A DNA stretch of 64,000 nucleotides from NCBI GenBank assembly GCA_038501625.1, contig JAZAYU010000015.1, forward strand, positions 5,292,991-5,356,990, written 5' to 3'. The translations under genes were made by a program, and so were the position numbers. The notes below the pieces were generated by a model, which did not search any database, had not been told where the DNA came from, and was given only the letters and a program-made list of their open reading frames with translations. Source of the DNA: Corbicula japonica (lineage: Eukaryota; Mollusca; Bivalvia; Venerida; Cyrenidae). Positions 1-64,000 of the stretch are shown in pieces; positions within the stretch are counted from its first letter, which is position 1; the number at the start of each line of letters is the position of its first letter.

Positions 1-1275
1 CTCTTGTCGTCATAGATGGCATTGTTCATGCTGATGATATATTCTAAGTATGAAGTGAATAGGACAAGTACTTTCAAAGTTATAGGCAACATTAAGTTTC
101 AGGTTAAAGTTGCATTTGAAAGGGGCATAACTCAAAAAATATTGAAACTGGAGTTATCATTCTTGTTGTCATAGATGGCATTGTTCATGCTGATGATATA
201 TTCCAAGTATGAAGTGAATAGGACAAGTACTTTCAAAGTTATAGGCAACATTAAGTTTCAGGTTAAAGTTGCATTGGAAAGGGGCATAACTAAAAAAAAT
301 ATTGAAACTGAAGTTATCATTCTTGTCGTCACAGATGGTTTAAGTGAAAGGGATAAGTTCTTTCAAAGTTATAGGCAACATTAAATTTCATGTTAAAGTG
401 GTACTTGAAAGGGGCGTAACTCAAAACATATTGGAACTGGAGTTATCATTCTTGTTGACACAGATGGGGTTGTTTATGCTGATGATATATTTAAAGTACG
501 AAGTGAATAGGACAAGTACTTTCAAAGTTAAAGGCCACATTAAGTTTCATGTTAAAGTTGCATTTGAAAGGGGCATAACTCATAAAATAGTGAAACTGGA
601 GTTATCGTTCTTGTTGTCACGGATCGCTGTGTTCATGCTGATGATATATTTTAAGTATGAAGTGAATAGGACAAGTACTTTCAAAGTTATAGGCCACATT
701 AAGTTTCATGTTAAAGTTGCATTTGAAAGGGGCACAACTCATAAAATAGTGAAAGAGGAGTTATCGTTCTTGATGGCACAGATCACTGTGTTCATGCTGA
801 TGATATATTCCAAGTATGAAGTGAATAGGACAAGTACTTTCAAAGTTATAGGCCACATTAAGTTTCATGTTAAAGTTGCATTTGAAAGGGGCATAACTCA
901 TAAAATAGTGATAGAAGAGTTATCGTTCTTGTTGTCACAGATCGCTGTGTTCATGCCGATGATATATTCCAAGTATGAAGTGAATAGGACAAGTACTTTC
1001 AAAGTAATAGGCCACATTAAGTTTCATGTTAAAGTTGCATTTGAAAGGGGCATTACTGATAAAATAGCGAAAGAGGATTTATCGTTCTTGTTGGAACGGA
1101 TCGCTGTGTTCATGCTGATGATATATTCCAAGTATGAAGTGAATAGGACAAGTACTTTCAAAGTTATAGGCCACATTAAGTTTCATGTTAAAGCTTGGGG
1201 ACTACCGGACGACGCCGATGACGCCGACGGACAATAGGATCCCTATGTGTCTACATGCTATCGCAGGCGACACAA
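1..1275 (+). repeat. 159-bp tandem array and 3' end of an HP-I element
   Basis: The anchor GAATAGGACAAGTACTTTC recurs at 57, 216, 346 (altered), 505, 664, 823, 982 and 1141. The step is 159 bp except for one shortened unit. Because 159 is 53 codons, a 297-codon open frame (344-1237) runs through the array; it is repeat translation, not a gene. Each unit carries AAAGGGGCATAACT. After the last unit come a GACGCCG-rich stretch (1207-1231), CCCTATGTGTCTACATGC and GGCGACACAAAA, the usual HP-I end (compare 17041-17088 and 41660-41717). The 5' end lies outside the window. Confidence 0.85.
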
Positions 1276-1740
1276 AAATGGTGTAGTGCTATCAAATCAA
1301 ACAATTTTAAAATCCAACTATAAATAACAAAGTTATGAACCAGAGATGATTTTGCATCATTTGATCATGCTGTGACCTTGATCTTTAAGGTAGCCACCCA
1401 AATGTTGCGCATCACACGTCCCCTTTATATTTAATGTATGAACTGAAATGTTGCGGGTGACATGTCCTCTCATTATGGTGATCATTTCTGTGAAATAATT
1501 TTAAAATCTGACTTTAAATAACAAAGTTATGGGCCTGACACAATTTTGTTTCAAGGTCATGCTAGACCTACAAGTAGTTACCCAAATGTTGCACACGATT
1601 TTAAAATCACACTTCAAATAACTAAGTTATGGGCTGGACACCAATGCCTGACATACGGACAGATGGACAACCCGGCCACTATATGCTCCCCCAACCCCAA
1701 TTTCTTCGGGTATCATAAATACACCGTGTCATGTAAATAA
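1276..1740 (+). repeat. Decayed K-type tandem array
   Basis: Three to four diverged units hold TAACAAAGTTATGGGC, ATTTTGCTTCAAGGTCATG, ACCCAAATGTTGC and GTGATCATTTCTGTGAAATA, the words of the K array at 19268-20784. It ends with GACATACGGACAGATGGACA near 1660. The open frame at 1546-1740 is repeat translation. Confidence 0.7.
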
Positions 1741-1806
1741 AATAATGTTAACTTCTGAAAATGCCTGGAACTCACCTAGTGAATTATCTTCTGTGAATGA
1801 ATTAAT

Positions 1807-2149
1807 CAGGGCTTTTCATCCTTATATAACAGAGGCCTATAAAAGGCCTCTTCCCAATCCAAAAATTTAGTATTTTTTCCCAATTGTGGCAGAAACTCTT
1901 CCCAAAATGCTAGGTAAGATGTCCAAAAATGGTTAAAAGTTAAACTCCTCTGAGGTCAGTGAGGAGTGTTTGAAAATTGAAGTCTGGAAAATAAAGTGCT
2001 TAATAAATTAGATTTAAGTTAAAAATAACTATTACTATTCAATTTCATAAAGTAGAACCCATCTTTCAATAAATTTAACAATTATCGCGCATTAATTTCC
2101 CAATTGGAAAGGCCAGGGCCTCTTCCCAATTTTCTGATGAAAAGTCCTG
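1807..2149. mobile_element. Small hAT-like non-autonomous element
   Basis: The left end CAGGGCTTTTCATC and the right end GATGAAAAGTCCTG are inverted copies with one mismatch. The subterminal AGAGGCCT / AGGCCTCT and TTCCCAAT words are also inverted. hAT elements typically begin CAGGG. The 8-bp flanks do not match well, so the target duplication has decayed or the assignment is loose. Confidence 0.5.
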
Positions 2150-2274
2150 TAAATATTCGTGGCCATGAAATTTAATGGTTTTTGGTAGAACAGGATTTTC
2201 TTGGGTTTTAAATTTGCAGTTTTCAATCAGTTAATGTAAGATTCTATATTTCACATCTTTTTTATTTGCCCAAA

Positions 2275-2708
2275 AGGACGTATAATCTTATCTCCTCGGT
2301 GTCCATCTGTCTGTCCGTTAGCAATTTTCCTTTCGCTCTGTAACTCTTTAACAGGTGCATAGAATTATCGAATGCGACCGAAAAATCTTTTTACTGGAAA
2401 CCTCAATGCCTTAAGCTTAGATATTTGGTATGTAGCATTGTCTAATGGATACTTACCAAGTTTGTTCAAATTATGTCCCCTGGGCCAAAATTTGCCACGC
2501 CCCAGGGTTCTCTTAGTTTACATTGATTTATATAGGAAAACATAAATAATCATTTTTCTCTGAAATAATGCGACTAGACCTTAGATATTTCGTATTGAGT
2601 ATTGTGAAGAGAACCTTTACCAGCATTATTTAAATGTAGGCCCTTGGGTAAAGCTGAGAGTACTTTTGTACTCAGGTGACCAATATAGGGCCATGATGGC
2701 CGTCTTGT
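2275..2708 (-). mobile_element. Old fragment of HP-B in reverse orientation
   Basis: The right end reads AGTACTTTTGTACTCAGGTG then AGGGCCATGATGGCC and GTCTTG. This is the reverse complement of the HP-B start at 20785-20840, including the hairpin stem and the inverted-repeat word. The interior (2388-2640) is a diverged reverse copy of the HP-B 165-bp unit, with CCCCAGGG and TTAGATATTTGG. The other end is missing. Confidence 0.7.
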
Positions 2709-2774
2709 TTTTATATTTCTTGACTGTTAATACATTTTATTTCTTCATATCTTGACACGTTATTAACGTCTTAC

Positions 2775-3200
2775 AGAATTCGCATTCGGTATTTTCAGTC
2801 ACATTTTGTCTTTTTCTGTCGCATTCGGTATTTGTCCGTTGATGTAACGTCCGTATTTAAACCGAAAAAGAATTATTATTAGGCTATCAACATATTATAT
2901 TTCTTGACAAGTAAATAACATTCTATCTGAATTGACATTCGGTATTTTAGTTAAATTTAGTAGTTTTCAGTCACATTCGGTTTTTGTCATTAAAATTTTG
3001 TTGTTGTCCGTGTTTAAACTCAAAAAGAGTTATAATTTCGTTATTTACATGTTATTTTGTATTTCTGGACACGCATTTAACGTCTTACTGAAGTCGCATT
3101 CGGTATTTTTTAGTCACATTCGGTATTTTTCGGTCGCATTCGGTATTTTTCGGTCGCATTCGGTATTTTTTGGTATTTTTCGGTCGCGTTCGGTAATTCT
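2775..3200 (+). repeat. TCGCATTCGGTATTTTT minisatellite
   Basis: A word of about 20 bp, (T/A)C(G/A)CATTCGGTATTTTT, is scattered at 2778-2835 and 2935-2975. It is tandem at 3094-3197, with about five close copies and one shortened copy (TTGGTATTTTTCGG). Confidence 0.75.
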
Positions 3201-3204
3201 ATGC

Positions 3205-4100
3205 ACCCCTCTTTAACCCCTTGATGGATTTCAAAGAAACCTGACATGTTTACCACACTGAGACAACATGCAGAAGCCATGTTATTGACGGGGCATCCGT
3301 GGCCGAGTGGTTAAGGTTTCCTACTTAAAATCACCTGCCCTTCACCGCTGTGAGTTCGAGACCTAGCAGGGTCAAGATCTTTCATGTGAGGAAGCTTGCC
3401 AGCTAGCTTGTAGAATGTCGGTCGTTCTATCTAGGTGCCTGTCGGGAGTGGCACCTGGGGTCTTCCTCCACCATGTAAAAGCTGGTATGCCAAATGGGCC
3501 TAAGAAGCAATAAGCTTAGCATCTGTTGATGTTCCAGCCTCTAATCTATATAAAATATGAAATGAAATGGATGGCTCCCTGTAAGGTCAAGGTCAGACAA
3601 AGGGGTCAAAGGTCATATGACTTTGTTTCCCGTCCGCTCTGTAACTCTTGAACCCCTTGAAGGATTTTGAAGAAACCTGACACAAATGTTAACCAGATTA
3701 AGACAACATGCAGGTGCCAGGTTCAGGATGACTCACTTCAAGGTCAAGGTCACACTTGGAAATCAAAAATCAGTTTATTTTGTTTCCCTTCCTATCTGTA
3801 ACTCTTTAACATCTTGAAGGATTTTGAAGAAACCAGACAAAAATGTTAACCACATTGAGATGACGTGCAAAAACCATGTTTAGGATGACATGCTTCAAGG
3901 TCAAGGTCAGACTTAGGGGTCAAAGGGTTTTTTCCCTTAAGCTCTCAACCCCTTAGGGGATTTGGAAGAAACCTGAAACAAATGTTAACTACACTGAGAC
4001 AACGTGCAGAAGCCATGTTCCAGATGGCTCGCTTCAAGGTCAAGGTCAGACTTTCCGTAACTCTTAAACTCTGTAACTCTTGAACATCTTCAAGGATGTC
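3205..4100 (+). repeat. Tandem array, about 170-bp units, interrupted by a SINE
   Basis: About four units share GTAACTCTTGAACCCCTTG, GAAGAAACCTGACA, AAATGTTAACCACA and CTTCAAGGTCAAGGTCAGAC. The SINE at 3291-3555 splits one unit between GCCATGTT and ATGGATGGCTCC. Confidence 0.75.
3291..3555 (+). mobile_element. tRNA-derived SINE
   Basis: The head looks like a tRNA. An A box TGGCCGAGTGG is at 3300-3310 and a B box GAGTTCGAGACC at 3352-3363, with spacing right for a Ser/Leu-like tRNA with a long variable arm. The body that follows (3364-3500) has TAGGTGCCTGTC and GGCACCTGGGGTCTTCCTCC, words I recall from widespread bivalve SINEs with a conserved core. Calling it a Meta-SINE type is an inference. 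Clear flanking target repeats are not visible. Confidence 0.75.
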
Positions 4101-4915
4101 TTTTTCCTGTCCTTTGGGCTTCATCAGTCTAAATTTTGCTCACATCCTCTGATACAACCCTTTCGGCAAATATTAGCCCACTTCACAGTGCTCTTGTTTT
4201 TTTAATTTGTGGATTAACCGCAATAGGGAATAACAAAATTAATAAATTCCATATAGTATCACTTTACCATTAATTAATTTACTGTAAATTACTATCCTTT
4301 CATGGAATAGTGTTAATCTGAAAATACTGCATAGAAAATTCCATGTTTACTGCCATTGCATAACATCTTTTGTGATGGATTAAAACGGTACTAAATACTG
4401 GTGTAAATATTGAGTTGTGCTCTAGATAGGGCTAGGCAGCGTGGGCAGTAACCCTAACCCTAATAAAACCCTATACTTTTTTCCAAATACCAGTAAAATA
4501 AAGTGTTTTTTTTAAGAATTTAGAAAAATCTTACAAAATAAATCATTTTTTCTTCGAGACAAGATTTCTGTCAAATGATTAGCATAACAAAGTTATGGAC
4601 TGGACATAAATTTGGGATGGACGGATGAACGGATGGACAGACAATTTTCATTTGGGGAGCATAACAATAACCGATAACTAATGAGCAAATGATATTAATT
4701 TTGATAAATGGCTAGTTCGCTTATTCCGATAAATATAAGAAACTATAGGGGGAGTCTGCAAAGACATAAAGTTGTCCTTCCAGCCGGGAAAAGCAACCGT
4801 CTTCCTCAAAATCCCTATGTCTTCACCAGACGCCAGTTATGACATGACTGGTTAGTTATCAGAAACCAATTTTAATTGTAAGATTTTTAAGAAGGCACCA
4901 AAAAACCCTACTCAC
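4101..4915. other. No gene recognised; short telomere-like tract
   Basis: AT-rich sequence with no repeat family I recognise. TAACCCTAACCCTAA occurs at 4449-4463. A short K-like remnant (AACAAAGTTATGGACTGGAC) is near 4590 and a GGACGGATGAACGGATGG tract near 4620. The right edge is the intron following the HOP2 exon. Confidence 0.5.
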
Positions 4916-5020
4916 CTCTGAGAACTGGGACTGGTCAGCCACATACACCTTCTGTTTGCCATAAGCCTTCTCTTTGATCTTTCCCTCTGCTGCCAAACTC
5001 TCACATGCTTTCACTACAGC
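4916..5020 (-). CDS. PSMC3IP: PSMC3IP/HOP2 internal exon (second half of winged helix)
   Basis: The minus-strand exon from 5020 down to 4916 is 105 nt, exactly 35 codons, phase 0 at both ends. Acceptor TTACAG is at 5026-5021 and donor GTGAGT at 4915-4910. The translation starts AVVKACESLA and continues EGKIKEKAYGKQKVYVADQ. It corresponds to the part of HOP2 that in vertebrates reads GKIKEKMYGKQKIY followed by ADQ, the wing of the DNA-binding winged helix. It joins in frame to the exon at 32182-32088 across a 27,067-bp intron. The coiled-coil and C-terminal exons are expected left of position 1; none was recognised in 1-4915. Intact splice sites and frame suggest a functional gene rather than a processed copy. 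Confidence 0.94.
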
Positions 5021-5210
5021 CTGTAATATGTTAGTAAACAAGAATTGGGTAAAGTGTTTCACAAGGGGGCAACCCAGCAACCTAAAAAGACTTCTCCCAC
5101 ACCCTAGTTGTTTTATTTCCCACTTTATTATAGTATTTGCCAACAAAGATTTTTTAAAAATGGGGATGTTTTGTTTACAAAGAAAATGTAAACATAGTTA
5201 AAGTGATTAA

Positions 5211-6646
5211 GGTTTTAGAACTGTAATATTTCCGCCAAACATCGACTTATGCCGTCACTAATTCGTTTTTTCCGAACGCCGTTTCGTACGTTTCCGGTTG
5301 ATGCTATTTTTCGTAAAAGGAGTCTACTCTTTAGGTGTTTTCCGCGATTATGACGTCATTAATAACTAAATCAAATTATAACAAAGTGCGGATATAAAAT
5401 TGATGTAAAGTAAACAAATATTTTCAAAACAAATACTCAAAATAAGTCTATAGACGAACAACACTCAGTAATGAATAGAGCTTATATGAAATTGACAACG
5501 TGTGATGAATCCCCCGTGGCGTAGTGGTAACGCTCAGGACCTTTCATTTTGACGGACCCGGTTCAATCCTCGGGAGAGGAACCTTTTTTCCCCCTTTTTC
5601 TTCTTTTTTTAAAAATTATTGTGAGGAAATTTTTGGAGAAAATAGTATAATCAATAGGTTTAAAATTCGGAAATAATTGTTATTATTCTTCATCTTCATT
5701 TAGTAGCCATGAAAACTGAAATATTGTAATGATATTATTACAAAATACTGACTCTTTTATAAAACAGCAACAGAATCATGATATGAAACTAAAATGATTA
5801 TGGAATCTGTACTTTCATTTAGGAAAATGTTGCTATTTTATTGTTTCTATAATTGAACAGTAATTTGTGATACTTGTCTTATAAAACTAATTTTATGTGT
5901 TTGCACGATAATTTTTTCCTTTAAAAGAATGCTGTGGTTGCTATGGTTACGGTTGCCAAAATTACTTTTTGAGGTTAAATTTTAACCAGCATAGCTGATT
6001 GCTTGCGTATTTCTTGTTTTTCAAAAAATTTGAGGGGGTATAAAAAATCACCATTCGTAAACCAAGCCCTTTGGTTTTTGTGGTTTTTAACCGTTTGGTC
6101 TGGGCCATAGGTACCTATTTTGTAGGCCAATAAAATGAAAACAAAGATGGTGAGGTGCTCTTTTTTTTTAATTATTTGATTCTATACACATTGTAGATAA
6201 TTTTAATGTATAACACAATTATTTTACTGCATTAAACATGCACAAAAATCACAGATAAAAACTTGCTTAATTTTTGCAGATCAGGAAAATGTGCATTTCC
6301 GAAGATGGGCTACACTTTAAAAAAGTCAATTTATAAAGTGTTAGAAATAAATTCTAAACATAATGCTTGTTTTTTTCTGTTCAGATATGATGTCCTTAAA
6401 CAATTAGCCTTTATTTTACAAAATTTTACAAGGTTTCAAAGAAATAGAGATGAATTTAGCTTCTAGTATATTTGATTTTACAGCCCATTTTCCGAAACAG
6501 AGGGTCCCCTTCTAAAATACTAAATTTCTCGAGTTACGCACGGTAAACGTTTTTTAAAACTCGTGTTTAGATGTCTAAATGGATGTACTTGGAAATGAAA
6601 ACAACAAATCCCAATCTGCAAAAGTGCATATTACAGTTCTAAAACC
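5211..6646. mobile_element. TIR element with TTAA target duplication (piggyBac-like size class)
   Basis: The left end at 5211 reads GGTTTTAGAACTGTAATAT and the right end, in reverse, reads the same 19 bases at 6646-6628. TTAA flanks both sides (5207-5210 and 6647-6650). TTAA duplication is typical of piggyBac, although piggyBac ends usually begin CCC. No transposase was found; the open frame at 6263-6466 resembles nothing known to me. A tRNA-like segment lies at 5510-5580. Confidence 0.75.
5510..5580 (+). tRNA. tRNA-Glu-like pseudogene or SINE head
   Basis: TCCCCCGTGGCGTAGTGGTA is followed by a D arm GCGT/ACGC, the loop word CTTTCA (anticodon TTC, Glu, with U before it) and a T-arm word GGTTCAATCC. 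It ends at GAGAGGA and is followed by TTTTTT, a pol III-type terminator. Anticodon-stem and acceptor pairing are imperfect, so it is probably not a working tRNA gene. Confidence 0.45.
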
Positions 6647-6689
6647 TTAAAAAAAAATATTATTTATTTTTTATATTATTCAGAAAGAA

Positions 6690-8515
6690 CTAGATGTTTT
6701 TTGTGAAAAACGCATGTCTCCCCCCTGTGCCCCCCCCCCCCTGCGCCCAGACCCCTGTGACCTTGACCTTTGACCTACTGATCCCATAATCAATAGGGTT
6801 CATCTACTCAATAAGGGCTATTACCCTATTTAGTTTGAATGCTCTGGGTCAAGCGGTACTCCAGTAATTGACCAGATACGGTTTTTACTCTTCGGGGCCC
6901 CTGTGACCTTGACCTCTGACCTACTGACCCCAAAATCAACAGAAGTCCTCTACTCAATAAGGACATCCATCGTATGGTTTGAATGGTCTGGGTAAAATAG
7001 AACTCCTATTATTGAGTGGAAACGGTTTTCACTCTTCAGGCCCCTTTGACCTTGACCTTTGACCTACTGACCCCAAAATCAATAGGGTTCTTCTTATCAA
7101 AAAGGGCTATCACCCTATGCGTTTTGAAGGCTTTGGGTCAAACGGTACTCCAGTTATTGAGCGGAAACGGTTTTCACTCTTCAGGCACCTGTGAATTTGA
7201 CCTTTGACCTACTGACCCCAAAATCAATAGGGTTCTTCTACTCCATAATGGCTATCAACCTATGAAGTTTGAAGTCCCTGGGTCAAAGGGTACTCAAGTT
7301 ATGGAGCAGAAACGGTTTTCACTCTTCGGGCCCCTGTGACCTTGACCTTTTACCTACTGACCCCAAAATCAATTGGGTTCTTCTACTCAATAAGGGCTGT
7401 CATCCTATGAAGTTTGAAGGATCTGGGCCAAACAGTACTCGAATTATTAAGCGGAAACGGTTTTCACTCTTCGGGCCCCTGTGACCTTGACCTTTGACCT
7501 ACAAACCCCAAAATCAGTAGGGTTCTCCTACTCAATAAGGGCTATCACCCTTTGAAGTTTGAAGGCTCTGGGTCAAAGGGTACTCAAATTATTGAGCGGA
7601 AACGGTTTTCACTCTTCGGGTCACTGTGACCTTGACCTTTGAGCTACTGACCCCAAAATCAATAGGGTTCTTCTACTCTATAAGGGCTGTCATCCTATGA
7701 AGTTTGAAGTCTCTGGGTCAAAGGGTACTCGAGTTAATGAGCCGAAACGGTTTTCACTCTTCGGGTCACTGTGACCTTGACCTTTGACCTATTGACCCCA
7801 AAATCAATAGGGTTTTTCTACTCAATAAGGGCTATCACCCTATGAAGTTTGAAGGCTCTGGGTCAAAAGGTACTCGAGTTATTGAGCGGAAACGGTTTTT
7901 ACTCTTCGGGTCACTGTGACCTTGACCTTTGAGCTACTGACCCCAAAATCAATAGGGTTTTCTACTCAATAAGGGCTATCACCCTATGAAGTTTGGAGGC
8001 TCCAGGTCAAAGGGTACTCGAGTTATTGAGCGGAAACAGTTTTCACTCTTCGGGTCACTGTGACCTTGACCTTTGACCTACTGACCCCAAAATCATAAGG
8101 GTTCTTCTACTCAATAACGGCTATCATCCTATGAAGTTTGAAGGCTCTGGGTCAAAGGGTACGGGAGTTATTGAGCGGAAACGGTTTTCACTCTTCGGGT
8201 CACTGTGACCTTGACCTTTGACCTACTGACCCCAAAATCAATAGGGTTCTTCTACTCAATAAGGGCTATCACCCTATGAAGTTTGAAGGCTCTGGGTCAA
8301 AGGGTACTCGAGTTATTGAGCGGAAACGGTTTTCACTCTTCGGGTCACTGTGACCTTGACCTTTGACCTACTGACCCCAAAATCAATAGGGTTCTTCTAC
8401 TCAATAAGGGCTATCACTCTATGAAGTTTGAAGGCTCTGGGTCAAAGGGTGACAGACAGACAGGGCAAAAACAATATGTCTCCCCAGAGGGGGGGGGGGG
8501 GGGGGAGGTGACATA
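6690..8515 (+). mobile_element. HP-N element, complete, with 12-unit 144-bp array
   Basis: It starts CTAGAT. The 5' hairpin is GTTTTT-TGTG-AAAAAC, followed by the inverted word ATGTCTCCCC. The core (about 6760-8450) has twelve 144-bp units with GTGACCTTGACCTTTGACCT, CCCCAAAATCAATAGGG, AGGGCTATCACCCTATGAAG and CGGAAACGGTTTTCACTC. Then come GACAGACAGACAGGG and a 3' hairpin arm pair ATGTCTCCCC / GGAGGTGACAT whose loop has become a 17-G run (8489-8505). Open frames inside are repeat translation. Confidence 0.85.
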
Positions 8516-8689
8516 ATCATTGTCTACATAGTTTACCTAAGTGGTCTAGGCCATAAGGATGTCATAATAGGACTTTTCTCAACCACTGGTTCCAATTCAA
8601 TGTATGATAAATTTTTTTAAGATAAATTTTATAAATAATGTTTCATTTATTATATTATTTCAAATAGATGACTTTTTCTTTAGGGGATG

Positions 8690-9046
8690 CATTTGGACCA
8701 GGGATAAATGTACATTTTGGCCCATGATTGCTCTATGGAAGCCTTGGAAGCAGATATTTTTGCTGATGATACAACTCTTACAGCATCAGGACTCTGTGCA
8801 CAAGAGTTAAATTATAAACTCCAAACCGACCTTGAAAATGTCAGCCTATGGTGTAAACAAAATGCAATGTTACTAAATGCTCAGAAAACAAAAGCAATGT
8901 ACCTGACATCTAACAATACACAACCACCACTTAAACCAATACACCTACAAGAACAGGAAATTGCATTTTCTGAAAGTGAAAAGTTACTAGGCGTTTTTGT
9001 TGACAATAAACTGAAGTGGCAAACTCAAATAGAAAAGACAATTAAA
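8690..9046 (+). pseudogene. Non-LTR retrotransposon reverse transcriptase, 5' part
   Basis: The frame from 8708 contains FADDTTL (8759-8779), the reverse transcriptase catalytic box in its non-LTR form. It is followed by WCKQNAMLLNAQKT and LLGVFVDNKLKWQTQIEK, the usual thumb-side motifs of Jockey/CR1-like elements. Upstream, GCATTTGGACC at 8687-8700 is a damaged remnant of the preceding QGCILGP-type motif with a stop in frame. The frame is cut at codon AAA 9044-9046 by HP-A and resumes at 10931. The copy is 5'-truncated and dead. Confidence 0.85.
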
Positions 9047-10928
9047 CAAGAGCTGTCAGAGGAGACAGCATGCTCGACTATTCGAAACATTTGAAACAAA
9101 TGCAATTTGAAGATTAAAACAATAATAACTATGGCCATACATTCATGTGCAATCAGGAAAAATATTAACAAGTGAATGGTACGGGAGAAATTCTTTTCAA
9201 ATAACAGAAATAATTCCTAAATGTACCATAAGTATTAAACTGAATAGGGGAATAACTATGAAATATTTCTGAATTTGTTAGAAAACTTGTTAGTAATTTT
9301 TTATTAGAGACATTTACTTTTAGTCAAATATCAATCACTTCAGTAATGTAACAGAAAAAGAACTGAAATGAAAATATAATGGTAGTTTGAAGTTGATACC
9401 TTAAGTATTTGCAAAGTTATCGATGAAGTGCACTTAAGTGAAAATATAAGTGAAACTATAAATGTGTCTATGGGACACGGATGCCCCACTATGCATCATT
9501 TTAAGACACTCAAGTGCAATGATGGGAATAATACGCGATACACTGCCCTTTCATGGTGAACATTTGTGTCAAGTTTTTTTGAAATCCCTCCATTTATAAT
9601 GAAGTTACAGCCTGGACAAGAAAATTCTATTTTTAGTAACAGTGACCTTGACCTTGGACCTTCAGGCTTGGGTATTGTGCGGACACACTGCCTTTTCATG
9701 AACATTTGTGCAAAGTTATTTTGAAATCCCTCCATTTATAACAAAGTAACAGCCTGGACAAGATAATTCTATTTTTAGTAACAGTGACCTTGACCTTTGA
9801 CCTACAGGCATGGGCATGGTACGTGACACACCGCCCTGTCATGGTGAACATTTGTGTCAAGTTATTTTGAAATCCTTCCATTCATAACAAAGTTACAGCC
9901 TGGACAAGAAAATTCTATTTTTAGTAACAGTGACCTTGACCTTGGATCTACAGGCATGGGTATTGTGCGGACACACCGCCTTGTCATGGTGAACATTTGT
10001 GCCAAGATATTTTGAAATCCCTCCATTCATAACAAAGTAACAGCCTAGACAAGAAAATTCTATTTTTAGTAACAGTGACCTTGACCATTGACCTACAGGC
10101 TTGGGCATGTACGTGACACACCGTCTTGATATGGTGAACAATTATACCAAGTTATTTAAAAACCCAATAAGAAATAACAAAGTTACAGAGCGGACACGAT
10201 TTTGCAAGAAAATTCTATTTTTAGTAACAGTGACCTTGACCTTGGACCTACAGGCATGGGTATTGTACGCGACACACCGCCTTGTCATGGTGAACATTTG
10301 TGCCAAGTTATTTTGAAATCCCTCCATTCATAACAAAGTTAAGGGCCGACTGTATATTTTGCTTAACACAAAATGTAAGCGAAAAAGGGGCATAATTTGA
10401 AAAATATTGGAAGAAGGGTTATGGGTCTTGTTGGTTATAATGTAGATTTTGATGGTGTAAATATATTTCAAGTTTCAAGGCAATATCTCAAGTAGTTTTA
10501 AAGTTAGGGGCAAAATGCATATTTTGCTTGACTCAAAATATAAGAAAAAAGGGGCATAACTTGAAATATATTGACAGCAGAGTTATGGGTCTTGTTGGTA
10601 ATGATGTAGAATTTGATGGTGAATATATATTCCAAGTTTCAAGTTGATATCTCAAGTAGTTTACAAGTTATGGACCAAAGTGCATATTTTCCTTAACGCA
10701 AAATTTAAACGAAAAAGGGGCATAACTTGAAAAATATTTGTAGCAGAGTTATGGGTGTTGTTGGTAATGATGTAGAATTTGATGGTGAATATATATTCCA
10801 AGTTTCAAGTTGATATCATAAGTAGTTTTCAAGTAATGGACCAAAGTGCATTTTTTGTTTAACGGACGCCGACGCCGACACCGGGGCGAGTAGGATAGCT
10901 CCCCTATTCTTCGAATAGTCGAGCTAAA
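9047..10928 (+). mobile_element. HP-A element, copy 1, inserted in the LINE
   Basis: It starts CAAGAG. The 5' hairpin is GCTGTC-AGAGGA-GACAGC, then the inverted word CTCGACTATTCGAA. At the 3' end GGACGCCGACGCCGACACC precedes the hairpin CTATTC-TTC-GAATAG and GTCGAGCTAAAAA. The interior holds an HP-D-like start (9456), six M-type units (9530-10330) and three units with AAAGGGGCATAACTTG (10370-10850). It is nearly identical throughout to 44014-45895. Removing it restores the LINE frame. Confidence 0.9.
9456..10330 (+). repeat. HP-D 5' end and M-type tandem array inside HP-A
   Basis: The HP-D start (CTATAAATGTGTCTATGGGA) is followed by M units: TGAACATTTGTGCCAAG, TTATTTTGAAATCCCTCC, ATAACAAAGTTACAGCC, AGAAAATTCTATTTTTAG, TAACAGTGACCTTGACCTT and CTACAGGCATGGGTATTG. 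Each is about 145 bp. There is no HP-D 3' end. The same arrangement is in the copy at 44423-45300, so it predates the HP-A duplication. Confidence 0.8.
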
Positions 10929-10930
10929 AA

Positions 10931-11488
10931 TGTAACTCCCAATTATATCTTCTCCTTTGAATAAAGCAATACCTTGATTTACATTCTAGAAAATTATTTT
11001 TTAATGCTTATGTGTTACCTCATTTAGATTACTGTTGCACAATCTGGGGCAATAGCAGCAATGAATTAATTGCAGAAATGATTAAATTTCAAAAAAGAGC
11101 TGCAAGAATTATTCTTGACAAAAGTTATGATGCTCCATCTGCTGAATTATTTAAACAACTAAACTGGATGAGATTTGATGAAAGAATAATATACAAAAAA
11201 GCTATCATTATGTATAAATCAATAAATGATACATCATCTCCTCAGTACATGAAAAACAAATTCCAATTTGTACACCAAAGACATGATCGTAACCTTAGGT
11301 CAGCAAGTAATTCAGATCTTGTAGTACCACGACCTAAAAAAGAAGTCTTTAGAAAATCCCTTGATTACTCAGGTGCTAAACTGTGGAATAATATCCCACT
11401 AAACATTCGTCAAGCAAAATCACTTAGTGAATTTCAAGCTTTGTATATAAACTGGCATTTTACATCCTTGTCTAAACCTTGTCAATAG
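10931..11488 (+). pseudogene. Non-LTR retrotransposon reverse transcriptase, 3' part
   Basis: This continues the coding frame cut at 9046; the 1,884-bp interruption is a multiple of three. The frame reads CNSQLYLLL, one TGA stop at 10958-10960, then IKQYLDLHSRKLFFNAYVLP and PHLDYCCTIWGNSSNELI, KFQKRAARIILD and SGAKLWNNIP to a TAG at 11486. This is the C-terminal region typical of Jockey/CR1-like ORF2 proteins. The TGA is probably a decayed CGA codon. The open frame usually visible starts at 11012. Confidence 0.88.
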
Positions 11489-11716
11489 CTTCAATATATT
11501 TAATAGTAAAAGTAATGTATATATATTGTGAATGTGTGTGTGAGCGTGCATGTGTATGCTGTGTTTTATGTATGTTTTGAAATTTCATGATTCTCATTAT
11601 GTTATTTGATGCTGTAAAATTGTAACTAATGTTGTTTTTAGAGGCCCACATGGAAGATTGGGAACAATGTGTAGCCTCGTTAAATAAAGACTTTACTTAC
11701 TTACTTACTTACTTAT
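11489..11716 (+). mobile_element. LINE 3' UTR and ACTT tail
   Basis: After the ORF2 stop there are about 200 bp of AT-rich UTR, AATAAA at 11686 and a terminal (ACTT)n tract (11696-11715). A short microsatellite rather than poly(A) at the 3' end is common in CR1/L2-like LINEs. Confidence 0.7.
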
Positions 11717-12803
11717 GGTTGTACTCTTTTTGAGAAATTGTGCCACTTATTTTATCACCTTCAGATTTAAAAGTATTTAAATGTCTCGCTGGCACAAGGA
11801 AGATAAGCTTGAACAACATGGAGTTTTAAAGTTATAAGCAACATTAGGTTTCATAGTAAAGTCATTTGAGAGGAAAGTAACTACATTTAATAAAATAGTG
11901 AAACAGGATCTAAGTTGGCACTATGAGCGTGACAACTATATTTGTGCTTTAATTAGCAATTTAACCGCAAGGGGACAATGGTATAATTTCAGAAATGTTT
12001 GTATTTTTGTAGTTTTAAGACATAATTGATGAGAGATGTGTTGGAAAAAACATATTAATAAATGTTAAATGAATGTAACATACAAACTGGACGTACAGTG
12101 CTTTTTAAGATTTTTGTTAATTAATAACAAGTTCTCCTTGAATAGATAATTAGGTCATGTGATGATGATTATGATTGGTGATGATTTTTGAAAACAACGG
12201 AAGCTGTACCTTCCTTTCAATCTGTCCGGAATGTTCGACTGCGTATGTACCTATTTTTATAGTTGCAGAACATAATAAGTTTTTAAAATCGTACTGAGCG
12301 TACATTGCTTTTAAGATTTTTTTTTTGTTAATTAATAACAAGTTGTCCTGGTAAAGATAATAAGGTCATGTGATGATGATTATCACGTGACAAATTTTGA
12401 AAACTATAGAAGCTGTTCCTTCTGTACAATCAGTGCAGGATGTTGACTGTTGCACTGCGTTTGTACCTATATTTGTAGTTGTAAAACATAATTGGTGAGA
12501 GTTGTGTTAAAAAAAACACATAATAATGAATGTAATAATGAATGTAAAATGAAACTGATCGTACCGGTACATTGTTTTGATTTAAATCGTTCATTGTTCT
12601 TTTTTTTAAATGTCTCCCCGTATGCTTGCCTATCTCATAGTCTTGCCATTATGGTAAACCAACTGTAAATCTGCTTTTAATATATAAATTTATCTTGCAT
12701 TCCATATGTTTTGTTTGCTGTATTCTCATTTTGTCAATATTATGCAACTTGTATATTTATACTTCTCAGATATTGAAGGTAAAATAGATCACATTAATTA
12801 CAA
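11717..12803 (+). repeat. Three-fold repeat, about 215-245 bp, in otherwise unassigned DNA
   Basis: Between 11990 and 12560 the words TAGTTGTAAAACATAATTGG, AATTAATAACAAGTTCTCC-like and AGGTCATGTGATGATGATTA recur two or three times. The flanks 11717-11990 and 12560-12803 show nothing I recognise. Confidence 0.55.
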
Positions 12804-13059
12804 CTAGAATTATCACTGAAAGTGATTAAATACCCCCACATGTCTGCTTGATACTTGAACTGGGAATGCTTCGAATCAATGGCATAATGTGCCCCACCTT
12901 CAATCCAAAGTGTCATCTTCACAGTAGCCACATATACAGCAAGTTTCATCACAATATCTCATTCCTTCTAAATTCATTGAGCATAAATGGTTTGAATATG
13001 TTAGAAACAGTGACCTTTACTTAACTTTTATCAAACAACTGTGCCAAAAATTGTGTATA

Positions 13060-15700
13060 CTGTAAAACGCATTAATTTCGCGAGGTCAAAATTTCGCGAT
13101 TTTTGTCAAAAAATCGGCTATTTTCTTTATTCGCGTGTTTATGAATTCGCGACGTCGTCTGCCTCAAAAAAGCGGAAGTCGTAAACTGAAACCGGAAACG
13201 GTGAACGAAATATTTGCTATTATGCAAAATCGAAAGTACAGGTACAGCTTAAACAGTTACAACTCCGCATATTAAGGGATTAGCGCAACAATAAACTACC
13301 CAGTTGGAATATGTTGATAATTGCTTTGAACAAATAATTTGAGATCTTACTGAATAAATTTGCAAGTTGATATGTGTTCACTGTTATACATTTTACTCCC
13401 AGTAATCCGAGTTTTTACAGTTGTTTTTCAAACTAGTAAACATATACATGTAGTGCATATTTCATGTCGACATTATAACAATGACTACGCAAAGTATCAC
13501 GTCGTTTTTTAAAAGAACAAGACATGAGTCTGGTGGTTTACCAGAGCCATCCAGTCCAGCAGAGGCTATAATAACTAAAGAAGTTGAGAACGCTACGCCA
13601 GAATCCTCCAGAAAACGGAAACGCGGGACTTACAGTGATTATTCACCAGAAACGAGGGCTAAAATTGCTAGATATGCAATTGAAAACGGGAACACCATGG
13701 CTGCTCGTCATTTTAGCTTTGTGCTTAACAAAAACGTAAATGAAAGTACAGTAAGAAGTATTAAACAATCGTATGGGAAACGACAACGTTTGGAAGATTC
13801 TTTTCTGCAATTACTAGCAATGAACTACCAAAGTCACCGCGGGGAAGACCGTTAAAACTTGGATGTTACGATGAACAAGTAAAGGACTATTTACAAAAAC
13901 TTCGCATTTCCGGTGGTGTTGTAAATTCCAGAATAGTTCTTGCAGCTGCTAAGGGAGTTATCAAGTCAAAGGATAAAACTTTGTTTAAAGAAAATGGCGG
14001 AACTGTAGTAATAGAAAAAACTTGGGCCTATTCCTTAAAGAAACGTATGGGCCTTACAAAACGGAAGGGGACAAAAGGAGTGAAACACTTACCAGATGAT
14101 TTTGAAAATATTCAGAAGGCATTCTTAGACAGAATAAACGACAATGTGCGCTCTTACAAGATTCCCGACGAACTTTGTATTAACTGGGATCAAACAGGCT
14201 CGAATTATGTGCCTGTCAGCTCATGGACTATGCATGATAAGGGATCAAAACAGGTAAGGGTAAAACTGTAATAATCAGGCACTCATATTTACATCGAAAT
14301 TCAAAATTTTGCTTGTTAGTTACGATGTCAAATCATTAATTTATATCTCTTGAAACGTGTGATCTTAATTCACTTTACGCAAACGTTTTTTCAATTCTTC
14401 AACAAAACTCAGCTGTGTTTTTCATTTAAATGACAACTGATTTTAACTGTGTATCGCCTCGATGCATATTAGGCCCGTAAGCATGTACGTAAAAAAAATA
14501 CGAAAAAAAATCATCATGTTTGTATTTCAGGTACCAATCGCGCAAATTGACGATAAAAGGCAGATGACTGTCTTAATGGCATGCACAAAATCTGGAAAAC
14601 TTCTTCCCCCGCAGTTACTATACCAAGGAAAAACAGAAGCTTGTCATGCAGATTTCAACTTCCCAAAGGAATGGGACGTTTGGCACACAGATACACACTG
14701 GTCTAATGCAAAATCAATGGAAAGGTTCGTTACCTTTTTAATTTAAAGTATAATTTATTACAGTGATAACGATTTAATAAACTCGTTAACTGTACAGGTA
14801 TTTTCCATTGTCCTTACTGAGCTTCAGGGCATTTAACTATCCATAAACATATTACTTGTATTGTTATTCAAACGGTTTTTTGTTAAGGTGCGAAATATAA
14901 CAAACAGTGATGACAATAGGCTATTTTGTTTCCTGTTTCAGGTTCGTGAATAACATCATTGTGCCGTATGTTGAACATGTACGCGAAGAATTGGATCTCC
15001 CCATTAGGCAACGAGCACTTTGTATATTTGACATATACAAGGCACATCAGGGAGAAGAAATTCGCAGTATTCTTCAAAAGCATAATATTCAAATGGTCTA
15101 CATACCCGCCAGCTGCACTGACAGACTTCAACCTTTAGATCTCAGTGTAAACGGCGCTTTCAAACAATACATGAAATCAAGTTTTGAAGACTGGTATGCC
15201 GATGAAGTTGCTAATCAGCTTCAGAAGTGTGAGATTTCTGATGTTAACGTCGACATGCGATTGTCAACCGTTAAGCCCCTTCATGCTATGTGGTTGGTAA
15301 AGAGCATGCAAAAACTTGAAAATGAGACTGAACTAATTCAGCGCGGTTGGATTCAGGCGGGAATTAAATGTGACTGAAATAATATCGAAATGCTGTGTAA
15401 TTGTGTTTTGTGTTACTGTAAATAATATAAAGTTTATAAAATACAAGACATTATAATTTAAACTACCGATAGTTTGCGTTAATAAAAAGGGAATTAACTC
15501 TTAAAGTTCTCTGCTTTCCTTTAACAGTGATCTCCCTTGATGAGTATCCGCATACGTATTGAGATGCTTATTTTCGGATAAACTTATTTTCGGATATATG
15601 GAAAATCATCATTTATTCGCGGAATTTATGAATTCGCGAGGTAAGCGATTCGCGAATATTAGCGAAAATAAAACTAACGCGAATAAAACCAGTTTTACAT
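13060..15700 (+). mobile_element. pogo/Tigger-type DNA transposon
   Basis: Left end CTGTAAAAC and right end GTTTTACAT form the outer inverted repeat, with TA at 13058-59 and 15701-02. AATTTCGCGAGG, ATTCGCGTG and GAATTCGCGA words recur inverted near the right end (15610-15680). The interior holds the spliced transposase gene. TA duplication and the DDE_1-type protein place it in the IS630-Tc1-mariner group, pogo/Tigger branch. Confidence 0.88.
13481..15377 (+). CDS. pogo/Tigger-type transposase, spliced, one frame break
   Basis: Cuts and rejoins the element at TA sites. Exon 1 starts ATG 13481. Residues 1-12 include TQSITSFFKR, close to a PCNA-binding (PIP) box. Residues about 44-102 (RKRGTYSDYSPETRAKIARY onward) are a helix-turn-helix. 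The frame changes by one base between about 13790 and 13822; the new frame gives ELPKSPRGRPLKLG and runs to a donor at 14254. The next exons are 14531-14724 and 14942-15377. Joins at 14253/14531 (phase 0) and 14724/14942 (inside an Arg codon) are in frame. Catalytic Asp residues: NWDQTG (14188), IFDIYKAH (15030), LQPLD (15138), with 35 residues between the last two. Stop 15375; AATAAA at 15481. The frame break, if not a sequencing error or a missed intron, disables it. Confidence 0.88.
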
Positions 15701-16474
15701 TATATGTGATAGCTGAAAAGGGAACTTTGAAGACCCTCGACCACGACAAATATGAAAATATTGCAGGCTCGGTTTCATTGAGCCTGTTCATGGGCAGTAA
15801 TGGAAATGCTTATTACTGCCCACGCCGCATAGCCCAGGGTTGAGCGCAATTCAATATTTACACCAATAAACAGTACAATTTTGATCCATCCCAAACGATG
15901 GTATGCATATGGCGTGTGAAACTTTACATGAGAAATCATCCAGAAACCATTTTTTCTATTTTTTGTAACAGTGAACAGTGACCTTGACTCCATCAGGCCC
16001 AATTTCAATACCAAGTTTCGTCTTCACAGACACTACCTATATAGCAATTTTTATCACAATATCTCATTCCGAACCAAAGTTATTGAGCATATATAGTTTT
16101 TTTTCTATTTTTAGTAACAGTGACCTTGACCCCATAGGCCTTACTTTGAATCCCAAATCATCTTCACAAAAACCACCAATACACCAAATTTCATTTAAGA
16201 ATCTCATTCCAAGCTATAGTTACTGAGTGGAAATGAAGTTTTGAAGTTTATATAACAGTGACCTTGACCTTGAACCCACAGGCCCCAAAGTCAAACCTAA
16301 CCTGTATCTTGTTATGTTACATCTGTGTCCCAAAAAATAATTTAATCTATGAAGTATTTCATGAGTAATCGTCAAGAAAATGTTTTTCTATTTTAAGTAA
16401 CAGTGACCTTGACATTGACCCCACAGGCCCCAAGTCGAACGCGACCTGTATCTTCTGTTACATCTATTAACCAA

Positions 16475-17007
16475 ACTAGACAGGTGTTCAGTTGAACACT
16501 TGTGTCGCCCTCTGGTATAATGTCGGAAGAAAAATGCAAGTACAGAAAGGGGCATAACTCCATCTTGACAGAAACAACTTGTCATCATCAATAGTGTGTT
16601 GTCTTGAGCAATTATTATTTGAGAAGTTGATGAAGAAATATTGAGAAATGGCAAAGTTATAGCCAACATTAAGTTTTGGTGTCAAAATCCAAGTACAAAA
16701 AGGTCCAAAACTCCATCAAATGTGACCTTGACCTAAAGAATTTGGCATCATCATGAGTGTGTTGTCATAAGCAATTTAATTTGAAAGTGTTTCATGAAGA
16801 AATATTGAGAAATGGCAAAGTTATAGCCAATGTTAAGTTTTCGTGTCAAAATACAAGTACAAAAAAGGGGCATAACTCAACCAAATGTGACCTTGACCTA
16901 AAGAATTTGGCATCATCATGAGCGTGTTGTCATAAGCAATATAATTTGAAAGTTTCATGAAGAAATATTGAGAAATGGCAAAGTTTTAGCTAATGTTAAG
17001 TTTTCGT

Positions 17008-17039
<32 letters not shown>

Positions 17040-17335
17040 GACAAAGCGATCCCTATGTATCGCCATTTCTTCGAAAGGGCGACAAGTCGTGTCAAAATAC
17101 AAGTACAAAAAAAGGGGCATAACTCAACCAAATGTGACCTTGACCTAAAGTATTTGGCATCATCATGAGTGTGTTGTCATAAGCAATAAAATTTGAAAGT
17201 TTCATGAAGAAATATTGAGAAATGGCAAAGTTATAGCCAACGTTAAGTTTTCGTGACAGACAGACGGACGGACGGACAGACGGACAGACAGACGGACAAA
17301 GGGATCCCTATGTATCGCCATTTTTTCGAAAGGGA
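16475..17335 (+). mobile_element. HP-I element with a duplicated 3' end block
   Basis: It starts CTAGA. The hairpin is GTGTTCA-GT-TGAACAC, then TGTGTCGCCCT. Four units of about 175 bp carry GGGGCATAACTCAACC, TGTGACCTTGACCTAAAG, TTTGGCATCATCATGAG and GAAATATTGAGAAATGGC. The 3' block (GACAGACAGACGGACGGACG, then CGCCATTTCTTCGAAAGGGC) occurs twice, at 17008-17086 and 17256-17335. The second lacks the final GACACAAAA. It sits in an HP-J unit between CCAAA and ATTTAATCTG. Confidence 0.8.
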
Positions 17336-17736
17336 TTTAATCTGTGAAGTGTTTCATGAGTTATCATCCGGAAACCATTTTTCTATTTTTAGTAATACTG
17401 ACCTTGACACTGACCCCACCAGCCCCAAATTCGAACTTGACCTGTATCTTGTGATGTTACACCCTGTGTACCAAAAAATTTTAAAATAGTTGATACATTT
17501 CAGGAGTTATCGTCCGGAAATTTTTCTATTTTTAGTAACAGTGACCTTGACACTGACCCCACCAGCCCCAAAATCGAACTTGACCTGTACCTTATGACGA
17601 TATACCTGTGTACCAAAAATTATTAAATTCTGTCAAGCCTTTCATGAGTTATCATCTGGAAATGAATAATCCGACCGACCGACCGACCGACAAGCTCACT
17701 CCTATATACCCCCTCAAACTTCTTTTGTGGGGGTAT

Positions 17737-18825
17737 AATTATTTTTTTACAATCAATTTTGTTGTCCATATGTTTATCAACACCGGACAATCTAAAAAAA
17801 ACAACACAACAGCACTTTATAACAATGAAACTTTTGACGCCTGAAGACCAGAAAAGTGGCGTTAAAATGCTCTTTTTACATTTGTTATTTAAAAATACTG
17901 ATTTTGTTCGTAAATGCAAAAGAAATACTTCATTTTTGCATATTTTATCATAATAAGAAACAATATGAATGAAATTATTTTCTAGATTGATAAGTAAACG
18001 TTGCTTATGTTGAACGTTGATGTTACTCTCATACGTCATTAAATATTTACGTAAAAGAACGTAAACAGGAAAATATTATCATAACATTTGTTTGATAAGT
18101 GCCTACTTATCAATTATCTAAAATTAAAATTAATATAAGTTAACTAAACTTCATAATCGACTTATTCAAACATGACGTTAATTTGGTCAGAAATATTTAA
18201 AAAAAACGTGTACGAATTACTGGTCAAAATTAATAAATTGTGTTCTCTTTGAAAGGCAGTTACATAGCTACACAATGTAATGCAAAGTATCACTTCATCC
18301 GAAATTTCTATTCAGAAACTTTTTGCATACAACAGTGCGAGAAAAATGGAATTTTCTCCTTCAAATGTACGTAAAAATGTTATGGATAAAATAGAGAAGA
18401 ATGTGTTGGCTCATACAAGTTTAAATTGCAATCAAAAAGTCAAAGGTGTTAATCGCAGTCCGTTCTGTATTTGAGAAGAAACGATGCTCACGGAAAAAGA
18501 GCCCAGTTCGTGCAAGTTTTGCTGATCTTGGAATAGTTTCCATCATCAAAAGTTGTTTTACTTAAAAAAGCTTCATGTCTTTCTGAAACATCTTTATAAA
18601 ATTACCAATAATATAGCATTATATTGTTATTTCCATTGATTTTATTTTTTGTGTTCATAAATATTTCTAATTGATATTAATTATAAATGTTAGGATCTGA
18701 GGAATTTAAGCCATTTTAATAGAATCAGCTTTTGTGTTTCAGTTTTGAAAAGCATAAGATTTTGTGGTATAAGAACACAAGACATCTAGTTAATCCCCGA
18801 CTTTTGAATCTTGGTTATAAATCTG
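17737..18825. other. Unassigned AT-rich DNA with a possible broken reading frame
   Basis: No repeat family recognised. A frame from ATG 18280 (64 codons, MQSITSSEISIQKLF onward) stops at 18474. A second frame overlapping its end continues SVFEKKRCSRKKSPVRAS to a stop near 18562. The start ATGCAAAGTATCAC resembles the pogo transposase start (ACGCAAAGTATCAC at 13488), so it could be a decayed relative. I do not claim a function. Confidence 0.3.
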
Positions 18826-18829
18826 TTAA

Positions 18830-19129
18830 CCCTTTCACTGCCATAAGCACGGCATATGCCGTCCCTATTATTTTCAGCGTATTTTCCACATGGACGGCTT
18901 TTGCCGTTTCTATATATAGACCAGCATGCAAAGCGGGGGTTTCTATGCTGATGTAGGCAGATCATTGAAATATTGACCAATAATGTTATTGCCTAAACAT
19001 AGTAATTACGTCGATATATTTATAAATAACCAGCCTCATTCTGACCTTGGTATTGGTATTTGTTTATGTGTTAAAAACTCTTGGCACTGACGACGTCAAT
19101 TTGGGTTTTCGACGTTGGCAGCGAAAGGG
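18830..19129. mobile_element. TTAA-flanked MITE (piggyBac-like)
   Basis: TTAA at 18826-29 and 19130-33 flanks CCCTTTCACTGCCA at the left and TGGCAGCGAAAGGG at the right, inverted copies with one mismatch. CCC ends next to TTAA are typical of piggyBac-derived MITEs. Inside is the 14-bp palindrome ACGGCATATGCCGT. Confidence 0.8.
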
Positions 19130-19223
19130 TTAACCTACAACAGCCACAGAAGATCTGTTTTGTGACAGTGTGTATGAAGACTGCCAGTATATATGTCACA
19201 AATATTAAAATTATTAACATGTA

Positions 19224-19270
19224 AGTCATTAAAAGACTTTTAATGACCAAACGGAAAGGGCGACACAAAA
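19224..19270 (+). repeat. Palindrome and HP-I-like terminus
   Basis: GTCATTAAAAG-A-CTTTTAATGAC is an 11-bp-arm hairpin at 19224-19246. It is followed by GGAAAGGGCGACACAAAA, the end sequence of HP-I. The rest of an HP-I element is not visible to its left. Confidence 0.5.
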
Positions 19271-20784
19271 AATTATGGGCCAGACATGATTTTGCTACAA
19301 GGTCATGCTGTAATCTTGACCTACAAGGTAACGACCCAAATGTTGCCAGCGAAACGTCGCCTCATTATGGTGATCATTTCTGTGAAATAAATTTAAAATC
19401 CGACTTCAAATAAAAAAGTTATGGGACAGACACGATTTTGCTACCAGGTCATGCTGCCACCTTGAACTTCAAGGTAGCGACCCAAATCTTGCACATGAAA
19501 TGTCCTCTCATTTTGGTGATGATTTCTGTAAAATAATTCTAAAATCTGACTTCAAATAACGAAGTTATGGGCTGGACACGATTTTGCTTCAAGGTCATGC
19601 TGTGACCTTGACCTTCAAGGCCAAATGATGCGCATAACACGGCGTCTCATAATGACAATCCTTTCTATTAAATAATTTTAAAATCTGACTTCAAATAAAA
19701 AAAAGTTATGGCCCGGACACGATTTTGCTACAAGGTCATGCTGTGACCTTGACCTTCCAGGTAGCAACCCAAATAATGCGCCAAAGCGCCAAAAACATCG
19801 TCGCATTATTTTAATCATTTCTGTGAAATAATTTCAAAATTCGACTTCAAATAAGTAAGCTATGGGCTGGACATGATTTTGCAACAAGGTCATGCTGTGA
19901 CCTTGTCCCTTTAAGGAAGAGACCCGTCTATATGGTGATCATTTCTGTGAAATTATTTTAAATTCTGACTTCAAATAACAAAGTTATGGGCCAGACACGA
20001 TTTTGCTACAAGGTCATGCTGTGACCTTGACCTTCAAGGATGAGACTCAAATGTTGCGGGCGACACATCATCTCAAAAGTTATGTGCCACATACGATTTT
20101 CCTAGAAGGTCATGCTGCGACCTTGACCTTCCAGGTAGCTACCCAAATGTTGCTCGCAACACGTTGCCTCATTATGGTGATCATTTATGTGAAATAATTC
20201 TAAAATCTGACATCAAATAAAACGTTATGGGCAGGACACGATTTTGTTACAAGGTCTTGACTTTCAAGGTAGTGACCCAAATGATGTGTGCAAAATGTCG
20301 TCTCATTTTAGTGATCATTTCTGTGTCATTATTATAAAATCCGACATGAAATAATTCTTAATCCTGACTTCAAATAACAAAGTTATGGGCCAGGCACGAT
20401 TATGCCACAAGGTCATGCTGTGACCTTGACCTTTAATGTAGCGACCCGAATTTTGCATGTGAAACATTATTTCATTATGGTGATTATTTCTGTAAAATTA
20501 TTCTAAAATCCGACTTCAAATAAAGAAGTTATGGGCTGGACACTTGCTACATGATTTTGCTGTGACCTTGACCTACAAGGTAACGACCCAATGTTCAATG
20601 ATCATTTCTGTGAAATAATTTTAAAGTCTGACTTCAAATACAAAAGTTATGGCCTGGACATGATTTTGCTACAAGGTCATGCTGTGACCGTGACCCACAA
20701 GGTAACGACCTAAATGTTGCGCGCAACACGTTGTCTCATTATGTTGACTATTCCTGTGAAATAATTTTAAAATCCATCTTCAAA
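19268..20784 (+). repeat. K tandem array, left part
   Basis: About eleven units of 120-150 bp hold AAAGTTATGGGCCAGACACG, ATTTTGCTACAAGGTCATGC, TGTGACCTTGACCTTCAAGG, TAGCGACCCAAATGTTGC, CATTATGGTGATCATTTC and AATAATTTTAAAATCTGACT. HP-B interrupts the array after CATCTTCAAA (20784); the array resumes at about 30890 with AAAAGTTATGGGCCAG. Confidence 0.85.
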
Positions 20785-22509
20785 CAAGAGGGCCATGATG
20801 GCCCTATATCGCTCACCTGACTACAAAAGTACTCTCAGCTTGTGGTTTCAGACAAGAAGATTTTTAAAGTTTTTCCTATACAAGTCTATGCAAAATGAAG
20901 TGACCCCTGGGGCGGGGCCAATTTTGACCCCAGGGAAATTTGAGCAATCTTTGAAAAGTTCCAATAGAGGATGCTAAATGCCAAATATCTAAGCTCTAGG
21001 CTTTGTGGTTTCAGACAAGAAGATTTTTAAAGTTTTTCCTATATAAGTCTATGCAAAATGAAGTGACCCCTGGGTCGGGGCCAATTTTGACCCCAGGGAA
21101 ATAATTTGAACAATCTTTGTAGAGTTCCACTAGAGGATGCTAAATGCCAAATATCTAAGCTCTAGGCCTTGAGGTTTCAGACAAGAAGATTTTTAAAGTT
21201 TTTCCTATACAAGTCTATATAAAACTAGAGCTATCACTGAAGGTGATTAATACCCCTGTAATACTGCTTTGTCAGAGTATACAGAAATGATGTTTGCATC
21301 TTTCATGGGTGAAAGTTGAAAAATAATTGAAATCCTGAAAAATTGCTGCAAAAGATGTGTTCAAAAATAGCAACTTGGGTTTTCACCGGATGTAAACAAA
21401 ACTGTAAAAGTAGTTGACGTCAGAAGGTTTTGTTGAATCGTGCTCCCCTTCTAAAAAATAATGGACTGATCCAAATGAAAAAAAATATGTCATGCAAATC
21501 TAATCACGAGAGTATGTTAAAAGTTTGAAAACTGGAGAAGTAATTTGTGTCATAAGATTTTGATAAATAATGCTCCCCTCAAACCAAAAATGGACTGATC
21601 CATAAGAAATATGTCACTAACATGCGCACTTCATACAGAACATATGATTTCAGTCGATATTTTGAAAACTGTAGAAGTTTGCATAACACGATTTTGTTAA
21701 ATCATGTCCCCTGCAAAAAATAATGGACTGATCCACACGAAAAATATGTCACGCACATCTACACTTCATGCCGAACATATGTATCAAGTTTCAAGTCAAT
21801 ATCATAAAAACTGTAGAAGTAGTTCGCGTCACAAGATTTTGTTAAATCGTGCTCCCCTCCGAAAAATAATGGACTGATCTACATGAGAGAAAAAAAATTG
21901 CGCAAATGTACCAAGAACATATGTTTAAAGTTTCAAGTCGATATCTTGAAAACTGTTGACGTAGTAAGTGTAGAAGTTTGCATAACACGATTTTGTTAAA
22001 TCATGTCCCCTGCAAAAAATAATGGACTGATCCACACGAAAAATATGTCATGCACAACTACACTTCATGCCGAACACATGTATCAAGTTTCAAGTCAATA
22101 TCTTAAAAACTGTAGACGTAGTTTTTGTTACAAGATTTTGTTGAATCATGCTCCCTTCCAAAAATAATGGACTGATCCACATGAGAAAAAAAAATTTGCG
22201 CAAATGTACTCACCAACATATGTGTAAAGTTTCAAGTCGATATCTTGACAAGAGCCAGTCGGAAACGACTGCACGCTCGACTATTCGAAAAGTCAGAATT
22301 ATTAAGCACATTGTAACTGGGCTTCATTTAAACTGGGGAGTGATTCAGGAGTTTATGACACCCCCAACAAACACACATGAACAAAAGTTTCTTAATCCAT
22401 AAATCAATAAATAACACTTAATTTATTCTTGTAGATTTTTTTTAGGGTTTACACAACCCAGCCCATAAACCCCTGATCCCACACCCATCAACCCACTATC
22501 TTTGCCCAC

Positions 22510-23635
22510 CTATAGTTGTGTTGTGTGGTGAAGTACAGTATGGTATGCTGGTTGCTGTTGTTGGTGGTGGTGTTGTTGTTGGTGGTGGTGGTGTTGTTGC
22601 TGTTGTTGGTGTTGTTGTTGGTGGTGGTGTTGTTGGTGTTGGCATTGTTAGTGTTGTTGGTGGTGGTGGTGGTAGTGTTGTTGCTGGTGGTGGTGGTGGT
22701 GTTGGTTGTTGTTGCTGTTGGTGGTGGTGTTGATGTTGTTGTTGGTGGTGGTGTTGATGTTGTTGGTGTTGTTGTTGGTGGTGGTGTTGGTGTTGCTGGT
22801 GGTGGTGGTGTTGTTGTCGGTGTTGTTGTTGTTGGTAGTGGTGTTGTTGTTGGTGGTGGTGTTGTTGGTGGTGGTGATGATGTTGTTGTTGGTGGTGGTG
22901 GTGTTGTTGTTGGTGGTGTTGGTGTTGTTGGTGGTGGTGTTGGTGGTGGTGTTGTTGTTGATGGTGTTGTTGTTGGTGGTGTTGTTGGTGGTGGTGGTGG
23001 TGGTGTTGTTGATGTTGGTGGTGGTGGTGTTGGTGTTATTGGTGGTGGTGTTGTTGGAGGTGGTGTTGTTGTTGGTGGTGTTGTTGGTGGTGGTGATGGT
23101 GTTGTTGTTAGTGGTGGTGTTGTTGTTGGTGGTGGTGGTGTTGTTGTTTGTGTTGTTGTTGGTGGTGGTATTGATATTGTTGTTGGTGTTGTTGTTGGTG
23201 GTGGTGTTGGTGTTGTTGTTGGTGGTGGTGGTGGTGTTGGTGTTGTTGTTGTTAATGGTGGTGCTGTAGTTGTTGTTGGTGGTGGAGATGTTGGTGCTGT
23301 TAATGGTGGTGGTGTTGTTGGTGGTGGTGGTGGTGTTGTTGGTGGTGGTGATGGTGTTGTTGTTGGTGGTGGTGTTGTTGTTGTTAGTGGTGGTGGTGTT
23401 GTTGGTGGTGGTGTTGTTGTTGTTGGTGTTGTTGTTGGTGGTGGTGGTGTTGTTTGTGTTTGTGTTGTTGTAGTTGTTGTTGTTGGTGGTGGTGGTATGT
23501 GGAGGTGGTGGTGGGTGGTGGGGGTACAGTACAGTAGTGTGGTGTGGTGTGGTGTGGTGTGGTGTGGTGTGGTGTGGTGTGGTGTGGTGTGGTGTGGTGT
23601 AGTGTAGTGTAGTGTAGTATAGTATAGTCTATGCA
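22510..23635. repeat. GGT/GTT microsatellite, 1.1 kb, with pentanucleotide flank
   Basis: From about 22545 to 23500 the plus strand is almost only G and T in irregular GGT, GTT and GAT triplets. 23535-23595 is (GGTGT)n, followed by (AGTGT)n and (AGTAT)n to 23627. The minus strand therefore has a 387-codon Pro/Thr/Asn-rich open frame and the plus strand a 363-codon Val/Gly frame. Both are products of composition, not genes. Confidence 0.95.
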
Positions 23636-23699
23636 CCCACCCACCCCACAATTACTCAACACTTTCAACCAAAGTATGTTAAGGACATCTGTTTTAAAC

Positions 23700-25060
23700 C
23701 TTTTATATAGCTGTACATATGAAAAACACTAACATTGAAACTTTAACAATTATTTACAAGTCTTAATACTAATTTCAAGTGAAAAGGGGCAAAAATCAAA
23801 TATAAAAAAAGCAAGGATGAGTTATGGGCCTTTGAAAATAAACCTGATGTAAGATCAAATAAAGGTATACAAAGTTTTAAACCTTAATTTTTAAGTCTAA
23901 AAAGGGCAGTAATTTGAAAAAAATCAAAGAGTTATGGTTCTTGGCATACATAGTCAGGGTCATGATGGTGAATAAGTTTCAAAGCTATAGTACAAGAAGT
24001 ATGAAAGTAACTAGCTTGTATGCAATCTTTAACCTGAAATTCTAAGTCAAAAAAGGGCCGTAATTTGATTAAAAATGAAAGAGTTATGGTTCTTGGCATA
24101 CATAGTCAGGGTCATGATGGTAAACAAGTGTCTTAAGTCTCAAAGCTATAGTACAAGAAGTATGAAAGTAACTAGCTTGCACGCAAACTTTAACCTGAAA
24201 TTCTAAGTTGAAAAAGGGCCATAATTTGATTAAAAATGAAAGAAAGAGTTATGGTTCTTGGTATAAATAGTCAGGGTCATGATGGTAAACAAGTGTCTTA
24301 AGTTTCAAAGCTATAGTACAAGAAGTATGAAAGTAACTAGCTTGCACGCAAACTTTAACCTGAAATTCTAAGTCGAAAAAGGGCCATAATTTGAACAAAA
24401 TGGAAGTTAGAGTTATGGTTCTTGGCATACAAACTTGAAATATGATGATGAACAAGTGTTGAAAGTTTCAAAGCTGTAGTATAAGTAGTATGGAAGTTAT
24501 GGATTTGTACAGTAGCTTGCACGCAAACTTTAACCTGAAATTCTAAGTCGAAAAAGGGGCATAATTTGATAAAAATGAGAGTTAGAGTTATGGTTCTTGG
24601 CATACACACTTTGGATATGATGATGAACAAGTGTTGAAAGTTTCAAAGCTGTAGTATAAGTAGTATTGAAGTTATTAGTTTGTATAGTAGCTTGCACGCA
24701 AACTTTAACCTGAAATTCTAAGCCGAAAAAGGGCCATAATTTGAACAAAATGAAAGTCAGAGTTATGGTTCTTGGTATACACACTCGGGACATGATGATG
24801 AACAAGTGTGCCAAGTTTTAAAGCTGTAGTATAAGTAGTATTGAAGTTATGAGTTTGTACAGTAGCTTGCACGCAAACTTTAACCTGAAATTCTAAGTCA
24901 AAAAAGGGCCATAATTTGATCAAAATGAAAGTTAGAGTTATGGTTCTTGGCATACACACTCGGGACATGATGACGAACAAGTGTGCCAAGTTTAAAAGCT
25001 GTAGCTATAGTAGTTTTTAAGATATAGGTAGGTTGCACGTAAACTTTAACCAAAGCGGGA
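23700..25060 (+). repeat. Tandem array of about 150-177 bp inside HP-A copy 3
   Basis: About seven units share ACTTTAACCTGAAATTCTAA, AAAAAGGGCCATAATTTGA, AGAGTTATGGTTCTTGG, CATACACACTCGGG-like words, ATGATGATGAACAAGTGT and CAAAGCTGTAGTATAAG. Units lengthen rightward from about 150 to 177 bp. The four minus-strand open frames near 94 codons are repeat translation. Confidence 0.85.
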
Positions 25061-27034
25061 CGCCGACGGCGACGGCGACGCCGACGCCCAAGTGAGTACA
25101 ATAGCTCGACATATTCTTCGAATAGTCGAGCTAAAAACTGTTGACATAGTAAATGTAGAAGTTTGCATAACACGATTTTGTTAAATCATGTCCCCTGCAA
25201 AAAAAAATGGACTGATCCACATGAAAAATATGTCACACACATCTACACTTCATAACAAACATATGTATCAAGTTTCAAGTCAATATCTTAAAAACTGTAG
25301 AAGTAGTTCGCGTCACAAGATTTTGTTAAATCGGGCTCCCCTCCGAAAAATAATGGACTGATCCACATGAGACGAAAAGAAAATTTGCGCAAATGTACTC
25401 ACGAACATATGTTGAAAGTTTCAAGTCGATATCTTGAAAACTGTTGACGTAGTAAGTGTAGAAGTTTGCATAACAAGATTTTGTTAAATCATGTCCCCTG
25501 CAAAAAATAATGGACTGATCCACATGAAAAATATGTCACGCACATCTACACTTCATGCCGAACATGTGTATCAAGTTTCAAGTTAATATCTTAAAAACTG
25601 TAGAAGTAGTTCGTGTCATAAGGTTTTGTTGAATCATACTCCCCTGCTAAAAAATAATGGACTGATCCACATGAAACAAAGTATGTCATGGAAATCTACT
25701 CACAAACGTATGTTTAAAGTTTGAAAACTGGAGAAGTAGTTTGCGTCAAAAGATTTAAAATAAAAGTTTTTGTTAAATAATGCTCCCCTCCAAAAAAAAT
25801 GGACTGATCCACAAAAAAATATGTCGCTTACATGCGCACTTCATGCAGAACATACAATTTTAGTTTCAAGTATTATATCTTAAAAACTGTAGAATTTTGC
25901 ATAACACGATTTTGTTTAATCATCTCCCCTGCAAAAAATAATGGACTGATCCACACGAAAAATATGTCACACACATGTACACTTCATGCCGAACATATGT
26001 ATCAAGTTTCAAGTCAATATCTTAAAAACTGTAGAAGAAGTTCACGTCACAAGATTTTGTTAAATCGTGCTCCCCTCTGAAAAATAATGGACTGATCCAC
26101 ATGAGAATAAAAAATGTACTCACGAACATATGTTTAAAGTATCAAGTCTATATCTTGAAAACTGTTGACGTAGTAAGTGTACAAGTTTGCATAACAGGAT
26201 TTTGTTAAATCATGTCCCCTGCAAAAAATAATAGACTAATCCAGATGAAAAAATGTCACGCACATCTACACTTCATGCCGAACATGTGTATCAAGTTTCA
26301 AGTCAATATCTTTAAAACTGTAGTAGTAGTTTGCGTCACAAGATTTTGTTAAATCGTGCTCCCCTGCAAAAAATAATGGACTAATCCAGATGAAAAATAT
26401 GTCACGCACATCTACACTTCATGCCGAACATGTATATCAAGTTTCAAGTCAATATCTTAAAAACTGTAGAAGTAGTTCACGTCACAAGATTTTCGTGAAT
26501 CATGCTCCCCTCCGAAAAATAATGGACTGATCCACACGAAAAATATGTCACGCACATCTACACTTCATGCCGAACATATGTATCAAGTTTAAAGTCAATA
26601 TCTTAAAAACTGTAGAAGTAGTTCGCATCACAAGATTTAGAAGTTTGCATAACACGATTTTGTTAAATCATGTCCCCTGCAAAAAATAATGGACTAATCC
26701 ACACGAAAAATATGTCACACACATCTACACTTCATGCAGAACATGTGTATCAAGTTTCAAGTCAATATCTTAAAAACTGTAGAAGTAGTTCGCGTCACAA
26801 GATTTTGTTAAATCGTGCTCCCCTCCGAAAAATAATGGACTGATCCACATGAGAAAAAAAATAGTTCGCGCAAATGTCCTCACGAACATACGGTTAAAGT
26901 TTCAAGTCGATATCTTGAAAACTGTTGACGCTGTAAGTGCCACAGACAGACCGCCCAACCAACCAACCAACCAACCAACCAACCGACCGGATGATGACTC
27001 CTATATACCCCCTATACTTCGTATACGGGGGTAT

Positions 27035-30000
27035 AATGAAGTGACCCCTGGGGCGGGGCCAATTTTGAACCCAGGGAAATCATTTGAACAATCTTTGTAG
27101 AGTTCCACTAGAGGGTGCTAAATGCCAAATCTCTAAGCTCTAGGCCTTGTGGTTTCAGACAAGAAGATTTTTAGTTTTTCCTATACAAGTCTATGCAAAA
27201 TGAAGTGACCCCTGGGGTGGGGCCAATTTTGACCCCAGGGAAATAATTTGAACAATCTTTGTAGAGTTCCACTAGAGGATGCTAAATGCCAAATATCTAA
27301 GCTCTAGGCCTTGTGGTTTCAGACAAGAAGATTTTTAAAGTTTTTCCTATACAAGTCTTTATAAAATGAAGTGACCCCTGGGGCGGGACCAATTTACACC
27401 CCTGGGAAATAATTTGAACAATCTTTGTAGAGTTCCATTAGAGGATGCTAAATGCCAAATATCTAAGCTCTAGGCCTTGTGGTTTCAGACAAGAAGATTT
27501 TTAAAGTTTTTCCTATATTAGTATATAAGTCTATGTAAAATGAAGTGACCCCTGGGGCGGGGCCAATTTTGACCCCAGGGAAATCATTTGAACAATCTTT
27601 GTAGAGTTCCACTAGAGGATGCTACATGCCAAATATCTAAGCTCTAGGCCTTGTGGTTTCAGACAAGAAGATTTTTAAAGTTTTTCTTATACAAGTCTAT
27701 ATAAAATGAAGTGACCCCTGGGGCGGGGCCAAGTTACACCCCTGGGAAATAATTTGAACAATCTTTGTAGAGTTCCATTAGAGGATGCTAAATGCCAAAT
27801 ATCTAAGCTCTAGGCCTTGTGGTTTCAGACAAGAAGATTTTTAAAGTTTTTCCTATATAAGTATATAAGTCTATGTAAAATGAAGTGACCCCTGGGGCGG
27901 GGCCAATTTTGACCCCATGGAAATCATTTGAACAATCTTTGTAGAGTTCCACTAGAGGGTGCTAAGTGCCAAATATCTAAGTTCTAGGCCTTGTGGTTTC
28001 AGACAAGAAGATTTCTAAAGTTTTTCCTATATAAGTCTATGCAAAATGAAGTGACCCCTGGGACAGGGCCAATTTTGACCCCAGGGAAATAATTTGAACA
28101 ATCTTTTTAGAGTTCCACTAGAGGATGCTACATGCCAAATATCTAAGCACTAGGCCTTGTGGTTTCAGACAAGAAGATTTTTAAAGTTTTTCCTATACAA
28201 GTCTATATAAAATGAAGTGACCCCTGGGGCGGGGCCAAGTTACACCCCTGGGAAATAATTTGAACAATCTTTGTAGAGTTCCATTAGAGGATGCTAAATG
28301 CCAAATATCTAAGCTCTAGGCCTTGTGGTTTCAGACAAGAAGATTTTTAAAGTTTTTCCTATATAAGTATATAAGTCTATGTAAAATGAAGTGACCCCTG
28401 GGGCGGGGCCAATTTTGACCCCATGGAAATCATTTGAACAATCTTTGTAGAGTTCCACTAGAGGGTGCTAAGTGCCAAATATCTAAGCTCTAGGCCTTGT
28501 GGTTTCAGACAAGAAGATTTTTAAAGTTTTTCCTAAATAAGTCTATGCAAAATGAAGTGACCCCTGGGGCAGGGCCAATTTTGACCCCAGGGAAATCATT
28601 TGAACAATCTTTGAAGAGTTCCACTAGAGGATGCTAAATGCCAAATATCTAAGCTCTAGGCCTTGTGGTTTCAGACAAGAAGATTTTTGAAGTTATTCCT
28701 ATATAAGTCTATGCAAAATGAAGTGACCCCTGGGGCAGGGCCAATTTTGACCCCAGGGAAATAATTTGAACAATCTTTGTAGAGTTCCAGTAGAGGATGC
28801 TTAAGGCCAAATATCTAAGCTCTAGGCCTTGTGGTTTCAGACAAGAAGATTTTTAAAGTTTTTCCTATACAAGTCTATATAAAATGAAGTGACCCCTGGG
28901 GCTGGGCCAATTTAGACCCCTTGGAAATAATTTGAACAATCTTTGTAGAGTTCCGTTAGAGGATGCTAAGTGCCAAATATCTAAGCTCTAGGCCTTGTGG
29001 TTTCAGACAAGAAGATTTTTAAAGTTTTTCCTATATAAGTCTTTGTAAAATGAAGTGACCCCTGGGGCGGGGCCAATTTTGACCCCAGGGAAATAATTTG
29101 AACAAGCTTTGTAAATTCCACTAGAGGGTGCTAAATGCCAAATATCTAAGTTCTAGGCCTTGTGGTTTCAGACAAGAAGATTTTTAAAGTTTTTCCTATA
29201 TAAGTCTATGCAAAATGAAGTGACACCTGGGGTGGGGCCAATTTTGACCCCAGGGAAATCATTTGAACAATCTTTGTAGAGTTCCAATAGAGGGTGCTAA
29301 GTGCCAAATATCTAAGCTCTAGGCCTTGTGGTTTCAGAAAAGAAGATTTTTAAAGTTTTTCCTATATAAGTCTATGCAAAATGAAGTGACCCCTGGGGCG
29401 GGGCCAATTTTGACCCCAGGGAAATCATTTGAACAATCTTTGTAGAGTTCAACTAGAGGATGCTAAATGCCAAATATCTAAGCTCTAGGCCTTGTGGTTT
29501 CAGACAAGAAGATTTTTTAAGTTTTTCCTATATAAGTCTATGTAAAATGAAGTGACCCCTGGGGTGGGGCCAATTTTGACCCCAGGGAAATAATTTGAAC
29601 AATCTTTGTAGAGTTCCACTAGAGGATGCTAAATGCCAAATATCTAAGCTCTAGGCCTTGTGGTTTCAGACAAGAAGATTTTTGAAGTTTTTCCTATATA
29701 AGTCTATGCAAAATGAAGTGACCCCTGGGGCAGGGCCAATTTTGACCCCAGGGAAATAATTTGAACAATCTTTGTAGAGTTCCAGTAGAGGATGCTAAAG
29801 GCCAAATATCTAAGCTCTAGGCCTTGTGGTTTCAGACAAGAAGATTTTTAAAGTTTTTCCTATACAAGTCTATATAAAATGAAGTGACCCCTGGGGCTGG
29901 GCCAATTTAGACCCCTTGGAAATAATTTGAACAATCTTTGTAGAGTTCCATTAGAGGATGCTAAGTGCCAAATATCTAAGCTCTAGGCCTTGTGGTTTCA

Positions 30001-30690
30001 GACAAGAAGATTTTTAAAGTTTTTCCTATATAAGTCTTTGTAAAATGAAGTGACCCCTGGGGCGGGGCCAATTTTGACCCCAGGGAAATAATTTGAACAA
30101 GCTTTGTAAATTCCACTAGAGGGTGCTAAATGCCAAATATCTAAGTTCTAGGCCTTGTGGTTTCAGACAAGAAGATTTTTAAAGTTTTTCCTATATAAGT
30201 CTATGCAAAATGAAGTGACACCTGGGGTGGGGCCAATTTTGACCCCAGGGAAATCATTTGAACAATCTTTGTAGAGTTCCAATAGAGGGTGCTAAGTGCC
30301 AAATATCTAAGCTCTAGGCCTTGTGGTTTCAGAAAAGAAGATTTTTAAAGTTTTTCCTATATAAGTCTATGCAAAATGAAGTGACCCCTGGGGCGGGGCC
30401 AATTTTGACCCCAGGGAAATCATTTGAACAATCTTTGTAGAGTTCAACTAGAGGATGCTAAATGCCAAATATCTAAGCTCTAGGCCTTGTGGTTTCAGAC
30501 AAGAAGATTTTTTAAGTTTTTCCTATATAAGTCTATGTTAAATGAAGTGACCCCTGGGGCGGGGCCAATTTTGACCCCAGGGAAATAATTTGAACAATCT
30601 TTGTAGAGTTCCACTAGAGGATGCTAAATGCCAAATATCTAAGCTCTAGGCCTTGTGGTTTCAGACAAGAAGATTTTTAAAGTTTTTCCT
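27035..30690 (+). repeat. HP-B 165-bp array, about 22 units, with higher-order repeats
   Basis: The unit contains AAAATGAAGTGACCCCTGGG, CCAATTTTGACCCCAGGGAA, TTTGAACAATCTTTGTAGAG, GATGCTAAATGCCAAATATC and TTTCAGACAAGAAGATTTTT. Variant units recur as blocks: a GGGGCCAAGTTACACCCCTG unit at about 27720 and 28225 (three-unit step) and a GGCCAATTTAGACCCCTTGG unit at about 28903 and 29896 (six-unit, about 995-bp step). Confidence 0.9.
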
Positions 30691-30693
30691 TTC

Positions 30694-30709
30694 GGTTGCC
30701 ATGGCAACC
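30694..30709. promoter_or_regulatory. Perfect X-box-like palindrome
   Basis: GGTTGCCATGGCAACC is a perfect 16-bp palindrome. Its inner 14 bp equal the consensus RFX-factor X-box (GTTGCCATGGCAAC). It lies at the boundary between the 165-bp array and the unique 3' tail of HP-B. Binding is not shown by sequence alone. Confidence 0.6.
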
Positions 30710-30889
30710 AGAGTTCTGCATGGAATTGATTTCTTTGAACAACTTTTGAAGAGCTTCATGCAAGGAACATTCCTGCCAAGTTTCAGCAAGATTGGCCCAG
30801 GAGTTCAGGAGAAGAAGTCGTTTGAAGAAAAAGTTGACGACGCGATCACAAAAGCTCACCATGAGCACCTCGTGCTCAGGTGAGCTAAA

Positions 30890-31470
30890 AAAAAGTTATG
30901 GGCCAGATACGATTTTGCTTCAAGGTCATGCTGTGACCTTGACCTTCAAGGTAGCAACCAAAATGTTGGAATTCGGGGAGCATACAAATGTCAAGGGGTA
31001 AAACACCCTTTGGAAAAATAATTTCGGGGAAACCCTTTACTTTAAAAATAATATGGAGCTCTGAATACTTTGAGCTGGCAATATTGGAACATGTGTTCAG
31101 CACATCGTCTTTATATGGTGAACATTATAGGAGATTCATGAAACTTCTTCCTTCCATTTTGAAGTTATGGAGAAACAAAAAATAGATGGTTCAACCCTTT
31201 AAACACCACTGGTGACCTTGACCTAGCCAGCCAGGCTGGAACACGAGTTCTGCACATTGACACACAAGAAAAAAAACTCACACAAGTATAGGGTTGTACT
31301 CAAGAATTGAAACACAAGTATACCTGGGTGAACCGGACAGACAGATGAAGACCATTCCTATATCCCCCTACCACTATATGGATGGGATAAAAAATCTATG
31401 AAAGGGAAATAAAAGTTATAAATCATCTTTAAATCTGTACTAATACAGAAAATTATACTACTAAATGCAT
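30890..31470 (+). repeat. K array remainder and O-type repeat
   Basis: 30890-30970 completes the interrupted K unit (AAGTTATGGGCCAGATACG, TGTGACCTTGACCTTCAAGG). 31080-31300 has words of the O repeat at 63410-63880: GGAACATG, TTCATGAAACTTC, ACCTAGCCAGCCAGGCTGGA and GTTCTGCACAT. A short GGACAGACAGATGAAGACC tract and ATATGGATGGGATAAAAAA near 31330-31395 resemble an HP-type 3' end. Confidence 0.65.
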
Positions 31471-32084
31471 TTATAATATTTCAGTGTGATGCCACTAGTC
31501 ACTGATACTATAATATTTCAGTGTGATGCCACTAGTCACTGATACTATATTTCAGTGTGATGCCACTAGTCACTGATACTATATTTCAGTGTGATGCCAC
31601 TAGTCACTGATACTATAAATTTCAGTGTGATGCCACTAGTCACTGATACTATAAATTTCAGTGTGATGCCACTAGTCACTGATACTATAATATTTCAGTG
31701 TGATGCCACTAGTCACGGATACTATAATATTTCAGTGTGATGCCACTAGTCACTGATACTATAATATTTCAGTGTGATGCCACTAGTCACTGATATTATA
31801 TTTCAGTGTGATGCCACTAGTCACTGATACTATATTTCAGTGTGATGCCACTAGTCACTGATACTATAATATTTCAGTGTGATGCCACTAGTCACTGATA
31901 CTATATTTCAGTGTGATGCCACTAGTCACTGATACTATAATATTTCGGTGTGATGCCACTAGTCACTGATACTATAATATTTCAGTGTGATGCCACTAGT
32001 CACTGATACTATAATATTTCAGTGTGATGCCACTAGTCACTGATACTATAATATTTCAGTGTGATGCCACTAGTCACTGATACT
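31471..32084. repeat. Minisatellite, 17 copies of a 34-41 bp unit
   Basis: GTGTGATGCCACTAGTCAC occurs 17 times with almost no change (single changes at 31715 and 31944). Copies are separated by ATACTATA(A/T)(T)ATTTCA of varying length. Each unit contains TCAGTG...CACTGA arms around ACTAGT and can fold. On the minus strand the first unit starts at +4 of the HOP2 splice donor. Confidence 0.95.
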
Positions 32085-32087
32085 CAC

Positions 32088-32182
32088 CGTTTTGCCAAAC
32101 TCTTTGTGCAGGTTATTACAGATGTCTATGGCACTGTATGGTCTATTCTGTTTATTAAGGTATACCAGGACAGCAACACATG
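32088..32182 (-). CDS. PSMC3IP: PSMC3IP/HOP2 internal exon (first half of winged helix)
   Basis: HOP2 pairs with MND1 in the nucleus and helps DMC1/RAD51 pair homologous DNA in meiosis. Read 32182 to 32088, the exon has 95 nt: two bases finishing a split codon, then 31 codons with no stop. The acceptor TTTCAG is at 32188-32183 and the donor GTGAGT at 32087-32082. The peptide contains NKQNRPYSAIDICNNLHKEF, which matches the start of the N-terminal TBPIP winged-helix domain of animal HOP2 (family pattern Y-L-x-x-Q-N-R-P-Y-S). It ends in phase 0, as the exon at 5020-4916 requires. The preceding exon must supply one base of the split codon and the start Met; it should lie to the right and was not found. 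A 17-copy minisatellite begins within the donor. The gene is identified from these two exons only. Confidence 0.92.
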
Positions 32183-32428
32183 CTGAAATCAACAAGTAAA
32201 TTCAATATCGTGTTGCTGTAATTATCATAGCAATTAACTTTACGGCCATGTATTCGATATTCCCATATTTTGTCCAATAAGTCATTAATGAGCGGTGATG
32301 ACCTGTCATTGATTGTAATTTCTGGAGAAGTTTTAAAATTTGGGATCAGTGACATTAAAACTATTTTACTAAAACACAAGCCAGTCAGAAAAGACAACTA
32401 TGGTCAGCTATAAGAAGGGTTTTAAAAA
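32183..32428. other. Intron DNA upstream of the HOP2 exon, nothing recognised
   Basis: AT-rich sequence between the HOP2 acceptor and the inverted repeat. An 80-codon minus frame (32155-32397) overlaps the exon but has no resemblance I know; its upstream part crosses the splice acceptor. Confidence 0.5.
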
Positions 32429-32569
32429 GCAAAAGTGACCGTGGTAGACCATGGTCAGATAGTAGTTCTGACCATGGTACACCATGGTTAAAGCTTGAAG
32501 ATCATTTTGACCCTGGTGAACCATGGTCAGAACTACTATCTGACCATGGTCTACCACGGTCACTTTTGC
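32429..32569. repeat. Hairpin with 49-bp perfect arms
   Basis: Left arm 32429-32477 and right arm 32521-32569 are exact reverse complements over 49 bases, with a 43-base loop. The arms and loop repeat a short word around CCATGG (GACCATGGTC, TACCATGGT), and further CCATGG palindromes follow to 32622. It lies 247 bp upstream of the HOP2 exon in the transcribed direction. Confidence 0.95.
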
Positions 32570-32706
32570 AGACTATAGTCTACCATGGTAAAAATTGTTG
32601 ACCATGGTATACCATGGTCAGCTATTCATCCAAAGTGTTACTATATTCTATAATTGTCACAAATATAACAGTGAATTCAGTGTTTTTTTTAATAAGAAGT
32701 GAATAA

Positions 32707-33161
32707 CAAGAAAAAATGTTGCCACACGCCGAAAACCAGGTTTACATTTAATACTTATACTTTTGTAAAGAAAATATCTGGTATGAAGAAACTGAACTTC
32801 TATTTTTAGCAACAGTGACCTTGATCTTGATCACAGACTTCAGAGTAGTGTCTTGGTATAAGCTACCCAATGAATGTTTGGTGTCAATAGATCATAGCTA
32901 ACCTTGGACCTTGGGGATAACTGGGAAGAAGCTCTGTGATAAGGTGTCTGTGATAAAGGTCAAGGTCACTGTTGCTAAAAATAGAAATTCTGGTTTTTCC
33001 TTATTACAATGTATGTTAAGTTTCAAAGTTGTATCTTAAACGGTTACTGAGAAAAACGCAACTTTCACAAAAAACTTAACAAAATGATGACGCCCGCCCG
33101 CCCGCCCACCCAACGACATACCCCAATCTAATAACCAGGATTTTTCTCAAGAAAACCTGGT
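32707..33161 (+). mobile_element. HP-Q element (small)
   Basis: It starts CAAGAA, with weak AACA/TGTT pairing and then AAAACCAGGTTTACA. At the 3' end GCCCGCCCGCCCGCCC precedes CCAGGATTTTTCTC and AAGAAAACCTGGTTAAAAA. The interior has two inverted M-type words: TCTATTTTTAGCAACAGTGA (32800) and TCACTGTTGCTAAAAATAGA (32967). Confidence 0.7.
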
Positions 33162-33592
33162 TAAAAACAAGAAAATATGTTTGATAGATCAAGTTCATTT
33201 AAGCTTATCTGGTATTGGGTCACACAGACACCATTCCTCTGAAATAATTTTGTTGATATTGTAACCACAATTCTGTTAGGGTCAATAATATTTTAGCATA
33301 TTTTTAGGGGAATAACCCAGAATCAATCAAGGGCAAACCATTTTGAAATGATACATGGATAAATCATTTAGAAATCCACATAGTTAAAATCACACAGAAG
33401 CAATACTGACCTAACAAAGTCATCAATAATCATTACATGTAAGATACTTAAGAAAGAAACTTGAATGTTTTGCAATGACAAAGCCTTGAAAAGATTAAAT
33501 TTATCGGAAGAGTAAGTGTATTCAAAACACCGGTAATATTGCGATAAACAAGATCAGAACTTGCAGAAAATTTCACCATGTCTTATATTCAA
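33162..33592. other. Nothing recognised
   Basis: AT-rich sequence between HP-Q and HP-D with no repeat family or coding signal that I can identify. Confidence 0.5.
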
Positions 33593-34796
33593 CTAGAAAT
33601 GTGTCCATAGGACAGGGATGCCCCCGCTAAACATTGTTATCAGACACTGATGTGCACTGATGGGAATAATAGCATTTCAATGCCAGTGCTGTGCGAGTTA
33701 TTATAAGAATATGCACAAATTTGAAGATCAAGTAAATTATTTGTATTTGGGACACTGTTGTCTGCAAATCCCTGATAATAAGACCATCCCAAGAAGGGGT
33801 ACTGACGTTATTAGCAGGGTTCAACAGCATACCAATGTTATTGTTCCCTAACATCATAATTATGTACTTTTAAAGGACCTACAGGCATGGGTATTGTATG
33901 TGACACACCGCCTTGTCATGTTGAACATTTGTACCAAGTTATTTTGAAATCCTTTCATTTATAAACAAGAGCTGTCACTTGAAATTGACATATGCCTCCG
34001 AAATGCGGCTTTGAAATCGAATAGGTATACATATGTAATAAATAAACATATGTAATGAAAAATATGCTGATGGAAGACAAACCATACTGCATGCATATAA
34101 TGTGAAAGATGAAAGGATCCCAATTTACAGCCAAGACAAGATAATTCTATTTTTAGTGAAAGTGACCTAGTTTTTGGACACAGATGACCCATATTCTAAC
34201 TCCTCCGAGAAATTACTGGGACAGATATCCTGACCAAGTTTGATGACAATCAGAGCAAAAATGTGACCTCTGGAGTGTTAACAAGAAAATTCTATTTTTA
34301 GTAACAGTGACCTTGACCTTGGACCAACCGACATGGGTATTGTACTAAACACACCGTCTTGTCATGGTGAACATTTGTGCCAAGTTATTTTGAAATCCAA
34401 TCAGATATAACAAATTTACAGCCTGGACAAGGTTTTTCTATTTTTAGTAACAGTGACCTAGTTTTTGGACCCAGATGACCAATATTCGAACTCGTCCGAG
34501 AAATCATTGGGACAAACATCCTGACCAAGTTTAATGACAATCGGAGCAAAAATGTGACCGCTAGAGTGTTAACAAGAAAATTCTAATTTTAGTAACAGTG
34601 ACCTAGTTTTTGGACCCAGATGACCCATATTCAAATTCGTTTGAGAAATCATTGGGACAAACATCCTGACCAAGTTTCAAAACAATCGAGGCAAAAATGT
34701 GACCGCTAGAGTGTTAACTAACTTAGTGCGGACGGACAACGGATATTGATAGATCCTAATAACTCACGCTGAGCCTACGGCTCAGATGAGCTCAAA

Positions 34797-35343
34797 AAGT
34801 GTGGCCTTAACTTGCCAGTTTGTGTACATACACTGTATACATCTAAGGCTCTCTTAAATTTAGTCTTAACATTTTGAGAATGTGCTACAAATTTGTTGTT
34901 GTTGTACTTCTTGTTGTTTTACTTACAAACAGTGAATAACATATTCAGAAAAGCCTGATTTTCAAAGTGCTATAAAGTAAGAAAGTTTACTTGTCACTAA
35001 CCATAAAATGACAAAATTTACCCTATAAAATCTTCCAGAGCAAAGTTCTTAATTTGCATTACACAGATCTAAGCAGCAAAGTTCATCAGGTCATTGTCCA
35101 GCAACTGTTCCAATAAACTGGTAAACATCATACCTAAATATAGCTGAAGACAGGTAGAAATATTGGATTTTGACACTTGAAATTTTCACCCTGCTACTAA
35201 AATTTTTGTTTCAAATTTTTTCACTGAACAACCAGTGAATGAATTGTTCAGGAAAGATTGAATTTTAAGATGGTATAAAGGTTGTGTCAAAATCTGGTTG
35301 ATAACTGTAGAAAATCAAAAGTATAAAACAGAATTAAAAAAAA
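34797..35343 (+). repeat. S block, uninterrupted copy
   Basis: A non-tandem block beginning TTAACTTGCCAGTTTGTGTA and including GAATGTGCTACAAATTTG, (TTG)n, ATATTCAGAAAAGCCTG, AATCTTCCAGAGCAAAGTTC and CAACCAGTGAATGAATTG. Other copies are 48959-49087 plus 52208-52333 (split by HP-D), 59385-59531 (partial, followed by HP-D) and 63888-64000 (cut by the window edge). Confidence 0.85.
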
Positions 35344-35834
35344 AATAAAATCCCCAGGGCAGGTCCCCTGGTCAATTTAACATGATTTTAATAATTTGTG
35401 TAGAAATCATCAATATCAATATTCATACCAAATTTCATGACAATCGGACAAAAAATGTAACCTTTATTGCGCTAACAAAATTTACCTTAGGGTTAGGGTT
35501 TAGGGTTAGGGTTAGGTAAAAAGGCCCATAACTCCGCCAAATATAATCCGATCAGAAAACCCTTAGGATATGCACAACTAGGCTTGGTGACAAACACTCC
35601 TGTGAAGTTTCAATGAAATCCCTCAAGCGGATTTAGAGAAGAAGCGAGGACAAGATTTTGCTAAAAAGGGCCATAACTCAGCCAAAAATAATCCGAGCAG
35701 AAATTCCTGACGATATGCACAACTAGGCTTGGTGACAAACACTCCTGTGAAGTTTCAAAGAAATCCCTCAAGCGGTTTTGAAGAAGAAGCGAGGACAAGA
35801 TTATTTCGGACGGACGGACAGTGCGATTACTATA
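35344..35834 (+). repeat. HP-C 3' block with interstitial telomere repeats
   Basis: CCCCAGGGCAGGTCCCCTGG is followed by GACAATCGGACAAAAAATG, a telomere-like tract at 35487-35516 (five TTAGGG-type units, one with an extra T) and two units of about 140 bp: AACTCCGCCAAATATAATCC, ATATGCACAACTAGGCTTGG and CCTCAAGCGG. It is nearly the same as 62815-63298, which has only three telomere units. Confidence 0.85.
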
Positions 35835-36894
35835 TCGTCGGGTTACAGCAAAAACGCAGTATATACATATTTTTGGTAAAATCACTTTTTTACATTAAGA
35901 CATGCAGTTTTGTCATTTGCACATTGTCAAAAAATTCCAGGACCGTAGGTAATGTCGTTTAGAAGATACTGATTTGTGACCAAATCAAGTATTGATTTGC
36001 CTGTGTTTGCATTAACAATTGTGCTATATATATATAACTTATTTGCAAGAGCAAAAACCTCAGTTTTAGAAATACGATGTTTTTGCACAAATTAAAATGG
36101 TAAACATTGTCAGTGTTGTTTGAGCAAAATCAAAGCATGAGAAGATGCAAGGCTACAAGTCACTGAGATTTTAAAAAGCGGTTGGTGCAGAGACCAAGTA
36201 TTTAAAACTGATATGTTTTAGTACTGAAAGAATGCTAAATTAATTGTTTAAAGCTCTGCCCAATCCATGTATAAACAAAAACAATAGTTTTGCTGGAAAC
36301 ATTTATCTTTTTAACAGCTATTTGGGTGATAAAAACAAGTATATTTGACTTCAATTTATAGCGTTTAGACAGAAAATAAGTACAATTAAGCAGAAACACT
36401 CTTTGAGAAAACAAGGAATAACAGTCAGAAGAAGTGCTTGTCCAATATAGTAACAATAATTAAAATTTTACGCAAGTCATTGATATCAGTATGGTTCAAC
36501 TGTGAAAATTGACTAAGAAATGATCACAATACAACCTTCACTAAGAACTGTGTAGTTCTCGCATGGATGAAATATGTCTTGCCTACATATCGGTATTCAG
36601 TTTTATTGAACATCATTATGTTTGTGAAACATTAGAAAAGGTTGCCTGATCATTGGAAAATAACCATATGGATTGCTTGGATGTGCCAATTCTGCCAAAC
36701 CCTCTAGACATAGCATTAATAGCAACATCAGCGTAACCAGTAGCAACATGCTCTACACACCAAATCATGGATGCTCCAAGGAAGGGACCCAAGATTTTAC
36801 ACCAGTCAAGCAAGAACTATCTTGATAATGCAAAGCCAGCCTTGAAAACTGGAAACAAAACTACGTAAAAGACTGTAGTGAGTGGAAATGACTA

Positions 36895-37071
36895 CATTAA
36901 AACACCTCATTAAGACCGCCGCGAAATTAAGACAACCAGCTATTAAGACCATTATTTCAAAGCTCTTTGAACAATTTTTGCACTATTTTCCAACCCTATA
37001 TTAAGACCACCTCTCTATAAAGACGACTTAAGTCCAGTCTCAGGGGTGGTCTTAATAGCAAGGTTTCATGG
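36895..37071. mobile_element. Short MITE, TA target
   Basis: The left end CATTAAAACACCTCATTAAG and the right end, read in reverse, CCATGAAACCTTGCTATTAA are similar inverted ends sharing ATTAAGACC. TA flanks both (36893-94 and 37072-73). Probably mariner/pogo-derived. Confidence 0.65.
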
Positions 37072-37765
37072 TATATATCTGCAACTGGTTAACAGGTGGC
37101 CAATAAAACAATGACGGAATGTGAGTGTTCACATTGTAGGTAGAAAGTGCAGCAAAGGACAGAAAAAAATTAAAGAATAATTGTTGATGACAGTGGATCA
37201 AAATGTTTCCAAAAAGAAACAAGTAACACGAATATCCACATTATTAATATTTAAGTATGCAAAACGCTTTGTTTTCTTAAAATGTTAGATATCAGCGAGC
37301 CCAACATGCGTAGGGCATGCATCAGCCAATAAACAAGCTGATAATTTATAGGAAAAAAACGATGGAAAATGCCCCTTATTTGTATGGCAACATAATTATT
37401 GGATCCTTCTCTAATGCAGCCTCATATTAAATTAGAAAAACAATTAAGGGGGTGGGGGCAGTTAAGCATAAGTGTTAAGTCAGTGTGATGTATTATATGA
37501 GAAAATTGTTGCTTTAATCTGCGCATTTACAAAACGGCGACGGTTCGAGATAAGTATGGTCAGAGATGAATGGAAAGAGAAGATTTTGTGAGATTTCAAT
37601 GAGAATATAAATTTACATGTATCTGCATTCTCTAGGTCAATTAGTTGAACATTTAGTTTTGTATTCAGATGCATGTACAGGATGAAACAGAAATAAAATA
37701 ATGGCATCAAATCTCCTGTATGCAGTGAAAAGTAATCATTATTATTAAACAAATAGAAAACAAAT

Positions 37766-38215
37766 TCCTTGAATCAGGCCAAGCACACATGGCATGTGAC
37801 AGCATGCATGCTCTGATTGAGTTTGCTGAGATGAATGCTAGTCAGTGAATCCAAGCCATCACCAATGGCCATGGCCAGCCTTGTCAATCCATACACTATT
37901 GTTCCCATAAAATACTAAGACTTTCTTGATTTCAAGCTTCATTAATCAGAGAACAACATGCACTGATTATGATAGTTGAGTGAAAATAAACTGGACACAA
38001 ATGAAGTGGATGCCGTTTACTGAAAGAGATCCATAGCCGTGTTACTTTGCAATATACTTTGACTGATAAAGATTTCGAGAAGATACAACTCACAAAAGAA
38101 ACTCTACAATCAGCCAAAGACCCACTTCTAAGGCTGTATAAAAGCAAATTATTAATATCAATGGCTAAAAAGACCTCACAGCCCTTTGCGAGTTTCAGGA
38201 TCTTAAAGGTCTCTC
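37766..38215 (+). pseudogene. Decayed coding remnant, possible transposase catalytic region
   Basis: The plus strand at 37766-37843 reads KFLESGQAHMACDSMHALIE followed by FAEMNAS. About 230 bp later another piece reads DFEKIQLTKETLQSAKDPLL and RLYKSKLL. The G-H/Q-x-H-M-x-x-D-S-x-H-x-x-I-E pattern reminds me of a motif in uncharacterised transposon proteins of invertebrates. I cannot name the family. Stops and frame changes are frequent. If right, this is the dead transposase of the surrounding 4.4-kb element. Confidence 0.35.
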
Positions 38216-38262
38216 ACAACTGACCAGTAAGCAATAGAAATGCTTGCAGATCTAGATATTAA

Positions 38263-38505
38263 CCCGTTACTCCATAAAATAATAAAATACACCTTTTTAC
38301 GCATGTGTGATCAGTGTAGATCCAGATCAGCCGGCACATCCGTGCCGTTTTATCAGGATTTGAATTGGTTGCATTTTGGACAGAAATAACATAACAAATC
38401 ACAAAGGGAACAGTTTACATCCTGAACAGACAGCATGGAAGTGTCTGCTGATCTGGATCTAAACTGTTCGCCCTAGCAGTTAAGCTGTATCTATGGAGGA
38501 AATGG
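38263..38505. mobile_element. TTAA-flanked MITE, copy 1
   Basis: TTAA at 38259-62 and 38506-09. The left end is CCCGTTACTCCATA; the right end in reverse is CCATTTCCTCCATA. Internal inverted words GATCCAGATCAGCCGGCAC and TGCTGATCTGGATC are present. A related copy is at 53974-54209. Confidence 0.65.
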
Positions 38506-38914
38506 TTAAACAAAGAGAGTAGACACTGATGCAGAGTAAAAAGTGTAAAATTTGAAAAAGGATATGGGATAATGACTGATTTAGTTGTCATTTTGGACGT
38601 CAGGACTGAAAATTTTAATTTATACTTTAAAACTCATATAACATTTACTTTATGCATGCATACTTATTATTTATGTGATTCAGATACGAGCATTTTGCTT
38701 CATTTGACACTATAAAATGTAAAAGAGTACCAGCAAAAAGCCTGTAAATACAACTGCGTTATTTTTGCATGGTACATTTCTTTAGATTTCGAGTATGTGT
38801 TCCAGCAAAACCATCGTTTCTCAACATACTGCGTTATTGCACAAGCAATTTCTTTAAAATTATTACAAACCGTAAGAGCAAAAACAATTTTTACTTATAT
38901 CTTTAAAAATACTA

Positions 38915-40090
38915 CACTGCAGACTCTTTATAACGCGGTATATCGGGTCCATCATCCCGACCGCGTTAATAAGTGAATCCGCATTATGTTTTCCTGCGCA
39001 AAATACATGTCCCGATTTTCCCGCGAAAAATACATGACCCGATTTACCGCGCATATATACTACCTAATACACAACTAACGAGATTATGCATAATTCTACG
39101 TAACGTCATGATTCCCCACACTGTACTCGACAAATAATATTTCTTACAAGACATACAATTACCAAATTTCAAATAAAAAAAGCAAAACGGCAAGAGACTG
39201 ACTAATAACACCAAGATCAAAATCGTATAGGCCTTAAATTATTGTAATAGAATTAAAGACCGTATATCTAGTTTGTTTAGATGCTTGCAGAAATTTTAAT
39301 TATTTTATGACACAAACTCTGACATTTACGAACGTAAATGTAAAATAAATATTAAAACACTAACCATCGTGAACATATTCCATAATTTATAAATTACATC
39401 CTAATTTTGTCTCCAGTGTAATATTTCAGTATAGTTGCATCATCAACCAACTTAAACCAGCTAAAAAAATGACAAATGTCACGTACACACTTCTTGTAGA
39501 TCAAATGATTTCATAGCATAGCCGACAAAACATCACAGTCGCTATACGAGCCGACATTTTTGTTTGAAGTCGCATTTCACTGACAGATATTATCGTTGTT
39601 TACCTCCATAGTCAAAAAGTGCAACCTCCATGAAATTAACAGGAAGGCGGATCAAAGCAAAATGTACATCAATGAACTACCGACAGGTTTTAAAACATGA
39701 CTGGGAATAATTTTTTGTTTCTTTCTGAATTGTGCGGATTATGTGATAATTATGGAGACAATCGAATTTAGTAATGGATCAAAGATAAAATTTAAACAGT
39801 AAGTATGCATTCACAAGTTTGCCCCGGGCTGTTATCTGTCACTGGGAAAGGTGTTAAAACACGGTTGTTTTAGGGAAAAATGTGTGCGTGATTTGTGTAC
39901 ATGTTACAATTGTGACTTCCAGTTTCGATTTATTTGCCGTTTTGCGATGAAAAATGACTTCCGGTTTCAATTTTTCGCCGTTTCATGGTAAAAAAAATGG
40001 ACTCAGAAGAAAAAATAGGGGATCCACGGTACGACCGCGTTATAATGGAGCGCGGAATTAAACGAAGCGCGTTATATAGAGTCCGCAGTG
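38915..40090. mobile_element. 1.2-kb TIR element, TA target
   Basis: Left end CACTGCAGACTCTTTATAAC and right end, in reverse, CACTGCGGACTCTATATAAC form about 23-bp inverted repeats ending in GCG. TA is at 38913-14 and 40091-92. Ends of this type occur in Tigger/pogo relatives. No transposase was recognised inside. Confidence 0.82.
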
Positions 40091-40815
40091 TACATGTATT
40101 GACAAATCGCTTATAGTGAGCACAGAACATGTCATTTCTAATGTATATGTGAAGGAATGTATCAAAAGGATACTATTTATAGAAAATACAATGTTTTTGT
40201 TTCCCCTGAAAAATTTTAGAAAATGGCGATACTGCGTTTTTGCTCTAACCCGACGATATGCCTCCCTTCGGGGGCATAAAAAGTTATAACCTAAACAAGA
40301 AAATTCTATTATAAGTAACAGTGACCTTGACCTTAGACCTACAGGCATGGGTATTGTACGCGACACACCGCCCTGTCATGGTGAACAAATATGCCAAGAT
40401 ATTTTGAAATCCCTCCATTCATAACGAAGTTACAGCCTGTACAAGAAAATTCTATTTTTATAAGTGACCTTGACCTTGGACCTACAGGCATGGGTATTGT
40501 ACAGGACAGACTGCCTTGTCATGGTGAACATTTGTGCCAAGTTATTTTGAAATACCTCCATTCATAATGAAGTTACAGCCCAGACAAGAAAACTCCCTTT
40601 TTAGTAACAGTGACCTTGATCTTGAACCTACAGGCATGGGTAATTGTACACGACACACCGTCTTGATATGTTGAACATTTATACAAAGTTATTATAAAAT
40701 CCAATAAGAAAATAACAAAGTTACAGAGCGGACACGATTTTCGAACATACACACACACTGACACACCCACAGACAGGGTGAACACTGTTTGTCCTTCCGC
40801 CATTTCATTGCGGAG

Positions 40816-41394
40816 GCATAAAAAGGGTCTACACAGAAAACCTCAGATTTAGATGGTAAAGAAGGGGGTTCTTATAAACAAGAAATTATGGTAAGAGTTA
40901 TTAGTTTACAAGAAAGGTTATAATTATAATTGTTTTGAATATATGTCGGCACAGAATTTCAGATTTTGAGCGCAATATTTTGCAGTTGTCTTGTCAGTTG
41001 TCAAAGAAGAATTATTTGTGGTACTCAGGGGCGGATCCAGAGGTCTCTTCTTCTGTGGGTGGGGGGGAGCACATTTTGTCAACCCCTTTCACAAAATGGA
41101 TGAATGGAAGAAAGGGTTAGCATTGCCGCACTTCTTTACTCAACATCACCATTTTTATCGCCGCCATGATTAATTTGACTTAAAACAGTACATTTTGAAA
41201 GACGGAATCTTTTTTAAGGGCAGAAAGTCGAGATGTTTTTTATTTATTTCTTCCTCAGACAACTGCGACCGCCCGCTCCGAGCTCTAAGTTTTTCATTGT
41301 AAAAGCTGAAAGCCGGATTTGTGTATTTAATTAAATAATGCATTGACTTTGACTATTAAAATAGACCAGATAAACATCTATATGCTTGTCATTA
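40816..41394. other. Mostly unassigned; one hAT-like end at 41029
   Basis: CAGGGGCGGATCCAGAGG at 41029-41046 matches the common CAGGGGCGGATCC terminus of hAT elements, but no partner end was seen. The remainder has no recognised repeat or coding sequence. Confidence 0.4.
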
Positions 41395-41717
41395 TAAGCG
41401 TTTTGTCACAAGCAATACATTTTGAAAGTTTCGTGAAGAAATATTGAGAAATGGCAAAGTTATAGCCAAGTTTTTGTGTAGAAATCCAAGTACAAAAGGG
41501 GGCATAACTCCATCAAATGTCATCTTGACCTAAAGAATTTGGCATCATCATGAGCGTGTTGTCATAAGCAATATAATTTGAAAGTTTCATGAAGAAATAT
41601 TAAGAAATGGCAAAGTTATAGCTAACAATAAGTTTTTGTGACGGACGGACAGACCGCTGGACGGACAGACAGATAAAGCCATCCCTATGTATCGCCATTT
41701 CTTCGAAAAGGCGACAC
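41395..41717 (+). mobile_element. HP-I 3' fragment
   Basis: Two units of the HP-I array (GAAATATTGAGAAATGGC, TTTGGCATCATCATGAGCG) are followed by a GGACGGACAGACAGAT-type tract and the 3' hairpin CGCCATTTC-TTC-GAAAAGGCG, then ACACAAAA. The 5' end is absent. Confidence 0.75.
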
Positions 41718-41787
41718 AAAAACTGATGAGGAAATGTTAACAACTGAATGTTATACACAACATTGTGTTCATGGCAAAATCTAAGTA

Positions 41788-42982
41788 CGAGGGTTGATCA
41801 GAAGGTTCGTAAAATGGTGCTATAACTTGACAACTAACACGCGCAGACATTTAAAATTTTAATATGATATAGCCCGATATCTCATGAACAAAATCTGAAA
41901 AAATCATAACAATATCATAACAAATATTAAATCTATATAAGAAATAGCAAATACAATAAACTCGACCCTGAGCATTCCGGGGTTACATAAACGACGTCGA
42001 AATCGATGTCGCGTCGACGTCTCACAACCGCAACAAGCGCAAATGTCATAGGATTTACTACAACTTTTCAATAAAGTCACCCTGAAACTGTATACATCTC
42101 TGATGTCTGTGAATCCACGCAGAGAACACGTTCCTGTACCAAGTCTCGTTGAAGTCGGCGATAATCTCGTGCAACGCCTGTCGCAGTTCCGGTAGGCCGC
42201 TGTAACGGTTACCTCGCAATCTGGACCACCTGCAGAGACAATTGCATAACAGTCATTTTACCACGTACCTGAGATATCAATAGTTTATATTGACGATTGG
42301 CTTGAAAAGTTTAAATACATAATCTCTAATAGTGCGCCGACGGTCTTCTTCAATGAACGTCTTCACTGACGCCACTAACGTCGGCGTAATAACAGATGGT
42401 CTCCCTGAGCGTGCATCATAACTTATGTTTGATCTGCCATCCTTGAAGCGTTCAAACCACTTGAAAACAGTAGCTTTCTTCATATCTTTGGTGTGTTGAG
42501 CCCTCTGCATAGTATTATACGTTTCTGTGGCTGAATATCCTAAATTGAAGCATAATTTTACTGCCGCTCGCGATTCTTCATTTTCTGGAAGAACCATAAT
42601 ACACGTTGTGTGTGAACGATGCGCGTCACTCAAATGTACATTGAATGCGTTGTATACATCGCATGACGTCAGAATCAATGTGAAAAAATTTAGTTGACGT
42701 CACGTCAATAGCAAAAAAATTTTCGCGGAATTTCGCAAAAAAAACAAGGGTCAAAGTCGTGCCAGGTGATACTTACATTGCTTTAAAATTTGGCGTGCTC
42801 CGGGGTAACGTTGGGTGGTGATTATAAATATTCATAAAAATGAAACTAACTGTTCGATTTTAAACATTTCTGGTTAAAATATTTAAAATAAATGGAAAAA
42901 TATTTGTTTAAAATTTAAAGCGCATAGAACGTCATATATAGAAGTTATAGCACCATTCTACGAATTTTCTTATCAACCCTCG
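41788..42982 (-). mobile_element. mariner element with an internal deletion
   Basis: The left end CGAGGGTTGATCAGAAGGTT and the right end in reverse CGAGGGTTGATAAGAAAATT continue matching to ATGGTGCTATAACTT, about 43 bp. TA is at 41786-87 and 42983-84. The 1,195-bp element holds the two ends of a mariner transposase gene on the minus strand. Confidence 0.92.
42058..42678 (-). pseudogene. mariner transposase, catalytic core missing
   Basis: The N-terminal frame (42678-42277) has the mariner helix-turn-helix: AVKLCFNLGYSATETYN, ATVFKWFERFKDGRSNI, DARSGRPSVITPTLVASVK and FIEEDRRRTIRD. The likely start is MVLPENEE at about 42597. After a stop near 42277 a second frame (about 42235-42058) gives RGNRYSGLPELRQALHE, FNETWYRNVFSAWIHRHQRC and GDFIEKL with a TAG stop, the usual mariner C-terminus. 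The middle, which should hold the DD34D catalytic residues, is absent, so the copy cannot transpose itself. Confidence 0.88.
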
Positions 42983-43489
42983 TATACCCAAAATCTCGCA
43001 ACAAAAGAGTGCCAGTGTTCGTATTTAATGGCTTTCTTTGAATATTCGCTCATTCTAATCATTCTAAACGTTTTTGTGAAACAACTTTCAGTTTCAGGAG
43101 ACTGGTCTTTGCACTTCAATTTTATCCGTAAGCAAATCAGTCAACTTGCAATTATTGACCGTAAACCAGTCTGAAAAAAAGGACGTGTATAAAAGGCGGA
43201 CCGGATCAAAGATTGTTTCACTGCACATGTCCGTACTTTATTTAATAATTACGAATTAGTAAGAGTCTAACCGGATCGTTATTAAGAGTAACTCCCCTAG
43301 GCACGGTACGGTTTGTTTACGATGAACGACTTTTCTTGCAAAAAACTCTCTTGTCAATTGGGAAACAGCACTGTTTGTTGTTGGAAACATTAACTTTGGG
43401 GATTGGGAAAGGTCCGTTACTTCGAATTGGGAAGACTCCCGTCAGCTTTGGGAATGGTACAGTTTTCTGGAGGTAGTTAAAGAAGGAAA
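42983..43489. other. Nothing recognised
   Basis: Between mariner and HP-C. GGGAAA- and TTGGGAA-rich words near 43355-43455 recur loosely. The 99-codon minus frame (43317-43616) crosses into HP-C and has no resemblance I know. Confidence 0.45.
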
Positions 43490-43689
43490 CAAGAGCTGTC
43501 ACTTGAAATTGACATATGCCCCCGAAAAGCAGCTTTGAAATCGAATGGGTATACATATGTAATAAATAAACATCTGTTATGAAAAATATGCTTGTGGAAG
43601 ACAAAGCATACTGCATGCATATAATGTGAAAGATGAAAGGATCATATGTTTTAAGGTAAGACCTGTGTAATGAATACCTATATCCAGAA

Positions 43690-43785
43690 GAGTATCCAAG
43701 GGAGGTAACTATAGTAGTAAATTAGGGTAGATTTCTGTCATGCAAGAGGACCAGGGTTCAAATCCCACTGGAAGCTATTTTTTTG
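43690..43785 (+). tRNA. tRNA-Asp-like segment in element E, copy 1
   Basis: TAGTAGTAAATTAGGGTAGA, TTCTGTCATGCAAGAGGACC and AGGGTTCAAATCCC resemble the D arm, the anticodon region (GTC) and the T arm of an Asp tRNA. Acceptor pairing is not evident. The same segment is in copy 2 at 49718-49806. Confidence 0.4.
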
Positions 43786-44013
43786 TAAGCCTAGATCTTA
43801 AATAATTGGCATATTTCTTTTTTTCCTGTGTAATTCTGTCATTGAATATAAAATTCTCATGATTTAAACTAAAATAAGCAAAATAATCAAGATTAAAGGG
43901 GTTTTCGCTATCAGAATAGTGTTAATTCAAGTAATCAATTTGAAAATTTCTAAAACTGGACGGTAAACTTCTCTGAAATTTTGTTTAAATTTTGTTTAAG
44001 GTATATAGTTAAA

Positions 44014-45895
44014 CAAGAGCTGTCAGAGGAGACAGCATGCTCGACTATTCGAATCATTTGAAACAAATGCAATTTGAAGATTAAAACAATAACAACTATG
44101 GCCATACATTCATGTGCAATCAGGAAAAATATTTACAAGTGAATGGTACGGGAGAAATTCTTTTCAAATAACAGAAATAATTCCTAAATGTACCATAAAT
44201 ATTAAACTGAATAGGGGAATAACTATGAAATATTTCTGAATTTGTTAGAAAACTTGTTAGTAATTTTTTATTAGAGACATTTACTTTTAGTCAAATATCA
44301 ATCACTTCAGTAATGTTACAGAAAAAGAACTGAAATGAAAATATAATGGTAGTTTGAAGTTGATACCTTAAGTATTTGCAAAGTTATCGATGAAGTGCAC
44401 TTAAGTGAAAATATAAGTGAAACTAGAAATGTGTCCATAGGACACGGATGCCCCGCTATGCATCATTTTCAGACACTCAAGTGCAATGATGGGAAATATA
44501 CGCGATACACTGCCCTTTCATGGTGAACATTTGTGTCAAGTTTTTTTGAAATCCCTCCATTTATAATGAAGTTACAGCCTGGACAAGAAAATTCTATTTT
44601 TGGTAACAGTGACCTTGACCTTGGACCTTCAGGCTTGGGTATTGTGCGGACACACTGCCTTTTCATAAACATTTGTGCAAAGTTATTTTAAAATCCCTCC
44701 ATTTATAACAAAGTAACAGCCAGGACAAGATAATTCTATTTTTAGTAACAGTGACCTTGACCTTTGACCTACAGGCATGGGCATGGTACGTGACACACTG
44801 CCCTGTCATGGTGAACATTTGTGTCAAATTATTTTGAAATCCTTCCATTCATAACAAAGTTACAGCCTGGACAAGAAAATTCTATTTTTAGTAACAGTGA
44901 CCTTGACCTTGGATCTACAGGCATGGGTATTGTGCGGACACACCGCCTTGTCATGGTGAACATTTGTGCCAAGATATTTTGAAATCCCTCCATTTATAAC
45001 AAAGTAACAGCCTAGACAAGAAAATTCTATTTTTAGCAACAGTGACCTTGACCATTGACATACAGGCTTGGGCATGTACGTGACACACCGTCTTGATATG
45101 GTGAACAATTATACCAAGTTATTTAAAAACCCAATAAGAAATAACAAAGTTACAGAGCGGACACGATTTTGCAAGAAAATTCTATTTTTACTAACAGTGA
45201 CCTTGACTTTGGACCTACAGGCATGGGTATTGTACGCGACACACCGCCTTGTCATGGTGAACATTTGTGCCAAGTTATTTTGAAATCCCTCCATTCATAA
45301 CGAAGTTAAGGGCCGACTGTATATTTTGCTTAACACAAAATGTAAGCGAAAAAGGGGCATAATTTGAAAAATATTGGAAGAAGGGTTATGGGTCTTGTTG
45401 GTTATGATGTAGATTTTGATGGTGAAAATATATTTCAAGTTTCAAGGCAATATCTCAAGTAGTTTTAAAGTTAGAGGCAAAATGCATATTTTGCTTGACA
45501 CAAAATATAAGAAAAAAGGGGCATAACTTGAAATATATTGACAGCAGAGTTATGGGTCTTGTTGGTAATGATGTAGAATTTGATGGTGAATATATATTCC
45601 AAGTTTCAAGTTGATATCTCAAGTAGTTTATAAGTTATGGACCAAAGTGCATATTTTCCTTAACGCAAAATTTAAGTGAAAAAGGGGCATAACTTGAAAA
45701 ATATTGGAAGCAGAGTTATGGGTCTTGTTGGTAATGATGTAGAATTTGATGGTGAATATATATTCCAAGTTTCGAGTTGATATCATAAGTAGTTTTCAAG
45801 TAATGGACCAAACTGTATTTTTTGTTTAACGGACGCCGACGCCGACACCGGGGCGAGTAGGATAGCTCCCCTATTCTTCGAATAGTCGAGCTAAA
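44014..45895 (+). mobile_element. HP-A element, copy 2
   Basis: The start CAAGAGC, hairpin GCTGTC-AGAGGA-GACAGC, inverted word CTCGACTATTCGAA and 3' CTATTC-TTC-GAATAG with GTCGAGCTAAAAA match copy 1 (9047-10928). Differences are scattered single bases. The M array and HP-D start (44423) are inside. Element E at 50025-50055 shows the site without the insertion. Confidence 0.92.
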
Positions 45896-46297
45896 AATGG
45901 TAAAGTTTGGTATATTGCACCAATCAGGATTTTGCACAATTTTCATTAATTTAGTCTCGTGAAATATTAAAAATGCATTTTTTTTAAATTTATTTGGTCA
46001 AAAAATGTCATGTTAAGATAAAATCTGTATTTATATATAATATCTTAAATTGGTTTAGTAAAATATAACATATTTTGGATAAACTGTAAAAAAATTAAGG
46101 TTGAATTTATTAATAACAAAAAATTTTGTCACCGATTAAAGAATTTGGATACTTTCACGTTTTTTCTCACTTTTTTAAATAAAAAAAGCTAAAAATCTCA
46201 AAAACTACACGGTGAAAATCATTAAAATTTTGCATACAAGTCAGTGTTATGAAGCAGTTGATGAAAATATAATCAGATGTTGGATTCTTAATAGTGC

Positions 46298-48958
46298 CTA
46301 TTGTAAGCAACACATCCCCTTGTCATGGTGAACATTTATGTAAAGTTATTTTGAAATCACTCCATTCATTAGGAATTTACAGCCCAGACAAGAAAATTTT
46401 ATTTTTGGTAACAGTGACCTTGACCTTGGACCAACAGGCATGGGTATTGTACGCGAAACTACACCTTGTCATGGTAAACATTTGAGCCAAGTTATTTTAA
46501 AATCCAATGAGAAATAACAAATTTACAGCCTGGACAAGATTTTTCTATTTTTAGTAACAGTGACCTAGTTTTTGACCCCAGGTGACCCATATTCAAACTC
46601 GTCCAATTAATAACTGGGACATATGTCCTGACCAAGTTTCTTTACAATCTGACAATCAGAGTAAAAATGTGACCACTAAAATGTTAACAAGAAAATTCTA
46701 TTTTTAGTAACAGTGACCTAGTTTTTGGACCCAGATGACCCATATTCAAACTTGTCTGAGAAATCATTGGGACAAACATCCTGACCAAGTTTCATGACAA
46801 TCGGAGCAAAAAATGTGACCTTTAGAGTGATAACAAATAAATTCTATTTTTAGTAACAGTGACCTAGTTTTTGGACCCAGATGACCCATATTCAAACTCG
46901 TCCGAGAAATCATTGGGACAAACATCCTGACCAAGTGTCATGACAATCAGAACAAAAATGTGACTTCTAGAGTGTTAACAAGAAAATTCTATTTTTAGTT
47001 ACAGTGACTTAGTGTTTGGACCCAGATGACCCAAATTCAAAATAGTCCTAGAAATCATTGGGACAAATACCCTGACCAAGTTTGATGACAATTGGAGCAA
47101 AAATGTGACCGCTAGAGTGTTAACAAGAAAATTCTATTTATAGTAACAGTGACCTAGTTTTTGGACCCAGATGACCCATAGTCGAAGTCGTCCGAGAAAT
47201 CGTTGGGACAAACATCTTGACTAAGTTTCATGACAATCGGAGCAAAAATGAGACCGCTAGAGTGTTAACAAGAAAATTCTATTTTAAGTAACAGTGACCT
47301 AGTTTTTGGACCCAGATGACCCATATTCGGACTCGTCCGAGAAATCATTGGGACAAACATCCTGACCAAGTTTCATGACAATCGGAGCAAAAATGTGACC
47401 GCTAGAGTTTTAACAAGAAAATTCTATTTTTAGTAACAGTGACCTAGTTTTTGGACCCAGATGACCCATATTCGAACTCGTCCGACAAACCATTAGGACA
47501 AATACCCTGACCAAGTTTCATGACAATCAGAGCAAAAAAGTGACCGCTAGAGTGTTAACAAGAAAATTCTATTTTTAGTAACAGTGACCTAGTTTTTGGA
47601 CCCAGATGATCCATATTCAATCTCGTCCAAGAAATCATTGGGACAAACATCCTGACCAAGTTTCAAGACAATCGGAGCAAAAATGTGACCGCTAGAGTGT
47701 TAACAAGAAAATTCTATTTTTAGTAATAGTGGCCTAGTTTTTCGACCCAGATGACCCATATTCGAACTCGTACGAGAAATCATTGGGACAAACATCCTGA
47801 TCAAGTTTCATGACAATCGGAGCAAAAATGTGACCACTATCGGAGCAAAAATGTGACCACTAGAGTGTAAACAAGAAAATTCTATTTTTAGTAACAGCGA
47901 CCTAGTTTTTGGACCCAGATGACCCATATTCAAACTCGTCTGACAGATCATTGGGACAAACATCCTGACCAAGTTTCATGACAATCAGAGCAAAAATTTG
48001 ACCGCTAGAGTCTTAACAAGAAAATTCTATTTTTAGTAACAGTGACCTAGTTTTTGGACCCAGATGACCCAAATTCGAACTCGTCCGACAAACCATTAGG
48101 ACAAATACCCTGACCAAGATTCATGACAATCGAAGCAAAAATGTGACCGCTAGAGTGTTAACAAGAAAATTCTATTTTTAGTAACAGTGACCTAGTTTTT
48201 GGACCCAGATGACCCATATTCAATCTCTTCCAAGAAATCATTGGGACAAACATCCTGACCAAGTTTCAAGACAATCAGAGCAAAAATGTGACCGCTAGAG
48301 TGTTAACAAGAAAATTCTATTTTTAGTAATAGTGGCCTAGTTTTTCGACCCAGATGACCCATATTCGAACTCATCTGAGAAATCATTGGGACAAACATCC
48401 TGATCAAGTTTCATGACAATCGGAGCAAAAATGTGACCACTAGAGTGTAAACAAGAAATTTCTATTTTTAGTAACAGCGACCTAGTTTTTGGACCCAGAT
48501 GACCCATATTCGAACTCATCTGACAAATCATTGGGACAAACATCCTGACCAAGTTTCATGACAATCGGAGCAAAAATTTGACCGCTAGAGTCTTAACAAG
48601 AAAATTCTATTTTTAGTAACAGTGACCTAGTTTTTGGACCCAGATGACCCATATTCGAACACGTCCAAGAAATCATTGGGACAAACATCCTGACCAAGTT
48701 TTATGACAATCGGAGCAAAAGTGTGACCGCTAGGGTGTTAACAAGAAAATTCTATTTTTAGTAACAGTGACCTAGATTTTGGACCCAGATGACCCATATT
48801 CAAACTCACCTGAGAAATCATTGGGACAAACATCCTGACCAAGTTTCAAGACAATCGGAGCAAAAATGTGACCGGTATAGTGTTAACGAACTAAGTGTGG
48901 ACGGACGACGGACATTCATCGATTCTTATAGGTCACCCTGAGCCAGCTCAGGTGAGCT
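46298..48958 (+). repeat. L tandem array, 16 units of about 146 bp, within HP-C copy 2
   Basis: After two M-like units (46298-46540) the unit is AGTGACCTAGTTTTTGGACC, CAGATGACCCATATTCGAAC, GAAATCATTGGGACAAACAT, CCTGACCAAGTTTCATGACA, ATCGGAGCAAAAATGTGACC and GCTAGAGTGTTAACAAG. Variant units at about 47733 and 48334 repeat as a four-unit (about 600-bp) block. It ends with GGACGGACGACGGACATTC and a hairpin near 48940, then GTGAGCTAAAAAG. Confidence 0.88.
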
Positions 48959-49087
48959 AAAAAGTGTGGCCTTAACTTGCCAGTTTGTGTACATACACTG
49001 AACATTTTGAGAATGTGCTACAAATTTGTTGTTGTTGTTCTTGTTGTTGTTTTATTTAAAAAACAGTGAAAAACATAATTATTCAGA
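48959..49087 (+). repeat. S block, left half of a copy split by HP-D
   Basis: It matches 34797-34945 (with a 30-bp gap) up to CATAATTATTCAG. The matching right half resumes at AAAAGCCTGATTTTCAAAG (52208). Confidence 0.85.
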
Positions 49088-49688
49088 CTAGAAATGTGTC
49101 CATAGGACACGGATGCCCCCGCTATTCATGTTTGTCATGGTGAACATTTATACCAAGTTATTTGAAAATCCAATAAGTAATAACAAACTCACAGCCCAGA
49201 CAAGAAAATTCTGGTTTTAGTAATAGTGACCTTGACCTTGGACCTACAGGCATGGGAATTGTACACAACACAACGCCTTGTCATAGTGAACATTTGTGCC
49301 AGATTATTTTGAAATCACTCTGTTAATAACGAAGTTATATCCAGTACAAGAAATTTCTATTTTTCGTAACAGTGACCTTGACCTTGGACCTACAGGCATG
49401 GGTATTGTACACAACACATCGTCTTGATATAATGAACATTTATACCAAGTTATTTGAAAATCCAATAAGAAATAACAAAGTAACAGAGCAGACAAGATTT
49501 TTATAACAAAATTCTATTTTTAGTAACAGTGACCTTGACCTTTGACCTTAAGGCATGGGTGTTGTACATGACACACCGCCGTATCATGGTGAACATTTGT
49601 GCCAAGTTATTTTGAAATCCCTCCATTCATAAGGAAGTTACAGCCTGGACAAGAAAATTCTATTTTTAGTACAGTACATTCCACTTAA

Positions 49689-50467
49689 GGTAAGGCCTTC
49701 CTAATGAATACCTATATCCAGAAGAGTATCCAAGGGAGGTAACTTTAGTAGTATTAGGGTAGATTTCTGTCATGCAAGAGGACCAGGGTTCAAATCCCAC
49801 TGGAAGCTATTTTTTTTGTAAGCCTAGAGCTTAAATAATTGGCATATTTCTTTTTTTCCTGTGTAATTCTGTCATTGAATATAAAATTCTCATGATTTAA
49901 ACTAAAATAAGCAAAATTATCAAGATTAAAGGGGTTTTCGCTATCAGAATAGTGTTTATTCAAGTCATCAATTTGAAAATTTCTAAAACTGGACAGTAAA
50001 CTTCTCTGAATTTTTTTTTAAATTTTGTTTAAGGTATATAGTTAAAAAATGGTAAATTTTTGTATATTGCACCAATCAGGATTTTGCACAATTTTCATTA
50101 ATTTAGTCTCGTGAAATATAAAAAAAGGCATTTTTTAAATTTATTTGGTCAAAAAATGTCATTTTAAGATAAATTCTGTATTTATATATTATATCTTAAA
50201 TTGGTTTAGTAAAATATAACATATTTTGGATAAACTGTAAAAAATTAGGGTTGAATTTATCAATAACAAAAAAATTGTGTCACCGATTAAAGAATATGGA
50301 TACTTTCATGTTTTTTCTCACTTTTTTAAATAAAAAAAGCTAAAAATCTCAAAAACTGCACGGTGAAAATCATTAAAATTTTGCATACAAGTCAGTGTTA
50401 TGAAGCAGTTGATGAAAATATAATCAGATGTTGGATTCTCTATAGTGCCAGTTAGGCAGGCCTTACC
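49689..50467 (+). mobile_element. TTAA element E, copy 2, complete
   Basis: TTAA flanks at 49685-88 and 50468-71. The ends are GGTAAGGCCT and AGGCCTTACC. It sits within the left TIR of element P. The body of 779 bp has no open frame of note and includes a tRNA-Asp-like segment. It is uninterrupted at the place where copy 1 carries HP-A. Confidence 0.9.
49718..49806 (+). tRNA. tRNA-Asp-like segment in element E, copy 2
   Basis: It has the same words as copy 1: TTTAGTAGTATTAGGGTAGA, TTCTGTCATGCAAGAGGACC and AGGGTTCAAATCCCACTGG. The B-box-like GGTTCAAATCC is intact; stems are imperfect. Probably a SINE head or tRNA fragment captured by element E. Confidence 0.4.
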
Positions 50468-52207
50468 TTAATTGAATGCCGCTTATTTGAATATTTCGCT
50501 TAATATAGTAGAATATTAAAACACAAAACCATTTATATCTATTTCTATGATAAATAATCTCTTTATTTGAATAGGTAACCGCATGCATTTCGCTTATTAA
50601 GATAGCAATTTCCCAGCTTAAAAAGACTTACGACGCTAATCCTACTTGAATTTCACACGTTTCTGCCCCAAGGCAATGTGCATTATCGGTAACCTCGATA
50701 AATCTGTCATTGTTCATCACCTGTGTTACATAATGACTTCCGTTCACAGGCACGCATAATTGTGTTTACAGTATACATTTATAGCAATGACGTCACAAAA
50801 CGGGTTTCCCCGCATTGAGAATTTTCATTTGTTTACGTTCATAAGATGATCACGTTTTCAGGAAACCGGGAAATTCCCGGCTAAAAATAGATTAATCTTA
50901 ATACGAAAGAAACAGAAAAATATCAAATAACAAATAAACTTTGCCATACTTGCACGATAATTTGAATGTTATTTAGATCATTCAAACGAATCTTTATTTA
51001 GGATGGGTTTTAAAATATCGTATACGCAACGTTTTGGCGCCCCAAGTGAGATAATAACTCTTCAAAGAAAAGATAGTGGTATAGTAATCGGATAAAGATC
51101 GTGAATTTCGGATACGAAAAGTTACGAAATAAAATGAGTCGACTATGTCGGCAAAACGAAAATTTTTTGAAACGGCGCAGTCGAAAGAATCAAACGTATA
51201 CACAGCGCATTTACATAGTTTTTGTTATCTTCAAACCGGATTTTATTAAACATGATGACAGAATATATTTCTGAGCGCATTACCCCACCCACCACTGACG
51301 AAACTGAGAATTTGTAAGCTCCGTTTTTTATGATACTCCGCTTAATTGAATCTAGAATCCTGACAAAAAGACTATTCAAATAAGCGGATTCTACTGTAAC
51401 AGCGACCTTGACCTTTGACCTACAGGCATGGGTATTGTACGCGACACACCGTCTTGATATTGTGAACATTTATACCGAGTTCTAGTCCAATACGAAATAA
51501 CAAAGTTACAGACCGGACACGATTTTTCCAACAAAATTCTATTTTTAGTAACAGTGACCTTGACCTTGGACCTACAGGCATGGGTGTTGTACGCGACACA
51601 CCAGCTTGTCATGGTGAACATTTGTGCCAAGTTATCTTGAAATCCCTCCATTCATAAGGAAGTTACAGCCCGGACAAGAAAATTCTATTTTTAGTAACAG
51701 TGACCTTGACCTTGGACCTACAGGCATGGGTATTGTACGCAACACACTGTCTTGATATGGTGAACATTCATACCAAGTTATTTTAAAATCCAATAAGAAA
51801 TAACAAAGTTACAGAGCGGACACTATTTTTCCAACAAAATTCTTTTTTTAGTAACAGTGACCTTGACCTTGGATCTACAGGCATGGGTGTTGTATGTGAC
51901 ACACCGCCATGTCATGGTGAACATTTGTGCCAAGTTATTTTGAAATCCCTCCATTCATAAGGAAGTTACAGCCCGGACAAGAAAATTCTATTTTTAGTAA
52001 CAGTGACCTTGACCTTGGACCTACAGGCATGGGTATTGTACGCGACACACCGTCTTGATATGATGAACATTCATACCAAGTTATTTTAAAATCCAATAAG
52101 AAATAACAAAGTTACAGAGCGGACACGATTTTCGAACATACACACTGACACACACACAAACACACAGCCAGGGTGAGCACTATATGCCCTTCCGCCAGCG
52201 GGGGCAT

Positions 52208-52333
52208 AAAAAGCCTGATTTTCAAAGTGCTATAAAGGAAGAAAGTTTATTCGTCACTATCCATAAAATGACAAAATTTACCCTATAAAATCTTCCAGAG
52301 CAAAGTTCTTAATATTGCATAACACAGATATAA
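52208..52333 (+). repeat. S block, right half of the split copy
   Basis: AAAAGCCTGATTTTCAAAGT to TTAATATTGCATAACACAG matches 34950-35075. After GATATAAGGCC the match is lost. Confidence 0.85.
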
Positions 52334-53439
52334 GGCCTAAAAAAAATAGTTGTGTTTCTGGTGGCCCGACCGACCCTACTTTTTTACCGCCGACCGTAAC
52401 TTTTTTTTTGACTCGGAAAAAAATATCGAAGCATCGTTGTGGTCTCCAGTCGTCATGGATCAATTGGCCGAAGATGACAACGATATTTTGTAACGACGAC
52501 TTTTTGTTTAATTCGACAACGACGTTGTGTTTTATTCGTCTGCGAAAATCACAACCGCCGTAGTAAACAATCATGGCGGTCAGCGTTAGACAAACCGATA
52601 AAAATATATTTATACTTATTGATCTGCCAACGATTTCATCGAAGAATTACGGAAGCAAATAGATTAAGATTTCGGTTCAAGATGCATACGTGATAGGATG
52701 AAAATGCAAAATCATTGAACTTTGGCTCAAGGAGTTTACGATCTCGGACTTTTGTATGGTGACAAAAAGCACTTATCAAATAATTTATTAAACTCAGCTT
52801 TGGTGGTAGTGATAAATCTTTTACCATCATTGAAGGGTTATGAATTAATTTGATTATGTGTTAATTGCAACAATATCATGAAAGTAAATCTGTAGATGAC
52901 TTTGGTACACTTGCAAATGTGGTGTGCTTTATGGCTATAAGAAGTGGTAGACCTAGGTAAGAAAATTACCATACATATAAAACATATTTTTTCAGACATG
53001 GGCAAATCTTCAATATCTATGCGTTAAAAAACCTTACGGTTCTATGCATGGTACATGGATACAATTCTTATTATTTAGAAAATCTAAAATTTATGAAAAT
53101 AATATGTTAAAATATCGGCAATATCCTGGTTTAGGCCCCGTAGGGGTTTGTGTTTTTTAGACTCTCAAATATAATGACGACTGTAATGTCATATCGTTGT
53201 AATCTTCTCAGTTATTAGTTGAAGGTAATACAACCTACAGTTCAGTTTAAAAATGATTAACGAGTCACCGAATAAAATATACATGAATTATGAATGTCTC
53301 TCGTTTAGGCTATTATATATACTCCTTGTTTAAACCCCATATATATATAGAAAGAGAGTATACAAGTATATTTTACACCAGATAACATTTTCATATTCCT
53401 TCATTCCGTTTTCTTTTGTGCATTATAATTTAAATTATT
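52334..53439. other. Nothing recognised
   Basis: AT-rich. A 98-codon minus frame (52278-52574) and an 82-codon plus frame overlap here; neither shows a known motif. A CCCCGTAGGGG palindrome is at 53135. Confidence 0.45.
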
Positions 53440-53700
53440 TTTTTTTAACATGATACAATATACTTTTTATTTATTTACGGAATGAATGACATTTGCAGTT
53501 TAAAAACATTGGCAATCTCCTTAGTTTTCGGAATGAACCTTATTTATACTCCTAGTTTAGACCCCGGGGCTTAAACTAGGAGTATATATAAGCTAGGTTC
53601 ATTCCGTATAGCTGTTAGAGGCAATGTTTATAAACTACAAATTTCATTCATTCCGTAAATACATAAAAAATATATATTGTATCATGTTAAAAAGTAATAT
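53440..53700. mobile_element. Foldback element, about 260 bp
   Basis: The left arm (AACATGATACAATATAC, TTACGGAATGAATGA, CGGAATGAACCT, TATACTCCTAGTTTAGACCC) and the right arm (its reverse: CTTAAACTAGGAGTATATA, AGGTTCATTCCG, TCATTCATTCCGTAAATAC, GTATCATGTT) meet at CCCCGGGG at 53564-53571. The arms pair over about 120 bp with interruptions. Confidence 0.85.
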
Positions 53701-53973
53701 AAACGACGCATTTGTTTCGTTAAAACAACCGCAATGTTCATAAACTAGCTACACTTGTCATTCATTCCATAAATATATATCAAAGTACTGGAAGTACAGA
53801 AAACCGGCGAAGCGATTTTGCTTCTTGAGAATAACCAGTGCCATAATTCTCATACATGTATCCATTTACGAAAAAGCAAAAGAACTTGTTTCACTCGCAA
53901 AGACCTTCATCTTGTCTATATGATAGTGGAAATAAGGGTTTCCATGTATTATCTGGATGAAGGCTTCTGTTAA

Positions 53974-54209
53974 CCCTTTACTCCATAGATATACCTTCAT
54001 AGCTTGGGCGAACAGTTTAGATCCACATCAGCTGGCACATCTGTGCAATCTGATTTGGATTTAAAATGTTCGCTTTTAGAATCATTAATTTTTTTCTGAC
54101 CAGTAATCACACATTTTAGATCCAGATCAGATGCCACTATTGTGCCAGCTGACTGGGATCTGAACTGGTCACCTATGTGATGAAAGGCGTATATATTGAG
54201 TAAAGGGTT
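53974..54209. mobile_element. TTAA-flanked MITE, copy 2
   Basis: TTAA at 53970-73 and 54210-13. The left end is CCCTTTACTCCATAGA; the right end in reverse is AACCCTTTACTCAATA. Inside are GATCCACATCAGCTGGCAC, then GTGCCAGCTGACTGGGATC inverted. Related to 38263-38505. Confidence 0.7.
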
Positions 54210-54213
54210 TTAA

Positions 54214-55935
54214 GCAAGAAATTATAATAGTGAAATCTGTGTACTGACATCCCAAAGACAGAATGAACACGAAAAGTGATATAAAAAGTGAGACCCGATC
54301 GATGGGAATGATTATGCATTTATTTGAAATAAGAAGTATATAATTGTTTCCTTCATTGTGAATAACATGAAAAGGAAATCATAGAATTGAGAATCCTACA
54401 TATTAAGATAAAACAACCGAGGTTCATAACATTGCCGAAGGCATTGGAATTTAATGCTAGATAACACACATGTAAAATTGAAGACAATTTCAGAGGAAAA
54501 TGAATTACTATAGCTTATACCATAAATTTCCACCGTATTAAGTTGTATATAATAACGGACTCGATGGTTTTTTTCATGTAGCATATTATTAGAAAAAGGT
54601 TCCAGATTTAAGACATTCGTAAACATATCATTGAGTTTTGGTTGTTAAGGAGCTGGGATAAATGTCCATTAGCTTACAATCCGTTCATATAACATCAGTT
54701 TCAGCAGACAGATGTGTCGTTTTTAATTTTAGGCTTTATCATGGTTTCTCCTCTATATTCACACGTACGTTTACTGTTATTTGGCTTGCTTCAAAACGCG
54801 GGAAATTGTGACGTCACTGACATTTGCATATTCATTGTGTTACTGCTCCGAACAAAAATAATAATCATCTCTAGCTTAATCGAAAACGTAAACCTACTAA
54901 ACATCTTCACCTTTGGAAAAAAATGTAAATTATCCATTATTCCTGAAACAAATCATAGTCCGTTCCTTGGACCACTGATGGCCTTATTGTCGACGTGTCT
55001 CCTGCCACGTACGTGATAGCCGGACACGTACCGCGCTTACTCGTAGCATGTTTCGAATACATAGATCTGTAAATCTTACATGTCCCTATTTCTGTACGAA
55101 TAATATACGGTATACTAGTTTTAATATGTAAAATTTTACACATCTCAATAGTTTACTGTTTACTGTTCACGCTTATATGCGGAAATCCAATATATAAAAA
55201 TATTCAGCAATGATGATTGCTTCATGTTCAGTGATTTACAACAATCATGAACGCCTATCATCAAATAATAAACAAATGTTCGCAATATGTCTTGAAAATT
55301 TCAAGTGAAAGCATTTGCACATTTATTTCATAAAGTGGACAATTAAAGAAAAATATGCTAAGATGGAAATTTATCATTATCGTTATTGTAAATGATAAAA
55401 AAAAACGTGAAACAAACAGTTTAGCAGCGGAACAAATCCAATATTGAAATGGTTTTAAAATGACAAAATAAAGAAAATGTTTTCACTGTTATTTTGAGCT
55501 TAGAATTAGCAGAAAAAGATATATTAAATATTTCAGAATTAATATTAAGCTATTGTAATATCTTAACATCGGGAATATCGTTTATATCCTTGCCTAAAGG
55601 TAACACATCTGAGGCTCGCTAAAGAATCCCTGGCGGCTACAACCCCTAGATAAAATTGGTTTTCTGTTGTCGATTGTGTTCTGAATTAGGGACAGTGCAG
55701 TGAAGAAGTCAAGTATTCTTTTAGCGATACTAACGTGGCACGAGCCAACTTTAACACGTAACAGGAAACTTGGACTACTTTGCTTGCTGTGATTACTCTG
55801 AAAAAGCGTAAATCGCCGGTTGCCAGTGCCTAGTTTTGGTTTGATACCGATTTCAGAATTGTGATTAGTAAAACCAGCTTCGCTGGTTAAAAATATATTT
55901 AAAAAAAGAAGTCTTACCGAAAATAGTCTTTAGCA
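54214..55935. other. Nothing recognised
   Basis: AT-rich, low repeat content on reading. The longest frame (100 codons, 54714-55016) has no motif I know. ATGATATATCC-type simple words only. The upstream HOP2 exon could lie in DNA like this, but I found no convincing short exon. Confidence 0.45.
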
Positions 55936-57365
55936 TGTTTCCATGCCCCCTCTTTTTTGACAATTTCTCTCACTTTATATTATACTCCTGGTTTAGACCC
56001 CGGGGTTCAAACCAGGAGTATATATAATAAACGAATTGGTTACATTGATTCAGCAATTTGACAATTCCAAATATCCCCCAAAACAAACCAAGCCCCATTT
56101 TTAAATATATATGAACCCCCTAAGAAAACCCTATTCCAGGGGATACCCTCCCTTGCATGAAGAACTCGTTACTGTGAAGTCACTCGCGTTTTTTTTTCAG
56201 CAAATTTTCTTTTTGACAATTTCTCTCGCTTTATATTATACTCCTGGTTTAGACCCCGGGGTTCAAACCAGGAGTATATATAATAAACGAATTGGTAACA
56301 TTGATTCAGCAATTTGACACTTCCAAATATCCCCCAAAACAAACCAAGCCCCATTTTTAAATATATATGAACCCCCTAAGAAAACCCTATTCCAGGGGAT
56401 ACCCTCCCCTGCATGAAGAACTCGTTACTGTGAAGTCTCGCGTTTTTTTTTTCAGCAAATTTTCTTTTTTGACAATTTCTCTCGCTTTATGTTATACTCC
56501 TGGTTTAGACCCCGGGGTTCAAACCAGGAGTATATATAATAAACGAATTGGTTTCATTGATTCAGCAATTTGACACTTCCAAATATCCCCCAAAACAAAC
56601 CAAGCCCAATTTTTAAATATATATATGAACCCCCTAAGAAAACCCTATTCCAGGGGATACCCTCCCCTGCATGAAGAACTCGTTACTGTGAAGTCACTCG
56701 GGGTTTTTTTTTTCAGCAAATTTCCTTTTTTGACAATTTCTCTCGCTTTATATTATACTCCTGGTTTAGACCCTGGGGTTCAAACCAGGAGTATATATAA
56801 TAAACGAATTGGTTACATTGATTCAGCAATTTGACACTTCCAAATATCCCCCAAAACAAACCAAGCCCCATTTTTAAATAAATATAAACCCCCTAAAAAC
56901 CCTATTCCAGGGGATACCCTCCCCTGCATGAAGAACTCGTTACTGTGAAGTCACTTGCGTTGTTGTTTTTTTTTTTCAGCAAATTTTCTTTTTTGACAAT
57001 TTCTCTCGCTTTATATTATACTCCTGGTTTAGACCCCGGGGTTCAAACCAGGAGTATATATAATAAACGAGTTGGTTACATTGATTCAGCAATTTGACAC
57101 TTCCAAATATCCCCCAAAACAAACCAAGCCCCATTTTAAAATATATATGAACCCCCTAAGAAAACCCTATTCCAGGGGATACCCTCCCCTGCATGAAGAA
57201 CTCCTTACTGTGAAGTCACTCGGGATTTTTTTTCAACAAATTTTCTTTTTTGACAATTTCTCTCGCTTTATATTATACTCCTGGTTTAGACCCCGGGGAT
57301 CAAACCAGGAGTATATATAATAAACGAATTGGTTACATTATGATTCAGCAATTTGAACTAAGTTA
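55936..57365. repeat. Tandem array of palindromes, 256-264 bp units
   Basis: Six palindromes, each ATACTCCTGGTTTAGACCCC then GGGGTTCAAACCAGGAGTAT, occur with GTTTAGAC at 55991, 56247, 56503, 56763, 57027 and 57283. Between them lie AAACGAATTGGTTACATTG, CCAAATATCCCCCAAAACA, AGGGGATACCCTCCCCTGC and a T-run of changing length. Four short frames starting MNPLRKPYSRGYPPLHEEL are repeat translation. Confidence 0.92.
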
Positions 57366-57439
57366 GATTATATTCTGAGAATTAGCGATAATGCAGCGTT
57401 GCTGTATTTGCGATGACAACGATATTGTGATGCATACAG

Positions 57440-58644
57440 CAGGGATTCTAAAATCCTCGGCAGGCCGGTCATTGACCGATTTTCGGGAAGAATGTCCGAT
57501 TGAAATTTCAAAATTGGTTAAAAAATCGGTCATGAATATTGGCCTACAAACTGTTACAAAATTACCTACATGTACATTTTTTCACAGCTTAATCAGCTAT
57601 TAACCTGTCAATTAGCGACTAAACAAGTCTGCTACCATGACTACCACGACTACACGTTCCGTGAATAGCCTGCGGCATAGATGAAACGGGATGTGGTCGA
57701 TCTCATTTCAACAACGGGCGGGTTATTTAATTTCCTAAAAATGGACTGCGCCAGTCAAAGGCTGTCTGACATCAGAATTTAAGATAGCAAATTTTACACA
57801 TGGTTGTATAAACGATAAAACAGTTTGCATTTTATTGACAGACATGTTAGTCCGATATGTGCGTAATTCTAAAATACTGACAACCGAAAATTGCTGTTTA
57901 TTAAATTTAAAGAAAACTTATATCATGAGAATTTTACTTGAACTGTTAGCATTTCACAACAAATTTGAAATGGCTCAAATAAATATATACTTAAATGTGA
58001 AAAAATTCGAGTGACCGGCTTGGTTACTTACGCATATAACGATTCAAATAAATTTCAAATTTACAAAAATCTACGTATTCAACATTTATTTCCGAGTAAT
58101 GTTGCAAGTTCGTAGATTCAAAAATTACTACATCCGGTAAAGAAAAGAATAATATTTCAAACAACTATAATATAGTGTTACAAAACATGGTGTGATCGAT
58201 GTATATTAACGTAAAGCGAATACTTGCCTCCTGAAATTCCGAGAGAGAAAACATTTTTAATAACTAAATAATCCAGTTCACAATCGCTATGAACACTGCT
58301 GAAGATAACTGTTTTGAACCATTACGTCACGTTTTAGATGCATGGAATGCTTGTGTATTACAACATAGACGCCGATCGCCGTAAACTTCAAACGTCGCGT
58401 GCCGCTCTTATAAATCGATCAAAGAATTTTTCGGTCTACAGCTCGAAAACCATTAATCTTTTGAGAGGTTGTAGGATATCGCCGACGAGAAAATATGCCG
58501 GAAAAGAGAAATGGAGTGGGGGTCGGGAGAGTGAAATAGGCTGAACCGGGGACCGGAAGTCGCAGTTCGTGCGAACCAGAGGTCGGCGAAATGTCAATTT
58601 TGGCGCCAATGTCCGATTGGGATTTTGAAATTTTAGAATCCCTG
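57440..58644. mobile_element. hAT-type non-autonomous element with 8-bp target duplication
   Basis: The left end CAGGGATTCTAAAAT and the right end ATTTTAGAATCCCTG are perfect 15-bp inverted repeats, further supported by AATGTCCGATTG near each end. GCATACAG flanks both sides (57432-39 and 58645-52). CAGGG ends plus 8-bp duplication are diagnostic of hAT. 1,205 bp, no transposase seen; the 70-codon frame at 57391-57603 spans the left edge. Confidence 0.93.
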
Positions 58645-58652
58645 GCATACAG

Positions 58653-59036
58653 TATATAACGTGGTGGTTTATAATGTAGTCGGATTCAGTTGAAATATCT
58701 CGGAAATATTAGGTTTTTTGTAGAGTTAAAGCATTAAACCCCCCGGGGCTTAAATAGATCTATAATTTTAATAAAACTACAATTAAATAAATATTATAAG
58801 TTGATGTCACAAAATATAGTCTTAGCTGGCTGATTTTAGATTTACACTGTTTGCCCATATGATTTTATGTGTATCTTTTTCGTATCTGAGGAGTAAAAGG
58901 TTAATACAAATAAAGGTTAGTAAAGTTTAATTTAGAGTTGTTCACATACAATTTTGATTTCAGAATCTTGTTCCATCTCACATTATTAAATGACCATTAT
59001 TAATGTTGTATGTTGGTATGAACCACATTTGGAGAT
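58653..59036. other. Nothing recognised except a CCCCCCGGGG palindrome
   Basis: Host DNA next to the hAT element, AT-rich. AAACCCCCCGGGGCTTAAAT at 58737 resembles half of the palindromes at 53.5 and 56-57 kb. Confidence 0.4.
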
Positions 59037-59234
59037 CAGGCCTCTCACTAGACTTGCAAATCAGGGAGAAGTTTTTGCCATAATTTTAATAAATTATGGA
59101 GAAGTTTGCAGTCAACAGCATTGTTTCCCCATAAAGTCCATATAAAATGTCTTCTCCCATAGCTCAAAGAGGGGAGAAGTCTGGTCACTTTTAGGAGACT
59201 ACTTCTCCCAAGTCTCCCTCTAGTGAGAGCCCTG
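59037..59234. mobile_element. Short hAT-like MITE
   Basis: The left end CAGGCCTCTCACTAGA and the right end TCTAGTGAGAGCCCTG are inverted with one mismatch. The flanks share GGAGAT. Internally, GGGAGAAGT and ACTTCTCCC are inverted. Confidence 0.65.
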
Positions 59235-59384
59235 GAGATAGTGGATTTTTTATTATGTCTGACACTTGAAAAATCTCAAAAATGTATTATTTAAAAGCAA
59301 TGGTCAGCTGAAGTTGGTATTTTGTCAGGAACTATTCAAGCTTACCAGTTTTCTAGTTATGTAAAGACTAAAACTACCTGCTAC

Positions 59385-59531
59385 TACAATTTTTGTTTCA
59401 AATTTTATCACTGAACAACCAGTGAATGAATTGTTCAGGAAAGATTGAATTTAAAGATGGTATAAAGGTTGTGTCAAAATCTGGTTAATAACTGTAGAAA
59501 ATCAAAGGTTAAAAACAGAATTTAAAAGAAA
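59385..59531 (+). repeat. S block, third copy (right portion), followed by HP-D
   Basis: CTGCTACTACAATTTTTGTT to AAACAGAATTTAAAAGAA matches 35196-35335. The matching continuation (AAATCCCCAGGGC) appears only after HP-D, at 62814. Confidence 0.8.
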
Positions 59532-61089
59532 CTAGAAATGTGTCCATAGGACACGGATGCCCCCGCTATGCATCGTTTCCAGATACTAAAGTGCAATGAT
59601 GGGAATAATAGCATTTCAAAGACAGTTATGTTCGAGTAATTATAAGAATATGCATAAACTTGATGATCAAGTAAATTATTTGTATTTGTGGCACTGTTTT
59701 CTTCTTATTTCGGAAATGTTTGTGAAGAAGTTGGTGGTAATGCAATGCAATGTCATAGTGAACATTTGTGCCAAGTTATTTTGAAATCCCTTCATTCATA
59801 AAGAAGTTATAGCCCGAACAAGAAAATTCAAGTTTTAGTTACTGTGACCTTGACCTTGGACTTACAGGCATGGGTAATGTATGCAACACACCGCCTTGTC
59901 ATGGTGAACATTTGTGCCAAGTTATTTTGACAAGGAAATTCTATTTTTGGTAACAGTGACCTTGACCTTGGACCTACAGGTACACAACTCACCACCTTGT
60001 CATGGTGAACATTTCTGGCAAGTCATTTTGAAATTACTATATTCCCAATGTAGTTACAACCCTGACAAGAAAATTCTATTTTAGTAACAGTGACCTTGAC
60101 CTTGGACCTAGGCATGGGCATGGTACGGGACACACCATCTTGTCATGATGAACATTTGTGTCAAGTTATTTTGAAATCAATCTATTCCTAACAAAGTTAC
60201 AGCCCGGACAAGAGAATTCTATTTTTAGTAACAGTGACCTTGACCTACATGCATGGGCATGGTACGCGATACACCGCCCTGTCATGGTGAACATTTGTGT
60301 CAAGTTATTTTGAAATCCCTCCATTTATAATGAAGTTACAGCCTGGACAAGAAAATTCTATTTTTAGTAACAGTGACCTTGACCTTGGACCTTCAGGCTT
60401 GGGTATTGTGCAGACACACTGCCTTGTCATAGTGAACATTTGTGCAAAGTTATTTTGAAATCCCTCCATTCATAACAAAGTAACAGCCCGGACAAGAGAA
60501 TTCAATTTTAAGTAACACTGACCTTGACCTTTGACCTACAGGCATGGGCATGGTACGTGACACATCGCCCTGTCATGGTGAACATTTGTGCCAAGTTATT
60601 TTGAAATCCCTCTATTCATAACAAAGTAACAGCCCGGACAAGAAAATTCTATTTTTAGTAACAGTGACCTTAACCTTCGACCTAAAGGCTTGGGCATGTA
60701 TGAGACATACCGTCTTGATATGGTGAACAATTATACCAAGTTATTTTAAAATCCAATAAGAAATAACAAAGTTACAGAGCAGACAAGATTTTGCAAGAAA
60801 ATTCTATTTTTTAGTAACAGTGACCTTGACCTTGGACCTACAGTCACGACACACCGCCTTGTTATGGTGAACATTTGTGCCAAGTTATTTTGAAATCCCT
60901 CCGTTCCAAACAAAGTTAAGGGCAAAGTGTATATTTTTCTTAACACAAAATGTAAGTGAAAAAGGGGCATAATTTGAAAATATTGGAATGATGGTTATGA
61001 TGTAGATTTTGATGGTGAAAATATATTTCAAGTTTCAAGGCAGTATCTCAAGTAGTTTTTAAGTTATGGGCAAAATGCACAAAATATAA

Positions 61090-62560
61090 GAAACAAGATA
61101 TATTCCTATTAAAACTAATGTAAATGGAAGTATCAAAGGGCAATAACTTCTGAACAGAACATGTAAGAGCAAAACCCCACCTTTTTGCATAACAACATAT
61201 CAGGCCAAGCATTGTGGTAAAGTTTCATCAAATTCCCAGCAGAGGTGTAGGAGGAGCTGCGTTCACAAGATATATTCCTATTAAAACTAATGTAAATGGA
61301 ATTATCAAAGGGCCATAACTTCTGAATGGAACATGTAAGAGCAAAACCCCACCTTTATGCACAACAACATATCAGGCCAAGCATTGTGGTCAAGTTTCAT
61401 TAAATTCCCACCAGTATTGTAGGAGGAGTTGCGTTCACGAGATAAACTCCTATTAAAACTAATGTAAATGGAAGTATCAAAGGGCAATAACTTCTGAACG
61501 GAACATGTAAGAGCGAAACCCCACCTTCATGCACAACTACATATCAGGCCATGCATTGTGGTAAAGTTTCATCAAATTCCCAGCAGAGGTGTAGGAGGAG
61601 TTGCGTTCACAAGATATATTCCTATTAAAACTAATGTAAATGGAATTATCAAAGGGCCATAACTTCTGAACGGAACATGTAATAGCAAAACCCCACCTTT
61701 ATGCACAACAACATATCAGGCCAAGCATTGTGGTCAAGTTTCATTAAATTCCCACCAGTAGTGTAGGAGGAGTTGCGTTTACGAGATATACCGTATAGCG
61801 GGTTATTTCTGCGGTCAAAAATTTCTGCGTTTTGCCCTCAAAAATGGATGCAAAAATTTCTGCGTTTTTTATTTCTGCGTTTTCGGTTCCCATGAAGGAT
61901 AAATTTTTGCGGTTCAAATTGGGTAAGGTGTCGTAAGAATAACACGACTTTGATATACGCATACTATTTGATTTTCACAGATATTTTATTCATGAGTAAT
62001 ACCTGCTACTCAATTTATTTTATCAAAAAAAAACAACAACAAAGATATTAATCATCGATGAATAACAACTCTCAAACAACTATTCAATTGAATAGAATGT
62101 TTGAGAAATGTTTGAGCAAATGTCGCGTTTATAGTATGCCTATATGATAACAATGTGCGGTAATTGATCGTAATTATTTTACCCTGTCTGTATTATAAAA
62201 ATGGATTATCTCGGACATGGCCACTTCGACGATTTTCGCTTAAAATGAGATAAAATTTTGCGATTTAAATTTCTGCTGGTCTTTTATTTCTGCTGGATAT
62301 ATTTCTGCGATTTCATCCAAAGACCGCAGAAACGCAGAAATTTGACACCCGCAGAAATTACCCCCTATACGGTACTCCTTTTAAAACTAATGTAAATGGA
62401 AGTATCAAAGGGCAATAACTTCTGAACGGAACATGTAAGAGCGAAACCCCACCTTCATGCACAACTACATATCAGGCCAAGCATTGTGGTCAAGTTTCAT
62501 TAAATTCCGACCAGTAGTGTAGGAGGAGTTGCGTTCAGAGAATATCGGACGGACGGAAGG
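61090..62560 (+). repeat. 177-bp tandem array in HP-D copy 3
   Basis: Five units: ATTCCTATTAAAACTAATGT, AAATGGAAGTATCAAAGGGC, ATAACTTCTGAACGGAACAT, GTAAGAGCAAAACCCCACC, CATATCAGGCCAAGCATTG and GTAGGAGGAGTTGCGTTCAC. The fifth unit is separated by the MITE at 61791-62372. Confidence 0.9.
61791..62372. mobile_element. TIR MITE, TA target, inside the 177-bp array
   Basis: The left end CCGTATAGCGGGTTATTTCT and the right end in reverse CCGTATAGGGGGTAATTTCT continue with GCGG and AAATTTCTGCGTTT. TA at 61789-90 and 62373-74. The neighbouring unit reads GAGATAAACTCCTATTAAA without it. The interior is rich in ATTTCTGCG words. No transposase. Confidence 0.92.
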
Positions 62561-62813
62561 ACGGACGGAAGGACGGAAGTCCTGACAAATTGGTACTTAA
62601 GTGGCTTTCCTTCTGTTCTCCCCATTGTTCTTTTTAGCCACATAAACCGAAATAGCCACATAAACCCATTACGGAATGAATGACATCAAAGAAAATGTAC
62701 AGTTACCTATTGTCCCTACAGCCACCTAAGTACCAATTTATCCGGTCGGACGGACGGACGGACAGGAGCAACTCTTAATGCCCGTCGCCATTTCATGGCG
62801 GGGGCATAAAAAA

Positions 62814-63322
62814 AAATCCCCAGGGCCGGGCCCCTGGTCAATTTAACAACATGATTTTAATAATTTGTGTAGAAATCATCAACATCAATATTCATACCAA
62901 ATTTCATGACAATCGGACAAAAAATGTAACCTTTCTTGCGTTAACAAAATTTACCTTAGGGTTAGGGTTAGGTAAAAAGGCCCATAACTCCGCCAAAAAT
63001 AATCCGATCAGAAATTCCTTAGGATATGCACAACTATGCTTAGTGACAAACACTCCTGTGAAGTTTCAATGAAATCCCTCAAGCGGTTTTAGAGAAGAAG
63101 CGAGGACAAGATTTTGCTAAAAAGGGCCATAACTCAGCCAAAAATAATCCAAGCAGAAATTCCCAACGATATGCACAACTAAGCTTGGTGACAAACACTC
63201 CTGTGAAGTTTCAAAGAAATCCCTCAAGCGGTTTTGGAGAAGAAGCGAGGACAAGATTATTTCGGACGGAAGGACGGACGGAAAGTCCGATTACTATATG
63301 CCTCCCTTCGGGAGCATAAAAA
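62814..63322 (+). mobile_element. HP-C 3' end, copy 3
   Basis: The block CCCCAGGGCCGGGCCCCTGG, GACAATCGGACAAAAAATG, a telomere-like tract (62956-62972, three units) and two AACTCCGCCAAAAATAATCC units ends in GGACGGAAGGACGGACGG, then the hairpin ATGCCTCCC-TTC-GGGAGCAT and AAAAAA. It is the uninterrupted equivalent of 35344-35834 plus 40257-40279. Confidence 0.88.
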
Positions 63323-63887
63323 AAACACTGTTATGGATGGTTAAGAGCAAATTAAACAATAGCTCTGGGCAACGGGCAATCAGGTGAAAGCCAATTGAAT
63401 TCAAGTGCAAGGATATGTCATGTTCAGATAAGTTTCAGAGTATTGGCCTGCTCAAATTTGACACCAGAGGTGGCCTTGACCTTGAGCCAGCCAGGTTGGA
63501 ACATGGGTTCTGCACATCAGGTTCATGAACTGAACATTTCACTTAAGTTTTATGATATTCATTCTAGGGGTTCAGAAGATATGAACTGGACGCTAAATGC
63601 ATGGTTCAAATCTTCAAACACCACTGTTGACCTTGACATTGAGGCGACCATGTTGGAACATGGGTTCTGCATGTCGTCTTCATGGGGAGAATGTTTGACT
63701 AAAGTTTCATGAAATTCCTTCTAAGGGTTTAAAAGTTATGGACCTGACACGAAATACGCTCAAACACCACAGGCGGCCTTGACCTTGAGCCAGCCAGGTT
63801 GGAACATGGGTTTAGCACATCATGTTCATGAACTGAACATTTCACTTAACTTTCAAGATATTCATTCCAGGGGTTCAGAGAGCACCA
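63323..63887 (+). repeat. O-type tandem repeat, two to three units
   Basis: Units of about 170-190 bp contain GGCCTTGACCTTGAGCCAGC, CAGGTTGGAACATGGGTTC, TGCACATCAGGTTCATGAAC and ATTCATTCCAGGGGTTCAG. Related to 31080-31300. The 105-codon frame at 63395-63712 is repeat translation. Confidence 0.75.
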
Positions 63888-64000
63888 ATTAACTTGCCAG
63901 TTTGTGTACATACACTGTATACAGCTGAGACCTTTCATAAATTTAGTCTTAACATTTTGAGAATGTGCTACAATTTGTTGTTGTTGTTGTTGTTTTACAT
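63888..64000 (+). repeat. S block, copy cut by the window end
   Basis: TTAACTTGCCAGTTTGTGTA to GTGCTACAATTTG and (TTG)n matches 34805-34925. It is preceded by an O repeat here instead of an L array. Confidence 0.85.

What the first reader, a model, noticed from the sequence alone, without database searches (positions are those of the whole stretch)
6690..62808. One terminal design shared by at least seven unrelated-looking repeat families
HP-A, B, C, D, I, J and N share the same order of parts: CTAGA or CAAGAG; a hairpin; an 8-15 base word; tandem units; a GAC-rich, CCAA, GACC or GCCC microsatellite; a 3' hairpin containing the inverted word; A-run. HP-Q fits more weakly. Sequences of the parts differ between families, while positions and pairing are kept. 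Known precedents are Helentron-derived HINE/DINE-1 elements (subterminal inverted repeats, hairpin, minisatellite core, no target duplication, A/T target) and bivalve 'pearl' elements. That a single mobilising machinery recognises this set is my inference; no Rep/helicase gene is here.
Basis: partly seen in the sequence, partly recalled or inferred. Interest (0 to 1): 0.88.

Follow-up and report, generated by a model that had tools for sequence, protein, structure and literature searches.

The report
Helentron-derived repeats and their autonomous partners
The repeat families in this window are short, protein-less passengers of rolling-circle jumping genes (Helentrons), and the same genome holds full-length Helentrons with matching ends for some of them, so the repeats belong to a known class and some look like shortened relatives of gene-bearing elements.

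Summary
Twelve elements in 7 word families share one end design. For one element per family, pairing each 5' word with its own 3' hairpin is the best of 5040 assignments. Seven elements have an uninterrupted paralogue in the window; five of these show a net gain of exactly two A beyond C..T, and none shows a target duplication. Read on the minus strand this is the anatomy of HINEs, non-autonomous Helentrons already described in oyster as Cg_HINE (PMC7492417).

What is new lies outside the window. The same 1.07-Gb genome has 104 Rep (PF14214) matches. Of 30 loci examined, 14 carry a terminator of this design downstream of the Rep, including types C, D, E and G of the window. Four E-type loci and one G-type locus (10.6-14.3 kb) show both ends, with the family's tandem array between 5' end and Rep-helicase frame. 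E- and G-type Rep-helicases are about 30% identical, and each terminator type seen more than once is its own Rep clade. One machinery for all is therefore not supported: each family probably has its own Helentron. A, B/F and H have no partner yet.

The parts
6690..8516 (-). Element A (strand given throughout = Helentron sense): terminator CTAGATG+hairpin+word ATGTCTCCCC at 6690, 145-bp array 6755-8450, GACA microsatellite, hairpin end GGTGACATAA at 8516
   Evidence: no empty site found
9047..10927 (-). Element B9047 (CAAGAGCTGTC..GCTCGACTATTCG / GTCGAGCTAA); 98% copy of 44014-45894; contains an internal G-like terminator at about 9463
12804..17738 (-). Element C12804 (CTAGAATTATCACTGAAAGTGATTAAATACCCCC / GGGGGTATAA), holding DDE_1 transposase remains and element D
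16476..17085 (-). Element D (CTAGACAGGTGTTCAGTTGAACACTTGTGTCGCCC / GGGCGACAA), in C12804's array; right border blurred by a partial duplication up to about 17334
20785..30888 (-). Element E (CAAGAGGGCCATGATGGCCC..GCTCACCTGA / TCAGGTGAGCTAA), 166-bp array, nested in another array; same type of ends as loci C7, C60, C92, C393
21225..27036 (-). Element C21225 (CTAGAGCTATCACTGAAGGTGATTAATACCCC / GGGGGTATAA), nested in E's array; empty units show net +2 A
22249..25134 (-). Element F (CAAGAGCCAGTCGGAAACGACTG..GCTCGACTATTC / GTCGAGCTAA), nested in C21225's array; empty units show net +2 A
33593..40821 (-). Element G33593 (CTAGAAATGTGTCC..GATGCCCCCGC / GCGGAGGCATAA, one mismatch in the word), holds H33966
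33966..40279 (-). Element H33966 (CAAGAGCTGTCACTTGAAATTGACATATGCCTCC / GGGGGCATAA), nested in a G-type array; net +2 A; itself split by a TIR element 35836-40255
44014..45894 (-). Element B44014; empty site at about 50046-50053; internal G-type terminator at 44423
49088..52209 (-). Element G49088 (CTAGAAATGTGTCCATAGGACACGGATGCCCCCGC / GCGGGGGCATAA); empty site near 34948
59532..62809 (-). Element G59532, composite 145-, 166- and 172-bp units; ends and unit junctions match the Rep-bearing locus C127; empty site near 35335
43490..43650 (-). Isolated H-type terminator end (no partner end of its own found)

Best explanation
The families are HINEs: protein-less derivatives of Helentrons (rolling-circle transposons with a Rep-helicase-endonuclease). 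On the minus strand each runs TT-A-subTIR-loop-inverse, microsatellite, tandem array, second subTIR, terminator hairpin, CTAG or CTTG. Shown here: precise ends, no target duplication where it could be counted, insertion into T-runs (A-runs on +), matched words, Rep-bearing loci in the same genome with the same two ends (E, G) or the same terminator type (C, D), and for E and G the tandem arrays inside the Rep-bearing elements. Inferred: the Rep of the matching Helentron nicks at the 5' TT and peels off one strand; copying ends at the hairpin plus CT[AT]G; the shared word lets that Rep recognise or bring together the two ends; each word family is served mainly by its own Rep lineage.
For: Empty sites, net +2 A at 5 countable sites, no duplication. 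Word pairing by family; hairpins at paralogue-defined ends. Terminators of the design downstream of Rep in 14 of 30 loci examined, out of 104: E type 6, D 2, C 1, G 1, and two types not in the window, 2 each. Copies diverge at or just after the terminator: C149/C247 2 bases (TT) after CTAG, C662/C7 11 bases after CTCTTG. Both ends in C7 (10,677 bp), C92 (10,631), C393 (12,058), C60 (11,060) and C127 (14,349), each with TTT before and TT after. C127 and window G59532: 39 of 40 terminal bases at the terminator, identical over the 60 5' bases printed; unit stretches 71-94% alike, the longest 87% over 951 bases and across the unit junctions. E-type units lie between 5' end and frame in C7, C60, C92, C393. 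Endonuclease-like C-terminus in 8 of 10: three seeds of the profile and five others, two of those partial. Helentron form RGSPH in 14 of 14 terminator-bearing loci. Genome-wide 3975 exact matches to the B/F-type end pattern against 0 for the pattern reversed.
Against: 16 of 30 Rep loci showed no such terminator in the stretch held; 13 of these had only 2.5 kb searched (one, C4, is a copy of C30 cut off inside the terminator). Terminators were accepted by eye from the scan, when a word of a known class followed; other C[AT]AGA+hairpin hits (C11, C24, C31, C48, C90, C189) were left out. A, B/F and H have no partner found. Window E shares only 24-31 of 40 terminal bases with its partners at the terminator, and 160-180 of 201-222 aligned positions at the 5' end; G59532 against C127 aligns at 130 of 215 positions over the first 250 bases by global alignment. 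C127 carries a second 172-bp block that G59532 lacks at that place. Hairpin covariation in 9 E-type terminators (6 distinct) is one both-sided change, reached by 38 of 500 shuffles; the genome-wide count that would settle it did not complete. My automatic both-ends scan of the 10 long loci found no convincing pair; pairs were found by word searches after extending upstream. The Helentron triad fits 11 of 14. No transposition was observed.
Confidence: 0.93

Rival explanations
1. One trans-acting machinery mobilises all families; the word is irrelevant and only the hairpin plus CT[AT]G is recognised.
For: The families share hairpin, CT[AT]G and T-run target.
Against: Different terminator types sit beside Rep-helicases of about 30% identity, and types seen more than once are separate clades; words match within rather than between families, G and H excepted.
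Confidence: 0.07
2. The elements are MITEs or other TIR elements with hairpin-rich ends (PMC7492417 calls pearl a MITE later re-categorised).
For: Inverted words near both ends and high copy number.
Against: Words are subterminal, termini are unlike (TTA at one end, CTAG or CTTG at the other), no target duplication where countable, and the long relatives encode Rep-helicase.
Confidence: 0.02
3. The ends beside Rep-helicase frames are chance neighbours: abundant HINE copies that happen to lie near unrelated Helitron genes.
For: E-type ends are common: extra ones lie in the same loci (for example C92 at 17841, C7 at -526, C94 at 2288).
Against: Terminators lie 177 to 1559 bp past the frame's stop in the right orientation in 7 of 10 long loci; copies of one Rep lineage share the terminator and diverge at or just after it; both ends bracket the frame in 5 loci; the scan finds no second terminator in the 177 bp after C127's stop.
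Confidence: 0.03

Closest known systems
Cg_HINE elements of Crassostrea gigas (PMC7492417; passages and part 1 of 2 of the Discussion read)
   Same: 5' subTIR, complementary IR, microsatellite, satDNA-like repeats of 140-180 bp, 3' subTIR, palindrome, no TSD, TT target, double arrays, and a group of mutually unrelated elements
   Different: There no autonomous element could be related to the Cg_HINEs; here Rep-bearing loci with the same ends are found for the E and G types and terminator-level partners for C and D
Helentron/HINE of mite, Culex and Drosophila, DINE-1 (PMC4067079; passages read)
   Same: subTIRs near the 5' end, palindrome near the 3' end, T-run target, no TSD, Rep-helicase-endonuclease partner, HINEs as deletion derivatives, several families in one genome (7 in the mite)
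   Different: Other phyla; a link between word class and Rep clade was not in the passages I read
Pearl elements CvA/CvE/CvG, DTC84, MgE of bivalves (as described in passages of PMC7492417 and PMC11136912)
   Same: Short central arrays, shared architecture with different sequences

Membership tests
HINE (non-autonomous Helentron) | Matched subterminal inverted repeats, about 11-15 bp | tested here: met
   8 of 12 elements have 11 or more bases with at most one mismatch; A (8), D (9), E (10) and G33593 (10, one mismatch) are shorter
HINE (non-autonomous Helentron) | Palindrome near the 3' end | tested here: met
   hairpin within 6 bases of C[AT]AGA; energy in the lowest 2% in 5 of 7 paralogue-defined elements
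HINE (non-autonomous Helentron) | No target duplication, T-rich target | tested here: met
   5 countable sites, none with a duplication; 2 not countable because of A-runs
HINE (non-autonomous Helentron) | Autonomous Helentron partner with shared ends in the same genome | tested here: met
   met for E and G (both ends) and C, D (terminator only); not found for A, B/F, H in 30 of 104 loci
Helentron (the long partners) | Rep plus PIF1 helicase in one frame | tested here: met
   10 of 10 frames tested; the 20 short loci were not tested for PIF1
Helentron (the long partners) | AP-type endonuclease at the C-terminus | tested here: met
   Pfam Exo_endo_phos in 3 of 10, one below cut-off; own profile made from those three finds 5 more, two partial; none in C11, and C92's frame ends before it. 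For G (C127) and E (C7) it is found
Helentron (the long partners) | Rep motif with S in RGSPH and triad F/Y-w/l/y/k-R | tested here: met
   RGSPH in 14 of 14 terminator-bearing loci; triad in 11 of 14 (not C116, C94, C1359)
Canonical Helitron | Insertion between A and T, L in the Rep motif, no endonuclease | tested here: not met
   defining features from PMC4067079 passages
HINE (non-autonomous Helentron) | Transposition by the partner's Rep | not testable with these tools
   needs an assay

The most novel reading that the evidence does not exclude
The subterminal word is an address: each Helentron Rep lineage recognises its own word class, so bivalve HINE/pearl families can be assigned to their mobilising Rep-helicase from the ends alone, and several deeply diverged Helentron lineages with private words run in parallel in one genome.
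Probability: 0.5. Interest if true: 0.62.

Novelty: new member of a known kind. Interest (0 to 1): 0.5.

Why it matters
HINE-like carriers of satellite repeats are reported from several bivalves, but the oyster study could not link them to any autonomous element. Here full-length candidates with the same ends and the same arrays are named by place, so the source of the repeats, and whether each end family has its own enzyme, become directly testable.

Tried and rejected
Rfam at gathering threshold found nothing in the window. Viral contigs patterns for two families: 0 matches. plasmids and phages with the B element, distant mode: no match. Genome contigs, one pattern: 7 stretches. L002 (Bacteroidetes MAG Glo_2) holds a complete element of the same design; L003 resembles it but the scan did not pick it up; L007 (Bathymodiolus symbiont record) reads by eye like an A-type element, the scan listing only chance pairs there; L006 showed nothing convincing; L001, L004 and L005 were not looked into. 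In the 363,890 bases then held from the genome (window included), end patterns against the same patterns reversed: E 11 to 0, B/F 4 to 0, D 3 to 1, C 4 to 0, and the broad ATG class 15 to 2, six of its listed hits being array units or chance, not ends. A 2x2 genome count of paired and unpaired E-type hairpins was planned and never answered. Alignment A2 held one wrong stretch for C60 and was replaced by A3. Single-machinery and MITE readings were weighed and rejected as above.

Unanswered calls (not completed): 5, 10, 20, 25, 28, 33, 64, 69, 72, 76-79, 81, 84, 87, 89, 92, 95, 98, 100, 102, 105, 107, 109. Searches were waits; 106 printed one stretch and waited.
Full report
WHAT WAS CHECKED. The window is A+T-rich and packed with tandem arrays, many of 140-175-bp units. 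I read the arrays with their flanks and scanned both strands for the described ends. The + strand gives 8 pairs with an inverted word of 9 or more bases, two of them cross-pairs of look-alike words; the - strand none. Twelve elements were then tabulated, in 7 word families: A (ATGTCTCCCC), B/F (GCTCGACTATTCG), C (ATACCCCC), D (GTGTCGCCC), E (GCTCACCTGA), G (ATGCCCCCGC), H (ATGCCTCC). With one element per family the true assignment is the best of 5040; G33593 and H33966 nonetheless pair better with other G or H ends than with their own. Selection by eye inflates this, so the elements with empty sites carry more weight.

ENDS AND TARGET. Joining flanks and searching the window finds an uninterrupted copy for seven elements: B44014 (second copy of the host repeat, about 50046), C21225 (units of E's array), F22249 (units of C21225's array), G49088 (near 34948), H33966 (units of the G array), E20785 and G59532. 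In the first five the filled site carries exactly two more A at the junction than the empty one; in the last two A-runs prevent counting. F22249 and G49088 have only one A on the left, so the two A are not a 2-bp duplication. The nesting of F in C21225 in E in a further array is thus shown step by step. 3' hairpins lie in the lowest 2% of window energies in 7 of 7 and 5' hairpins in 5 of 7; of 28 neighbouring control stretches 5 fall below 5% and 1 below 2%.

ORIENTATION. Read on the minus strand, the elements start TT-A-word-loop-inverse word, then microsatellite and array, then second word, hairpin and CTAG or CTTG. That is the published HINE order: 5' subTIR, IR and microsatellite on the left, tandem repeats, 3' subTIR and palindrome on the right, TT target, no TSD (PMC7492417, passages and part of the Discussion; PMC4067079, passages). 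A group of mutually unrelated HINEs in one genome is also already reported for oyster.

PARTNERS. The window's genome (G000, 1.07 Gb, 1630 contigs) has 104 matches to Helitron_like_N, none in the window. I examined 30: ten with 20 kb each and twenty with the Rep stretch plus 2.5 kb downstream. In 7 of 10 and 7 of 20 a terminator of the design, followed by a word of a known class, lies downstream in the right orientation (accepted by eye). Types: E (C7, C60, C92, C393, C662, C268), G (C127), C (C116), D (C149, C247), and two types absent from the window (C30 and C16; C94 and C1359). With short upstream extensions both ends were seen for five loci: C7, C92, C393, C60 (E type, 10.6-12.1 kb) and C127 (G type, 14.3 kb), each with TTT before and TT after. 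C92's E-type element sits in a C-family array; compared with the unit read in the window its site reads as an insertion without duplication (my reading).

ARRAYS. The 166-bp E units lie between the 5' end and the frame in C7, C60, C92 and C393. In C127 172-, 166- and 145-bp units follow the 5' end in the order seen in G59532, with the junctions in one continuous match, and then a further 172-bp block. So for these two families the arrays are part of the Rep-bearing element, and the window elements look like versions without the gene. Which came first is inference.

PROTEINS. All ten long frames hold PF14214 and PIF1. Pfam sees an endonuclease in three (one below cut-off); a profile made from those three finds it in five more, partial in C60 and C94. 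RGSPH, the published Helentron form of the Rep motif, is present in 14 of 14 terminator-bearing loci, the neighbouring triad in 11. Identity: 93-98% among C7, C60, C92; 62-69% from these to C393; 30-31% between these four and C127; 34-38% among C94, C127, C30. In a tree of the Rep domain every terminator type seen more than once is a clade (support 0.97-1.0), and the AT[AG]C[CT]CCC types group together with weaker support (0.77). Near-identical copies make within-type agreement unsurprising; the between-type pattern rests on six types.

ELSEWHERE. A contig binned with a Bacteroidetes MAG (L002) carries a complete element of the same design, terminator CTAGAG+hairpin and an 11-base word matched at the other end, 1.3 kb. 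I take it for animal DNA in the bin (inference). The B/F-type end pattern occurs 3975 times in the genome, 2042 forward and 1933 reverse, against 0 for the reversed control, so the one-sided orientation in the window is local.

NOVELTY. The kind is known. The link from bivalve HINEs to autonomous Helentrons was reported as unresolved for oyster. My five searches (open-licence library, listings only) and passages of PMC11136912 and PMC10294476 showed no later link, which is weak evidence. The address reading (word class follows Rep clade) is a hypothesis from six types.

LIMITS.

Noticed in passing
window 9463 and 44423: Both B elements contain an internal G-like terminator and match G59532 across the 166/145-bp unit junction, so B looks like a composite of two families.
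   Followed up: partly
window 35836-40255: A 4.4-kb element with imperfect inverted ends CGTCGGGTTA(C/G)AGCAAAAACGCAGTAT splits the 3' end of H33966.
   Followed up: partly
window about 43651-46298 and 49685-50471: Two copies of a repeat with TTAAGGTAAG inverted ends; one holds B44014, the other is its empty site.
   Followed up: partly
window, arrays: TGACCTTGACC occurs 50 times on + and 5 on -, in units of several otherwise different families; it resembles an extended nuclear-receptor half site (recalled).
   Followed up: no
window 13765-15377: Two open frames inside C12804, the second with a DDE_1 match: remains of a transposase (pogo-like is recall).
   Followed up: partly
window 8700-11488: B9047 splits what reads like a LINE frame (recall; Pfam found no family in 10961-11485).
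   Followed up: partly
window 55951-57356: 256-bp tandem units, each with a palindrome of two 20-21-base arms (TATACTCCTGGTTTAGACCCC), 86-90% complementary.
   Followed up: no
window 32429-32622: A cluster of inverted repeats rich in CCATGGT.
   Followed up: no
window about 2270-2720: E-like element on the - strand with a variant end (CAAGAC).
   Followed up: partly
L002, L003, L007: Animal-like DNA with the same element design in contigs of prokaryote genome records.
   Followed up: partly
L016-L035 frames: N-terminal Pfam matches to OTU (C134, C11) and Herpes_teg_N (C7, C60, C92, C393, C24) in the Rep-helicase frames.
   Followed up: no
window 22556-23600: About 1 kb of TGG/TGT-rich simple repeat.
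   Followed up: no
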